From Xanthostigma xanthostigma (Eukaryota > Arthropoda > Insecta > Raphidioptera > Raphidiidae): a stretch of DNA of 64,000 bases. Positions 1 to 64,000 of the stretch are shown one piece after another (within the stretch, counting starts at the first letter, position 1; the number at the start of each line of letters is the position of its first letter). Location of the stretch: contig OY754468.1 in the NCBI GenBank assembly GCA_963575645.1, positions 11,036,001 through 11,100,000 on the forward strand. The letters run 5' to 3'. The position numbers were made by a program, and so were the translations under genes. The notes under the pieces were generated by a model. That model was not told where the DNA came from, made no database searches, and saw only the letters and a list, made by a program, of their open reading frames with translations.

Positions 1-795
1 CTTTTTGATTTCAGATGATCCAGCACCAAGTTATCAGGGGCACCGCAATTCTACTTTTTTCTGAGACGCTTCCTAATAAATGCTGCCATTGCCGTATTTT
101 TCAATATTTCTACATGAAAATTTTACAAAATATTCTTCAAATGTTATACTTTGATGTACCATTGGTTTTAATAAATAGATTTCAACTGTGTTGGGGAAAA
201 AATTCACAAAAACGTGCCTTTTTTGTACGAATTAACCTTACCCTTCAATATTCGGAAAGCAATTTTTCAATACAACTTCTGCATCATACAGTAAGCAACT
301 CGAACTACACACAAAGTAGTAATTTCAAAAAAGTGAATAAATCCGACCTTGAATACGAAATAGACAGACGACTGCAGACTTTAACAAAAAAAAAAAAAAA
401 CAGTTGGCAACTTAAAAAAAAAAATATACGACTTACAAAATTTTCATAGTAGAATGATCCAACTGACTTCATGTCCATCTGAAAACAAAAACAGTTTTAT
501 TAGTACGGTGACATTGTTGCGGCAAAAAAATCAAACTGGATGGAGAAACAGAAAACAAAAAACCTTTATAATCAAACGGGAATAGAACACACTGTACAAA
601 ACTTTAAAAAATTCACATGAAATCATCTAAACATAAAAAAAATAAGTCAACAGATTACCATAAATAATTACTATGTGATCATCTATATATATGTTGTGCA
701 AAAAGAAGAACAGAGCGTTCGATGGCTACTTATGACAGAATTCGCAATTCTAGACTGTATAGTGTAAAAATTATTTTAATTTCATCCCCAAAGAA
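1..795. other. AT-rich stretch without recognised gene
   Basis: Only chance ORFs (one of 144 codons at 15-449 with Lys/Asn-rich low-complexity end). No repeat family shared with the rest of the window was noticed. Confidence 0.5.
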
Positions 796-1310
796 CCTCG
801 CACAAATCTTATGGGATTTGGTTCTCGGTTAAATTGATCGAAAATGATTTTATTTTATAGTTTAAAGGTCGCTAAGAAAAAGTGTCCATGGGCGCATAGC
901 CTATAAAAACCGATAGATTTTTAGCTACATATATGTTTAGCGCGATATTAGATATAGAGATATCCATTGAATTCACAATCTTAAAATAATCCTAAGCTCT
1001 AGAAATGTTTTCGAGTGCGCTGAATCCGAACATGACATTATTATTATATACAGGGTGACACCTTCCAACATTGCCTAGTTTTCGACTATTTTTCTATTTC
1101 TAAAAAAAAGCACAACGTGGTACATGTTTGTGAATTCAATGGATATCCCTAGATCTAAAATCTCGCTAAACATATCTGTAACTAAAAATCTATTGGTTTT
1201 TAGGCTATGCGACCATGGACATTTTTTCTTAGCGCCCTTTAAACTATGAAATAGAACCATTTTCGATCAATTTAACCGTGAACCAAATCCCATAATGTTT
1301 GTGCGGGATC
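796..1310. mobile_element. foldback MITE, family 1 copy
   Basis: Starts CTCGCACAAATCTTATGGG and ends CCCATAATGTTTGTGCGGG; long imperfect inverted arms of about 200 bp. Other copies are at 25274-25766 and, truncated, 55375-55775; a 35-bp scrap is near 48465. Confidence 0.8.
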
Positions 1311-1632
1311 TTTTCACAAACAAGCGCGACATTTAAAAAAATCAGCAGTAAGTAAAATTTGTTAGCTGCTTGTTGGTGCAACTGCAGGGATAAATTAAAA
1401 AGTTGTAAACTGTAACTGTGTAAATGTTTGTTCCACTCACGAGTTCCACACTCTTCCGCACTTGTAGTAAATCTAGTAAATCTAGAGTGAACCAGTTATA
1501 AAAAAAGTCAAAGCAGACAAATCATTACATCGCTTTACACGACTCACGTTTCATGCAAGTCGTAGTTCAAATTTTAAAATCAGTTTGAAAATGCAGTAAA
1601 ATTTTCAACCTGTCGGGACTAATCGACTAGTG

Positions 1633-1935
1633 CAGGGGTGGCGAACCTATGGCACGCGTGCCACAGGTGACGCGACAGATTATTATGAACACGGCATTGA
1701 TTGACGTGCAACATCGAAATAATTAAAAATATGCTAGATGTGGAAAAAAATTGACTTATAACAAATACGAAAAAGTTTCATAGCGCTCAGTGTATTATCG
1801 AAATTATTCTTTTCATATAGGTATGTTTGATTAATTTTTTGACAACTAAGTTTCTTCGGTTGCTTGTTGGCGTGCTTACATTAAAATTTTCTGGAAAAAA
1901 TTGGCACGTTTATGTAGAAAGGTTCGCCACCCCTG
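1633..1935. mobile_element. hAT non-autonomous element
   Basis: Terminal inverted repeats CAGGGGTGGCGAACCTATG and its inverse ending CGCCACCCCTG. An exact 8-bp duplication GACTAGTG lies on both sides (1625-1632, 1936-1943), the hAT signature. 303 bp, no transposase. Confidence 0.93.
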
Positions 1936-2651
1936 GACTAGTGTATTTTCAACATCTTCTTCGTTTTCACGTCGCGACAGCGATAGACCAATCAGAAAAA
2001 ACCTTTTACAATTTGAGGTTATGCGTCGTCAAACGTAAGTTTCCATTGGCTATCGGCGCAAAAGGACTAAAAACGCGAATAAAATCAGTTGAAAACAGAT
2101 GGCGTTAAAAATACACGAGCCGGGGACCGTATATATATTTTTTGGCACGAACCTCTATATGAAACAGCTGCTATTCATGCCTGTACAGCGGTTTTAAAAT
2201 TTCTCTTTTTCACACTAGTGCGTAAGGTAAAACTAAATTAATTTGATATCACCAATACAATTGCAATATTTCCATTTGAACCTATATGAGCAACAGAGTT
2301 AAGCATAATAGGCGTTGCCATCCACGTTATGGTCAAACATTACAAATATACTTATTACAATGTGACAATCAACTATTTTATAGGAGGTACATGCAAAAAA
2401 TGTAGTAAATACTTCGATTGTCGTGCTTTTATGACTAGCGTAACCGTTCAAACTCGCAAATCTCTAGTTATTTACGCAATGTCCCAACTCGTACATAAAA
2501 TAATGCATTTGATACTAGCTACGTAAACTACTATTACTAATTGCATCAGTGAGCGTAACGTTTGAGACAGTGAATTTAGAAAATGCAAGGAATTTGTAGC
2601 GTATATCGTAACAAACTTCTCTTCCAAAAGCTGGCCGCGGTGACTACAAAA

Positions 2652-2855
2652 TTTGGTAAGACCTCTGATGAGAAATGCGCTGTCCTAAGAGGGGTTTTTG
2701 ACAGGTAAACATTGATTTAGAAAAGCATGATGGAGGCTAACCTAGCCTCCATCATGGTTTTCTAAATCAATGTTTACCTTATGCCTCCATAGTTTACCTG
2801 TCAAAAACCCCCCTTAGGACAGTTCGGCGCATATCTCACCAGAGGTCTCACCATT
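2652..2855. mobile_element. short foldback MITE
   Basis: Near-continuous hairpin. The outer arms pair around GTCCTAAGAGGGGTTTTTGA and its inverse, and the inner arms around TGATGGAGGCTA. Arms together exceed 80 bp. Terminal duplication not resolved. Confidence 0.75.
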
Positions 2856-3143
2856 CCTTTGGGTTCCGAATTGCATGCATATATTTACATGGTCTATGTC
2901 GACAAGTAGGTACGGCAGTGTTTCGTGAGTGTCACAAACAATTGTGTAAATGTGTAGCGTATGCAGAAAATTGGCAGGCGATACTAATTATATTTCACTA
3001 TATTATTCAAAATGTGTACTTGAACAGTCATTTACTGATGATAATAATTAAAGGATTGTTGAATGTTGAAGTTATTACTAAAATCGGCGAGGAAAACATT
3101 CACTATACTAAATCTGAGCAAGAAGGAAACAGGGAAGATTAAT

Positions 3144-3275
3144 ATTGATTGGAAGACCAGAGATCAGAGTTGAGGAATGTACACATCTTGAGGAAGCCCG
3201 TGGTGCAATATTGATTGGAAGACCAGAGATCAGAATTGAGGAATGTATACATCTTGAGGAAGCCCGCGGTGCAAT
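3144..3275 (+). repeat. two tandem copies of a 66-bp unit (22 codons)
   Basis: Copies start at 3144 and 3210 and differ at only a few bases. The period is a multiple of three and the plus frame stays open (IGRPEIRVEECTHLEEARGA twice) within a 72-codon ORF ending at 3363. No known domain; coding status unproven. Confidence 0.75.
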
Positions 3276-3499
3276 TTTGATTGTGGCATCGAAGGAAATA
3301 GTTCGAAGGACATTCAGTGTTATTTTTTTCCTAAGGAAAATTAAAATAATTAGGAGCGTATGAGATTATTTATTTATTCATTAAAACACACAATTCTCCA
3401 GTTCTTGTAGAAAGGTTTCCGATAGATGAGACAATAGTTGCTCTGCGGGTTTGGATCCATTTAAATTAACACACAGTTGAGATCAGTTGTCGCTATTTA

Positions 3500-4172
3500 G
3501 GGGGCGTTTACAAATTACGTGAGACGTTTAGGGGGGGAGAGAGGGTCCGAGCCGAACCTCGCCCAATCTCATATGGGGGAGAGCGACGTCTCGGCAAATA
3601 TCACGTAATTTCTTTCCCGGAAGAAACGGTGTAAAATTGCTAGAAAACTGGGTTAAATTAATATAATAATAATGCGTTTAACGTCCGTTTCTCGACTTTA
3701 TGTCATAACAGATGCCATTCGCACCATTACTATTTTCCATCTACCACACTTCCCGTTATTTTCTACAACTTTTAAACTTCAACTTAAATAATAGCAATGG
3801 GCGAATGAAGGAATTTTTAGGAAATTAGGTAGGCAAATTTTGAGCATAGGAGTTTGACAGGTAATTGGCCATGGCCTTGAATAAGGAACCATCTCGATAT
3901 TTATCTACTTGTTGAGGGAAATCATGGAAAACCTCAACAAGTGGGAAAAACTCCCAGCCACATCTGCCCCAGCCAGGATTCGAACCCGGTACCTACCGAA
4001 TGCGAGTCTAGTGCTCTCACCGCTACGCCACCCCGCTCAGGAAAACTGGGTTAAGTAAAAAATATTTACATTGAAAAATCTCACGTGCGTCGAGCAAAAT
4101 CTCACAGAATCGCACCAAGGGGTGAGGTCGAAAAAACGCCAAATTTGTCTCACGTAATTTGTGAACGCCCCC
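3500..4172. mobile_element. PIF/Harbinger-like MITE, interrupted by a SINE
   Basis: Ends GGGGGCGTTTACAAATTACG and the inverse CGTAATTTGTGAACGCCCCC, flanked by TTA on both sides (3497-3499, 4173-4175). A TWA 3-bp duplication with G-rich ends fits PIF/Harbinger. Superfamily call is inference. Confidence 0.75.
3657..4040 (-). mobile_element. tRNA-derived SINE, nested in the Harbinger-like MITE
   Basis: On the minus strand it begins with a tRNA-like head holding a pol III B box GGTTCGAATCC (3976-3986), followed by a tRNA-unrelated body, and ends in an ATTATTATT-type tail. The host sequence GAAAACTGGGTTAA is duplicated on both sides (3643-3656, 4041-4054). The body matches the SINE at 29.37 kb. 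Confidence 0.93.
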
Positions 4173-4602
4173 TTATATTCCAAGTCTTCTAATTGGTGGC
4201 ATCTTCCGCACAACCGGTAACATTTTTTTTCAGTCATAGATCGTTCAAGTATATATTTTGAATATTTGGAGTTTGGGACTAAGACTCAAATCTTATTTAG
4301 CGATCTATAGCACACTTATAAACACGATGGCAGTAATTTTGACAGATCTGTCGTAGAATCTAGATCCCGACACAAATACAACGTTACCAAACGCATGCAG
4401 TATTCATAAACGAAGCCACTGATGCTGTACCAACTGCGAGAAAACAAAATTGCGGAAGCAAAATAATGAACGAACAAAAAAAATAGAGAATGCAAAAACA
4501 CAGTTTGCGAATGTGCAATACGGCGAATGTCTTTTGTTTAAAAATGTACGTGATCTTTTATTTTTAACAAAAAAAATATTTGACAGTTGAGGAAAAACGC
4601 TG

Positions 4603-5010
4603 CACAGAATGATTTTTAAGTTGAGTCTACTTTTTTCAAATCGTGTAGAAATCAAATAGACGAACAAATATTTCAAGTAGCTTTTTTATCAAAACTCAAA
4701 AATAAGAGGGAAAAAGCCGTTTAAAGTTTTTATATTTTATTTAATTAATTCAAAAGCCCGGTCAACATGCGCGAAGAAATGATATCACGAGTCGGAAATG
4801 CATCCCAAATAATTCGCGGAAGGAACTTATCGCTACTACGATGCACGCATATTTGTGTCCAAGAAAACGGGAAAAAATAATTTCTGTGAATACTTGAAAA
4901 TGACATAACATATTTCCATAGAAAACATAACGCCAGGACCGACCTCAAAATTTGATAAAACTTTCAAAGCCCATTTCTCTTTCATTTGCCGTTTAAGTTT
5001 GGGCTCAAAA
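4603..5010 (-). pseudogene. mariner-like element remnant
   Basis: Sequence at 4765-4960 matches 60676-60885, which encodes a mariner-type transposase C-terminal motif (TREEMMARIGNA). The segment near 4603-4680 (TGATTTTTAAGTTGA) is the inverse of the terminal-repeat-like sequence near 61000. Frames are broken throughout. Confidence 0.5.
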
Positions 5011-5344
5011 TTAATAGTACGAAGTGTGCAGTGATTCTTTGATTATAAAACTAACTTGACGGTATGCAAAAATCTAAAATAACATAAAACTAAGCGTTAT
5101 ATAAAACGTAAAACATTAAAATATTCGACCTACACGCACAAAAAGAAGACAGGTAAGCGAACATAAAAAGCACAGTAGAACGACGTATGAAGGAAAACAG
5201 GTTAGGTATATACACTGAGAAAAGATCAAATTCGTAAACAAAAAAGTATATACAGTCAAACGTGAGTGAGTGAGAATTGGGTAAGCGAGAAAACTCTCTA
5301 AGTGAAAGTAATTGCCAGGTACCGTCTTTGTAACCCTCTAAGGC

Positions 5345-5855
5345 CAGATTCACACTATAGTGCCGGTCACGGTTCGCTCTCGGTTCGGTAAATGATTCTT
5401 ACACAAAAAACAATGAGCGTATTCATACTATCAGCACCGCTCAAGTTCGGATCCAATCACGCTCCGGCACCGATCAGTTTAGAAGAATATTTTGCTGCAG
5501 CGTGACTTATGAATAGGTTTTTGTTTCAAATGCAGTATTCGTCTATTAAATGACGGTACAGGGTGTAGTATTCGCCTTCCGTTTTCCTCGCTAATAAGCT
5601 TGGATGCACCCTGCACACTTATCTCTTCGTTGTCTTGCGTTTCACTCTTTTCTTATTTGTCGTATCTTCATTAAGAAGAATAGCTATAACAGCTAATTCT
5701 TCAATTGAAAAATCGAACGACATTGTCAGACAACTAGAAAAATTGTATTTATGAAATAAAGTAAAATGTATTGCAAAGGAAATACATCAGACCACTTGCA
5801 AATCGAGATTGAACCGTGATCGAATCCAGAATGATAGTGTGAATACAGTAAGATT
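5345..5855. mobile_element. possible MITE
   Basis: Imperfect inverted ends: AGATTCACACTATAGTGCCG on the left, and GATAGTGTGAATAC preceded by GAACCGTGATCG on the right. No clear target duplication. Weak call. Confidence 0.4.
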
Positions 5856-5869
5856 TTACCGAACCGAGA

Positions 5870-6167
5870 CTGGACCTCTATAAGAGAAAGACGTTTTTCA
5901 CTCATGGACCTCTATACATGAGACTATTACTTACCTGCCCCTCTATAAGCGATAGTCGAACGTATTAATAGTTCCCCGCAATTTAAGAATGAATCATAAA
6001 TAGGTGAACTAACTAACATTGTTTTTGTATAGTTTTTATAGACAGAGTACAAGTGAAAAAGGCCACTCCTGTACCTCTACAAGCTAGAAACTCGGGTTAG
6101 TGAAAAACTTCCATAAGCGAAAAAGAGATGGCGGTCCCTTAAACTCTTGCTTATCCAGGTTCGACTG
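5870..6167. mobile_element. pogo/Tigger-like element remnant
   Basis: The right end reads TTATCCAGGTTCGACTGTA, the inverse of the CAGTCGAACC type of end typical of pogo/Tigger elements. Interior has repeated 'ACCTCTATAAG' words. The left end is not intact. Confidence 0.45.
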
Positions 6168-6447
6168 TATATATACAGGGTGTTTTGTGAATACATTATT
6201 TTCCGAGTACCTCAGTATGAGTTTTGTTTACATGCTGCACCTCTTCTCAGTGTCAAACGAAATAATTACTGGAGAATTTCCTAACAGCTAATTGGTGAAG
6301 TGGATCATAGGAAAGACAATAACAACGTGTAAGAGCTAAAGATATGTCGTAACTGTTAAAAACCAAAGTAAATCTGTACTATAATTCCCGCTTATTTTGT
6401 AAACGAGAGAGATGTATGAGAAATTTATTGCTCTTAATTGTTCCGTT

Positions 6448-6848
6448 CAGCGCTGGATTTACACTAGGAGCAGTAGGGCGGCAAATTTTCAGGGGCGGCA
6501 AAATTTGAAACGTGGGAAAACAATTTTTTGCGTTACAGAAAATTCTTCGGAAAGTGTGATCGTGTTGAAATTATAAACATTTTTTTTTCAGTCAGACGCG
6601 TTTGCCTCTGTAAATATCTCGAAATTCATGAGCAATCGTTTTGTTTGTCAATTTATGATTTTTAATACGGGAAAGAATGTTTTTTGTCTAATTATCCCAT
6701 TGGTAAAAAAATGATTTTTGTCATAAATGAATCTTTGTTTTTTGAAAATTGTATACCGAACCTTTACTCCATTTTATGTAGGATTTAGGTAATGGGGCGG
6801 CATTTTTCACGTTGCCCCAGGGCGGCACTTAGAGTAAATGCGGCCCTG
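6448..6848. mobile_element. hAT non-autonomous element
   Basis: Ends CAGCGCTGGATTTACAC and the inverse TAAATGCGGCCCTG. Flanked by an 8-bp duplication with one mismatch: GTTCCGTT (6440-6447) and GTTCTGTT (6849-6856). 401 bp, no coding sequence. Confidence 0.85.
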
Positions 6849-8065
6849 GTTCTGTTTCTAAATCGAAAAATACTCGATAAAGCCGGAAAGCTACTAGAAT
6901 AACAATAGAAAGTTTTTATTTTCCAACTGACTTTTTTTCGTTTTTAGTTTTACCTTGTCAACAACGCAATTTCTTATTTGGTTTTAAATAAAATTTGGAA
7001 GGGACACGTCACTGCCATTGGCCATTTTAAGAAAACGACTCGTTAAAGACGGATGCATTTTGAGCAATTACATAAACTTTAAATGAATAGGTCATGATAA
7101 TGAAACAAATAAAGGACGACATTTGTATAAAAAAATGTTTCTTCGATATTTAACAGTCAGAAAAAATTTACTATTTTTGTTATGAAAAAGTTTTGTGAGT
7201 GTTCTAAATTCAACAGAAAATAAACGTATCATATATTTTACTCGCACATACGTTTTTTTTTCTTTTGGGACATTAACATGTCCTCTGTAACAAAAATAAG
7301 AAAAAAAATCTGATGGTGTCTAAATAAAAATTTACAAAAAAAAAAGTTTTTTAATTTCTGCAAAAAACAAGAGATTTTTGTGTGTTAACAGTACATCCAC
7401 GTTCAACAGAAATGGCCGATTGATGTCAGTTTGACACACCTGCTACATAAAATGAAATGTTTCAGTTATTTCTAACAGAAAAACAGAAAACAAAAAAAAA
7501 CTTAAACAAAAGACGTGCTGTAAAACTTGAAAACAATAAACACACAGTATTGTTAGGTGGACAGGCAGAAATAGGGAATAAAATCCAGTACAAGTATAGT
7601 AATAGTCGCTGATCTCTAGCCAGATAGATTGTGATATGCTGATATTTGTGATGGGTGAATTTTTTAGCGGGCTATTCAAAAAAAAATTCCCATTAATTAG
7701 TTTGAGGAAAGATAATTCCCGTTGTCGCAACTTGTTAAACACACCTATACGGCTTGTTAATAGAAAACAGTGAGTCATACATTTGTATCACAATACAATA
7801 CAAGCGGCGCAGTTTTTATGCGCGTGGGACAGGTATGGTTTACATCGTTTCATTGGTTCGCCGCTCCATTAAGCGAACCGCATTATCATGATGACTCACT
7901 CTCTGCTATTTCAGAGCCCCAGTAACGTATATTTAAAACACAAGTCGTTTTTTTTTATAGTTGATCAGTCGTCTTTACTGGAACCGATTTAAATAATGTT
8001 TTTTTTTTTATTTGAAACTTTTCGTTCACATAATGTATCATCACATTGTTGTTTATATTAAATAT

Positions 8066-8245
8066 TATAAAGAAACGATTCTGAACGCTTCTTTTTAACA
8101 TGCTTGCGCATGAATAAGGTTTCATCGGAACTGCTCGACACTTCTCGGAGAAGTCCAAACTGAGCAAGCGAACATATGAATCGAAAGTAAGCAGCCAAGC
8201 ATGTTAAAAAAGGACGTTGAGAATTGTTTCTTTATAAAAATAAAC
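8066..8245. mobile_element. foldback element
   Basis: Arms of about 40 bp: TTATAAAGAAACGATTCTGA plus downstream TTTTTAACATGCTTG, and their inverses near 8200-8245. The overlapping short ORF is an artefact of the arm. Confidence 0.6.
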
Positions 8246-8591
8246 TGAACTTCTTTAAGTCGAATCTCAAGCAATACAAAAACAAAATAGAGTTAGGGAG
8301 TAAAAAAATGCATACAAAAAATTAATTCAAGCAAAGTTTATGATAAATATTTTTGACTATGAGAATAATTTGTGAATTTTTTTTATCTCTGACACTTCTC
8401 CAAATATTGTCATTTCGTCGAATTTCGACAGAGTCGGTCTAGTAGATATCTATAACTGATAATTAAAAACTCCCGCCAAAAATGTCACCCAAGGAGCTCT
8501 TCTCTTCCGCAGTACGTCCTGCTGCTTCAAAGAGGCCGTCTATCCACAATCCAGTTAGAGATCAGCGATTAGTACATAGCTAAATAGATAA

Positions 8592-8650
8592 AGAAAGTAA
8601 GATAGAGAGTAAGAAAGTAAGAAAGAGAGAGAGAGATAGAGAGAGTGACA
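8592..8650. repeat. GA/CT microsatellite just downstream of the Ala-rich mbl exon donor
   Basis: GA-rich simple repeat on the plus strand, so a CT (pyrimidine) tract in the mbl transcript. It begins about 24 nt after the proposed donor. Between donor and tract lies GCAGCTGCTTTGCATG, which holds YGCY-type muscleblind-binding motifs. Confidence 0.85.
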
Positions 8651-8673
8651 TGCAAAGCAGCTGCAAATGGTAC

Positions 8674-8838
8674 CAGTAATAAATCTGTGTCAGCAGCAGC
8701 AGTGCTAGGATCGCGAGCGCGCTTCTTGCCCAACTCCAGGGGGGCAGGGTTTGGTGCGAGTTGGCCGAGAGGGGTCGAGGCGGCAGCTGCGGCGGCGACG
8801 GCCTGCGCCTGTTGCAGGGGCGACACCGCTGCGGCGGA
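8674..8838 (-). CDS. mbl: muscleblind exon: Ala-rich segment with KKRARDP motif (55 codons)
   Basis: Probable next mbl exon, 165 nt, phase 0 at both ends as drawn. The acceptor is the TAG in TACTACTAATAG, preceded by a pyrimidine-rich stretch. An in-frame stop (this same TAG) just upstream means translation can only enter by splicing. The product starts SAAAVSPLQQAQAVAAAAAA, continues STPLGQLAPNPAPLELG and reaches KKRARDPSTAAADTDLLL. Vertebrate MBNL has an equivalent Ala-rich stretch followed by a KR-containing basic motif after finger 4, associated with nuclear localisation. The donor chosen is CTG before GTACCA because it preserves phase 0. If it is not used, the frame runs on for 33 more codons to a stop near 8569, giving a short alternative C-terminus. 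The reading frame is certain from composition; the 3' boundary is the weak point. Confidence 0.75.
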
Positions 8839-9081
8839 CTATTAGTAGTAGCGGGCAGACAAGAAGCAGCCAAGCAGCCAAGTTCACGCACGCGCCCCAA
8901 CAGCGTAGCACAGCGCAGCAGTCAAGGATACAGAATTGGACAAAACAGAATCATATGATATAATATATAATTACCACTAAAAAAATCAATTGATCAATAA
9001 TGTATAATACAAAATCATAAAATATCATCAATAAACCAACAGAGCTCTTACAATAATGATAGAGAATGATCGACATAAGTA

Positions 9082-9712
9082 CAGTGTTGTATTGTTTAGA
9101 GAAGACGTCACCAAGATGGCCGATCTTGCTCAGTAGAAGTGGTGGGGAGAACTACCAATCCTCTACATTGCTAGCAACGATCGGGAGAAAGACTTAAAGC
9201 CTACGTCTGTCTCACTTATTATACTCTGAGTCTTATGCGCATGTCCGTGAATGGATGCGCGTCAGTTTGCACATGGAACTAAGCCGTGAAAGGGAGGTGG
9301 CTTGCTCTATTCCACTTGCTAATTGCCCCACTACAGACGCGACACTTGCGCACAACGGGTCAAGTGAAAAGAAAGAGACAGAAAACAGTCATTTGCTCAC
9401 TTCATGGACCACGCTTCCACTTACAGACGCTAGCAATATAGAAGTTATTAAATATATGACTAAAACCAAGACCGCGAATGCAAGACTAAGATCAAGACTG
9501 CCTCAGTCTTGATCTTGGTATTGCTTTGCTCATCACTAGTTTGAATAAATCTAAACTTTCCCCAAGGAACAATCGCTTATTAATGAATCCTTCTGAAAAT
9601 TATTAATAGCTAGGAAAGGAACTATTTTATATGGAGCACTAAATTATATATGTCCTAAACTCGTTTGTGCGCAAGCATGGCGCCGGTGTCTTCTCTAAAC
9701 AACGCAACTCTG
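9082..9712. mobile_element. hAT-like element
   Basis: Inverted ends CAGTGTTGTATTGTTTAGAG and the inverse TTCTCTAAACAACGCAACTCTG. No matching 8-bp duplication was seen. The segment 9155-9465 is also present, inverted, at 31103-31455. Confidence 0.6.
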
Positions 9713-9941
9713 AATAGTAATAATAAATAACCAAAAAAGATCACAAGTAAGTAATTAGAGAAGTAAGTATATTTTAAAGCGATAAATAAATACTATAATA
9801 TATACATACACTAAAGTAAAAATGATTAAAGTGTGTAGTAGCAGTAAGGATAAAGTGGTCTTACAAAATCAGCAGAGGTCGAAGTGTCGTTTCGTTTGCA
9901 CAAAAAAAGCGACAATATTATTCACGCGAGTAGCTAATAGA

Positions 9942-10438
9942 GTCAGAGTGCCCGTCGGCAAAAATTTTACTGACACATACTCTCCCCAAACTTTGTATAT
10001 GGCTTCATTAGGCCTAGTCTGACACCTATTTTCTCTATGACTTTTCTTGATTTTGGGGCGTTTTCCCTCTAAATTTTCCGAAAGATGTCGTTTTGACGAC
10101 ATGTAAACATTTATAGATACTGTTTGTTTAACATGAACCATTTAAAATACCTCAAATATGTTCGACATATTCGAGGTGTCGGACATTTTAAATGGTTCAT
10201 GTTATTTGTCAGAGAACATTATTTTAGCGTTTTGGTTGAAGTTTTTAAGCTATCCAATTAAAAAAACAAACAGTATCTATAAATTTTTACATGTCGTCAA
10301 AACGACATCTTTCGGAAAATTTAGAGGGAAAACGCCCCAAAATCAAGGAAAGTCATAAAGGACTAGGCCTAATGAAGCCATATACAAAGTTTGGGGAGAG
10401 TATTTGTCAGTAAAATTTTTGCCGACGGGCACTCTGAC
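9942..10438. mobile_element. long-arm MITE, family 2 copy
   Basis: Ends GTCAGAGTGCCCGTCGGC and exact inverse. Arms of about 200 bp enclose a centre with its own small palindrome (CGACATATTCGAGGTGTC). Copies: 31494-31996 (complete) and 56291-56602 (left arm lost). TA next to the right end suggests a Tc1/mariner-type target. Confidence 0.85.
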
Positions 10439-10440
10439 TA

Positions 10441-12359
10441 TAAGCTTACTTGGGCCCAATGCCAATTTTAATTGACGTTGAGCCGGAGATGTGACCGATA
10501 GCAACCGAGTTGATTCGAATAATGCACATACTTCTTTATCTATTTTTTTTGATATCTACTGTCACTTTTCACTTTTTAATATCAATACATTGTAATATTG
10601 TATAGAGATGCTCTCATCTGAGCAAACGAAACCAGCTCCGCTTGCCTCTCCCAATTTTAGTACATTTTTGCAGACGAGTCGCAGCTAACTAACCACTAAC
10701 GACCCTTTATTAAAAAGATGGCGTTTACACATATATCAAAATGGCTGACATTAAAAAATAAAACGCAAGATCTCTATATTGATCCTTTTCAATTGAAATA
10801 CTCTATAATTTCATATATTTTGAAACATTTAATATGCACTATAGGCAATCATTTTTGATTTGTTGTTTGAGCTAGCCAATCAAAATGCTCTTCTATCGCT
10901 AGCTATAGTTTAAGCGCCGAGAAAAGATCAAGTACTTCAACAACGAGGTGTTCTTTCTAGATCAAAATCCAAAAACCAAATCATATTAAGTCAACACAAC
11001 TTGATCTCTGGTTTCTAATATGTAAGTCGAAGTTACGTTTCTCTACTTAATAAGTGGATAAACGCAACCAGTGTGCAATGTGTGAAGTGCGCACGCGCCA
11101 AATATGTAAAATAAGTGTATTTTAATTTAAATAAACGTTTAACTTTGAAACACTCTTGTTTTTTAAGACTACAAATTGCTAGCTATTTTAGGATAATGCT
11201 AATTTATACCTTGGTTTATTATTATTTCACCCCGGTGCGACAAATATAGATGTCGCTACTTGGTACTAAGTACTAACACAGTTTTTTTTTTGTTTGCTTC
11301 TGAACTAATAGCTTTGAGTAAATTTAGAACAGATGTCGTTACATGTTATTAAACAGTTAAAAATACCGTAATTTTGTACAAAATATTTAATAAAAACTAT
11401 CCTATAGGGTAAGTTGCACCAAGCAAGAAACATTTATAAAATTTCATTAAAATCAGTTAAGAAGGTTTCGGAGATTAGTGCACTCAAAATTATGACACGA
11501 AAAATATAAGTATATAAATATCTCAATAATTTATAATTTCGAAAAAACAATTCCATTCAACAAATTGACAATTATAAATAATCCTAATTCTGTATGCAAA
11601 TTTATCCGGATTTTCAAAATCACTGAACACATGCAGAGAAATATGATCCGTGATTCCACCTTTTCGAAAACAAAAATGCTTCAAAGTTAAATGTATTTTT
11701 AAAAAAAATTGCGTCCATTCAATCTCTTGAAGTTTTCATCAAATATTTTTACAACATTTATGCATTTTTAAGATGATTTATTTACGAGAATTTACTAAAG
11801 CGCAACTGGGTTAAACAACAAAAATAGTTTACCAATTTAACACCGCAATGTTTGCATATTCAAGGTCAGTAAGCAAATAAAAAAAAAGTCAAATGGTAAA
11901 CTATTTCTTTTTAATAGTTGCTACCGCATCTGTAATTCATCGAAATAAATCACCCTAGAAAGAATCAACATTTTTATACTATAGAATTATATATTTTTTT
12001 AAATACTTAAAATCTATAGAAAATTGCAACGGTATCTGCATTTCGAGCGTGCAATCGACACAATTGAAATAATATTCGATCCAAACGATCCATTTAAATG
12101 TTTTTTTTTTAAAAAACTGGAAAACATTCTTTATGCAAAACGACAATCATGCTTTAATCTACGAATTATTTCAAAATAGAAACCGCTTAAATAATCTATA
12201 TTAATAAACATTTTTTCATGCTAATTACAAATAAAGAACCTCTATCAATAATATTTTTGATCATCAATAAACGCTGGGAACACCAAATACATTATTTTTT
12301 CAGCGAAATTTGATTTTATAATTTTTTTTTGTACAATGTTTATTTGTGTGTAGGATAAT
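10441..12359. other. intronic AT-rich stretch
   Basis: No gene, RNA or repeat family recognised. Longest open frames are below 60 codons. Confidence 0.5.
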
Positions 12360-12361
12360 TA

Positions 12362-14970
12362 GCCCGGTCATATTTTACACTAAAAATCGCTAATCTCGCA
12401 AACTAACATGTAGTTCTGATTTTTTAATATATTGTTAGGACCACTACCAGTAGCGTATATCCAAGTTTGCAGCTTCGAAAGACCTGTGCTAACTTTGCAG
12501 CACTCAAAAAACTGCGAAATTTTCGCACTTTTTTTGGTATTCTCAATATAGGTCTTAAACTATGCATTTTTTTATAAAATATTTTTTATACGTTTTTAAG
12601 TAGACTAAAATTGCTACAATCTGAGACAAGAACCAGCTCTGTAGGTTCAATACTTACCGAGATACAGCTTTCCAAAAATTGACCAGTTTTTTCAACAAAG
12701 TGAAATTTTAAGATTTGGTCAATTTTTGACCCCGATATCGGGGAAAATACTCATTTTAAGGGAAATATCATAGGAACATATATTGTAGCAAATGTAATTA
12801 GCTTTAATTTAAGCAGAGAACGACGTCTGTAGGCCATATAGTTTACTCACAAATTTTAAAAATCCAAAAAATGAGAAAACTGCATTTTCGCAAATTTAAA
12901 TTTAATACCTAATAATCGTTATGTAAATCCATTCAGTGATTTTAATGTGGTTGAGTAACCAAACTGAGTAGCATAGTAGCATAAACGAGTAACATAATAA
13001 AAAAAAATAACATAATTGATAACATAATAAAAAAATTATGCAGTTTTTGACAAAATACCGTCGTATTTCAGCCATTTTGTAAAAAATATTTACAAATTAT
13101 ATTCATGAACCTTCCTCGTTTATCGCTCTTTCTATTACCGAAAACAATTTCAAAATCCGGTGCGTGGTTTAGTAGAAGAGAGCGGAGAAAAAGACAGAGA
13201 CTTTGTTTTTAACTGTGCAGTCTTTGACAAAATACCGTCGTATTTCAGCCATTTTGAAAAAATATTTACAAATTGTATACAGAAACCTTCCTCGTATATT
13301 GATCTTTCTATTAGCGAAAACCATTTCAAAATCCGGTGCGTGGTTTAGAAGAAATGACCGGTGAAAAAGACAAAGACAGTCTGAGACTCTGATTTTAACT
13401 ATGTAGTCTTTGCTAAAATTGCGTCGTAGTTCAGGTATTTTGTAAAAAATATTTATAAATTATATACAGAAACCTTCCTCGTTTATTGCTCTTTCGACTA
13501 CCGAAAACCATTTTTAGATCCGGCACATGGCTTAGAAGAAATGAGCGGAGAAAAAGACAAAGACAGACAGAAGCTCTATTTTTAACTATGCAGTCTGAGC
13601 TAAAACACTGTCGTAATTCAGGCATTTTGTAAAAACTATTTACAAATTATATACAGAAACCTTCCATGCTTATCGCTCTTTCTATTACCGAAAACCATTT
13701 TACGATCCGGCGCATAGTTTAGAAGAACACCGACGTTGTTTTGTCAAAGACTGCATAGTTAAAAACAGTCTCTGTCTGTCTTTGTCTTTTTCTCCGCTCA
13801 TTTCTTCTAAGCCATGCGCCGAACCTAAAAATGGTTTTCGATAGTAGAAAGAGCAATAAACGAGGAAGGTTTCTGTATATAATTTATAAATATTTTTTAC
13901 AAAATAACTGAACTACGACGGAATTTTAGCAAAGCCTACATAGTTAAAATCAGAGTCTCAGACTGTCTTTGTCTTTTTCACCGGTCATTTCTTCTAAACC
14001 ACGCACCGGATTTTGAAATGGTTTTCGCTAATAGAAAGATCAATATACGAGGAAGGTTTCTGTATACAATTTGTAAATATTTTTTCAAAATGGCTGAAAT
14101 ACGACGGTATTTTGTCAAAGACTGCACAGTTAAAAACAAAGTCTCTGTCTTTTTCTCCGCTCTCTTCTACTAAACCACGCACCGGATTTTGAAATTGTTT
14201 TCGGTAATAGAAAGAGCGATAAACGAGGAAGGTTCATGAATATAATTTGTAAATATTTTTTACAAAATGGCTGAAATACGACGGTATTTTGTCAAAAACT
14301 GCATAATTTTTTTATTATGTTATCAATTATGTTATTTTTTTTTATTATGTTACTCGTTTATGCTACTATGCTACTCAGTTTGGTTACTCAACCACATTAA
14401 AATCACTGAATGGATTTACATAACGATTATTAGGTATTAAATTTAAATTTGCGAAAATGCAGTTTTCTCATTTTTTGGATTTTTAAAATTTGTGAGTAAA
14501 CTATATGGCCTACAGACGTCGTTCTCTGCTTAAATTAAAGCTAATTACATTTGCTACAATATATGTTCCTATGATATTTCCCTTAAAATGAGTATTTTCC
14601 CCGATATCGGGGTCAAAAATTGACCAAATCTTAAAATTTCACTTTGTTGAAAAAACTGGTCAATTTTTGGAAAGCTGTATCTCGGTAAGTATTGAACCTA
14701 CAGAGCTGGTTCTTGTCTCAGATTGTAGCAATTTTAGTCTACTTAAAAACGTATAAAAAATATTTTATAAAAAAATGCATAGTTTAAGACCTATATTGAG
14801 AATACCAAAAAAAGTGCGAAAATTTCGCAGTTTTTTGAGTGCTGCAAAGTTAGCACAGGTCTTTCGAAGCTGCAAACTTGGATATACGCTACTGGTAGTG
14901 GTCCTAACAATATATTAAAAAATCAGAACTACATGTTAGTTTGCAAGTTTAATGTTAGATATGACTGGCC
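12362..14970. mobile_element. 2.6 kb palindromic DNA transposon with GCCCGGTCA-type ends
   Basis: Ends GCCCGGTCATA and inverse TATGACTGGCC, with TA on both sides (12360-12361, 14971-14972). From 12399 to 14943 the sequence is a giant inverted repeat centred at about 13671. The outer ~1 kb of the two arms shows no differences in the parts I compared; inner parts differ at some sites, around an asymmetric core of roughly 130 bp. Each arm contains 3-4 tandem units of about 185 bp, each with a TTTGACAAAATACCGTCGTA-type start. The same units occur in the CXC element at 44.55-46.63 kb. The identical 62-codon ORFs at 13160-13348 (+) and 13994-14182 (-) are mirror images and probably not genes. Confidence 0.85.
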
Positions 14971-14972
14971 TA

Positions 14973-15830
14973 AATAGTGAATTAATTATTTCAAATAAAA
15001 ATCGAAATTGTAAAAAAAATGACAAAAAGGACAAATAATCAGTAAATAAAAAAAATACTAAATTATGTCAAATAGATAAAGTTGATTTAATAAAGGGTGT
15101 TTTGATACGATAACGATTGGAACATAAAAAAACATGTACGCGCGGTTACAGACATGCAACCCGGTTACATGTGACCCGTAACGGTACTATGAAAGTGCAC
15201 AAAAATGTATAGAAAAATAAGGTTGCGCTACGAATTTGTTTTCCAGCAAACCAACGAATTAAAAAACTATACTGTTATTTCCGCTCATTTATTCACCGAA
15301 TTGTATTGCCATCCTTTGCTATCAGGTGATAAAAACAAGGATAGAATCATTTCAGTGCATAAAAGTGCAAGGAAAAGAATAGCCGTAGTTTTCTTTGTTT
15401 CAGCGCGGCCAGAAGGCACGCGACAATCACTGAATACATGGTACTCGCTATTGTTTTGCATGCAACAGGCTTCAAACTTAACAAAAAAAAACCGTTTATA
15501 AGACAACATCCAATATTTTTTTCGTTTATTAAAAAAACCATGCGTTTCTATCAATATATTTCGTTTGATGTCAATCAACATGATTAATATTTTAATTTGA
15601 TTTATACTTCCATTAGATATCAAATAGTATGTTCAGTTCCTAATAAAAACTGTGGCCACGTTAACGAACATTTTTGACTTGTAAACTCGGTAAGTTGGTT
15701 GAGATCAGACACAATTATTCACAACGTCCCATCTACTATCCATATTAGATTTCTCATAAGAAAATAATAATATCATAAGTTGGATTTGGTCAGCTAGATA
15801 ACTTCTACTGAATAATAATAAAAAAAGTAA
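14973..15830. other. intronic stretch without recognised feature
   Basis: Overlapping ORFs of 98 and 112 codons on opposite strands at 15205-15623 show no domain I recognise and are likely chance. Confidence 0.45.
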
Positions 15831-15860
15831 TCGCAAAACACTAACACAGTCGTCTGGACG

Positions 15861-15891
15861 CACGTTTCGCTAGCCACGTTAGCATCATCAG
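15861..15891 (-). ncRNA. hammerhead-like core motif (copy a)
   Basis: Minus strand: CTGATGA, T, hairpin GCTA-ACGTGGC-TAGC, GAAACG. Catalytic-core-like words and order match the hammerhead consensus, apart from one extra base before the hairpin. No complete stem III/cleavage site is evident. Confidence 0.45.
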
Positions 15892-16097
15892 GAGATGATT
15901 AATTAATAATATCTAACATAATTTTACAAGAAATCTTCACCATCTCTAATCAATTCGTTGCTAATTATTAACAACCAAAGAAGAGTTAGCAATGTCAATA
16001 TATAAAGCATTTTGCCGCGATTGGTTATCGTAGATTATAGACGTTAAACAACTAATGCCATTAGCTACTAATCAGCTAATTAAAACGACACCACAAA

Positions 16098-16160
16098 ACA
16101 TCAGTGAGCGGAGGTTGGACTCGAACCAACGATCCATTGATCCAAAGGCCAAGTGTCCTC
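16098..16160 (-). other. tRNA-like half, likely SINE head or tRNA pseudogene
   Basis: Minus strand holds a perfect T arm, GTTGG-TTCGAGT-CCAAC, with B-box GGTTCGAGTCC, followed by CTCCGCTCACTG. A D arm and acceptor pairing cannot be completed, so it is not a normal tRNA gene. Confidence 0.4.
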
Positions 16161-16573
16161 CATGATTTTACAGTGTTTAAATTCATTGTGGAGTAATCAC
16201 TAGAGAATAGCCAATCTCGTAGGGAGACATTTTCACAACAGGTCTATTGCAAACCCCCATAGTTCAGGTTCTAGTTTAAGAACAGTATGGAAGTATTAAT
16301 CGAATTCTTAATTTAAAATTAAGAATAATTGACTGAAAATATGAACAGAATAACTAGACCCAAGGTAAATAGCTACATTGTGAATATTTTCTTACGAGAA
16401 ATCAGTTAATACAGTAGTTGGGAGGTATATGCGTTGTAGGGCGAAGGTACCGACTCTCGACCATTTTTTTATGTTATCTATTAACAACAATATAAACAAC
16501 GGCTCAGCCGTTTTCGAACCGTTATTTTATTGTAGATAGAACAAGCAAAAAATGAAATTATAATTTTATTATT

Positions 16574-16854
16574 CATTATTAACGTCCAATATTATTCAAT
16601 TATAAGATTTATTACGGGTATGTGGACAAATTTAACACGTTAAATGATTGTAAATTTGCAACGTTTCGTATTTTTATTAATACATCATCAGGCAACTGAA
16701 ACAATTACAATGAAACATAGTATATAATAATATACTATGTTTCATTGTAATTGTTTCAGTTGCCTGATGATGTATTAATAAAAATACGAAACGTTGCAAA
16801 TTTACAATCATTTAACGTGTTAAATTTGTCCACATACCCGTAATAAATCTTATA
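16574..16854. mobile_element. PLE-like double-ended insertion, 281 bp
   Basis: Flanked by a 17-bp direct duplication ATTATAATTTTATTATT (16557-16573, 16855-16871). Inside is a nearly perfect palindrome (16608-16852): two divergent copies of one end sequence, each with the hammerhead-like core (minus 16661-16691, plus 16764-16794). About 30 extra bases lie only at the left end. Long variable-length duplications indicate retrotransposition, not cut-and-paste. Confidence 0.75.
16764..16794 (+). ncRNA. hammerhead-like core motif (copy b; mirror copy at 16661-16691)
   Basis: CTGATGA, T, hairpin GTATT-AATAAA-AATAC, GAAACG. The stem is 5 bp, fully paired. Confidence 0.45.
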
Positions 16855-16871
16855 ATTATAATTTTATTATT

Positions 16872-17970
16872 ATAAGTTTTGTAGTATCGTATTTTACCAA
16901 TAACAGAAAGTGAGATAGATAACTGCAGCTTTTACTTGCGTATTAATATTTTTTTTAATTTCTCTTTGCATCCAATATATAAAACACAAGCGTAGCTGTA
17001 GGGGGAGGCGGGTGTAAATTGTCATCAGACATTCCCTAAAAATTTGGATTAACAATAAAAAAATATTATTCTCAACAAAATCTGATCAGACAGACCCTCA
17101 ACATAGCCTAGTCAAGAAGTGAGTCTCATAAGAAAAATACATTCAAGTGTTCAAAAAATATGAGCAATAGCTTTGTCGATTCGGAAAAATATTCCCAAAA
17201 AGGCTATTTTTTTTTTATTTTTCTCGCCGATAATAATTGCATTTGTTATTGACAAAAAAAAAGAAAAAAACCCCTCAGATTTTTGGCAATTACTCAAAAA
17301 CTATAAGCGATAGCGGGAATTGAAAAAACGATTCTTAAAGAGGAGAAAATTTCCAATAATAAAGTCCCACTCCTGGAACTCTATCTCTATTAATTATTTA
17401 TAGTTTTAATTTGACGTTGAAATTAGGGTTCCGTGCGTAACGCCCTGTTGAGGGAGTACAACACAAAATAATTTTTTTATAGTATATAACAATTTAAAAG
17501 TTTGAATAAATTACGGTGATCTTAACACTTGTAAGAATAAAGTTCTGTTGAAATTTTCTTTTTTTTATTTTACTCGGAACTCGGAATCCACTCACGACTG
17601 ACAACATCGAAACACAAAATCGGATCGAATCGAGAGAAATACTGATTCAATGTAGGTTCTTTACGCGAATCGGTAAAATACGAAACATGGAGACTTAAAG
17701 TTATAAATTTAAATGTTTCATTATTGTACATGTTATGTAATAATTTATTCTGTTTATTATAAATAAAAAAAAGTAGTCGAGTTAAGTGGTCGGGAAACGG
17801 TAGCTTTTATCCAACAACATATAAAACGAAGAACGCGTCTGAGTTTATTTCAAAACTTCGTATTTTCACCCTATTAATAATATCTGCTGGTTTTTAATAC
17901 ACATATTATTCAAGAATGTCTAGTAAGTATTGTATATTAGAATTGTTTTTTTATTATGGGGTAGTTTTTA
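16872..17970. other. intronic AT-rich stretch
   Basis: No gene or repeat recognised. Confidence 0.5.
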
Positions 17971-17972
17971 TA

Positions 17973-18545
17973 CAGTATGTAAACACGTAAGGTGCACATA
18001 GGGAAATTAACATTGGGAAAAAATGACTAGATCAGAGTGAGCCTTGAAATCTTGTTTTTCAATTTGACAGATAATTTTCTTTTGCAAAATGAATGTGTAT
18101 ACTACCGAAGAAAACATTCAAATGATTACAACATAATCGGACTTTTTTTATTAATGGGACATTAAATTCCCAAAAATACTTAAATATGGTGCGAGATCAA
18201 ATATCTCCACCTATTCGTGCTGAACCTAAAGACGTTGGGTCACTGATTTACCAACGCGCATACGTCATACCAGTCAGACAATTTTTGAATGAAATGTTTC
18301 CAAACAAATGGAGTTGTTTTTTTGTTTTATTTTTGTACAAAAAAATTAAAATAATGATTTATAACATCTTTTTATTATTAAAAAAGCTAAGTAAAATAAA
18401 AATAAATCAAAATAAAATAGAAATCCTCAAGATTACCACGATAATTCAGTAGTAATAACAATTAATGCAGTCATGGCTAACTTTGATCCAAGTATTTTTT
18501 TCCAATGCTAATTTCCCTATGTGCACCTTACGCGTTTGCATACTG
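17973..18545 (+). mobile_element. Tc1/mariner element with decayed transposase
   Basis: Ends CAGTATGTAAACACGTAAGG and the inverse CCTTACGCGTTTGCATACTG, with TA on both sides (17971-17972, 18546-18547). An internal plus-strand fragment around 18186-18310 reads ...VIPVRQFLNEMFPNKW, resembling the PVRxxLNxxFPxRW stretch before the third catalytic acid of mariner-type DDE transposases. The rest of the transposase is missing or frameshifted. Confidence 0.75.
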
Positions 18546-18954
18546 TATATAAAAATTGCAGTGTATAAATTTAAATGTTTAAACATAAAATATTCAACGA
18601 CGTATGTTTCGAGTCAGAAATAAAAAACAAATAATATAAATATACAAAAATAAAAACAAATAATACTTTCGAAAGTGTCTAGCTCGTGAATTTTGCTAAA
18701 AAATTATAATTTTAATTGCAACAGGAAATAGTCGGTTTTGTTGAAAGTAGATTTCTGAAAAAAGCATCGTTTTTCATCTACCATTCAGTAATCATATTTA
18801 ATAAGGTGTTGGAATTAAGATCACCCCGAAAAAAATAAGCTTCTAATTGTGAACTTTGTATTTAGAAGATTCCAGACACTTTCTAGCACTTAGTGCTTTC
18901 CTTGATCCGTCTCTAGAACATCACTATTCAAAAAGTTTAATAAGTGTATGAATA

Positions 18955-19125
18955 CAGTAGAACCTCGATTATACGAGCTATTGTGGATCGATTCTATCTC
19001 GAATAATCGACAAACTTTGATTAATATTCATTAAAATATTTGTCAAGCATTAAAAGACAATCACGTTGCTCATATAACCTGAGGGCTCACACGCCCGAAG
19101 GCTCCTGTTAATTCGGGTTCTACTG
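18955..19125. mobile_element. pogo/Tigger-type MITE, 171 bp
   Basis: Ends CAGTAGAACCTCGATTA and the inverse AATTCGGGTTCTACTG, with TA on both sides (18953-18954, 19126-19127). Confidence 0.85.
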
Positions 19126-19481
19126 TAATATTAAAAAAAATTCCGTCGAATAAATAGCTAACTATAAATGTGTAATTCAAAATAAATAGATTTTAAACAT
19201 GAAAATATAGTATTTCATATGGAGTCATGGACAAGTCCAATGTGTTCTAGTTTTTTATTAGAATTATTTTTAAATTAAATGAATAACTTTAAAATACAAG
19301 TGATTTATAAATTCACCAAGAAACTTTGACAAATTAAAGCTCATTTCGGTGGGGACTTTTGATATTTTATTTGTAATAGTGTAATTAAGACCTGTGCCTA
19401 TTTTCAGCTTTATGCTAATTATAGTAAATTTAAATGTTTATTTTAACTGGACTAAATGGACCACTTTACTAAACTATAAAG

Positions 19482-20024
19482 CAGTGATTCCCAAAGTGGT
19501 CTATATCGACTCCCAGGGGTCGACGACAACTTACAAGGGGTCCATGTCAGCGAGAAAAAAAATTGGGGGTCCATGAAATGAAAATGGGGGTCAACGATAG
19601 TGAATCTCCTAACAAAAAAAAAAAAAAAAACAAACTGGACATCGTTAACCAAAGAGATTTAAGATTAAATCTAACTAAATTGATGCCAAATGTTGAAAAT
19701 TTATTATTTAAGCATCAGGTTCATCCTTTACACTAAAAGCATTTATTTTTTTCTTAGTTATTTTATGTAACAGAAAGTAAATTTTAATTTGATTCGTTTA
19801 ATTTGAATCTAATTAATAAATGTATAAAACTAAACATATCACACTACATTTCACTACCGTTATAAATTTAAATCGTTCAAAGTGAGAAGCACTATACCGG
19901 TTGTCAAAAATACATTTGAAATTAATGAATTTGAAAAAAATCAATATCAGATAAGCAGGGGGTCTACCCAAAACCGAAAAACATGGCTAGTGGTCTACGA
20001 GACAAAAAAGTTTGGGAACCTCTG
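19482..20024. mobile_element. hAT non-autonomous element
   Basis: Ends CAGTGATTCCCAAAGTGG and the inverse AAAGTTTGGGAACCTCTG. Exact 8-bp duplication CTATAAAG (19474-19481, 20025-20032). 543 bp, no transposase. Confidence 0.93.
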
Positions 20025-20032
20025 CTATAAAG

Positions 20033-21258
20033 TATCAAAAAATGATTTATGAAAGATGTGAAGTGACTCGGACAGTTTTTACACAGTTTACAAATAGGAA
20101 TAAAAAAACGGACACAAGCATTCTAGACTAGGATTTTACTAGCATTCATTTTTGGGATAATATTTACACGATGATTTTCATTCTAAACGATTTTTCCATT
20201 TAGCCACTACAAACAATGACGTCACAACCCAATAAATATGTTTTTGTAGGATATTTACATTTTAAACGAATTTCATAGAAAATTGAAAACAGTTATTTCG
20301 ACGATTACTTTAGTAAATATATACATATCAAAAGACAAAACTGTGCCCTAGAAATAATGAACATACACCACGCAACACAAAATAAAACTACTAAAACATT
20401 GAATATATCGTTTAGCAATTTTTACTCAGATTCATTTTAAATATAACAGGCGTTGTAAAATATTCAACTAAATTTGTACCACGACACTCGCAAAAATAAT
20501 AGTAGTTTATAGAACGTGAATGCACTTATTATACACGAGTTGTGATAGAGAAAAAAAACGTGCGATCGGCGAGTTATAACAGTCACACGAGTCAACAGCA
20601 TTAAGTTCGAGTTACGTACCACATCTTTTGCACGTACCTACTATAAAATAGCTGATTTTCACATCATAATAAGTATAATATTTTTGACAGTTGCAGTCAT
20701 ATTTGTAATAAATTTGGGTTACGACTTGGCTACGACTGCCTCGCTATTTCTGGTCCTCTTATAGTGTTAAAATGGTCACTTTTGAAAACGACTATTGGAA
20801 TGGTAAGACAGCATTTATTTTAGTGTTACACAAACCATTATACGCCCCGCTATGCAGGGCATGAAAAGCAGCTATTTTTAGAAGGTCGTGAAGAAAATAC
20901 TTTCTGCGCATGAGCAACGCTAATGCTTGGTTTCTAATACGACTTTGAACGCTAAAACTACTTTTTTTTTGGCACTGAATTATCACTGAAACCATTGTGT
21001 TTAGTGTTGGAAGTACTAAAAATCGAAATTTCTGTAAATTGTTTCCATAATTTATTTCTTTCCTTGTGCAATTCTGTGTGGTCAATTTTAGTATATACAG
21101 TACTGCCAATTTGTTGCCCCTTTTTAACAAAAATATTACATAATTACGTAAGCTAATGCGAGACAAAAATTTAACAGCGCTGTAAATATGATTCAATGAC
21201 CATAAACAGAAGAATAGCACCATTAGCTTGAGCTTAAGAATGGCTGAGAGGTTGTTTA
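20033..21258. other. intronic stretch without recognised feature
   Basis: One 143-codon minus ORF (20792-21223) has no recognisable domain and is biased to hydrophobic residues; regarded as chance. Confidence 0.4.
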
Positions 21259-21865
21259 GTTGAGGTCAGAAGGCGGAAGGAGTACCTTTTTTTTGCCAGA
21301 GCGCCAATCTAGAGACCTTGCCCACGTTTTCGAGGTCGCTGAACACGATGATGAGGGTTCCACATTTTTTGCCCTCGGTAACCCCTTCAAACTGGTTTCC
21401 TTGATTTCCACCCCTTGGAAAAAAATATATAACAAATTTTGAACTCAACAATTTTTCAGGAAAATTAATTCTCTACAAAAAATTTTATTGTTTTTTTTTT
21501 CTGTAAATGTGATACGTTAAAAAGAAAAAGATGATTATGTAAATTTTACGTAAAATTTCCATAAATGATCATCTTTAAAGGCCAGTACCTACTTCTTAAA
21601 GTAGCACATTTACAGAAAAAAAGAAAGAAAGATTTTTTGTAGAGAATTAATTTTCCAACAAAACTGTTGTGTTCAAAATTTTTTATAATTTTGTTCCAAG
21701 GGGTGGAAAGCAGGGGACCCAATTTGAATAGGTTGTCGAGAAAAAACAATTGTGGGACCCTCTCCATCGTGTTCAGCAACCTCGAAAACGGGGGAATTTC
21801 TCTAGATTAGTTCTATGGCCAAAAAAAAGCAAAAACCCCAAAAATCCTGACTCCTGACCTCGACT
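21259..21865. mobile_element. large foldback MITE
   Basis: Imperfect arms of about 280 bp: TGAGGTCAGAAGGCGG on the left faces TGACTCCTGACCTCGA on the right; centre near 21560. The arms share GTTTTCGAGGT, CACCCCTTGGA and AGAGAATTAATTTTC with their inverses. Confidence 0.8.
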
Positions 21866-22459
21866 ATATTGCAAACCCTTAGTTATTCAGGTTTTCATCT
21901 GAGAGCTAATATAAAGTTTCATTAGTTCTTAAAATAGAACCAAGGAACTAGGGGTTTGTAAACGAAATGTAATAACAGCACCAAGGAAGTTTTCAGATTA
22001 TTCAAAATAACAAATCGAAGTCATGAATTGGTTCAAGAAAGCATAACAACAATAATGTTTTTTAACTACTAATTATAATAGTATTTATTGTAGATTGTGG
22101 ACACTCAATAGCTGCTAATATTTGCTGAAAAATGTTCAGAAGGCAGTACAGAATTGGTCGTCTATTAATTCTGGTCAGTATGTTTGTTTTTCAGGTACAG
22201 AAAGTCTGCCTTAGTGTCGATTAAAAGTACCATTATCTCCAACCACTTTGAAGCTCGTACCATCAATCGAGCATTCAAAATCGAAATCGATATATTCAAC
22301 ACTTTAAAAAAAAACGACGATGCAATGAAGGAACAACTAAAGACATTTAAAAAAACGACAAAAAAAGACAGAGATAATGCAAGCGACAACCAAAAAAAAA
22401 ATGACAATTAGTTACAAGAGAAAAAATAAACAGTTAAGATTTATATAAACACAGCGAAA

Positions 22460-22500
22460 GAAAGAAAAAAAGAAGAGACAGAAAGAGAGAGAGAGAGATT
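22460..22500. repeat. GA/CT microsatellite just downstream of the finger 3-4 exon donor
   Basis: GA-rich on the plus strand, a CT tract in the mbl transcript, starting about 20 nt after the donor at 22521. Its position matches the tract after the next exon. Confidence 0.85.
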
Positions 22501-22521
22501 TGGCGAGACTGCGTAGCATAC

Positions 22522-22737
22522 CGCGCTAGCCCGAGACTGTGCGGCCTTGATATGGGCTTGGAGGTGCAGAGGGGGATGGAAATAGCGGCAGGGGTCGCGG
22601 TTGCAGCGGCCCTTGACTGCGTCCATGCAGACCGTGACGGTGCCGTCCTCGTTTGCCGTCACAGTGTCGGCGGGATGAGCAAAGCGGCACTCGGGCTCTG
22701 CGCGCTTGCACGCCCCGCGCTGGTACTCGCGGCACAC
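22522..22737 (-). CDS. mbl: muscleblind exon: second zinc-finger pair (72 codons)
   Basis: Internal mbl exon of 216 nt, phase 0 at both ends. The acceptor is CTGCTATAG before GTG TGC CGC, and the donor is GCG before GTATGC. It encodes complete fingers 3 and 4. Finger 3 uses C2, C10, C17, H21 (C-x7-C-x6-C-x3-H). Finger 4 uses C37, C45, C50, H54 (C-x7-C-x4-C-x3-H). The two fingers are separated by [12 protein letters not shown]. The conserved tail [11 protein letters not shown] follows. These fingers bind YGCY-type RNA. In Drosophila the second finger pair is encoded only in some transcripts, so this exon is likely optional here too (inference). It is strikingly GC-rich beside its AT-rich introns. 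A CT tract begins about 20 nt after the donor on the transcribed strand, and a degenerate tandem repeat lies 0.3-1.3 kb upstream. Confidence 0.95.
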
Positions 22738-23029
22738 CTATAGCAGAGACCCAACCAAGCTACTGCAACGTGCTCTCCTGTCCATATTTTTTTTTGCCTA
22801 CTTCAAACTATAATTTCACACTCACACACTCACTAAAATATTTTGTCTGTCTGTCTGCTTAATACGCTCTTTGCCTGCAACAGCAGCGCCGGATAGTCTG
22901 TCTTCATGTGCCCACCACATTCTGTATATTACCGTCGAGTTTATTCTCGAAACGTTGACACTTTCCATTTACATATATCTAACGAATCTGTTGACTCGTC
23001 GCTAATAGTAAGATGCTTGTAATGGACGC

Positions 23030-24020
23030 ATTGCAGAAGAAACATTAAGAGTACAGGAAATGGAAAAGCAGTCATGGATATAAGGCAGGAACGAAAATGG
23101 ATGGGATGTTTCCTTTGCTGAGCATGGGATCAGTTCGCTGAACGATCTAAATCCACTGATTTACTGGTATCGTTGCGTTGAAGGTAAGAAAGGATTGCAA
23201 TCTTCCCTAATCTCATGAGTACAGGAGATATAAAGGTTTGATAGTCATGGATGTAAGATAGTCTTGCCCAAATAGTTTTAAAGAAGGATTGAAACCGGAA
23301 CGTTTACTTTGTTGAGCATCTAGACTCTTTGCGTTGAAAGATTTGTTATCTTTCCTAATCTCGTCAAAGGACAGTAGTTGTATAGTCACGGATATAAGAT
23401 AGACTTGCCTAAAGATGAAACGAAAATGGAACGTTTCCTTTGTTGAGCGGAGACAGTTCGCGGAACAATCTAGATCAGCTGTTTTACTGGTACCGTTGCG
23501 TTGAAGGAAAGACAGGATTGAAATCTTCGTTCATCCCTTTACCTAAGAGTACAGGACATGGAAAGATTTGATAGTTAAGACAGGCTTGCTCAAAACAGTT
23601 TCAAAGAAGGACTGAAACCGGAACGTTTCCTTTGTTGAGCATCTAGATCCACTCTTTTACTGATATCTTTGCGTTGAAAAAATTTAAAATCTTCTCTAAT
23701 CTCATCACAGAACAGGAGTTGGAAGAACGATGATCATGGATATAAGCCAGATTTGCCTAAAGATGACACGAGTGGAGGCAGTTCACGGAAAAAGCTATAT
23801 CTAAAATTTTGTATTGAAGAAAAGAATCAATCGGCATCTTTCCTAATCTCATTATGAAGACAGGAGTTGGAAAGAACGGTCATGAATATAAAACAAAACA
23901 ATTCAAAAAATGAAATTATCATTGAACGGTTCCTCTGTTCATCGGGACTAGTTTGAGAAATGATCTAGAATCTAGATTACGTCGAAGGAAATATAGGTAT
24001 AAGTCTTTCCTCATATTTCT
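23030..24020. repeat. degenerate tandem repeat, about six units of 150-180 bp
   Basis: Units are recognised by the recurring words ACAGGAGTTGG, TAGTCATGGATATAAG, GGAACGTTTCCTTTGTTGAG and TTTGCGTTGAA, in the same order. Units start near 23043, 23215, 23370, 23548, 23710 and 23860. Units have diverged strongly, with indels, so the array is old. It lies in the mbl intron 0.3-1.3 kb upstream of the finger 3-4 exon in transcript terms. Confidence 0.8.
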
Positions 24021-24024
24021 TCAG

Positions 24025-25270
24025 TTCCAATTTTAAATTCAACTTTTCCTTTTCCTGAAGTGTTGGAATTACATTTGTTCATTGATTCCTCATATTATGG
24101 ACCGTGTTATTTATGCAGGTTTTAAAAATTATTCATAATGAAATCGGAACTATATGGTGCGTTCTAGGGAAAGAGTGGAAAGTTCCCGGAACTATACAGG
24201 TTCGGAGCTAATCAATTTAATTAAAAAAGTTACAGTTATGGCACCCGCTACTATCCCTTTTGATTAGGATGTCTTTTTACAAAGTGGCAATGGTTTTTAA
24301 GTCCCCGCGTTAAAAAAAGATAACAAATGCTTTTCTGAACCGGTTCTCTGGAATCTGTAGTCATTCAAAATGTGTAAACCTATATATTTTTGGCTATTGC
24401 TAGGAAAAAGTTTTAGAGAAAAGTTGAATTCAGTGAGTACAGAAAATAAGTGTGTCCCCGAAAATTGTATGCAGTAATTTTAAAGCGCCATTCGAGAATT
24501 CGCCGGGTCAGTTTTTCAAAAGAAGGTCAGTGAGAAATATACTCAGGTCGAGCCCCCAAATACGAATCAAACACCGGGACCAGAATTCATCATCAATATC
24601 TATTACAAAACAAAATACCGCTCTTTACCTCAGTGTAATTTACTCAATTTTACCTGTTCCTCTGAAATCATTGCATTGCTTATCAGTTACTATTTATCCT
24701 AACCTAAATTACGAGCAATTCTTGTACCTAATATAAGTATTTTTTTTTTTCTCGGAAAAGGTTCTAACAATTTTGATGAAATTTCATAAAGCGGGTGTCA
24801 TCTTGGAAAAATTCTATTAATACCTACGTTTTGCAAAAATAAGTTAAAAGATGAGTGTCATCTTTAAGTTATCAAAATAAATCGTAATTACAAACAAGAA
24901 AACATTTTAAGCACGTAGTTTTTGTCTAACTCTTTCAAGCAAAGCTCAGTCATTCAGATGTTATATATATGTAAATGGAAAATGCCGTGTTTGAACTTAA
25001 ATTCAACAGTATATTATGTAATTCTCTCTCAGCTTGCTGTCGTTTTTACGTCTACGCACTGCTTATTTACAATTTGAAAAAGTTCTTCTCCGAATAGTTC
25101 AACAGCTCGTGGTCAAAAGTTTTAATATTTTTATAAAGGTTACCATTTTGAGGTTAGTTCACATTTAGGGTGTAAACAAATATACTACAGTCAGCAAGTT
25201 AGCAGTCGGGGTGCTTCTAAAGAGGTAAAGAAACTGGTGATCTATCAAAACTTTCATTTGACACAAGCTA
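24025..25270. other. intronic AT-rich stretch
   Basis: No gene or repeat recognised. Confidence 0.5.
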
Positions 25271-25273
25271 AAG

Positions 25274-25766
25274 GACTCCGCACAAAACTTGTGGGATTTG
25301 GTTCTCGGTTAAATTGATCGGAAATGGTTTTATTTTATAGTTTAAAGGTCGCTAATAAAAAGTGTCCAAAACCAATAGATTTTTAGCTACAGATATGTTT
25401 AGCGCGATATTAGATATAGAGATATCCATTGAATTCATAATCTTAAAAAATTATAAGCTCTAGAAATATGTTTTCGAGTGCGCTGAATCCGAATATGACA
25501 TTATTATTTTATAGAGGATGACACCTTCCAACATTACCTGGTTTTTTACTGTTTTTCTATTTCTAAAAAAAAGCACAAAAGTTGAACATGGAACATTTTT
25601 GTGAATTCAATGGATATCCTTATATCAAAAATCTCGCTAAACATATCTGTAGCTAAAAATCTATTGGTTTTGGACACTTTTTCTTAGCGACCTTTAAACT
25701 ATAAAATAAAAGCATTTTCGATCAATTTAACCGAGAACCAAATTCCATAAGGTTTGTGCGGGATCA
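25274..25766. mobile_element. foldback MITE, family 1 copy
   Basis: Same ends (CCGCACAAAACTTGTGGG and its inverse) and same internal sequence as the copy at 796-1310, minus a short stretch in each arm. Confidence 0.8.
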
Positions 25767-26001
25767 TTTATTGACACAGTCAGACATCATTTTGATTGTA
25801 CTGCCCTAAGTTTGAAACTTCTATCGTATGCTGTCTATAAATAATATCTGACAATTTCAATAAAAGTTACAACGTGCCAAATTTCAGTTTTTACAGATCA
25901 ATGTCTTTTTTATACTTTTAAATTTTAAAGCACTCCGTTGTCTATATGTTTATTTACGTCCTAAATATAGCATCAACCTTTACAAATAGTCGAAGATCCG
26001 G

Positions 26002-26527
26002 TATTAGAAATATATACCCTCATCTGTTATTTGATGATGACAAAGACTACATGTTAGATAATATATACATTGATAAATCGCACATGGTTTGCCTAGCTAA
26101 ATCGCGTACCGATGCTGTTAAATAAAATAAATTCTAATTAACTTTTTTGGATCAACTTGCCCGATTTGTTACTCATAGAAATCGAGCTTAAAACGAGAGA
26201 ATATGACACAAGGAATTAGAATATACCATTCATTCTATACATAAATATATATCGTCCACATAAACATACCTTGCAAATAGTTGTATTCTGTGTACTTTGA
26301 GATTGTTTTGTTAACATTTTATTTGTGTCATATTCTCTCATCTTAGACTCGATTTTTATGATTAACAAATCGGGGAAGTTGATCCAAAAAAGTTAATTAT
26401 ATTTTATTTCGGTACGCGATTTAGCTAGACAACCCATGTGCTTTTTATCAATGTAGGTATATATTAGATATCTAACATATAATCTTTATAATCATAAAAT
26501 AACAGATGAGGGTATATATTTCTAAAA
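26002..26527. mobile_element. foldback MITE
   Basis: Arms of about 200 bp: TATTAGAAATATATACCCTC and inverse at the outside; GAGAATATGACACAA and inverse near the centre. Unique interior of about 115 bp. Confidence 0.8.
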
Positions 26528-26529
26528 CA

Positions 26530-28098
26530 TCTTGCAGTGTTTTGATCACGAACTCCTGGACTAAAAGACCATGTTCTGGAGATGATTTAGACTCCAAATC
26601 AACTCCCAAAACATGGTCGAAGAATAACTTAGTAGGACCGCCAAAGTCTTTGTCCCCGTTTAGCAGTCGACCGTTGGCACATAGTCTTTACTCTACAAAA
26701 ACGGAAAATGCTGGACTGAGAGGGCATAAGAAAAGCAGCAGTGAAAAATGTATCAACAGAATGCAGTTTGCACTACAGAAGTGTAAAATATTATGCAACC
26801 ACTAAACATAATGTGCACTGAATAAATACGAAAAGTTGATGAGAAAATAAATAAATAAATAAATGAACGAATAATTAATAATAAACAGGTTAGTAATGTA
26901 TCGAAATTGGGTGATGCAAAATGTACAAGGCACTATAGGGAACGACAGTACACAAAAATTTCTATATATATAAATAGTTCACAGTACAAGGATTATACGG
27001 AAATGAAGAGCTGACTATATATAATATTATAATATAAAATACTCTCCGCACAAAATAAAAAAAGAAAACATCGCATCACTTAAGAACGGTGATGAGGTAT
27101 TTTTTCGAAGAATACATCTGTGATCACAAGGTCGAACGGCTTTTGTCCAATTTTATTATAATCCTTCAATAAAATTTCAAGTTTCGCATAGTTTCGTACA
27201 GAGAGACAGTAATTGAACCCACGCCGGTTTGATTCAAAAGACCGTGTTATCCTCGAGTGTTTTGAAAATAAACTGTCGAGCGTCTATAATCTATTGTCTT
27301 CGTTATAAAACGTAGATTAAATTTAAAATGTGGATATGACACGAAAGACTTTGGAACAAAATAGCAAAAATTCGACAATAGCCGTTTATCCATTCGATCA
27401 CAGATCACGCTACCTACTAAAAGAAAAAAATGAAATGCAAAATAAAATTTGATAAAGAACGCTTGATATTTAAACTAGTGTTAATCGGTGAATCTAATTA
27501 CCTAAATCTAAAAAACTTTTGTGTTCGAACTGAAATGATAGTACCTAAATAAGTAAACTATTATAAAACAACTGAGATATCTGTCACTTTACTAATTTTA
27601 ATAAAGCATGCATATTTGCAAGAACAAATTTAAGATAAAACTGATAAACTGATTGCTACATTGGAAAGAAGTGAGCGTTCAGTCAATCAAATGTGTGTAA
27701 AGCGCTTACCGATCGAATTATAACAAAAACTGCATTTTTTTTTAAATATCGATTAAGCGTTTGATTAAATTGGTATAATCACCAAACGCTCAATACAAGG
27801 TTTTGACGAAGGAAAAACATTAAACTATCTTTTTTTTAAGGTACAAGCTTCCTTATAAGTAGGTGTGACTGTGTGAGGTTAAGTGTGTCAACAAATCGGG
27901 ATTGATTTATAATTCATTTATAAACTGATTAGTTAATTTGAACACATCGACTATTTTAATTTTTAGTAAGATTTGTATACAGAATGTTCCGGCGATCAAA
28001 AGTAAGAGTATGCACTGTGTTTTCCGAAAGACGTATCTATCATTACAATCGAAACCTTTTTTACTAATTTTTCAGCAGGCGGGAGATGAATTTTCCCT
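26530..28098. other. intronic stretch without recognised feature
   Basis: A 99-codon plus ORF (26506-26805) overlaps the foldback arm and has no recognised domain. Confidence 0.45.
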
Positions 28099-28099
28099 A

Positions 28100-28349
28100 T
28101 CTATACTACTTAATATTATAAAAAGACACAGTTTATCCGTTTGGATGTAGGAGCTAATCTCCGAAACTACTCATCCGATTTTGAAAAAAATTTCACCAAT
28201 ATTTGAATGGACCCTCAGGATGGGGACATTGGCTATATATTATCGCGTTAATATAAAAGAGCTTTCCGTGGAACCAAATTTTGCAGCGTAAGATGACGAA
28301 AAAACGGTGGCAATCTATAAATTCAGGCGAAATCAGACCGGGCCGCTAG
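28100..28349 (+). mobile_element. short Helitron
   Basis: Starts TCTATACTAC after an A and ends CCGGGCCGCTAG before a T, the Helitron A/T insertion pattern. The body (GGACCCTCAGGATGG, AAAACGGTGGCAATC) is shared with 37273-37524 and 58375-58579. Confidence 0.85.
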
Positions 28350-28766
28350 TAATGAATAAAAACAGAACTCGTATATCGAAAAGGTTCCTAAAAATAAGTA
28401 AAATTTCGATTAGTGCATCGAAAAATACAAAACGTACTTCATATCCAACATATGTGACCCGCACCTCCACCAGATGCGACCCGTACTTCCACCGCATTAA
28501 ACATTACCAAAGATTTTGACTAAAAGGGCAATTTGAATTGAGGGCATTAAACTAGCACTTTAATAGTTCTTATAATTTCGCCATTTGTCTCACAGACGTC
28601 GAAATTTGGCAGTTTAATTAAATTATTCAGAGACGGGAGACTTCAATGCTACGTGAAGACAGGAGAACTGTTTATACGTAGTAACATAGTAAAAACCAAA
28701 TCTACGTGCACACATAATTACTTCGTTACCTAGTAACTATTTTGTTGTAATACACTCTCACATTTA

Positions 28767-29127
28767 TCTATACTAATATATAAAGCTGAAGAGTTTGTTT
28801 GTTTGTTTGGTTGAACGCGCTAATTTCAGGAACTACTGGTTCGAATTGAAAACATTTTTTTTTTGTTGGATAGCCCATTTATCGAGGAAGGCTATAGGCT
28901 ATATAATATTACGCTACGACCAATAGGCGTGGAGCATCAATGAAAAATGTTGCAAAATGTAACTCAAAATTTGTCCGTCCGACAAAAACTTTTGAAGGGT
29001 AGCTCCGATCATCATGAAATTTAAACAAAACATTCATCTCGGTAAACTAAGATGAATGTGCGTTCTCATGTCCCTCCCTTCCCGATTCGTTCTTTTGCAC
29101 CCGGATGAAACCGGGCGGGACCGCTAG
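28767..29127 (+). mobile_element. short Helitron, second family
   Basis: Starts TCTATACTAATATATAAAGC after an A and ends GGGCGGGACCGCTAG before a T. The body (GAACGCGCTAATTTCAGGAAC) is of a type widespread in Lepidoptera and Hemiptera. Confidence 0.9.
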
Positions 29128-29370
29128 TCTTATATGAATTATGTTTGTATTAGATAAATGTAAAAGTCTGGACCACAACAGGATAGTTACTAAGTAACTG
29201 GTTTTACTATATTTCACATTGTATGGTTTTGCTGTTCAAGAAAGCTTTAACATTTGAAAGAAAATTACTGAACTGGAGACTTTAATGCTACGTTAGACAG
29301 AAACCTCGCAAAATGTTTTTACTATGTTTTAGAATAAATTATACTTCACATTTTCTTATCTCTCTTACCG

Positions 29371-29745
29371 CGCAATGTAGCGTAGTAGTGAGAACACTAG
29401 ACTCGCATTCGGGAGGTACCGGGTTCGAATCCCGGCGGGGGCAGATGTGGTTGGAACTTTTTCCTACTCCCTTTCGCCGAGAATCGGTACCGGCCATATT
29501 GTCGAGGTTTTCCACGGTTCCCCACAATAATTCGAGATAAATATCGAGATGGTTCCTTATTCAAGGCCATGGCCGATTACCTATCAAACTCCTATGCTCA
29601 AAATTTGCCTACCTATCCTAATGTCTTAAAATTTCTTAATTCGCCCATTGCTATTAATTAAGTGGAAGTTGAAAAAAATAACGGGAAGTATGATAGATGG
29701 AAATTAGTAATGGTGCGGATGGCGTCTGTTATTATTATTATTATT
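29371..29745 (+). mobile_element. tRNA-derived SINE
   Basis: Head TAGCGTAGTAGTGAGAACAC gives an A-box-like segment. B box GGTTCGAATCC is at 29422-29432. The body (around CAAGGCCATGGCCGATTACC) is shared with the SINE at 3657-4040, and the 3' end is a (TTA)n tail. Confidence 0.9.
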
Positions 29746-30189
29746 TTCTTATGTCTCAAAATAATTTGAAACATGGCTATTTATACTGAATTGTCAAAAA
29801 TAGTTAGGGTAATTAAGAAAAATAATTATGGCTGATTCATAGCAAGTTATTCAATAAAAATTAAAAGGCGACAATGACCTAAAAAATCGATACGATGTAG
29901 CAATATTTTCCTGGTCGCTAAAACAATAATTTTTATGTAGTACACTAATTAACACCGGAACATTCTGTACATAATTTGAAACATTCAAATGCCTGGTCCA
30001 AACTTTGCGTGGTTTTCAGACTGTTTCCTTGCACAGCCCTCTTTTTATGTCAACGCTAATACGGTGTAACGATCACTAAACACTGAAAAAGAAATAAAAA
30101 ACACTACTTTTTCGACTCACGTTTTTTTTTCTTTTTTCCACTTGCCCACATAGAAGTTTCACTTCTATAATGCGTTCTCGTAACACATC

Positions 30190-30855
30190 TTTAATTTTTT
30201 TTGTGATGTAACTACAAATCGACGGTTTTCGGATTTTTCCCTTTACTTGTGCTATAAGACATTGCTTCTTGCCAAATTTTATGATTCTAGGTCAACGGGA
30301 AGTACCCTATGGGCTATGTGCAAGGAGGCGGAGTTACAAATTTTTCGACACGAGCGTTTGTGGTGAGCATTAGGGGAAACTTCTAGCTCAAATTTTTCGT
30401 ATGTCAGTGAGCAATGTTTATTAAAAGTAAAAATAGTTATAATTTTATGCAGTTTTTTAATTACAAAGAAAACACAGGAAAACTAAGCGATCTGGTAATG
30501 CTTGTTGTGTTCCGGGCTGTTGCGCTTATGGCGATTTAAGTAAAATAAAGACCATTGGCGCCCTAATTTAACGTTCCGCTGTCAGTGTAAACAAATTAAC
30601 ATCAGTTTTCCTTATTACATTTTTTTACACATCATGGCCAACTAAAGTTTTTCACTTATCACCTTAGAAACATGTCGCGATTTCCATAAAAACTGAGTAC
30701 AATAATTCTCTATTACCCACTAGCGGCGCTAGTAGGCTTCGTGCACACAGCCTATAGGTTTTGATTCCCAAGAGTTTTGACAGACAGGCAGACGGACGGA
30801 CAACAAAGCGATCCTATAAGGGTCCCTTTTTTCCTTTTGTGGTACGGAACCCTTA
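30190..30855 (+). repeat. dispersed repeat A, split by element B
   Basis: The two halves (30190-30303 and 30759-30855) together match 52699-52880, including GACAGACGGACGGACAACAA and the end GGTACGGAACCCT. The family is common in Lepidoptera. Confidence 0.75.
30304..30758. mobile_element. element B, inserted in repeat A
   Basis: Starts CCCTATGGGCTATGTGCA and ends TGCACACAGCCTATAGG, partly inverse. Second copy at 62629-63084. The uninterrupted repeat A at 52.8 kb shows where B entered. Confidence 0.75.
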
Positions 30856-31102
30856 AAGTGATTAAATAGAACAAATTGAAACATTATTTTAATTTGACGT
30901 TTTCACAATTCTGATCTGCTTGTTTTCACCTATCAATGATATTATTGTTTTTTCAATTATTTTAATGGTATTTGCTTTGGTAACGTTAATTAATTACTCA
31001 TTAAGAGATATAAATGACAAAAAAGCTTTTATGAAATTAGTCATAATCCTATTTATACATCCCTAGAGGCCATCACAGCAGTTTGAAAACCATTGCTCCT
31101 AA

Positions 31103-31455
31103 TTCAGTGGTTCTCAAACTGGACATAACCATATATTTAATAACTTCTATATTGCTAGTGGCCGTAAGTGGAAGCGTGGTCCATGAATTGAGACAGCGAA
31201 TGACTGTTTCTATCTCTTTCTTTTTACTTGACCCGTTGTGAGCAAGTGTCGCGTCTGCAGTGGGGCATTTAGTAAGTGGAATAGAGCAAGTCACCTCCCA
31301 GCTTAGTTCCATGTGCAATCTGACGCTGTAACTGACTCGCATCCATTCACGGACATGCGCATGAGAGTACAATAACTGAGACATACGTATAAATGTCTGC
31401 ACCGTAGTGTTTAAGTCTATCTCCCGATCTTTGCTAGCAATATAGAGGATATTAA
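31103..31455 (-). repeat. inverted copy of the 9155-9465 interior
   Basis: Reverse-complement match to 9155-9465 with scattered substitutions. It starts CAGTGGTTCTCAAACTGG, a typical hAT-type end, so it may be a truncated hAT element. Confidence 0.65.
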
Positions 31456-31493
31456 ATATATGGGCATAACAATCTTTTGTCTATGGTAGTATA

Positions 31494-31996
31494 GTCAGAG
31501 TGCACGTCGGCAAAAATTTTACTGACACATACTATACCCAAACTTTGTATATGACTTTATTAGGCCTAGTCTGACACCTATTTCTTCTATGACTTTTCTT
31601 GATTTTGGGGCGTTTTCCCTCTAAATTTTCCGAAAGATGTTTTGACGACATGTAAAAATTCATAGATACTGTTTGTTTTAAAATATCTGACACCTCGAAT
31701 ATGTCAAACATATTCGAGGTGTCAGACATTTTAAATGGTTCATGTTATTTGTCAGAGAACATTATTTTAGCGTTTTGGTTGAAGTTTTTAAGCTATCCAA
31801 TTAAAAAAACAAACAGTAGGTATCTATAAATTTTTTACATGTCGTCAAAACGACATCTTTCGTAAAATTTAGAGGGAAAACGCCCCAAAATCAAAAAAAA
31901 CCATAGAGGAAATAGGTGTCAGACTAGGCCTAATGAAGCCATATACAAAGTTTGGGGAGAGTATGTGTCAATAAAATTTTTGCCGACGGGCACTCT
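31494..31996. mobile_element. long-arm MITE, family 2 copy
   Basis: Same ends as the copy at 9942 with a few substitutions (GTGCACGTCGGC on the left). The central palindrome is longer here: GACACCTCGAATATGT faces ATATTCGAGGTGTC. Confidence 0.85.
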
Positions 31997-33754
31997 ATTA
32001 CACATATTCCATTTTTAGTGTCATTGTTTACCCTTATCTTACAATCTTAGTTTGTTTTTTTTTTCTAGAAAAAACGCAATAAACAAGGCAAGGAAACGTT
32101 TGAAAACCAGGCAAGTTTTGTGGTATTGAGGTGTCTACAAAAAGTAAATACACAAATATAAGTTGACATTTATGTAATTTTAATAACGGCTTAATACGTC
32201 GTTTTAAATAAAATATTCGTACTTTTTATGCGCTCACGATATTCTTTTGTTGTAGTGGATTCAGCTGTTCTTTTTAAAATTATATTCAACTATCCTATAC
32301 ATTGTTTCGAGGTTCTTTTATTTTTTGTACTGAACTTGTAAAACATTTATCACCATTGTCTAGCTCTAGCCTGTGCAACCTGCACCGAAATAAATGTTAA
32401 TAAATAAATAAAGTTTAAAAGAAATGAAAAAAACAAACACAAAATTTATTACATTGCTTATTGTGGATTTGATTTTGAAGGTTACTTTGTAAAAACATTA
32501 ACCGATAAAAACTATTTTCTGCAATTTTTATTATATATAGATATCTATGGACGCCTCAAAATCAAAGATTCTCAAGCGGCATGTTGAATAAAAAAGATGC
32601 CGCCGAAGACGATGCGACTTTTCAAGAAAACGAAATTGAAATAATTTGAGGCCCACGATACCTTTTAATTTGTTTTCTACATTTTTACTCTATATTTTCT
32701 GGATACACAGCACTTGGCGCCCAGAGGCACCTTCAGCCGACAGAGCTCGTCAAAACCGGTTAATTTTTACGAAAAATACAAACCGAGAAAACCACAAAGC
32801 GAAGAAACAAAACTGTTTCTTAAATTTATATCCACAAATAAGCAATGTAATTCATGCCAACAAAAAAAATATATTATTTTCGATAAAAAAAACGAAGAAA
32901 TAACGTAAGTTGTCCGCAAGGCCCCTGATCTACATACATGTTACATGGTTTAATAAAAACACTATCACAGATCCAGAAAATAACCGGAAATATTAACAAT
33001 AAAGTCAATATTAAATTAAATATTAAATTAGAAACTTAAAAAAATCTAATTTTAATGAATTATTTTTTCTACTTATTTTATAGAATCTTCATAAATGGAT
33101 ATGAAAAATAAATCCAATTGTTTGGGTGGCAAAAGTATTTTACAAACGCGGAATATACAGGGTGCAACAAAATAGAACCGATAAATTTACGGAGTATTTT
33201 TTTATCGGATCCGACACGAGATCCTGTAGAAGTATACGAAGATTTATGGATTATTTACGATTATGAAATATCAAAAAAGTGCGCGACTGTGTACTGATTT
33301 TTTATGATGTTGAATTTTGTAAGTATAAGGTATATAAAAAATATAAATTAAAAAGCTGAAATTATACAAATCAATGAAATAATATTATGCATAAAAAAAA
33401 ACAGTAAATAAAACTTTCTGATCAAAAGTTTCTAGTATGTACATGAACAAAGGACCCTTTAATAAAAAGTCCGTTAATTATATAATGTATATATCTTACT
33501 TTTCCCAGAAAATATTTTTACGCCAAATTAGTGATCAAAAATGGGCTTCTGCACAAGAAATCGCTCTTAAAGAAGCGTTCGTAAGTAAAAAAATTGGACC
33601 GATTTGAAAATTTACACCCCAGTAACCTTAAAAAGTCTATACTGTATAAATATTTCCGCCTGTTCGAAATTATGAAAAAAACTGCTCAGATGGACATAAA
33701 AACCGTGCTCTTATAAGAAACACATAACGCAGTAAAATAAGCTAAAAAAAGGGG
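31997..33754. other. intronic stretch without recognised feature
   Basis: No gene or repeat family recognised; ORFs at 32646-32908 lack domains. Confidence 0.45.
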
Positions 33755-34134
33755 ATAACCTCGGAATGAAACTGAATGTTTGTATAAACCTTTATTTTGG
33801 CATTCTAAATGTTATCTCAAAAGTCTCATAAGGTCACGTGTGAGCGTTCTTAGATATTCAAGGTCAAAGGTCGCGAAAATCAGTTTTTGGGAAATATCTC
33901 GTTTCCTTTGCCTCAAATCGTATTTGCATTTATAATAAAAGTTGTAGAGTATAAAATTCTCTACAAATTTCGTGTTAAACAATTTTAACCGTTTTTGAGA
34001 TAGAGCGCGAAGAGTGTGGAGCCAAACATGCCAAGGTCAATCGCGAATCCCAGTCCATAGTCTGGTTTTTTAACTTAATTATTATTAGTAACCTAACATT
34101 ATATTTATAATTATAATTTAATAATCATAATAAT

Positions 34135-34414
34135 GTCTTCAGTATAAAGTAATGTTGATCCAATAGAATGTTAAGATGAAGGAAGGTTTTGGTTGAGGAT
34201 CATAAAATAAGCTTTACCAGTGTTTCGCTAGTGGCCAACGTTTCGAAAAATTTATTTTCATCTTCAGGGCCTATGAACATGTATATAATTTAGAACATAT
34301 TGTATCACAATTTTAATGTAAAAAGAAACCATGCTCAAAAGAGAAGTTTTTTGCCAATAGCGAAATACTGGTAAAGCTTATTTTATGATCCTCAACCAAA
34401 ACCTTCCTTTATCT
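34135..34414. mobile_element. PLE-like double-ended insertion, 280 bp
   Basis: Flanked by a 13-bp duplication TAATCATAATAAT (34122-34134, 34415-34427). Inverted arms of about 60 bp: AGGAAGGTTTTGGTTGAGGA and its inverse. The hammerhead-like core is on the minus strand at 34237-34267. About 40 extra bases sit only at the left end, as in the 16.6 kb copy. Confidence 0.75.
34237..34267 (-). ncRNA. hammerhead-like core motif (copy c)
   Basis: CTGAAGA, T, hairpin GAAAA-TAAAT-TTTTC, GAAACG. Confidence 0.45.
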
Positions 34415-35356
34415 TAATCATAATAATAATATTTATTAGTACAGATTAGTGCACTAAAAGGCGAGGTTCAGCCACAGGCTGCTTTACAACCTAACCCTTA
34501 ACCCTTTATATGGATTGGAATTCGCGATTGATATTGTGCTATGGCATGTTGGGCTATCTCAAAAACGGTTATATGTATAGAAAATTGGTTAAGACGAAAT
34601 TTGTAGAGAACCTTATACTCTATAACTTTTATAGTAATTGAAAATACGATTTTAGGTAAAGGAAACGAGATATTTCCAAAAAAAATGATTTTCGCAATCT
34701 TTGACCTTGAATATCTAAGGACGCTCACACGTGCCCTTATAAGACAACATTAAGAATGTTAAAATAAAGGTTTATACAAATATTCAGCTTACTCCGAAGT
34801 GAAACTCTAAAGTGACTGGACTAACAGTATACCTACACCAAATATAATTGGTCGATGTATGAAAATATATATATATTTTTTAAAAATTTTGGAGCCTTTT
34901 GGAATAGAAATCTCGCGACATTTGTATGCCAATTTTTAAAGATTTGTTAATTGGTTATTCAATTAATGTATGGTAAAGTATGTTGAAAAAAAAATGACTC
35001 ATAGTGTAATGGAAAGAATATGACACATAAAAAATAAAGAAGAAAATAAAATTGAATAAAAATGTTGTGTGTAAATGGTCTAACTGTATGTACGCAATGT
35101 GTGGTTTTTTTTAAAGAAAATTAAAATTTATTAATTATCCTGTTAATATTTTTAATTTAGAATGTGCGGGTTAATTTTCAAAATTAGATTAAAAAAATGC
35201 CAATAAGTAAAATTATTGTTTGACAGTGGATGAAAAATAATTTTTTGTTTGATTATGAAAACTTATATAGATAATTATACAGACAGTTCGAGAAAATGTA
35301 AATTGGTCGAGAAAAAAATAATAGCGATTATATATATATAATTCTACATTACATAC

Positions 35357-35536
35357 CTCAAGCCTGTCAGATCGAGGCATTTTTTGTTGCGCAACTACTG
35401 TTTGAGGTACAACACTAAGTGGAGATCCTACACCAGATGGATCCGGGCCCATAATCGCCGGCATTATTGGACCCGGCGCAAAATATGGACTGTATGTACT
35501 GCCTACCTGTGGCATACTCAGGTACGGATTCGTTGC
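35357..35536 (-). CDS. mbl: muscleblind exon: Pro-rich linker (60 codons)
   Basis: Internal mbl exon of 180 nt, phase 0 at both ends. The acceptor is TTTTGCAG before GCA ACG AAT, and the donor is GAG before GTATGT. The product opens ATNPYLSMPQ, continues through a Pro/Gly/Tyr-rich stretch (YSPYFAPGPIMPAIMGPDP) and ends VVPQTVVAQQKMPRSDRLE. In muscleblind proteins this is the flexible linker between the first and second finger pairs, and PRSDRLE followed by VCRE is the family junction leading into finger 3. The next exon supplies exactly that VCRE start in the right phase, though 12.6 kb away. In insects this exon boundary is a known branching point for isoforms. The downstream intron starts with a TA-rich stretch rather than the CT tract seen after the next two exons. 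Confidence 0.92.
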
Positions 35537-35784
35537 CTGCAAAACAAAAACAGAAATTATAACTTATTTTCACAAACATACAATTATTTAGAAGAATATT
35601 AAGCTTTTGCTTTTCACTGCTAATAAAAAAATACAAATTGTATGTCCTCTGTGCTAACTTAGAGAAAAAATTGACCTGACCTTAGTATAGTACTACCTAC
35701 TTAAAAATGAGAGGCGGCAAAAATCTTATTTAAAATAAATACACTTTTTTCGCGTTGTGTTTTAATAATTGTATAAATAGTATA

Positions 35785-35905
35785 TTGTGCGACTAGTGAG
35801 AGAAGGAAAAGATTCCATGAGCGTGAAATTTGCCGCACAAGCGTAGCGAGTGCGGTAACACGCGAGTGGAATATTCTCCTTCGATCAATGGTCGCACATA
35901 ATACT
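35785..35905. mobile_element. foldback MITE
   Basis: TGCGACTAGTGAGAGAAGG faces CCTTCGATCAATGGTCGCA; the inside holds CCGCACAAGCGTAGCGAG. Confidence 0.65.
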
Positions 35906-35916
35906 TTATTCTACTA

Positions 35917-36285
35917 GCACGAGTAATATGTAATCGGGGCCCTGATAAAAGAGGGAAAAATAATAAATCACTTCATTGATTGACGTACCCACCGCCCTCG
36001 ATGCACACACGATGACCCTGACTTTCGCTGAATTGCGATGCTGTTTTCATATAGGTATACAAATCGCTACCGCGTTCCTATTGGTCCAGAAACTATGCAA
36101 TAATAAATAATTACTGTACAGTTTCGGACGCTACCGCGTTCCTATTGGTCCAGAAACTATGCAGTAATACATTATCGTACAGTTTCGGCTCATTATTAGC
36201 ACTCTACGCGTCAATATTAAGTAATTTATTATTTCTCCCGAATTTAGCAGGGCCCCGAAATTATATATTACTCACGCGTGTTGAA
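35917..36285. mobile_element. MITE with GGGGCCCTG arms and an internal tandem duplication
   Basis: Left arm CACGAGTAATATGTAATCGG-GGCCCTG and inverse at the right, arms about 60 bp. Inside, two near-identical 61-64 bp units (36066-36129, 36130-36189) contain CGCTACCGCGTTCCTATTGG. Confidence 0.75.
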
Positions 36286-36826
36286 TAAACATATTTTTAT
36301 TTATAATTACAAAGAAAAATCACTATGTTTGTAGCAGTTAACCGACAAAATTCTAAAACGTAATATTATGTTACCGGTCAAACCCGATTTCAAGACAAAC
36401 TAGTTTTCCCTACAGGCTAAACTAGTTATGTCTATATGCGATAGGATAAACCGGTATAGCCTAGGCCAAACCAGTTCTAGGTTGATCTAGTTTAACCTAG
36501 TATGAATATGTACACTCCAGATATGTATGTTTGTCTCTTTTGAAGCGGTGGAGCGTAACGCCTCACCAATTGATTTTACTACTCACAAAATTTACGTACC
36601 GGGCGTTATAACTCAAAATCGTTTCTTAAGGAGTAAACTCCAAAAATTCGGGGCGTGTAAATTATTTTAAAAATCACTCAATCAACGAGCAGCAAAAAAA
36701 ACCATGAAATTTCTTGTATTACACATTCCTTTGGGCGGCGGCCACGGTACAGAAAATGTCCAATAACTGTGACATAAAAACTAAATACTAAGAATAAATA
36801 TGTATATAATATTGTGTTTCTCTTAC

Positions 36827-36997
36827 CACTGTGGGCACTTGTCCAGGCACCAATGGTTGTCCGGGGGTCAGCCCCATTTGTTGCATAAGCGCATTCTTTA
36901 ACGCTAAATGATTACGGCCGTTAATTAGGAGTTGGTCTTTCAAATGCTGCGGCGGATGGAAGTATTTGCACGGTGGCGTTTCACGATTACACCGGCC
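36827..36997 (-). CDS. mbl: muscleblind exon: end of zinc finger 2 and linker (57 codons)
   Basis: Internal exon of the muscleblind/MBNL family of CCCH zinc-finger RNA-binding proteins, which control alternative splicing, RNA localisation and stability. On the minus strand a TTTGTTTCAG acceptor precedes GGC CGG TGT, and the exon ends GTG before GTAAGA. It is 171 nt long with phase 0 at both ends. The product starts [20 protein letters not shown]. Cys3, Cys10 and His14 are zinc ligands 2-4 of finger 2 (spacing C-x6-C-x3-H); the first ligand must be in the upstream exon. The following [20 protein letters not shown] block is strongly conserved in this family. The codons join without a break to the next exon (PTV then ATNPY). 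The upstream exon with the start codon and finger 1 was not found at higher coordinates. Family assignment is near certain; the exon ends rest on splice consensus and phase. Confidence 0.93.
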
Positions 36998-37272
36998 CTG
37001 AAACAAATCAGAAAAAGACACGTCAGTCAAATCTAGCATATAAATTAGTTTTCTTTTCGACCTGATTTAGGTTCATTTGTATACGCAACTAAAAATTTGA
37101 CTCAACTCTCTTCCAAGTGTCTATTTGACGTAAAACTTTGCAATCGGATGTAGTTTTTGTGACAATAGAAAATGTTTTGTCTATCATAATATCCACACCT
37201 GTTTGTAGACATATTAAATAAATAAATTAAACAAATAACAAGTCAAACAAATGAAAATAAAAAACATTTAAA

Positions 37273-37524
37273 TCTATACCACTTTATAACAATTGTTATA
37301 AAGTGGTAAGGTAAGTTTGGATGCAGGAGGTAATATCCGAAGCTAATCATTCGATTTCAAAAATTTCTTCACCAATATTTAGAATGGACCTTCAGGATGG
37401 ACATAGGCTGTATAATATCGCGTTAAAATTAAAGCGCTTTTCGTGGAGACCAATTTTGCAACGTAAGACGACGAAAAAACGGTGGCAATCTACAAATTCG
37501 GGAGAAGCCAGACCGGGCCGCTAG
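37273..37524 (+). mobile_element. short Helitron
   Basis: Starts TCTATACCAC after an A and ends CCGGGCCGCTAG before a T. Same family as 28100-28349, with an added small palindrome near the 5' end (CCACTTTATAACAATTG). Confidence 0.85.
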
Positions 37525-37569
37525 TATATTGTATAATATAACGCTCTAAAAAATAGAAAATCAATGTCT

Positions 37570-38215
37570 TTTTCTTCTATAACGTTTAGAAACATTACCT
37601 ATATTTCACTTATTTCATCGAGTGCTCTACGCTTCTAAACGTTATAGAAGATTAAAGATAAAATAAACGTCCTTCTTTTCTGTAACCCTAAAAAGCGTGG
37701 GGCACTCAGCTTATTTATATTCCATTTAATTCGGCGAGTGCCCCGCGCTTCTAAACGTTATAGAAGGTAAAAGTAAAATAAACGACTTTTCTTTCTATCA
37801 CGTTTGGAAGCACGACGCACTCGCTGAATTAAATGGAATATAAGTAAGCTGAGTGCACCATGCTTTTAAAGATTATAGAAAAAAATGACGTTCATTTTAT
37901 ATTTAATCTTCTATAACGTTTAGAATCCTTGGCCACTTACTTTAAATATATTTCATTTATTTCATCGAGTGCTCCGCGCTTCTAAGCGTTAAAGAAGATT
38001 AAACATAAATAAATAAACGTCAATGTATTAATTATTATTTTTGTTAATATATTTGTCTGAAAAATTGGTCGATAATTTTATTTATTTAAGATTTCTAATC
38101 AGACGTTAATCAAAGATTTGATTAAAGATAAAATTAAAAGCATGAGGTACTCAACTTACTTATATTCGATTTGATTCATCGAGTGCCCCACGCTTTAAAA
38201 ACGTTATAGAAGGGA
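37570..38215. repeat. array of four to five palindromic hairpin units
   Basis: Each unit of about 75-100 bp folds back: outer arms CTTCTATAACGTTTAGAAGC and inverse, inner arms GCACTC/GAGTGC around an AT-rich loop. Units lie near 37575-37650, 37673-37770, 37785-37880, 37905-37998 and (right half only) 38143-38212. Confidence 0.85.
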
Positions 38216-38710
38216 AAGATTGTCTACTGTTTATCGTTGCCGAACGTTCTAGTATCATTCGCGTTTAGTTTCATTATCGATTTTTACTATGCAGAACATA
38301 AAAGTTGACTTTTTCAATCTTCATCTTAATGTGAATCATAACGACAGGCAATAACCACAGCCTTACATATTATAACCGTACAGCTCGGTTATCTCGATCG
38401 ATGATATCATTAGCTCCGGTTCAGAATGGCGGTTCGTTCCGTCAACAGGGTCGACCATATGTGCGCGCACAGAAGTTATATGGACAAACTGCTATTCTTT
38501 TTTAACTTCGCACCTTGCAGTTGGATTTAGTCCGAAATCTTTTTTCCGGACATTGTTGTCTGGTCAAAATAGACGAAAAAAATAGTGGTAGGTTTACAAT
38601 AATTCGCATAGAGCTGAAAGTTGGTACAGGTCTTAGGTACACTATTACAAATGAAATATCAAAACTCCCCACCGATCTTACATCTGCTAAAAACAGTTTC
38701 AACGGTTTCA

Positions 38711-39132
38711 CCGTACGGAGTTATCTTTGCTGAGTCATTTATTGTTGAATGACACACTGTAAGTGTAAAAGTACTAAGCTTACAGTGACTTAAACCATTC
38801 ACATTGACGTCGTTGACAAAGATATAATATTGGAACAATAAACATTCTTATTGTTAAGCTTTTATTACACTTTATAGTTTATCCGAAATGCGAATAATAT
38901 AAGAACAGAATCATATTAAAATGGGCTCAGAGCTGAGTGTGTATTGTGCTGTGCAATGCTACGTGACTCCTGAGCATGCATGATGACAGTTCACACCTGT
39001 GCAGTCTGTACTCTTGTGTAGTGCGTACTGTCTTGTGTCGTTCCTTTGAACGACTCGCTCTGAGCGACTCTTTTTAGTGAGCGGAGCGCACGGAGCCTGC
39101 TCCCAATAAAGAGTCATGTGGACACATCACTA
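38711..39132 (-). mobile_element. hAT element, truncated
   Basis: Reverse-complement match to 57024-57425. The right end GACACATCACTA is intact; the other end is missing. Confidence 0.8.
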
Positions 39133-39372
39133 TAGTACGAATCGATACTCGTCGTCGATATCAGCCAGGAAAAGGAACACTTGACATGCGGTATTATTGC
39201 AGTTATGAATGCACCATTAAACTGAAATCAGTGGCATAATGTTTCGATCCCAGTTAAATAACCCCGCTCAAACTGTTATTTTGACGATTTGCGGTACGAA
39301 ATCATTGAGGTATTAAGTGCTGACAATATGATATTATAGGGTAAGAGCGCCACTAATAAGCTATTTTGACTC

Positions 39373-39660
39373 TTATTTTACCATTCCAACACCCAAAAGT
39401 GTCTGTTAATCTGCTTGTCTGTGAGCACCATACAGGTCAAACGGATAAGTGGATTGAAACCAAATTTTGGGCGGATGTTCGGCATGCAAATATGAAGAGC
39501 CCTATTGTTTTTGGGGAAAATCGGCGCATGTGCAGAAGAGATATATGCTATGACGTTGTTTTTTTTTATATAATAATGGTATACTTTTATTATTCTATTT
39601 ATTTTTTCAAGAAAGTTTCCTTAAAAAGGTTTTTTGTGAACTTTATAGTTTCGGAAATAT
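39373..39660 (+). repeat. dispersed repeat D
   Basis: Shares ATTTTACCATTCCAAC, GGATTGAAACCAAATTTTGG and TTTTTGGGGAAAATCGGCGC with 41598-41900 and 42548-42920. Non-coding. Confidence 0.75.
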
Positions 39661-40631
39661 TATGAAAATAAAAAAAAATCAGCTGTTCTCTTGCTTTGAT
39701 TAATTTTTACATGACGTGGAACATATTATGTAGGTAACCATGGCAACGAATAGCAAATATCATATTGAATACTGGCCATTACCCGCGCCACCGCACGCGA
39801 TATATCAGAAATTTAATTTTCTTTATTATACATACTATATCAAATGACAATATTTTTGAAGTTGGAATAGTCCCGTCGCCCAAATGGCTGGATTTTTTTA
39901 ATCATTCTACACCGCTAGCCTTTAATTATGTGCGCGATTGTATTGTGTGTCGGCAGATTATGTAATATCAGCGGAGTTTGTGTGCAGAGATAGAGAGAGA
40001 GAGAGATGCGGAGGCAGCCGAGCCCGGTATAGAGTTAACGATTATGTTTATTGCTCAACACAATATGTAATTAACAGCAAGACGCTCATTATTGTAACAA
40101 ACTATTAGCACGAGGCCAACACATAACTAGTTCGCAATCCCTGAGCTTCAACATAGATATCACGACGGAATCCGTTAATATTTCTGATCGCGGGTGCCTA
40201 AATATCGGATTACTAGCCGTTACCCGCGGCTTTGCACGCGATTGAGACGAAACACGGATGCATTCCCATTATTTGGCGTAGTTACTCCTTTCACGACGTA
40301 GACCACCCTAATAAATTTCAAAATTGATGACATTCACGCGATCAACGTCCTGACAAACCTTGAAAATTACACCCATGTTGATTTTTAGACTATTTACCTC
40401 TTTTCACCTTTGAAGGGGTTGTTTCTGAAAAAACACGAAACACGCAAATTTTTCGATGTGTCCCCGAAAAATCTGCAATAGCCGAGCATACGTTGATTCA
40501 AGACAACCAAAAAATCCTCTTTGAAGAAACCAAAGTTATAAACAGAACATCGAGTTATTACCCGCGCATATATAGAGAGGCACACAAACACACAAATAAT
40601 TTCAACCGCAAAGATGAAGCTTTGAATCTAA
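39661..40631. other. intergenic or intronic stretch with repeat scraps
   Basis: Contains a short GA tract near 39990 and TACTAGCCGTTACCCGCGGC near 40212, a motif common at insect Helitron-type ends. No gene recognised. Confidence 0.4.
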
Positions 40632-41003
40632 TAGTTTAAGCTCCCATGACACAAAAAGTTACCCCAAAGAACACCTCAAAATTATAAAGTGAAAATGGCT
40701 GAAAAACATGTCAGAAACACGTTACGCCCGCCAGACAAGTAAAAATTTGTTAATTGTTATTTTTTATGAATTTTTAAAAATTAAAAAAAAAAATGATTTT
40801 ACTTTCCAAAACACCTGCTTGAAATTTATACAATTTGTAGTAAATAATGCACCATTTTTGAAAAAATTGGTCTGGCTGACAATTTTTGTTAATAAGCTAG
40901 CCAGACTTCATTTGTTATAAACTATTTTTTTTATGAAAATACATTTCATAACACCTCCTTGAATTTTTTTTTAAATAAAGTTTAAGATCTCTTCTATCTA
41001 ATA

Positions 41004-43609
41004 CAACTGGTCTGGCTGACAATTTTTGTTAATAAATTGGTCAGACTTCATTTGTTATAAAATTTTTGACGTGATAACGTCTTATAAATTGATGAATCAC
41101 CAATATTATAAATTGATAAAACACCGACTGCATGCACGAAAAAGTGTAACGTAACGTTCCTAACGTTCCTAACGCGTAACGTTCCGCCTGACCCTGTGCG
41201 TGCTTTTTGCTAATTTCTCGCTCAATTTAAATCAGATCGGTTTGAAACCAGTCTTAAACGAAAGAGGAGAACATTTTACATAGATTTCGTATAACAGAAT
41301 TTGCCTTAACAGTTTTTTTATACAAATTTATATAGAAAAATAGCTGTATAAATGCAATGTTGTCTAATGCATGGCGCGCGCGCGACGCGGTCGGTCGTCT
41401 TTGTTTGCCGTACATGGAAATTAGAAAATAACGTATGTCTTGTCTTAACATGAAAACGGCTGCATTTCTAATGTTTAATTCAATTTTTTGACATTAGTAT
41501 TTTCTGAAATGCAACGCCTTCTAAGTTACCTATTGGAATAACTAATTATTATTAGAACATAATAGTTTGACAGTATCAAACGTCACTTTTGACATTTCTT
41601 ATCATTCCGACACCAAGGATAAGCGGATTGAAACCAAATTTTGGGAGGATGTTTGATATGCAAATATGAAGTGGCCTATTGTTTTTGGGGAACATCGGCG
41701 CATGCGTAAAAGAATATATCTCTTATAATGATGTTTTATATAATAATAATATCTATAGTTTTTAAAACGGTTTTTACTCTATCTATTTTTACTAGAAATT
41801 TTTGTAAATTTTTTGGGGAAAATCGGCGCATGCGCAAAAGAGATACATGCCATAGTTGTTTTTTATATAATAATAGTGTACTTTTTATAGTGTTTTATTA
41901 TTCTACTTAATAAAATTTACCTAAATTTGAAGAGAAAGATGTAATACCATAGATTCGAATTATTATATAAATTTAGGTTATGTATTACGGAATACGTTAT
42001 CACGTAAAACTATCGTCCGTAAACCGACTTTACAGACAACCAATTTTTTTTAACTTTCTTTCTTTCGTATTTATTTTAAGTCTCAAAGATTAGCTGTCAT
42101 AATATTTATAAAACAATTGTTTCACTGTTTATAATATAAAATTCCAAAACCTACTTACAATATTTAAGTATTTTCATACGTCAAAAAATTGATTTTTATA
42201 ATGATAAAATTTGTAAGAAAACGATTTTTTCGAGAGATGAGACCTAGCTAAATCGATTTTTTGCCCCCCAAAATCCCTTTTCAGTAAATTTCATCCAAAT
42301 CGTTAGGGCCGTTTTCGAGAAAAGCACGTACAGGGTCAGGCGGAACGTTACGCGTTACGAACGTTAGGAACGTTACGTTAGGAACGTTACACTTTTTCGT
42401 GCATGCAGCCGGTGTTTTATCAATTTATTAGATTGGTGATTCATCAATTTATAAGACGTTATCACGTCAAAAATAGAGTTTAAAAAAAAAACTAAAAAAC
42501 ACACTTCAAAATTAAATATAAAGGTTTTAATCAACACTCGATATATTTTGATTTTACCATTCCAACTCACAAGTGGGGAATGGTACTAGTTTATATCAAA
42601 AATCACTTTTCATAGTTTTACAATATCTTTTCGTTTTGACGTCCCCCGAATAAAAAAAAACATATTTTTAGGAAAAACTCTGTGCGTCTGTTGAACGGAT
42701 AAACGGATTGAATCTAAATTTTGGGAGGATGTTTGGTATGCAAACATAAAGAGTCCTATTGTTTTTGGGGAAAATCGGCGCATGCGCCGAAGAGATATAT
42801 GCTATAACGGTGTTTTTTATATAATAATGGTATACTTTTCATGACGGCTTATTATTCTATTTATTTTTTCTAGAAGGTTTCATTAAACAATTTTTTTCTA
42901 AACTTTATAGTTTTTTTGTTTAAGAAGTCTGTCATAGTAAAAAACATTTTTTCGCTGACAGACCAATTTTTATGCATAAAATAGATGTCAAACCTTCGTT
43001 CAGAAAAAAATAAGGTGGTGTTTTGACACGGCCCTTGTAAAAGCTAATTTGTTTATAAAAATAACGCTGTCACGGCGCTTTAAAATTGAATCTGGCATGG
43101 TAAAAAACAATATTTTGATGAAAAATGTATTAAAGTATATAAAAGGAACCGTATTAATTTAGAATAAAAAAATTTTTTTTTTCTAGTTAGCAACGATTAT
43201 ACCATATTTTTTCATTAAATGCGACCTCATTTTTTAATGAAAGAATACCTATGGTATAATCGTTGCTAATTAGGAAAAAATTTTTTTTTTTATTCTAAAT
43301 GAATACGGTAGATTCCTTTTATATACTTTAATACATTTGTCATCAAAATATTGTTTTTTACCATGCCAGATTCAATTTTTAAGCGCCGTGACAGCGTTTT
43401 TATTATAAACAAATTAGCTTTTACAAGGGCCGTGTCAAAAAACCACCTTAATTTTTTGCTGAAAGAAGGTTTGACATCTATTATATGCATAAAAATTGGT
43501 CTGTCAGCGAAAAAATGTTTTTTACTATGACAGACTTCATAAACAAAAAATTTTATAACAAATTAAGTCTAACCAATTTATTAACAAAAATTGTCAGCCA
43601 GACTAGTTG
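41004..43609. mobile_element. TE2: TA-flanked element inserted in the left arm of TE1
   Basis: Ends CAACTGGTCTGGCTGACAAT and inverse ATTGTCAGCCAGACTAGTTG, TA on both sides (41002-41003, 43610-43611). The uninterrupted right arm of TE1 (CTATCTAATATTGTCC, inverse near 47810) reveals the empty site. The core 42911-43550 is a 640-bp palindrome. TE3 and two copies of repeat D lie inside. Confidence 0.8.
41068..42468. mobile_element. TE3: element with GACGTGATAACGTC ends inside TE2
   Basis: Arms of about 140 bp from GACGTGATAACGTCTTATAA, including ACGTTCCTAACGTTCC tandem words and CGCCTGACCCTGT, repeated inverted at 42335-42468. Confidence 0.75.
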
Positions 43610-44486
43610 TAGTCCAGTCGGTGGAGACAATTTTAAACCAAAAGCTCCAGAAATTCGCAAACAGACTCAAATTTTTTTTATGAGTAGTTTAAAGTGTACT
43701 GATTGAAATAGAAAAAAGTTCATTCGTCTATCGATTTCCCTAAGTCAAAAAAAAAAATTGAAAAATTTTTATTTTCAAAATTCTTGAATATTTTAAGCTT
43801 GGATAAAGATAGAGATAAATAAAAAATACTGCCTTGTAGGGGCCGTTTTTTTCTGTAAAAAAGATATCTTGTACTTTTTTCGTCAGAGCTATAGTTTACC
43901 TGGAAAAAATTCGGAAAGTTAGTAAGTCATCTTGCGTCGGCAAACAAGCAAATAAATCACTTTGCAGAAGCAAGAATCATTAAATTTTACTAAAATGTTT
44001 ATAATACTATTTGTCTAGAAATGCATATTCTAAATATTCCAAATAAAAAATTTAAAAAAAAACTAAATGTTCAAAAAAGAATTCCAAAATTTGCAAAAAA
44101 TTTTCGGAAAATAAAATTTTTTTGTTTTTGGCGTCGGAACCAATTTTTTTAGGTTTTGGGACAATTCTAAAGAAAAAAGGTCTCTTATGATTTTCCTATA
44201 AAATGCATTTTTGAGATATTGCATTTAGAAAGTTCGAAAAAATACGTTTTGGCCAACTTTCGAAATGAAATATCTCAAAAACGGCTCGTTTTAGAAAAAA
44301 GTTGATTAGAACATTTCTTGTTAAGAATAACCCAAAAAACCTAAAAAAAAAAAAATAATTTCGGGACGAAAAATACTATTTTCGAAAATTTTTTTCCGCA
44401 TCGAATTTTACCTGTTTTAATAAATAAAATTATCGACCAATTTTTCAGACAATATATTAACAAAAAAATATATAATTAATACATAA

Positions 44487-44517
44487 ACGTTTCAATCCGG
44501 ATTTGGACCTTCTTCAG
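44487..44517 (-). ncRNA. hammerhead-like core motif (copy d)
   Basis: CTGAAGA, A, hairpin GGTCC-AAATCC-GGATT (two G-U pairs), GAAACG. Confidence 0.45.
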
Positions 44518-45000
44518 AACTGATCTAAAAAAATCTTTCAAAATTATTAATAGCCCGGTCAAATTAGCATAAAAAATAGGGGTACCCTTGCATAAATTCA
44601 CAACAAGCTGAAAATTTACAGGCACGTAAGGGATACCACTCTAATGAAATCCTGAAAAGTCCCCATTGATCCCGTGTGTGCAAAAATTTTTATTCAAGGT
44701 CAAAGGTCACAAAAATGGGTTTTTTGTTTTTTTTAGTCAAACGGTTAGTTTTACGATAAAAATAGCTCAGACTAAAATTGTAAATCAGGTCATTAGCTAC
44801 TAAAATTGTCCTTATAATTTTTTCTCTAAGACCTACCATTTCTGAGAAAAAAGGCCATTCGAAAGTTAGCTGGAGCTGTATTCTCCATAAAATGCACAAT
44901 TTTTCACGACACCTATAAGGTAGTGTACGAGCTACGTTTTTTGTAACGAAGTTTCCCCGGAAAGCATACTCCACGATCTGTTTTAGTGGTAAATCAGGTC

Positions 45001-45621
45001 TTATTGAGCTTCTTCTGCTTCTTCATTTCTACTTCCATAATTATCTTCTTCTCCTTCTTTTTCCTCTGCATCCTCCTGAGTCGATGTAAATTGTTGTAGC
45101 AGCGATACATCATCTGTTTCGTCGTTGATGTTGGTATCTTCTTCTGTTGAAAGTTCGACGTTTGAACACGACTGGCCTTGACAACTGATGCATGTTGTTG
45201 AACAAAATAAGCCCACTTTTTTGCAGCTGCATTTTGAACTACACCCCTTCTTACAATTGCAAAAAATGGTGTTAAGGAGCTTCTCTGGTGCAGGCGGAAG
45301 TAGAGTATGGATTGGCTCCAGTACATTGTCAATTAGCTTCCAACCCCATTCTTCTGGATCCAGTGCATTGCCAAGCCACACTTGAACCTGGTAATACACT
45401 CGATAGAAATGTTGCTGAGCAGAAGCTGAGGTTGGAGGAAGACAATCTAATTGCACACGTTTTTTATTACGTGATCGTTTAGCAAAGGATAAGTAACGAT
45501 ACTTATCAATGCAGGTGATTTTTGCTGGAGCTCCATAGACTGAAAGAAGAAAGCGAATTCCGTGAACTATTAGAGTTTCTGGCGTAGAATTTAAATCTTC
45601 GAACACTTGGGCACATCTCAC
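45001..45621 (-). CDS. TE-borne protein with Tesmin/TSO1-like CXC cysteine cluster, 206 codons
   Basis: The only sizeable conserved-looking ORF in the window besides mbl. Residues about 60-110 contain LPPTSASAQQHFYRVYYQVQ followed by WLG and EEWGW. Residues 121-152 form the cysteine cluster (C121, C123, C127, C131, C133, C140, C144, C147, C152), with CNCKKGCSSKCSCKKVGLFC at its core. The tail from about 158 is acidic (Glu/Asp). CXC domains of Tesmin/TSO1 type bind DNA in other proteins. From memory, this combined module recurs in many predicted insect proteins of TE origin, function unknown. The listed start is a GTG; the frame stays open upstream (LFEKQDLV) to about 45640, where a candidate acceptor AACAG precedes GATTTAGTG, so this is probably a 3' exon rather than a whole gene. 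No frameshift seen. Confidence 0.7.
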   Translation of the reverse strand: MRCAQVFEDLNSTPETLIVHGIRFLLSVYGAPAKITCIDKYRYLSFAKRSRNKKRVQLDCLPPTSASAQQHFYRVYYQVQVWLGNALDPEEWGWKLIDNVLEPIHTLLPPAPEKLLNTIFCNCKKGCSSKCSCKKVGLFCSTTCISCQGQSCSNVELSTEEDTNINDETDDVSLLQQFTSTQEDAEEKEGEEDNYGSRNEEAEEAQ

Positions 45622-45629
45622 TAAATCCT

Positions 45630-46230
45630 GTTTTTCGAATAATCTAATAGAAAGAGCGCTAACCGAGGAAGACTTGTGTATAGAATTTGTAAATATTTTT
45701 TATAAATTTGTTGAACTACGGCGGTGTTTTGTTAAAGACTACATAGTAAAAAACAGAGTCGCTGTCTACATCTGTCTTTTTCTTCGCTTACTTCTTCTAA
45801 ACCACGTTCCGTATTTTGAAACGGTTTTCACTAATAGAAAGAGATGTAAACGAGAATGATTTGTGTATATAATTTGTAAATATTTTTCACAAAATGGTCT
45901 ATCTATATATATATTACATATATAGTTTAGCCATTATGTACAAAATAAAAAACTACAGAGGCAAAATGCGACTTTGTTTTATACTATGTAGTGACGTTGA
46001 TGATGGCAAATTATATACACAAACATTCCTCTTTTATCGCTTTTTCTATTAGTAAGAACCGTTTCAAAATCCGAAACGTAGTTTAGAAGAAGCAAGTGGA
46101 GAAAAAGCGAAAGGCAGAGAGCGACTCTGTTTTTTACTATGTAGTCTTTGACAAAACACCGTCGTAGCTCAGCCATTTTGTAAAAAATATTTACAAATTA
46201 TATACACAAACCTTCCTCGTTTATTATAAA
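45630..46230. repeat. ~185-bp repeat units inside the CXC element
   Basis: Inverted and direct copies of the units at 13039-14300 (shared TCTTTGACAAAACACCGTCG, AAACCTTCCTCGTTTAT, TTTCTATTA). The short ORFs starting MAELRRCF and VELRRCF come from these repeats. Confidence 0.8.
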
Positions 46231-48178
46231 TATATTAGTCACGCAAACTTAAAATTTTACTATATTACGCGTCCAGTAATGTTCAGAGACAGCGTAGTCA
46301 TGCATATTATGGAGAATACAGCTCCAGCCAACTTTCGAATGGCCTTTTTTCTCAGAAATGGTAGATCTTAGAGAAAAAATTATAAGGACAATTTTAGTAG
46401 CTAATGACCTGATTTACAATTTTAGTCTGAGCTATTTTTATCGTAAAACTAACCGTTTGACTAAAAAAAACAAAAAACCCATTTTTGTGACCTTTGACCT
46501 TGAATAAAAATTTTTGCACACACGGGATCAATGGGGACTTTTCAGGATTTCATTAGAGTGGTATCCCTTACGTGCCTGTAAATTTTCAGCTTGTTGTGAA
46601 TTTATGCAAGGCTCAATGTCTATTTTGACCGGGCTATAATGATTATCAAAATAATGAAAAAATAATAACAAACAATTTTTTATTAAGTAGTCATGGAAAA
46701 ATTGGTCGATAATTTTATTTATTGAAGAGTTCTAATCAGACGTTAATCAAAGATTTGTTTACCTGTTTTAATTTCCATTGTATTTTTTACCTAGATACTT
46801 TCTTATCTAGCCACATATCACATTCTATTCCTTGAGTATTTATCTTTGTAATGTAATAGTATGAAATTTTATATTCAACGATATAAAAAGATACAGACGA
46901 AAAACCAAAAAAATGTCTGTTTTCTCTTTATGGATGAAAAATCGTTAATATTAAAAAAAATTGAAAACTTAACAAATTTATACTTAGTGATTCTTAATAC
47001 ACTTAATTATACCTACGATTTAAAAAAATATACATTGAAATCCGTTTAGTTTTTATCGTGTTACAGAGGTTTAAAAATATTTTTTCCAGTGAATTCAAGG
47101 TTCCGAAAAAATTGAAAATAGTAACAAGGGCCGTATGTAATAACGAGATAAGATTTAAGGTCAGGAATTTTTATTTATGAAAAAGAACATCTAAAGAATA
47201 GTTTACCAGGTTCAAAAAAAATTTACGACTTTTCCTTATATTTAAAAAAATTATTGCAACGCTCGATTTTCGATTCAAATATATACCTATCTATACTTGC
47301 ATTTTAATACATGTTATTTTATTACAAAAAAAAAAAAAATTAACTACACCATTGAAAAGTTCAGATTTTCTACTTGAAGATAGGCTATTTGAATTTTTAT
47401 TTTATTACCCTATAAGTATGTAAAATATTATAATTCAATACGCCGGGCACGAAAAAGTAGGTTCTCGCATGGCTAGCCGAGCATCGTGCGCGTAAAATAG
47501 ATACATAGTTTATCGAATTTTTTGCGGGCAAACAATAAGCCGGACGAAAAAAGTATAAGATATCTTTTTTATAGAAAAAAACGTCTTCTATAACGTGGTA
47601 TTTATTTATTTCTTCCTATCTTTTTTACATTTCAAAATATCAAAGAATTTTGAAAATCAAAATGATTTTCAATTTTTTTTTTTTACTTTGGGAAATCGAT
47701 AGACGAATGAACTTTTTTTTATTTCAATCAGTACACTTTAAACTACTCATAAAAAAAATTCAGCCTGTTTGCGAATTTCTGGAGCTTTTTATCTCCACCG
47801 ACTGGACAATATTAGATAGAAGAGATCTTAAACTTTATTTAAAAAAAAATTCAAGGTGTTATGAAATGTATTTTCATAAAAAAAATAGTTTATAACAAAT
47901 GAAGTCTGGCTAGCTTATTAACAAAAATTGTCAGCCAGACCAATTTTTTCAAAAATGGTACATTATTTACTACAAATTGTATAAATTTCAAGCAGGTGTT
48001 TTGGAAAGTAAAATCATGTTTTTTTTTAAATTTCAAAAATTCATAAAAAATAACAATTAACAAATTTTTACTTGTCTGGCGGGCGTAACGTGTTTCTGAC
48101 ATGTTTTTCAGCCATTTTCACTTTATAATTTTGAGGTGTTCTTTGGGGTAACTTTTTGTGTCATGGGAGCTTAAACTA

Positions 48179-49170
48179 TCAGTAAAACCTGGACACCAGC
48201 ACTGTGCAATACCAACCCACTGAATGGAACGACCAATAACAGAAGAGCATACTACGACCGAGTAGAAAACACGAGCACGCTGACCATAAAAGACGGAAGT
48301 ACCACACTTGTCGACACACTTACCTGTGAACAGCCTAGAAGGACACTTCGACCGCTACCACATCGCCTTTGATAATGTCTACCGCAGTTGTAGACAAAAC
48401 GTCAGGTAGTAATACCAATGGACCACGGCATACAAGTCCGGAAAACAAGAAGATTGGCATTTACGATTAATTTAACCGAAAACCAAATCCCATAACGGTT
48501 CACTTTTTTTTTGAAAATTGTGGGGGACTACGTCTATGATTCCGTCGGCATGTATACAGGGAAACCACTTGTATTATATATCTGAAACTTTTTGATGACT
48601 CAATCCACAGTTTGATGCGGCGTATAATGTCCCCGGGATAAAAGTTCGGTATGGAACGTGTTCGTACGGCTAATATGCTCTCCCGGAAACAACTTACGCT
48701 CCAGTTCTGGAATGACGTAGTTCACACTTTTGTGTCTGTCGCACTGTCTCTTTTCGTCCGACAAGCGTTTTCGAGATAAACTTTACCGCCCCCCCCACAC
48801 GCAATTCCAACAAAAAGTTCTCACAATAATTGTAAATTTCGACCGATATATTAGTTTCGCAGCTGGCGTTTACAAGCGGATGTTATTAGATTTTTGTTCG
48901 GGTTTTTTTTTTTGTTACTGTTGTTCGTAATTCAAAACGCGCAATCTATTTTTTCAAGAAAAGAAGTTTGAAAAATAACTGTTTCACAGTATAGAAATAG
49001 CTCTTACATGAGCATCGATAAATGCTATTATAAATATAACTTCTATAATGTAGGTACACGTCTTAAATTTTAACGCAAATTATTGCATTTTTATCTTTCT
49101 ATTTTGAAATAATTGCGAAAACGCTTGTGACGTCACGCCTTAGTGACAGATTACATTAGATGTTGGGTTG
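48179..49170. other. stretch with repeat scraps
   Basis: 48355-48470 resembles 57895-58000 (CGCCTTTGATAA, TTGTACACGAAACGTCAGG-type words), possibly diverged ends of another PLE-like family. No gene recognised. Confidence 0.4.
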
Positions 49171-49560
49171 AGAGGCATTAATAATAATAATATTTTTATT
49201 CCGTAAAAACTTACAAAAAAGTGTGGAACAAGTCAAAGGGTGTGTAGCATGTCAATTCGAATGCATAAAATATTCGTCTAACGAATAGAACGAATAACGG
49301 ATTAAAAATTTTAAAAGTGTAGTCTTATATTTGTTTAAAGGCTGCAATATAGCAATATCATCTGGGAGATGATTATAAACTTTTATAGCAGCCATGGTTA
49401 TATTCTTCTCAAACAACGCAGTGTTATGAAAAGGGATTGAGAGGCAGCTCGCGGCACGTGTGTCATACTTGGAGTAGTCACTATTTTTTGAAAAAAGGTG
49501 CAGATGTTTTTTCACAAACACAGAGAGCTCAAATATAACTAGGCAAGGTAGAGTTAGAAT
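49171..49560 (-). pseudogene. 5'-truncated non-LTR retrotransposon, reverse transcriptase C-terminus
   Basis: The minus ORF 49252-49521 encodes YDTRAASCLSIPF, then NITMAAIKVYNHLPDDI, ILQPLNKYKTTLLKFLIRYSFYSLDEYF. This pattern (short Thr/Arg motif, K-x-YN-x-LP, PLNKFK, YSLxEY) is the C-terminal tail after the RT domain in Jockey/CR1-type elements. An AATAAAAATATTATTATT tail follows downstream (49171-49200). Everything upstream is lost, so it is inactive. Confidence 0.75.
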
Positions 49561-49617
49561 GTTAAATTACTTGATATGATTTATATTAAGTATTTTCTTA
49601 AAAGTATAGGTTCTTAG

Positions 49618-50995
49618 TAGTGATGTGCCGGATCGTTAAAAATGTATATCCGCGGATACGGATCTGAATACGGATATTTGGTTTCAAGATCCGCGGATAC
49701 GGATCTTAACTTTCTTAGAGTACGCGGCGGTAAATATTGCACATTGACCTTTGGAAAGAGACTATCTGTTATGGGAAAAAGTTATTGACTTTTTTAAGTC
49801 AGATTGTCTCTTTCCAAAGATCGATGTGCAATATCTCATTATAAAGATAGTTTTTAAACGCTTTATATTAGTTTGGGTTGTAACTAACTATGTATGTAAC
49901 GGAATCTTTGAGCATAATTTTCACCAATTTCCCGAAGTCTGATTAATTTGAAACTTTGCATACGTATCAAGGACCGATGACAATGCAATAATTTGATAAC
50001 AGTTTCCCATTATCCTTATTAGGACCCCCAGGATTAATAAATTCTTTTATAGATCCTCAAACTAAAAAGTGAAAAATAAAATATAGTTTAAAAAAAACTA
50101 AAAAACACGCTTTATATCGAACTAAAAAGTAAAAAATAATTTTTTTAAAATAAGCTTAAAACGCGTTGGGCGCTCGATGTACGAAAATGTGGAACAAAGC
50201 GCCCCACGCTTTTTAAGCTTATTTTAAAAAAATTATTTTTTACTTTTTAGTTCGATATAAAGCGTGTTTTTAAACGCTTTATATTAGTTTGGGTTGTAAC
50301 TAACTATGTATGTAACGGAATCTTTGAGCATAATTTTCACCAATTTCCCGAAGTCTGATTAATTTGAAACTTTGCATACGTATCAAGGACCGATGACAAT
50401 GCAATAATTTGATAACAGTTTCCCATTATCCTTATTAGGACCCCCAGGATTAATAAATTCTTTTATAGATCCTCAAACTAAAAAGTGAAAAATAAAATAT
50501 AGTTTAAAAAAAACTAAAAAACACGCTTTATATCGAACTAAAAAGTAAAAAATAATTTTTTTAAAATAAGCTTAAAAAGCGTTGGGCGCTCGATGTACGA
50601 AAATGTGGAACAAAGCGCCCCACGCTTTTTAAGCTTATTTTAAAAAAATTATTTTTTACTTTTTAGTTCGATATAAAGCGTGTTTTTTAGTTTTTTTTAA
50701 ACTATATTTTTTATTAGTACCTTTGAGTTATGTACTATTGGTATAGTACTCACTACAATACATTTTTGCAATATAAAGGTGCCAAATACGATTTTAAGAA
50801 ACAAAAAATAATCTGAATGGAATTTAACAGTTTTTCATTATTACCTAATCACCTATATATATATATATAAAATTTCATCTATGAATTGAAAATTAATAAG
50901 GTAAAAGATCCGTAAAAAACCGCCATAAAACTAACGGATACGGATCTTTCTTCTCCCTCGGATATCCGCGGATACGGATATCCGACACATCACTA
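49618..50995. mobile_element. hAT element with internal 416-bp tandem duplication
   Basis: Ends TAGTGATGTGCCGGAT and inverse ATCCGACACATCACTA. Exact 8-bp duplication GTTCTTAG (49610-49617, 50996-51003). Subterminal stretches are rich in ATCCGCGGATACGGATC, repeated in both orientations. 1378 bp, no transposase. Confidence 0.95.
49861..50692. repeat. two tandem copies of a 416-bp unit
   Basis: Copies 49861-50276 and 50277-50692 look almost identical (one difference noticed, AAAACGCG against AAAAAGCG). Each unit ends in a hairpin whose arms include AAGCTTAAAA and GGGCGCTC/GCGCCCC. Confidence 0.9.
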
Positions 50996-51266
50996 GTTCT
51001 TAGTAGTAACTTTAGTTAACTAACCTCAAAAATAATGTATCACGTAAGTGTTACAAAATATCACAAAAAAAGGATTAAACAACGAATAAACTAATTAAAT
51101 GATGCAGGAGTGAATAATCTCTACAAAAATTTAAGCGACACGGGATTCGCGGGGCCCTGGGCACGTGCCCTGTGGGAAAGAGCAGCCTGCCAATGCTTTT
51201 AGTTTTGTTTCTTCTAAGCTCAGGAAACACTTATTTTACTCTTTTTAGTATATACATTTTTTTTAA

Positions 51267-51640
51267 TACAGTGTAACCTCTTTATAACGAATCTCAAGGG
51301 ACCGAGCATTTTTTTTTTCGTTATATGAAGGGAAGAAAGAAAAATAATCAAATTTCACCTAATTAATTTATTCCAATCTGTTAACTTTGCCTGACGTTTT
51401 TTGCTATGCCAATATTTGTTTTGAATTTTATTAAGTATCTTATGCATGTCTTGGGATGTGGTGGAATCATCTTCATTAAACAATAGGAATTTTTCGATAA
51501 GTTTGGCGGCATCGAATGCTTGTTGAATAGTTGGTGACTTCAGAATCGTCCTCTTTACGTCTGTAAATATTTGCTGACGCCTAAATATAAACATATTTCA
51601 TCGTAATAGAGAATGGCTATTGCGCTGTAAAGAGGGTATT
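51267..51640 (-). pseudogene. pogo/Tigger-like transposase C-terminal fragment
   Basis: Minus ORF 51355-51594 reads VKRTILKSPTIQQAFDAAKL, IEKFLLFNEDD, then KKRQAKLTDW, resembling the region after the DDE domain in Tigger/pogo transposases. Near 51268 the sequence ACAGTGTAACCTCTTTATAA is a pogo-type terminal repeat. The opposite end is absent. Confidence 0.55.
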
Positions 51641-52341
51641 AATGTATGGGTTTTAAGGTAAACCAACTAAATTGTAAATATTTCTACGTTATATAGCATT
51701 TTTTATGCTCCACAAATAAATAACTATCTATCTATAGAGAGTTTTATTGGCATAAAAGCGTTGTCTTATAAAGTTTTTATTTATATTATTCTTTGTTTGC
51801 AGAGTTTAAGTACTTGATTTATTCGGTAAATTTAACATTCAGCTTTATCAAAGTCTTCGGCTTGAGTTCGGCCGCTGCCGAAGGTGGCCGAAGTTTCGGT
51901 CAGGCTCAAAATCTTCCTCACTTCCATATAGGTCCGTAAACGCGTACTTATAACGGCATGACACTGTACAAATAATTATGTGACAATAAAGTTGTCGATC
52001 TAGTGAAGGCAAATTGGTTTCGGTAGGGGAGAAGGGGGGCAAATTGGTAGTTATACAAAGAAGAGAACGTGTATTTATACACGTAATGGCGAACATTTAA
52101 CATTTTAAAAGTTTCAGAGTAAACTTTCAGCCAAGCAAACTATTTAAAGCTCTTTTACTTGAAATTACAAGACTGGGAAACTTTCGGGCGAACCAATTGT
52201 CTAGTATATTAGAGAGAGTTGCTGAGGTCGACGCTGGGAGCAAACTTGAAAACTACAATATGACATCGTAATCTTGCATTCGCGTATAGCTGACTCCGGA
52301 GTGCTGTGCATGTACAGGCGATCCGGGAAAAATAAAACCTC

Positions 52342-52880
52342 GACCAAGTGCGAGTAGGTCTCGCGCACCGAAGGTTTCGTGCAAACTTGTTCGTCCATCA
52401 CGGGAGGCGAGTCTTGAAGATTTTTCCCGCTTAGCCGTTGAAAAACTGTTGTCCCCATACATCGACAAATGTCGCGGTCAGTTTGTCAACTATAATCGTG
52501 TAATTGCAATGAGTTCAGACGGATTACTGAACTGTATTGTAGCTCGTGACTATATCTGATCGCCTAGTTGTCGTACCGTGTTGTATGCGAGAGTTCTCAT
52601 ATTGTGCTGTATAAACGCACCGGTAGCGGACGCTTGTTTGGTATTAGTACTGTTACTGTGTACGTGCGTAGCATGTTATTGCGGTTTAAAAACATTATTT
52701 TTTTTGTGACGAAACTACAAATTTACGGTTTTCGGACTTTTACCTTGCTTCTTGCCAAATTTCATGATTCTAGGTCGACGAGAAGTTTTGATTCCCAAGA
52801 ATCTTGACAGACAGACAGACGGACAACAAAGTGATCCTGTAAGGGCTCCTTTTTTCCTTTTGGGGTACGGAATCCTAAAA
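52342..52880 (+). repeat. dispersed repeat A
   Basis: Ends GGGGTACGGAATCCT. The front part includes GACCAAGTGCGAGTAGGTCT and CGCGCACCGAAGGTTTCG, a motif also seen at 56230-56275. Non-coding. Confidence 0.6.
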
Positions 52881-53452
52881 ACTACTAGCTATTACCTGTG
52901 CCCGTGACTTCGTTAACTGTATTTGTCAGCATTTTTTTATTTTGAGCAGAATCAGCGGATCCCGAGATATATAAACAAACGTTCTCAAATTCAGATAGGC
53001 ATTAACAGGTATTAAAAATATACAAATTAGTTCCTAAAAAGTTCGGTACTTTTTTTATCAATTACAACGTTTACTTTCGTCGTGGGGTTTTTCAAAATGT
53101 TTTTAGAGATTTTATGCACTAAGAAACATCGCAGATGAATTACAAACCCTTTACAGAAAACCGCATCTGAATTGATCAAGCCGTTTTCGAGATAAATGGC
53201 AACTTTTTTTAATTCTGTAAACAATATATGAAATGTAAAAAATGTTTGATTTCATATTATATTGTTTACAGAATGAATTGGAATTTTTTTAATTAACAAG
53301 AAAAACATTTTTATATGTGTTTGGTCAACTGTTTTAATATAATGAATAGTTTTTACAACAACAATAACATCTTTCAGCTAAGGTAAATAACCTAGAAACT
53401 AATTGTAGATTATTGTTAAACTAAACATTTTTTTAAAATATATTTTCAGTAT

Positions 53453-53482
53453 CTGAAGAAGTTGGAATCACCAGCGAAACGT
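53453..53482 (+). ncRNA. hammerhead-like core motif (copy e)
   Basis: CTGAAGA, A, hairpin GTTGG-AATCA-CCAGC (one G-U pair), GAAACG. It is followed by TACACA, which can pair with TGTGTA about 30 nt downstream. Confidence 0.45.
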
Positions 53483-54060
53483 TATACACAGCTAAATAAG
53501 GTGTTTGATTTGTGTACCTGTCCACTTTCCCGCTATCATTTACCAACATAAATGGCAACATTCTTGTGCACAAACAAACAAACAATATCTCTCACCCTAA
53601 ACGCATATACCTTCTCCGTTCCATCGTGGGTAAAATTACAAATAAAATAAAACATAGTCAAGAGTTTACTAGGACTTTTGGTGTTCAATTAGAAACACCG
53701 AAGTACTTCGCGAAGTTGGTGTATTTATTTTCTAAACACCTTTATATGAATTTATAAACTTATAGAGGTATTTCTTGGTAGACAGAAAGTTTTGCCTCGG
53801 TAAGTGCATCAGTACGTTTTAAGAGAGAAATAGTTAGTGCTTCAAATAATCAATAAAAAAAATAAATCAATAAATATAATCGAGTTAAGGAGGTTGAGGC
53901 GTTAAACGAAGATAGTCTTATGGAAAATATGTCAACCTAGCAAGAAAACTGTAGGTACATTTTAATTTTCTGGTTTCACGTCCATTATATTGATAATTGT
54001 AGATGATAGCGGGACAGTGGACAGGTACAAAAAATCAAACACCTTATTTGGCTTTGTACG

Positions 54061-54090
54061 ACGTTTCGCTGGAGATCCCAGCTTCTTCAG
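54061..54090 (-). ncRNA. hammerhead-like core motif (copy f)
   Basis: CTGAAGA, A, hairpin GCTGG-GATCT-CCAGC (fully paired), GAAACG. It is followed by TACAAA, which can pair with TTTGTA downstream. Confidence 0.45.
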
Positions 54091-54418
54091 ATACTGAAAT
54101 TATATTTTGAAAAAATGTTTAGTTTTACAATATTATATACAAAAGTTTCTAGGTTATATTTTACCTTAGCTGGAAGATGTTATTGTTGTAAAATCTATAC
54201 ATTATATTCAAACGGTTTACCAAACACATATACAAATGTTTTCTTTGTTAATAGAGTAAAAATTGTGATTAATTCTGCAGTAAACAATATAAAAAAAAAT
54301 TTTAACTTTTTTCTCCAAGCAGAACACATGGTTTTGAAAAAAATTTTTTTTGTGATAACAGTTATCATGCAACCAACATAACAGAGTTGAGTTGGGGCGC
54401 GAATATTGAGATTTTGAA

Positions 54419-54690
54419 TTAATGTGACGTTATTATTTGATTATATACCATACTTAAATTTTGGGTATCTGTCCTCATGTTGATGGTGTTGTTCGACTTA
54501 ATGAAGATCATCTCACTTACATTTCGTTTTCTCCAGTTCGGTTCTTCATCTAAAATTGTGACTTGTTCAAAATTAAATATATGTCCAGTAGTTATATGAT
54601 GATGTGCCAATGCAGTTTTTTGTCTATATATTATGTTTTCATCTGAGGAGTAAAATTAATCAACATTTCCGTGATACCAACATTCAATTA
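54419..54690 (-). pseudogene. Penelope-like element, GIY-YIG C-terminal fragment
   Basis: On the minus strand the frame reads NVGITEMLINFYSSDENIIY, RQKTALAHHHITTGHIFNFE, QVTILDEEPNWRKRNVSEMI, FIKSNNTINMRTDTQNLS, then a stop near 54419. KTALAHH...TGHxFxFxxVxILDxE...KRxxSEMIxIK...N...DT is the tail of the GIY-YIG endonuclease domain that closes Penelope-like reverse transcriptases, and VGIT fits the YVGxT strand. An in-frame stop lies just upstream of NVGIT and the reverse transcriptase is gone. It sits directly 5' of the hammerhead-like 3' region at 53995-54290 on the same strand, which ties that family to PLEs. Confidence 0.75.
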
Positions 54691-55374
54691 GTATTTTACA
54701 ACTTACAACAGATAAGTCACATTTACACGAAGTTGAAGGATAAAATTCCTATTTTAGATCGGTCAAATGATTACGGACTTTTATTCTTGACAATTTTAAG
54801 TGAATTTTCAACTTTTTAATGATTTAATTTTAATTTTCATTACTTCCAATATCTTTTTTTAATTATTTACTGCAAAAAATATGTAAAATACGGATATTTA
54901 CATAAGTTTAGTTTTCCTAACCTAACTTTGTACAAAAAATTGAAAAGTTAGTCCATTAAGTAAAATACTAAAATAATTAATTAATAATAAAAAAAAAATG
55001 ATTTATTTATGCCTTTATGACAATAATTTGTTGGTATCATCGATTTATAACCTTTTGTAAAAAAATATTCTGAAAAAGTTCCGATTTAGAATTCGACTTA
55101 CTTTTGATTGGGACTGTAACGCATCAACCTCCTTAAAAGACTTCATATCAAACATGATCTTCGTGTTTGCAACTGTTATTAGGATTTCGTAAGGGCCCTG
55201 TCCCACAATTTATTAGGGTTGGATTCTATGTTACGAATAGATAATACTTAAAACAATTTTTTTGAAAATTTTTCGAAAAAAATTCCCAAAAATATGCATT
55301 TTTCATTCAATGTAATTTTTATCCACGACGGAACGGAGAAGGTATATGCGTTTAGAGTGAGAGATTGTTTGTTT

Positions 55375-55775
55375 GATTTTATAGTTTAAAGGTCACTAAT
55401 AAAAAGTACCCATGGGCGAATAGCCTAAAAACCAATAGATTTTTAGCTACAGATATGTTTAGCGAGATTTTAGATCTAGGGATATCCATTGAATTCACAA
55501 ACATGTTCCATGTTCCACTTTTGTGCTTTTTTTAGAAATATAAAAATAGTCGAAAACTAGGTAATGTTGAAAGGTGTCATCCTGTATAAAATAATAATCT
55601 CATATTCAGCGCACTCGAAAACATATTTCTAGAGCTTAGGATTTTTTAAGATCGTTGATTCAATGGATATCCCTATATTTAAAATCTCGCTAAAAATATC
55701 TGTAACTAAAAATCTATTGGTTTTTTAGACACTTTTTCTTAGCGACCTTCAAACTATAAAATAAAACCATTTTTG
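55375..55775. mobile_element. foldback MITE, family 1, both ends truncated
   Basis: Matches the interior of the copies at 796 and 25274 but lacks the outermost GCACAAA terminal sequence on both sides. Confidence 0.7.
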
Positions 55776-56288
55776 TTTAATAAATGCTGTTTTCGAGGGC
55801 ATTTCGCGAGTTCAGGCTAATATTACGTATTAAAGAGGGTTATGTTTGTCCTGTGGTCGATATTAAGAAGTGTCAGGCGAGTCTTCAATCTGATTGCATT
55901 TTACTCGACACAACGACGACGAAGACGAGGTAGTGAAGCGCAGTTCAGTGCAGCGAAAGCGGGTAATGAATGTCATACTTTATCGTCGGCAGAGAATAAA
56001 AAGCATTGAGGTGTGAAATAGAGAGCTAGATCAAATATCTAGCAAGCGCATCGAATAGGCATAAAAAGGTTGAGTGACGCGACGAAGTAACGGTTACTCC
56101 AGTAACTGTTACCGGAGAACAGTCCGATCCGAAAATATCACTTAGCGGAAAACGATCGCGTTTCAAAGACATCTGTCAATAAAATTATGTTGTATACAAA
56201 ATAGATATTAAAAAGAAAAAACAGACCAGGTGCGAGTCGGACTCGCGCACCGAGAGTTCCGTACAAACTTGTAAGTATATGTAAATAA
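55776..56288. other. moderately GC-rich stretch without recognised gene
   Basis: Contains CACAACGACGACGAAGACGA and GGTTACTCCAGTAACTG. Could be unique sequence or unrecognised untranslated exon; no evidence either way. Confidence 0.35.
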
Positions 56289-56290
56289 AT

Positions 56291-56602
56291 GTCTGACACC
56301 TCGAACATGTCGAACATATTCGAGGTGTCAGACATTTTAAATGGTTCATGTTATTTGTCAGAGAACATTATTTTCGCGTTTTGGTTGAAGTTTTTTTAAG
56401 CTATCAAATTAGAAAAACAAACAGTATCTATAAATTTTTACATGTCGTTAAAACGACATCTTTCGGAAAATTTAGAGGGAAAACGCCTTAAAATCAAGAA
56501 AAGTCATAAAGGAAATAGGTGTCAGATCAGGCCTAATGAAGCCATATATAAAGTTTGGGGAGAGTATGTGTCAGTAAAATTTTTGCCGACGGGCACTCTG
56601 AC
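56291..56602. mobile_element. long-arm MITE, family 2, left arm deleted
   Basis: Begins at the central palindrome (GTCTGACACCTCGAACATGT) and runs to the right end CGACGGGCACTCTGAC. It abuts a short segment (56230-56275) with TGCGAGTCGGACTCGCGCAC, a common insect repeat motif. Confidence 0.8.
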
Positions 56603-57015
56603 TATAACCGGTTATTTTAAGAAAATAACAGTCGCGTCCATCACCAGGGTAGCAGAAGAGCCGGTCGACCTAGCAGAATCATTGGAGGAAATGAAGTGAG
56701 AACGTCGTCTGGAGGCAGAATGAGATGTAAATTGACAGAAGATAAAAATAAAGTGGAGACGCCGCCACCGCGTCCCGGCGATAACAAGACAAGACTATGA
56801 GATTTCGCACATGTCGTTTTGGTAAAGCGAACACACGTCGGAGCGACGGCGACAGAAGCCCTGAACCGGTTACATAACCCTCCGCACCGTCGCTTGACAC
56901 TACAAATTTGGACCAATGTGCTCCCTGCTACCCTACACACCCGTCGACCCGGCACAAATATGTATCGTCTTCCGTCTCGACTGCCGTCGTTGCTAAGAAA
57001 GCGACGTCTTAAAGC
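56603..57015. other. GC-rich stretch without recognised gene
   Basis: ORFs on both strands (144 codons minus, 87 codons plus) reflect high GC. No domain recognised. Confidence 0.35.
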
Positions 57016-57023
57016 GTTACTAG

Positions 57024-57606
57024 TAGTGATGTGTCCACATGACTCTTTATTGGGAGCTGGCTCCGTGCGCTCCACTCACTAAAAAGAGTCGCTCATAGCG
57101 AATCGTTCAAAGGAGTGACACGAGACAGTATATACTGCACAAGAGTGCAGACTACAGAGGTGTGAACTTTCATCACGCATGCTCAGGAGTCACAGCACAA
57201 TACACACTCTGAGCTCATTTTTTTAATATGATTCTGATTTTATATTATTCGAATTTCGGATAAACTATAAAGTATAATAAAAGCTAAACAACAATAATGT
57301 TTAGTGTTACAATATCTTTGTCAACGACGTCAATGTGAATGGTTTAAGTCACTGTAAGCTTAGTACTATTACACTTACAGTGTGTCATTCAACATTAAAT
57401 AACTCAGCAAAGATAACTTCGTACGTGCAAAATTCACTAGTGTATCTGTGGCATGTGCTGTGTGCGCTCTGTAAACAGTACAGAATAGCTCAGCACAGAG
57501 CAATGGCGCTCGGAGTGAGTCATTCACAAAAAAAAGAGCGACTCGCTCCGTTCCGAGAAAGGAGTCGTTCATTATGAACGACTCGCTCAGGAGCGATACA
57601 TCACTA
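57024..57606. mobile_element. hAT element
   Basis: Ends TAGTGATGTGTCCACATGAC and inverse GAGCGATACATCACTA. Exact 8-bp duplication GTTACTAG (57016-57023, 57607-57614). Subterminal AGAGTCGCTC/GAGCGAGTCG motifs. A truncated inverted copy lies at 38711-39132. Confidence 0.93.
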
Positions 57607-58374
57607 GTTACTAGTATACCAGTGCAAAACTTTTTAGCATGCATCTTCATATGGTTTTAAAACATCGATATTTTGACACAGACCTACGACAATAATTTTA
57701 TTCCTCTTGCAGTAGTTTCCATTTACAGTTATTTTTCTTTTGGTTTAGCTTGATCTATCAAATTGTCTATAAATATTTTTTGGTATACTTTTGTACAAAA
57801 AGTAACATTACCCAAAAACTACACGTCAACGTGTTTTTCATTATAATTATCTAAGAGTAAAATTTTCGAATAAACATTTTTTCCTGTGAGCCGTCAAGGA
57901 GGAAACTTCGTCCGCTGACAGAGCGCCTTTGATAACGGTTATCGGAGTTGTACACGAAACGTCAGGTTGAAATATCAATGGACCACAAGTCCGGAAACCA
58001 GGAAGATTTCGAAATTGAAACGTAGTTTGATTAATATTTACAAAAAAAAAATTACTGATATTTTGCCACTTTTTTGCTACTGACGGCAGCTCTGCCTGTA
58101 CGCTTTCCACCCCCTTTATATACGTTTGTCATATCACTTCGCACTTTGTACTGAATGTATGAATATATCACATACCTACATATTTTGTATTGTACGATAT
58201 TTCTGGGAACAAGGGCAAAGTGCAAATATCTTTCATATAACATTTCGGGCTAATTTTTTTCAAAATAAAATAGCCGCTTTAAAATGGCTATCGAATGTCT
58301 TTACCTAAATGACAATCCAATCTTATCTTTTCAAAATAAAATCACATTTTCAATAAGAAACATTTTATAAAATA

Positions 58375-58579
58375 CTAGCAGCCACCGTTTTTTCGTCGAG
58401 TTTTGTTGCAAAATTGATCTCCACGAAAAGCGCTTTTATTTTCATATACAGCCTATGTCCATTCTGAAGGTCCATTCTAAATATTGGTGAAAACAATTTT
58501 GAAATCGGATGAGTTTTTTCGGAAGTTACCTCCTACATCCAAACTTACAAACTTTACCTCTTTATAATATTATATACGA
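58375..58579 (-). mobile_element. short Helitron
   Basis: Minus-strand copy of the 28100/37273 family: 5' end TCGTATATAATATTATAAAG, 3' end CTAG at 58378-58375. Confidence 0.8.
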
Positions 58580-58786
58580 TACATATTTGAAAAAATGTAG
58601 TTATCTGTTTCAATATTAATTGTTACTTTTTTTTCAAAAAAAAAGCACTCCATCAACACAGTAAAAACTCTATATTTTGACTTCTGTTAAGCTAAATCTT
58701 TTGTGCTAGTCTTAAATAGTTTGCAAAGCAATCTTGTTAATAAATAAGCATTTTTGATTCAAAATTTCTTCTTAAGGGTTCAACAA

Positions 58787-59237
58787 ACTCACTATATATT
58801 ATAAAACAAAGTTTCCCCGCCGCGTCTGCCTGTCTGAACGCGATAAACTCAAAAACTACTAAACGGGTTTTCATACGGTTTTCACCAATGGACGGAGTGA
58901 TTCAAGAGAAAGGTTTATGTGTATAATTCATTAATGTTTTGTGTAAATTGGTTGAAATATGACGACGATTGTTGAAGATGTCGGAAAAAATCAAGCCGAC
59001 TAGGAGCTATCATCGAAAACGCTTCCTAATCTCTTTGAGATATAACAAAAACAATGTATGGTGGAATTGTTCCTCTTTTATAGGTCTATAAGTTCGCGAC
59101 GGCATATGTCTATCTTTTAAGGACAGCTTACTGTACCCATTTTAATGTTAAGCGCTTTTCGTGAATATTAATTTTGCAAGTCGACGAAAAAAACGGTGGC
59201 AATCTACAATCTCAAGTGAAGCCGGGCCGGGCCGCTA
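58787..59237 (+). mobile_element. Helitron, degraded 3' end
   Basis: Contains CGTCTGCCTGTCTGAACGCG and GGTTGAAATATGACGACGAT, typical of a widespread insect Helitron family. It ends GGGCCGCTAT instead of CTAG. The last ~100 bp match the other Helitron family here (AAACGGTGGCAATC), so it may be a chimera. Confidence 0.65.
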
Positions 59238-59829
59238 TTGAAATTATTTACTTGAGCTCACTATCTTCAGTAATACACTCCTTACTTTATGATGACATCT
59301 ATAGAAAAAACACACATACACACACGCACACATTCATGCATAAGATAAGAAGGGAAAAACCATCACTACGTGAAAGTGGCAAAGAAAAAAGTATCTCATA
59401 CTTAGCTTTCTTGCGCGTGGTGTTGTACATAAATAGCATGTATACCTAAGTATTACGCAATGCAAATACGGGTCTCTTTAAAACTAGTGCCGTGACGAAA
59501 TAACAGTAACAGTTATTTTAGAACTGCATTACATGCAAAAATACTGCATTGCAACCTAGATACAAAAACTGTTGAATAGCAAATAAAAAAAAACAAAAAA
59601 AAAAAATGTGATGGAGGTTGCGATGTTGGCGGTGGGAGAACGGGTCTTTAAAAAATTATAAAATAGAATCAGTATTTTCTTTAATACGACTTTTAATTTA
59701 AATGCATTAAAAGGAAAAAAATAATATTTAATTTAGATACACAATTATAAAAGCGTGTGTCAGGATCCACGCTTTTATCAATATGAATCTATATACACGG
59801 TTTGATTAACGTCTGATAATAATCTTCAA

Positions 59830-60300
59830 AGAAATAAAATGATCGACCAATTTTTCATTGACAAAATATAAAATTGTACTCGTAATTCAATAGATTTATG
59901 ATTTGGGGCTTCTTCAGAATTGAGAGTTTTTTTATAAAAGCTCAAATTGAATTCTATTAGAAACTAATAATAATAATTCAAATAAATAAAATTATCGACC
60001 AATTCATTTTTATATTTTTCTTCAGAAATATCTAAAAAATATATAAAAATTAATTATATTTTTTAGATATTTCTGAAGAAGATCCAAATCCGGATCGAAA
60101 CGTCATCTTGTGTTATATTGATTTGTATTTTTATTATTTTTTGTCAATATATCGTATGGTCTAAAATTTTAATAATAATAATGTTTATATTTTTGCTCAA
60201 TTTTGAAGAAGCCCCACATCCGGACCTAAACGTAAATCTATTGAATTATAATTTTATATTTAGTCAATATATTGTCTGAAAAATTGGTCGATACTTTTAT
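59830..60300. mobile_element. cluster of PLE-like ends
   Basis: Minus-oriented end at about 59838-59930 (core partly deleted) and plus-oriented ends with cores at 60073-60103 (intact) and 60203-60233 (degenerate). All share AATTGGTCGAT...TTTATTTATT as the outer end. Confidence 0.7.
60073..60103 (+). ncRNA. hammerhead-like core motif (copy g)
   Basis: CTGAAGA, A, hairpin GATCC-AAATCC-GGATC (perfect 5 bp), GAAACG. Same loop as copy d with different stem pairs. Confidence 0.5.
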
Positions 60301-60629
60301 TTATTTAATAATAGTAATACACCGAACCTAAAACAAAACTGTATTGAATTCTTGCACGGATTCAACATCCTGTAGACGTACGTCTGGATTCTGGAATTAT
60401 GAAAACGTAAGAAAGCGCTCTCCCTTTTGGGGATAAACGGTCCATTCGGTGTCGTCGGGACCGACGGAGCGGTGATACCAAAGAAGACCCGGTCGAAAAG
60501 CACGACATAAACAAGAAAACAAGATGGGAGGTAAATTATACCGCCTATATGTAGATAGCTGCGGGCAAGAGACAAAACCGGTTATTGCAAATTTTAAAGA
60601 TTAATCCTTCAGTGCGTTGAATCACTCTG

Positions 60630-61020
60630 TTTGTCATTTATTGCTGCAACGTATGAGGGGAGGGGGGTTGACACACGCGAAGAAATGATGGCACGAATCG
60701 GAAATGCATCCCAAATAATTCGCGGAAGGCCCTTATCGCTATTATACAAGCATGTACAGAAGCATGGCTACGACGCACACATCTTTGTGTCCAACAAAAC
60801 AAGGACAACTTCGAACAATTTCTGTGAATACTTGATAATGACATAACATATATCCATAGTGACATAACCGACCTCAAAATTTGATAAAATTTAATCAAAC
60901 TTTTAAAGCCCGTTTCTCTTTCATTTTTGTGTTTTGATAAAAAAGTTACTTGAAATATTTGTTCGTTTATTTGATTTCTACACGCAGTTAAAAAAAAGTC
61001 AACTTAAAAATCACCCTGTT
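60630..61020 (+). pseudogene. mariner-like transposase C-terminal remnant
   Basis: The ORF 60631-60846 contains VDTREEMMARIGNASQIIR, like the TREEMxxRIxxA motif near the C-terminus of mariner-type transposases, and NNFCEYL where GGHFExxL usually ends the protein. GTCAACTTAAAAATCACCCT near 60997 is a candidate terminal repeat. Related, more decayed copy at 4.6-5.0 kb. Confidence 0.6.
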
Positions 61021-61039
61021 AATAATTAATTTCTTAATA

Positions 61040-61225
61040 TGAAGGGCACGTTCTTGGCACAAGAATAGTATATTACACCACAAGGGCCAAAAGTGTGATA
61101 TTCTTGCCCTGCACGCCATGACGCCCCTCGGCTTCGCCTCAGGCATCATGGCGCGAAGAGCAAGGTATCAAACTTTCGGCCAGTGTGGTGTTTACTTACT
61201 ATTGTTCTTGATACCTCGGTCGTAA
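61040..61225. mobile_element. foldback element
   Basis: GTTCTTGGCACAAGAATAGT faces ACTATTGTTCTTGATAC; inner ACACCACAAGGGCCAAAAGT faces CTTTCGGCCAGTGTGGTGT; centre ATGACGCCCCTCGGCTTCGCC. Confidence 0.7.
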
Positions 61226-61755
61226 GCACGCTTATTAAATACATTAATTAATTACTTATTAATTACATCAAAACACAGATAAATTTCAAGCAAGCCGATT
61301 TGAGTTTATACGTAAGAACGCGAATGACAGCTGTTCACGACTATTAGCTAAAATGTAATAGGGTTGCTATGGAAGCGACATCTAAACAACAGTTGATTGG
61401 TTGTTTTCGCTTTACGATCGCTCGAACGTATGAACTTTCTACATTGGTGCGTGTAATCTCACCAAGGAGTAAATGTTAAGACTTACTGCCTTACAATTGA
61501 TGCCGAAAGTCTGCACTTTCGATCGAGGTATGAAGAAAAACACTTTAGACACTTTTGTTACAAACTCCCCGTTGAGACGACAAAGCAGTTCGTGAGACAA
61601 TAATCGACTCGTCATTCTAACAAAGGCACACCGATTGTTGTGGGAGACAACAATCGGCTTGATTGTTGTTACAACAATATGCGTAGGTAAAAAGAGCTTT
61701 GTTGTCAAATTCCAGACAACAATGAAAGCAACAAAGGAAATAACTATCCAGCGCC

Positions 61756-61800
61756 TATATAAACCACGGGATAGCTTAGTGGAGACACAGTCGAACAGAG
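61756..61800 (+). promoter_or_regulatory. candidate TATA promoter, possibly of a solo LTR
   Basis: TATATAAA at 61756-61763, with CAGTC about 26 nt downstream, fits an arthropod TATA-initiator core. Many AATAAA signals follow up to about 62180. TG...CA limits near 61472 and 62205 are possible, but no 5-bp duplication was found. Confidence 0.35.
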
Positions 61801-62628
61801 ACAGTCACACAGGGACGGGACAGTCTCATCGAGTGAACAATCGACATAAATTAACAGTCAGTGAACAGTGCTGAGGTAACTGCTGAAATAAATAGTTTAA
61901 CATAAATAGTCTCTTGTAGATAAATAAATAAATGAACTGTGAAATAATAGTGTACGAAATAAATAGAACTGTATATAGTTAATAAATAAATGTGCTAGAT
62001 AAATTTTGTTGTGCTCCTGTGTTGTAAATAATCTTGTGTATATAGTTGTACAGTGACTTTGTTTTCTTCATTATTTATTAAATTATTAGTTAGAACTGTT
62101 GTTTGTTTCTATTACGTTTAGAGAAGAGCTTTTTAGTTTGTTTATTTGTTCTGCTAAAGTTTTACTATTGTAAATAAATATTTTACCACCACGAACTATA
62201 ACAGTTTTTTTACACTATAATGATTGTTTCAATTGCTGTCATATTGAAACGCATCAAAGTTGACCTAAGCCGTTTTGTCCTCTGACCGCAGACCCGTTAA
62301 ACTATGTATGGAAGGTGTAGGTAAGACGAAAAACAAATATAACAACGACGCAAATAAAACATTCACGAGAACAAAACTACGACAATGAATAATAGAAAAG
62401 ATTATATTGCATACAATGAGGCAAACGCAATAAAGAAGATGCAAAATAAAATATGGACGTATGGTTGGCAATATGGCGCCGTCGTCGTTCGCTTCTTCGT
62501 GTAAAAACGTTCCCTGGATATTATATAGGACAATAAAACAGTACGCCGAGACCTCGTCTTAAAATAATTCGCAAAAAAAAAAACTCGGGTCGCAGTGCGA
62601 AACTCTGCCGACAATATAGTGTATTTGC

Positions 62629-63084
62629 TATTATGGGATATGTGCAGGGAGGCGGAGTTACAAATTTTTCGATGCGAGCGTTTATGGTGAGCACTAGGGG
62701 AAACTTCAAGCTCAAATTTTCCGTATGTCAGTGGGCAATGTTTATTAAAACTGAAATTAGTTATATATTTATGAAGTTTTTTAAATACAAATAAAACATA
62801 GGGAAACTAAGCGATCTGGAATTGCTTGTTGTGTTCTGGGCTGTTGCGCTGATGGCGATTTAAGTAAAATAAAGACCATTGGCATCCTAATTTGACGTTC
62901 CACTGTCAGTGTAAACAAATTAACATCAGTTTGTCTTATTACATTTCTTTTGACACGTCATGGCCAACTAAAGTTTTTGACTTATCACCTTAGAAATATG
63001 TCGCGATTTCCATAAAAAGTGAGTTCAATAATTCTCTATTACACACTAGCGGCGCTAGTAGGCTTCGTGCATACAGCCTATAGG
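62629..63084. mobile_element. element B, second copy
   Basis: Aligns with 30304-30758 over its whole length with scattered substitutions (shared GGCGGAGTTACAAATTTTTC, CTAGCGGCGCTAGTAGGCTT). Confidence 0.8.
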
Positions 63085-64000
63085 CAGTGTGGCTCCCTTA
63101 TATGAACTTAACTTTATTTTTGAACAAAATAAAAATGAAACCCCTTAAAATAATATTTTTTTCTTATTTTTAATATTACTATCAATACAACAAATTAAAT
63201 TCAGCCTTCACTAAATAAATCCATATCTACAAACTAACGTTTTCATAAAATTTTTAAGTCTGGTCCTGTCGGGCCGATTTTAATAAAATTTTGGTAGCAC
63301 ATTTTAAACATTATTAAAGGGTTAAATTTTAATTTTGAAACGATTCGGAGAAATTGTTTGGACCCAAATATATTTTTCAACCCCTAAAACCCACCCTTAA
63401 AGTGGCCCGATTAGGCCCATTTTAAAATGGCTTTGTGCGATGATGGATTTCAACATGTGGTCCAAATTTCGTTAAAATCAATTAACTCCTTCGAAAGTTA
63501 CACGGCAACGCTATACACCCGATATATTAGATACAACATTCAGAATATGACAGGTAGGTATATGCGGAGTTCTAAGGAACACCTTTGTGTTTCGGCATAC
63601 GACGCTATATGAAAAATGCAAAACGATGTTTGGTTATGGCCTCATGTGATGAAATTCTCGCGAAATGGTATCGAGCAAAGAGCACAAGGTCGTAATCTCG
63701 CACATAGAACGTTGGTAAAATAAACATATATCTTACAAATTGTTACTTTTCAATGTTACAAATATATATCTACATATTATATTAGCTTCTTTATATATAG
63801 CCAGCTCGAATCACAGCAGCCGCGCCTGGTATTAAAATATTAGTCCAGTGCATTTAGAAATATTTTATAGGTAGATATGTGACCCAAAAATTTGAGATAC
63901 ATTTTTTCTTTTGTAGCTCATTCGAAAGGGTCTTCGATGGACACCTTAACCCCGAATTTGCGCATTTTCCAAATTGTCCCGTCCGCCGCCATCTTAGATT
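63085..64000. other. stretch without recognised feature
   Basis: No gene, splice-compatible mbl exon or shared repeat recognised. Confidence 0.4.

Follow-up and report, generated by a model that had tools for sequence, protein, structure and literature searches.

Penelope-like elements (PLEs) are known to carry minimal type I hammerhead ribozymes (Cervera and de la Pena 2014; Lunse et al. 2017; as relayed in PMC7761336 and PMC7229834), which are described as scattered through animal genomes and also within the pLTRs of PLEs, and for which cleavage as a dimer was proposed; a review likewise presents the Penelope hammerheads as minimal type I motifs without helix III. For the Poseidon element of Anolis carolinensis (PAc), the ribozyme is reported to cleave in vitro with protein, the enzyme to cleave and extend both DNA strands, and reverse transcription to start at two internal sites, the tail being the sequence between them (Frangieh et al. 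2024, PMC11167929). The same account describes normal in vitro insertion by ribozyme mutants and reports no reads ending at the cleavage site. The Penelope elements of Adineta vaga are characterized by inverted pLTRs (one of them with a 31-bp tail), target duplications of 8-10 bp, palindromes at the inverted junctions and foreign sequence between the pLTRs (PMC3846280).

We analysed a window (the whole 64-kb stretch of DNA) together with 300 kb of the same genome, 364 kb in all. The window contains short PLE insertions, many of which have the motif close to their ends; they are new cases of what has already been described, forming an unusually clear set, and represent no new kind of RNA. The likeness to the PAc ribozyme, as far as its published description goes, extends to CUGAGGA, one inserted U, a stem II opening with G-C, GAAACGUC, a 3-bp stem I and the same register, and the usual absence of the non-conserved helix III nucleotides is shared with the PLE minimal type I hammerheads (PMC7761336, PMC7229834). 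With the rotifer elements they have in common the inverted ends, the one-sided tail, the target duplications, the junction palindromes and the foreign sequence inside (PMC3846280). Unlike in PAc, where the enzyme was characterized, no convincing reverse transcriptase or GIY-YIG gene was found in the 364 kb (regular-expression search; two matches in stop-broken frames were dismissed by eye). A previous sequence-only reading had proposed PLE insertions with hammerhead-like ends; this proposal is the best supported and matches Penelope anatomy, but the departures from the hammerhead that it claimed fall away.

Occurrence of the motif

A motif scan demanding stem II pairing returned exactly eight perfect-core sites in the window (C3 positions 15891-, 16691-, 16764+, 34267-, 44517-, 53453+, 54090- and 60073+), thereby recovering all those listed previously, each with the single base ahead of stem II that had been described. 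The core strands CUGANGA and GAAA are exact at all eight, exactness being the search criterion, and when the window was shuffled ten times under a first-order Markov model no perfect-core match appeared (0-4 at up to one mismatch). As three site scans had required stem II pairing, a later scan without this requirement served as a check: it recovered 21 exact-core sites in the 364 kb, with 16-17 nt between the core strands in every one of them, and 20 of the 21 had a stem II paired at 4-5 of 5 positions together with a single inserted base. The same scan returned 3, 2 and 0 sites in three shuffles, and not one of these was paired in that way. One family (L009 7305, L028 1623) has C instead of U4.

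Model R1 matched 33 sites over the 364 kb at E values up to 1 (its 17 training sites included). Among the 31 matches with E up to 0.1 we counted 11 neighbouring pairs (7 outward, 2 tandem and 2 inward), against a random expectation of about 2, so that neither random spacing nor a missing link to insertion ends, the outcomes held to speak against the earlier proposal, was encountered.

Within the window, insertion A carries one motif per arm: 16652..16699 on the minus strand (left arm; scan and model R1, 39.1 bits) and 16756..16803 on the plus strand (right arm; stem I TTGC/GCAA, cleavage predicted after 16795). Insertions B and C each contribute one minus-strand motif, at 34229..34275 (stem I GGCC/GGCC, 47.4 bits) and 44478..44525 (stem I paired at 2 of 4 positions, 44.6 bits), respectively. 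Family D is represented by an inward-facing pair, 53445..53491 (plus strand, stem I GTAT/ATAC) and 54052..54098 (minus strand, stem I GTAT/GTAC). The family of C recurs at 60065..60112 (plus strand, stem I 2 of 4), in decayed copies at 60195..60242 (plus strand, 21.0 bits, E 0.016) and 59889..59925 (minus strand, a weak match of 15.4 bits, E 0.57), and as a Penelope-like 3' end with tail and without the hammerhead core at 38061..38118 (plus strand). A lone hammerhead-like and possibly decayed motif lies at 15853..15899 (minus strand, 34.0 bits), with G at position 17 and stem I paired at 1 of 4 positions.

Motif architecture and covariation

The motif has the layout of a hammerhead: stem I, CUGANGA, stem II, GAAA and U-H. 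Stem I had been overlooked in the sequence-only reading, and it covaries in register. In 13 sites (a set that excludes palindromic duplicates, both L004 copies and six one-mismatch matches judged to be chance, namely L001, L005 7553, two in L008, L014 and L019), stem I, which was never used in choosing sites, pairs best with H17 placed directly after GAAACGT. The hammerhead register gives 38 of 52 pairs, compared with 16-20 for five other shifts and 30 for shift +4, and none of 10,000 permutations reached 38.

Both stems covary across 17 aligned sites, with 84.9% of the cells paired (29-44% in all six slides) and 34 cells changed on both sides versus 11.0 in shuffles; the measure counting pairs with a change on both sides showed no excess over shuffles (6 vs 5.1; 192/500). 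Over its four columns stem I has 73.5% of the cells paired, in a register-specific manner and with double changes in all four, the fourth pair being weak (it holds at 6 of the 17 sites). The three stem II columns counted are paired in 100% of the cells, at sites that were chosen by scans demanding stem II. An excess of compensatory change in the hairpin, the lack of which was to have weighed against the earlier proposal, is thus present in the 364-kb sample. U16.1-H17 (H not being G) is kept at 14 of the 17 sites and fails in 15891 and the two L004 copies; of the 7 window sites that remain once duplicates are set aside, 6 have it directly as GAAACGT-H, while 15891 has G.

The ACGU that follows GAAA is self-complementary. 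A stem III hairpin of even 2 bp is allowed, by eye, only at 15891 and 54090 among the eight window sites; the previous statement that neither stem III nor a UH site for cleavage was evident therefore stands for the stem but not for the UH. Three further features had been considered anomalous and are not: the A in place of U at position 7 is allowed by the consensus (CUGAnGA), the published Anolis Poseidon ribozyme also has an extra base before stem II, and in it stem III is also absent as a hairpin. The suggestion of a decayed RNA suits the single copies 15891, 60195 and 59889; it does not suit the class as a whole, in which compensatory changes preserve the pairing between divergent families. 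Among minimum-free-energy folds of the monomer, stem I and stem II form together at some sites (34267, 16764) but not at most, and the dimer folding energies were uninformative.

The inserted base is A or T depending on the family, giving AAG or ATG, respectively. In PAc the inserted U belongs to the start codon of the ORF, whereas here the ATG of the T-type families, as translated, reaches a stop at codon 3-16, which indicates that these copies do not start an ORF there as Poseidon does. With the frames closed in the T-type and AAG in the A-type, coding alone does not explain the inserted base here, and the start codon was rejected as its reason.

The Rfam hammerhead models had no match in the window even at an E value of 10; RF00008 alone matched nowhere in the genome, but its control likewise matched nowhere. 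The PLE hammerhead variant is not defined by a match to Rfam. Matches to microRNA families at 16684-16771 were far under the gathering scores and were discarded, since they arise from the perfect hairpin.

Insertion anatomy

Insertion A (16574..16853) is a short double-ended Penelope-like insertion with 128-bp perfect inverted arms (100% complementary) and a tail of 24 extra bases at the left, flanked by an 18-bp target duplication composed of A+T only (16556..16573 and 16854-16871). Insertion B (34135..34414), also double-ended, has its tail at the left (36 extra) and a 13-bp duplication (34122..34134 and 34415-34427), and its right arm begins, by eye, about 1-2 nt from the predicted cleavage position. 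Insertion C consists of a tailless left arm (44422..44546) and a right arm with a tail of 34 extra bases at the right (46641..46757), the inner boundaries with the nested element being approximate and set by eye, and is enclosed by a 15-bp duplication (44407..44421 and 46758-46772). We do not read 44421-46757 as the single unit proposed before: an element of ~2.1 kb, which has inverted repeats of 311 bp, seems to be nested between the two Penelope ends of C and to separate them. The earlier observations of flanking duplications (given as 17, 13 and 14 bp; 18, 13 and 15 bp as maximal exact repeats) and of extra bases at one end only held for all three insertions. The arrangement in outward-facing pairs does not extend to all sites: 53453+ and 54090- face inward, 561 bp apart, and 15891- has no partner.

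Nine double-ended insertions face outward and have a duplication of 11 bp or more, and all nine carry the tail at one end only; were the two ends to choose independently, the probability of this would be at most 0.2%. Target duplications vary between 11 and 18 bp and the one-sided tails between 24 and 51 nt, and flanks of different insertions share at least 12 bp in 3 of 156 comparisons. In contrast to the ORF-bearing elements described for A. vaga (PMC3846280), the nine insertions, C apart, are 151-484 bp long. The count omits 5 of 13 insertions (L019, L003, L011, L009 and E), in which the best flanking repeat was 6-10 bp. It includes L028 4943-5426, which showed 7 bp in the first flank search and was counted after the inverted-repeat scan gave 13 bp, and L028 1349-1740, added with an 11-bp duplication and a one-sided extra of 51 nt (vs the published 30-40). 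The inverted-repeat scan with flanking repeats of at least 11 bp also found many structures without the motif, which were not counted; in several of these the 'duplications' are palindromic and part of the inverted repeat itself. The inverted structure at 53217-54291 (inward family D motif pair, 12-bp flanking repeat, 40-nt one-sided extra) was left out of the nine as its motifs face inward, and it is unexplained by the outward-end model. Among different copies the arms stop, by eye, at differing internal points.

Proposed mechanism and alternative readings

We reason that these are most probably non-autonomous, 5'-truncated insertions of several PLE families of the Penelope/Poseidon kind, which carry the PLE minimal type I hammerhead with putative cleavage activity. 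The motif would lie close to the 3' end of the segment that is copied by reverse transcription and would be built from a stem I of 3-4 bp, CUGANGA, an inserted A or T, a stem II of ~5 bp opening with G-C, and GAAA-C-G-U-H; with stem III amounting at most to the self-complementary ACGU, its folding or cleavage would therefore take place in a dimer or with protein. Two alternative start sites for reverse transcription would lie about 52-87 and 86-108 nt, respectively, downstream from the predicted point of cleavage. The target would be opened on both strands, and each strand would serve as primer for copying the element RNA into cDNA. Joined head to head, the resulting pair of cDNAs would leave the outward inverted ends and an 11-18-bp duplication, and the sequence between the start sites would become the tail, at one end only. 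The two start sites and the priming from both strands are proposed by analogy with published relatives; the motif, its covariation, the inverted ends, the duplications and the single tail are direct observations in this sample.

A variant of this proposal, compatible with it, holds that the motif now acts as a protein-binding or dimerization site, its self-cleavage being lost or irrelevant. We regard it as possible, albeit on the unlikely side. It is in keeping with the behaviour of the Poseidon ribozyme mutants and the lack of reported reads at the cleavage site (PMC11167929), with the report that an extra core nucleotide weakens a viroid hammerhead, and with the spread of truncation points, only B of the window and L016 having been seen with arms that stop where cleavage is predicted (in L016 the end coincides with a native palindrome); against it, the core and U16.1-H17 are kept at 14 of the 17 aligned sites, needlessly for a pure binding site. 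The truncation points were also considered as an in vivo trace of the ribozyme, through cDNA run-off at the cleavage site, which is unsupported as a rule. Both arms of L016 meet exactly at the predicted cleavage position, but their centre, TGGCCA, is a native palindrome able to join the arms by itself, which weakens the run-off reading, and the truncated arms of the C family are scattered, by eye, over a stretch that begins about 5 nt upstream of the cleavage site and reaches 40 nt downstream.

It is doubtful, yet conceivable, that the self-complementary ACGU dimerizes two template RNAs in a dimeric particle, thereby coupling their asymmetric copying, and that the hammerhead persists mainly for its ability to dimerize RNA, cleavage being secondary. 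One cDNA would then come from the distal site (with tail) and the other from the proximal site (tailless), which would explain exactly one tail in each of the nine insertions.

Metazoan retrozymes, which are non-autonomous, move via circular RNA and are described as tandem repeats that hold canonical type I hammerheads, are a very improbable source: the type I hammerhead, the non-autonomous nature and the two tandem neighbour pairs (L004 and 60065/60195) fit them, but most neighbouring pairs are inverted and face outward (7 of 11, tandem only 2), a proper stem III is absent (the 2-bp hairpins mentioned above aside) and Penelope tails are present at the ends. Foldback or MITE-like DNA transposons, whose terminal inverted repeats a transposase would cut and paste, recognizing the paired motif as its site, are hardly credible. 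The short inverted-repeat insertions with flanking duplications and the motif-free inverted repeats of the sample would suit them, but the duplications vary in length, the ends differ by the 24-51-nt tail, the arms stop at different internal points among copies (by eye) and the covarying hairpin with its hammerhead core letters has no evident role in a terminal repeat.

Under the preferred PLE reading, the many small insertions of several families make both ends, the tail and the ribozyme readable together in one genome. Two questions could then be addressed by counting, namely whether double-ended insertions as a rule have a single tail, and whether the ends of the cDNAs cluster at the position where the ribozyme would cleave. 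Exact sites outside the window occur at 9 per 300 kb, which would correspond, if uniform, to very roughly 19,000 over 623 Mb.

A complete minimal hammerhead predicted from the motif

The motif sites are set apart by the exact core combined with pairing. When the window was scanned for CTGANGA followed by a hairpin and GAAAC, the sites with perfect core letters were exactly the eight reported by the sequence-only reading (none in ten shuffled windows); a simple two-mismatch pattern alone was not significant (5 observed vs 2.49 expected, with 13 of 100 shuffles reaching as many). Since these first scans had required stem II, we repeated the search over 364 kb (the window plus a 300-kb sample of the same genome) using the exact core only, allowing spacings of 10-30 and demanding no stem II. 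All 21 sites thus found had 16 or 17 nt separating the core strands, and not the random spacing that the sequence-only reading had named as counter-evidence. With one base skipped, stem II pairs at 4 or 5 of its 5 positions in 20 of the 21 sites (at 3 in the remaining one), while three shuffles of the same 364 kb held 3, 2 and 0 exact-core sites, none with such pairing. Exact sites whose stem II has 5 bp number 7 in the window and 9 in the 300 kb outside, so they are ~3.6 times as dense in the window as in the sample; the latter was not fully random (2 of its 30 stretches adjoin the window).

In hammerhead numbering, C3 (the position by which sites are named) starts CUGANGA, GAAA occupies 12-15.1 and H17 directly follows GAAACGT. 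The sequence-only reading had seen stem II and overlooked stem I, which is revealed by pairing the bases before C3 with those after H17: TTGC/GCAA at site 16764, GTAT/ATAC at 53453, GTAT/GTAC at 54090 and GGCC/GGCC at 34267. Over 13 sites, this register gave 38 of 52 stem I pairs (16-20 at five other shifts, 30 at shift +4), a number reached in none of 10,000 trials in which strands were mixed between sites. The stem is incomplete at some sites (2/4 at 60073, 44517 and those in the sampled stretches L005 and L011; 1/4 at 15891). The covariation check that the same reading had called for was run on a MAFFT alignment of 17 distinct sites: across both stems 84.9% of cells were paired, double-change cells numbered 34 (11.0 in shuffles), and sliding the partner by 1-3 columns lowered pairing to 29-44%. 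The sole measure not above shuffles was the number of pairs with any double change (6 vs 5.1). In this alignment a gap falls within stem II, so that only 3 of that stem's 5 pairs were counted. Judged by sequence, the motif is a predicted complete minimal hammerhead, with stems I and II around the core.

A model built from the 17 aligned sites gave 33 matches in the 364 kb at E<=1, its training sites among them by construction. The 31 matches at E<=0.1 formed 11 neighbour pairs within 700 bp (~2 expected), of which 7 were outward (one, in L002, based on weak matches), 2 tandem and 2 inward.

Likeness to Penelope hammerheads

The template RNA of Poseidon, a Penelope-like element of Anolis carolinensis, is printed in the methods of Frangieh et al. 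2024 (PMC11167929). In the frame used here, it shows CUGAGGA followed by one inserted U, matching the inserted base here, a 6-bp stem II formed only when that U is skipped, and GAAACGUC plus a 3-bp stem I in the register of the window motif. The passages of that paper on the ribozyme describe cleavage as protein-dependent, lost with C3 or G8 mutation and partly regained in the double mutant. A review, where it treats Penelope hammerheads, describes them as minimal type I forms without helix III, possibly cleaving as dimers. The inserted base and the lack of stem III, oddities to the sequence-only reading, are thus normal for the class. Poseidon's start codon has the inserted U as its middle base. 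The T-type families here (inserted base T) likewise form an ATG, though one whose frame soon ends, and the A-type families, unlike Poseidon, have AAG; retention of the base therefore seems to have a reason other than coding. In the sampled stretch L004 (5247-5502), two directly tandem motif copies both carry GAAACGAT in place of GAAACGT.

Anatomy and proposed formation of the insertions

Among thirteen inverted insertions examined, the flanking repeats reach 12 bp or more in seven. An unbiased inverted-repeat scan gave a 13-bp flanking repeat for L028 4943-5426 and added L028 1349-1740 (11 bp). Because flanks of different insertions shared at least 12 bp in 3 of 156 comparisons, a lone A+T-rich duplication counts as weak evidence, and the insertions taken together as strong evidence. 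One end exceeds the other by 24-51 nt in nine of nine insertions: A (16574-16853), B (34135-34414) and C (arms 44422-44546 and 46641-46757) in the window, and those in L016, L005, L027 and L028 (three) in the sample; left out were L019, L003, L011, L009 and a further insertion, E, with best flanking repeats of 6-10 bp. The tenth structure, 53217-54291, has a 12-bp flanking repeat and a 40-nt one-sided extra within a larger inverted structure; its family D motif pair faces inward, which places it outside the nine, and it does not fit the outward-end model.

Over 12 arms (hand-entered coordinates), the tail-less end lies 52-87 nt and the tailed end 86-108 nt beyond the predicted cleavage point. 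The relevant passages on Poseidon place initiation 111-118 nt and the ribozyme cut 26 nt into the ORF (PMC11167929), a start-to-cut distance of 85-92 nt, in the same range as the arm ends here. They also report that the protein cleaves and extends both target strands, and that reverse transcription begins at two internal sites, the tail being the sequence between them. In such a scheme the two target strands would each prime one cDNA, and the two cDNAs, joined head to head, would leave inverted ends that face outward and differ by the tail, together with a duplication. For the rotifer Adineta vaga, the passages of Arkhipova et al. 2013 (PMC3846280) on inverted pLTRs report that one of these pLTRs carries a tail, and attribute palindromic junctions, as a proposal, to self-priming on an antisense template. 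The present data single out neither self-priming nor two-strand priming, and the perfect arms of A are compatible with both.

These arms, 128 bp each with 4 nt between (16598-16857), would fold transcripts into a long hairpin; weak microRNA-family matches occur in the region. In a 151-bp double-ended insertion (L016:4165-4315), the junction of the two arms, TGGCCA, coincides exactly with the point at which the hammerhead is predicted to cleave. Between the arms of C, 44547-46640 is probably a nested element, with 311-bp inverted repeats (44586-44896 and 46301-46611, 99%) enclosing a 232-aa ORF (45004-45699, minus strand) with a cysteine-rich CNCKKGCSSKC stretch and no Pfam match.

Genomic setting

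The window (C5:11036001-11100000) belongs to a genome of 623 Mb in 28 contigs. Two of its minus-strand ORFs match the CCCH zinc finger zf-CCCH_10 of Pfam (22444-22737, E 6e-25; 36791-37066, E 3e-14); we take them to resemble muscleblind exons, which may place the insertions within introns of a muscleblind-like gene. The window also holds a very long, near-perfect inverted repeat (12391-14951; 1191-nt arms, 99%, 179-nt spacer), which has repeats in common with 45645-46225, and a pair of 300-nt direct repeats (49840-50555; 99% identity, spacing 416 nt).
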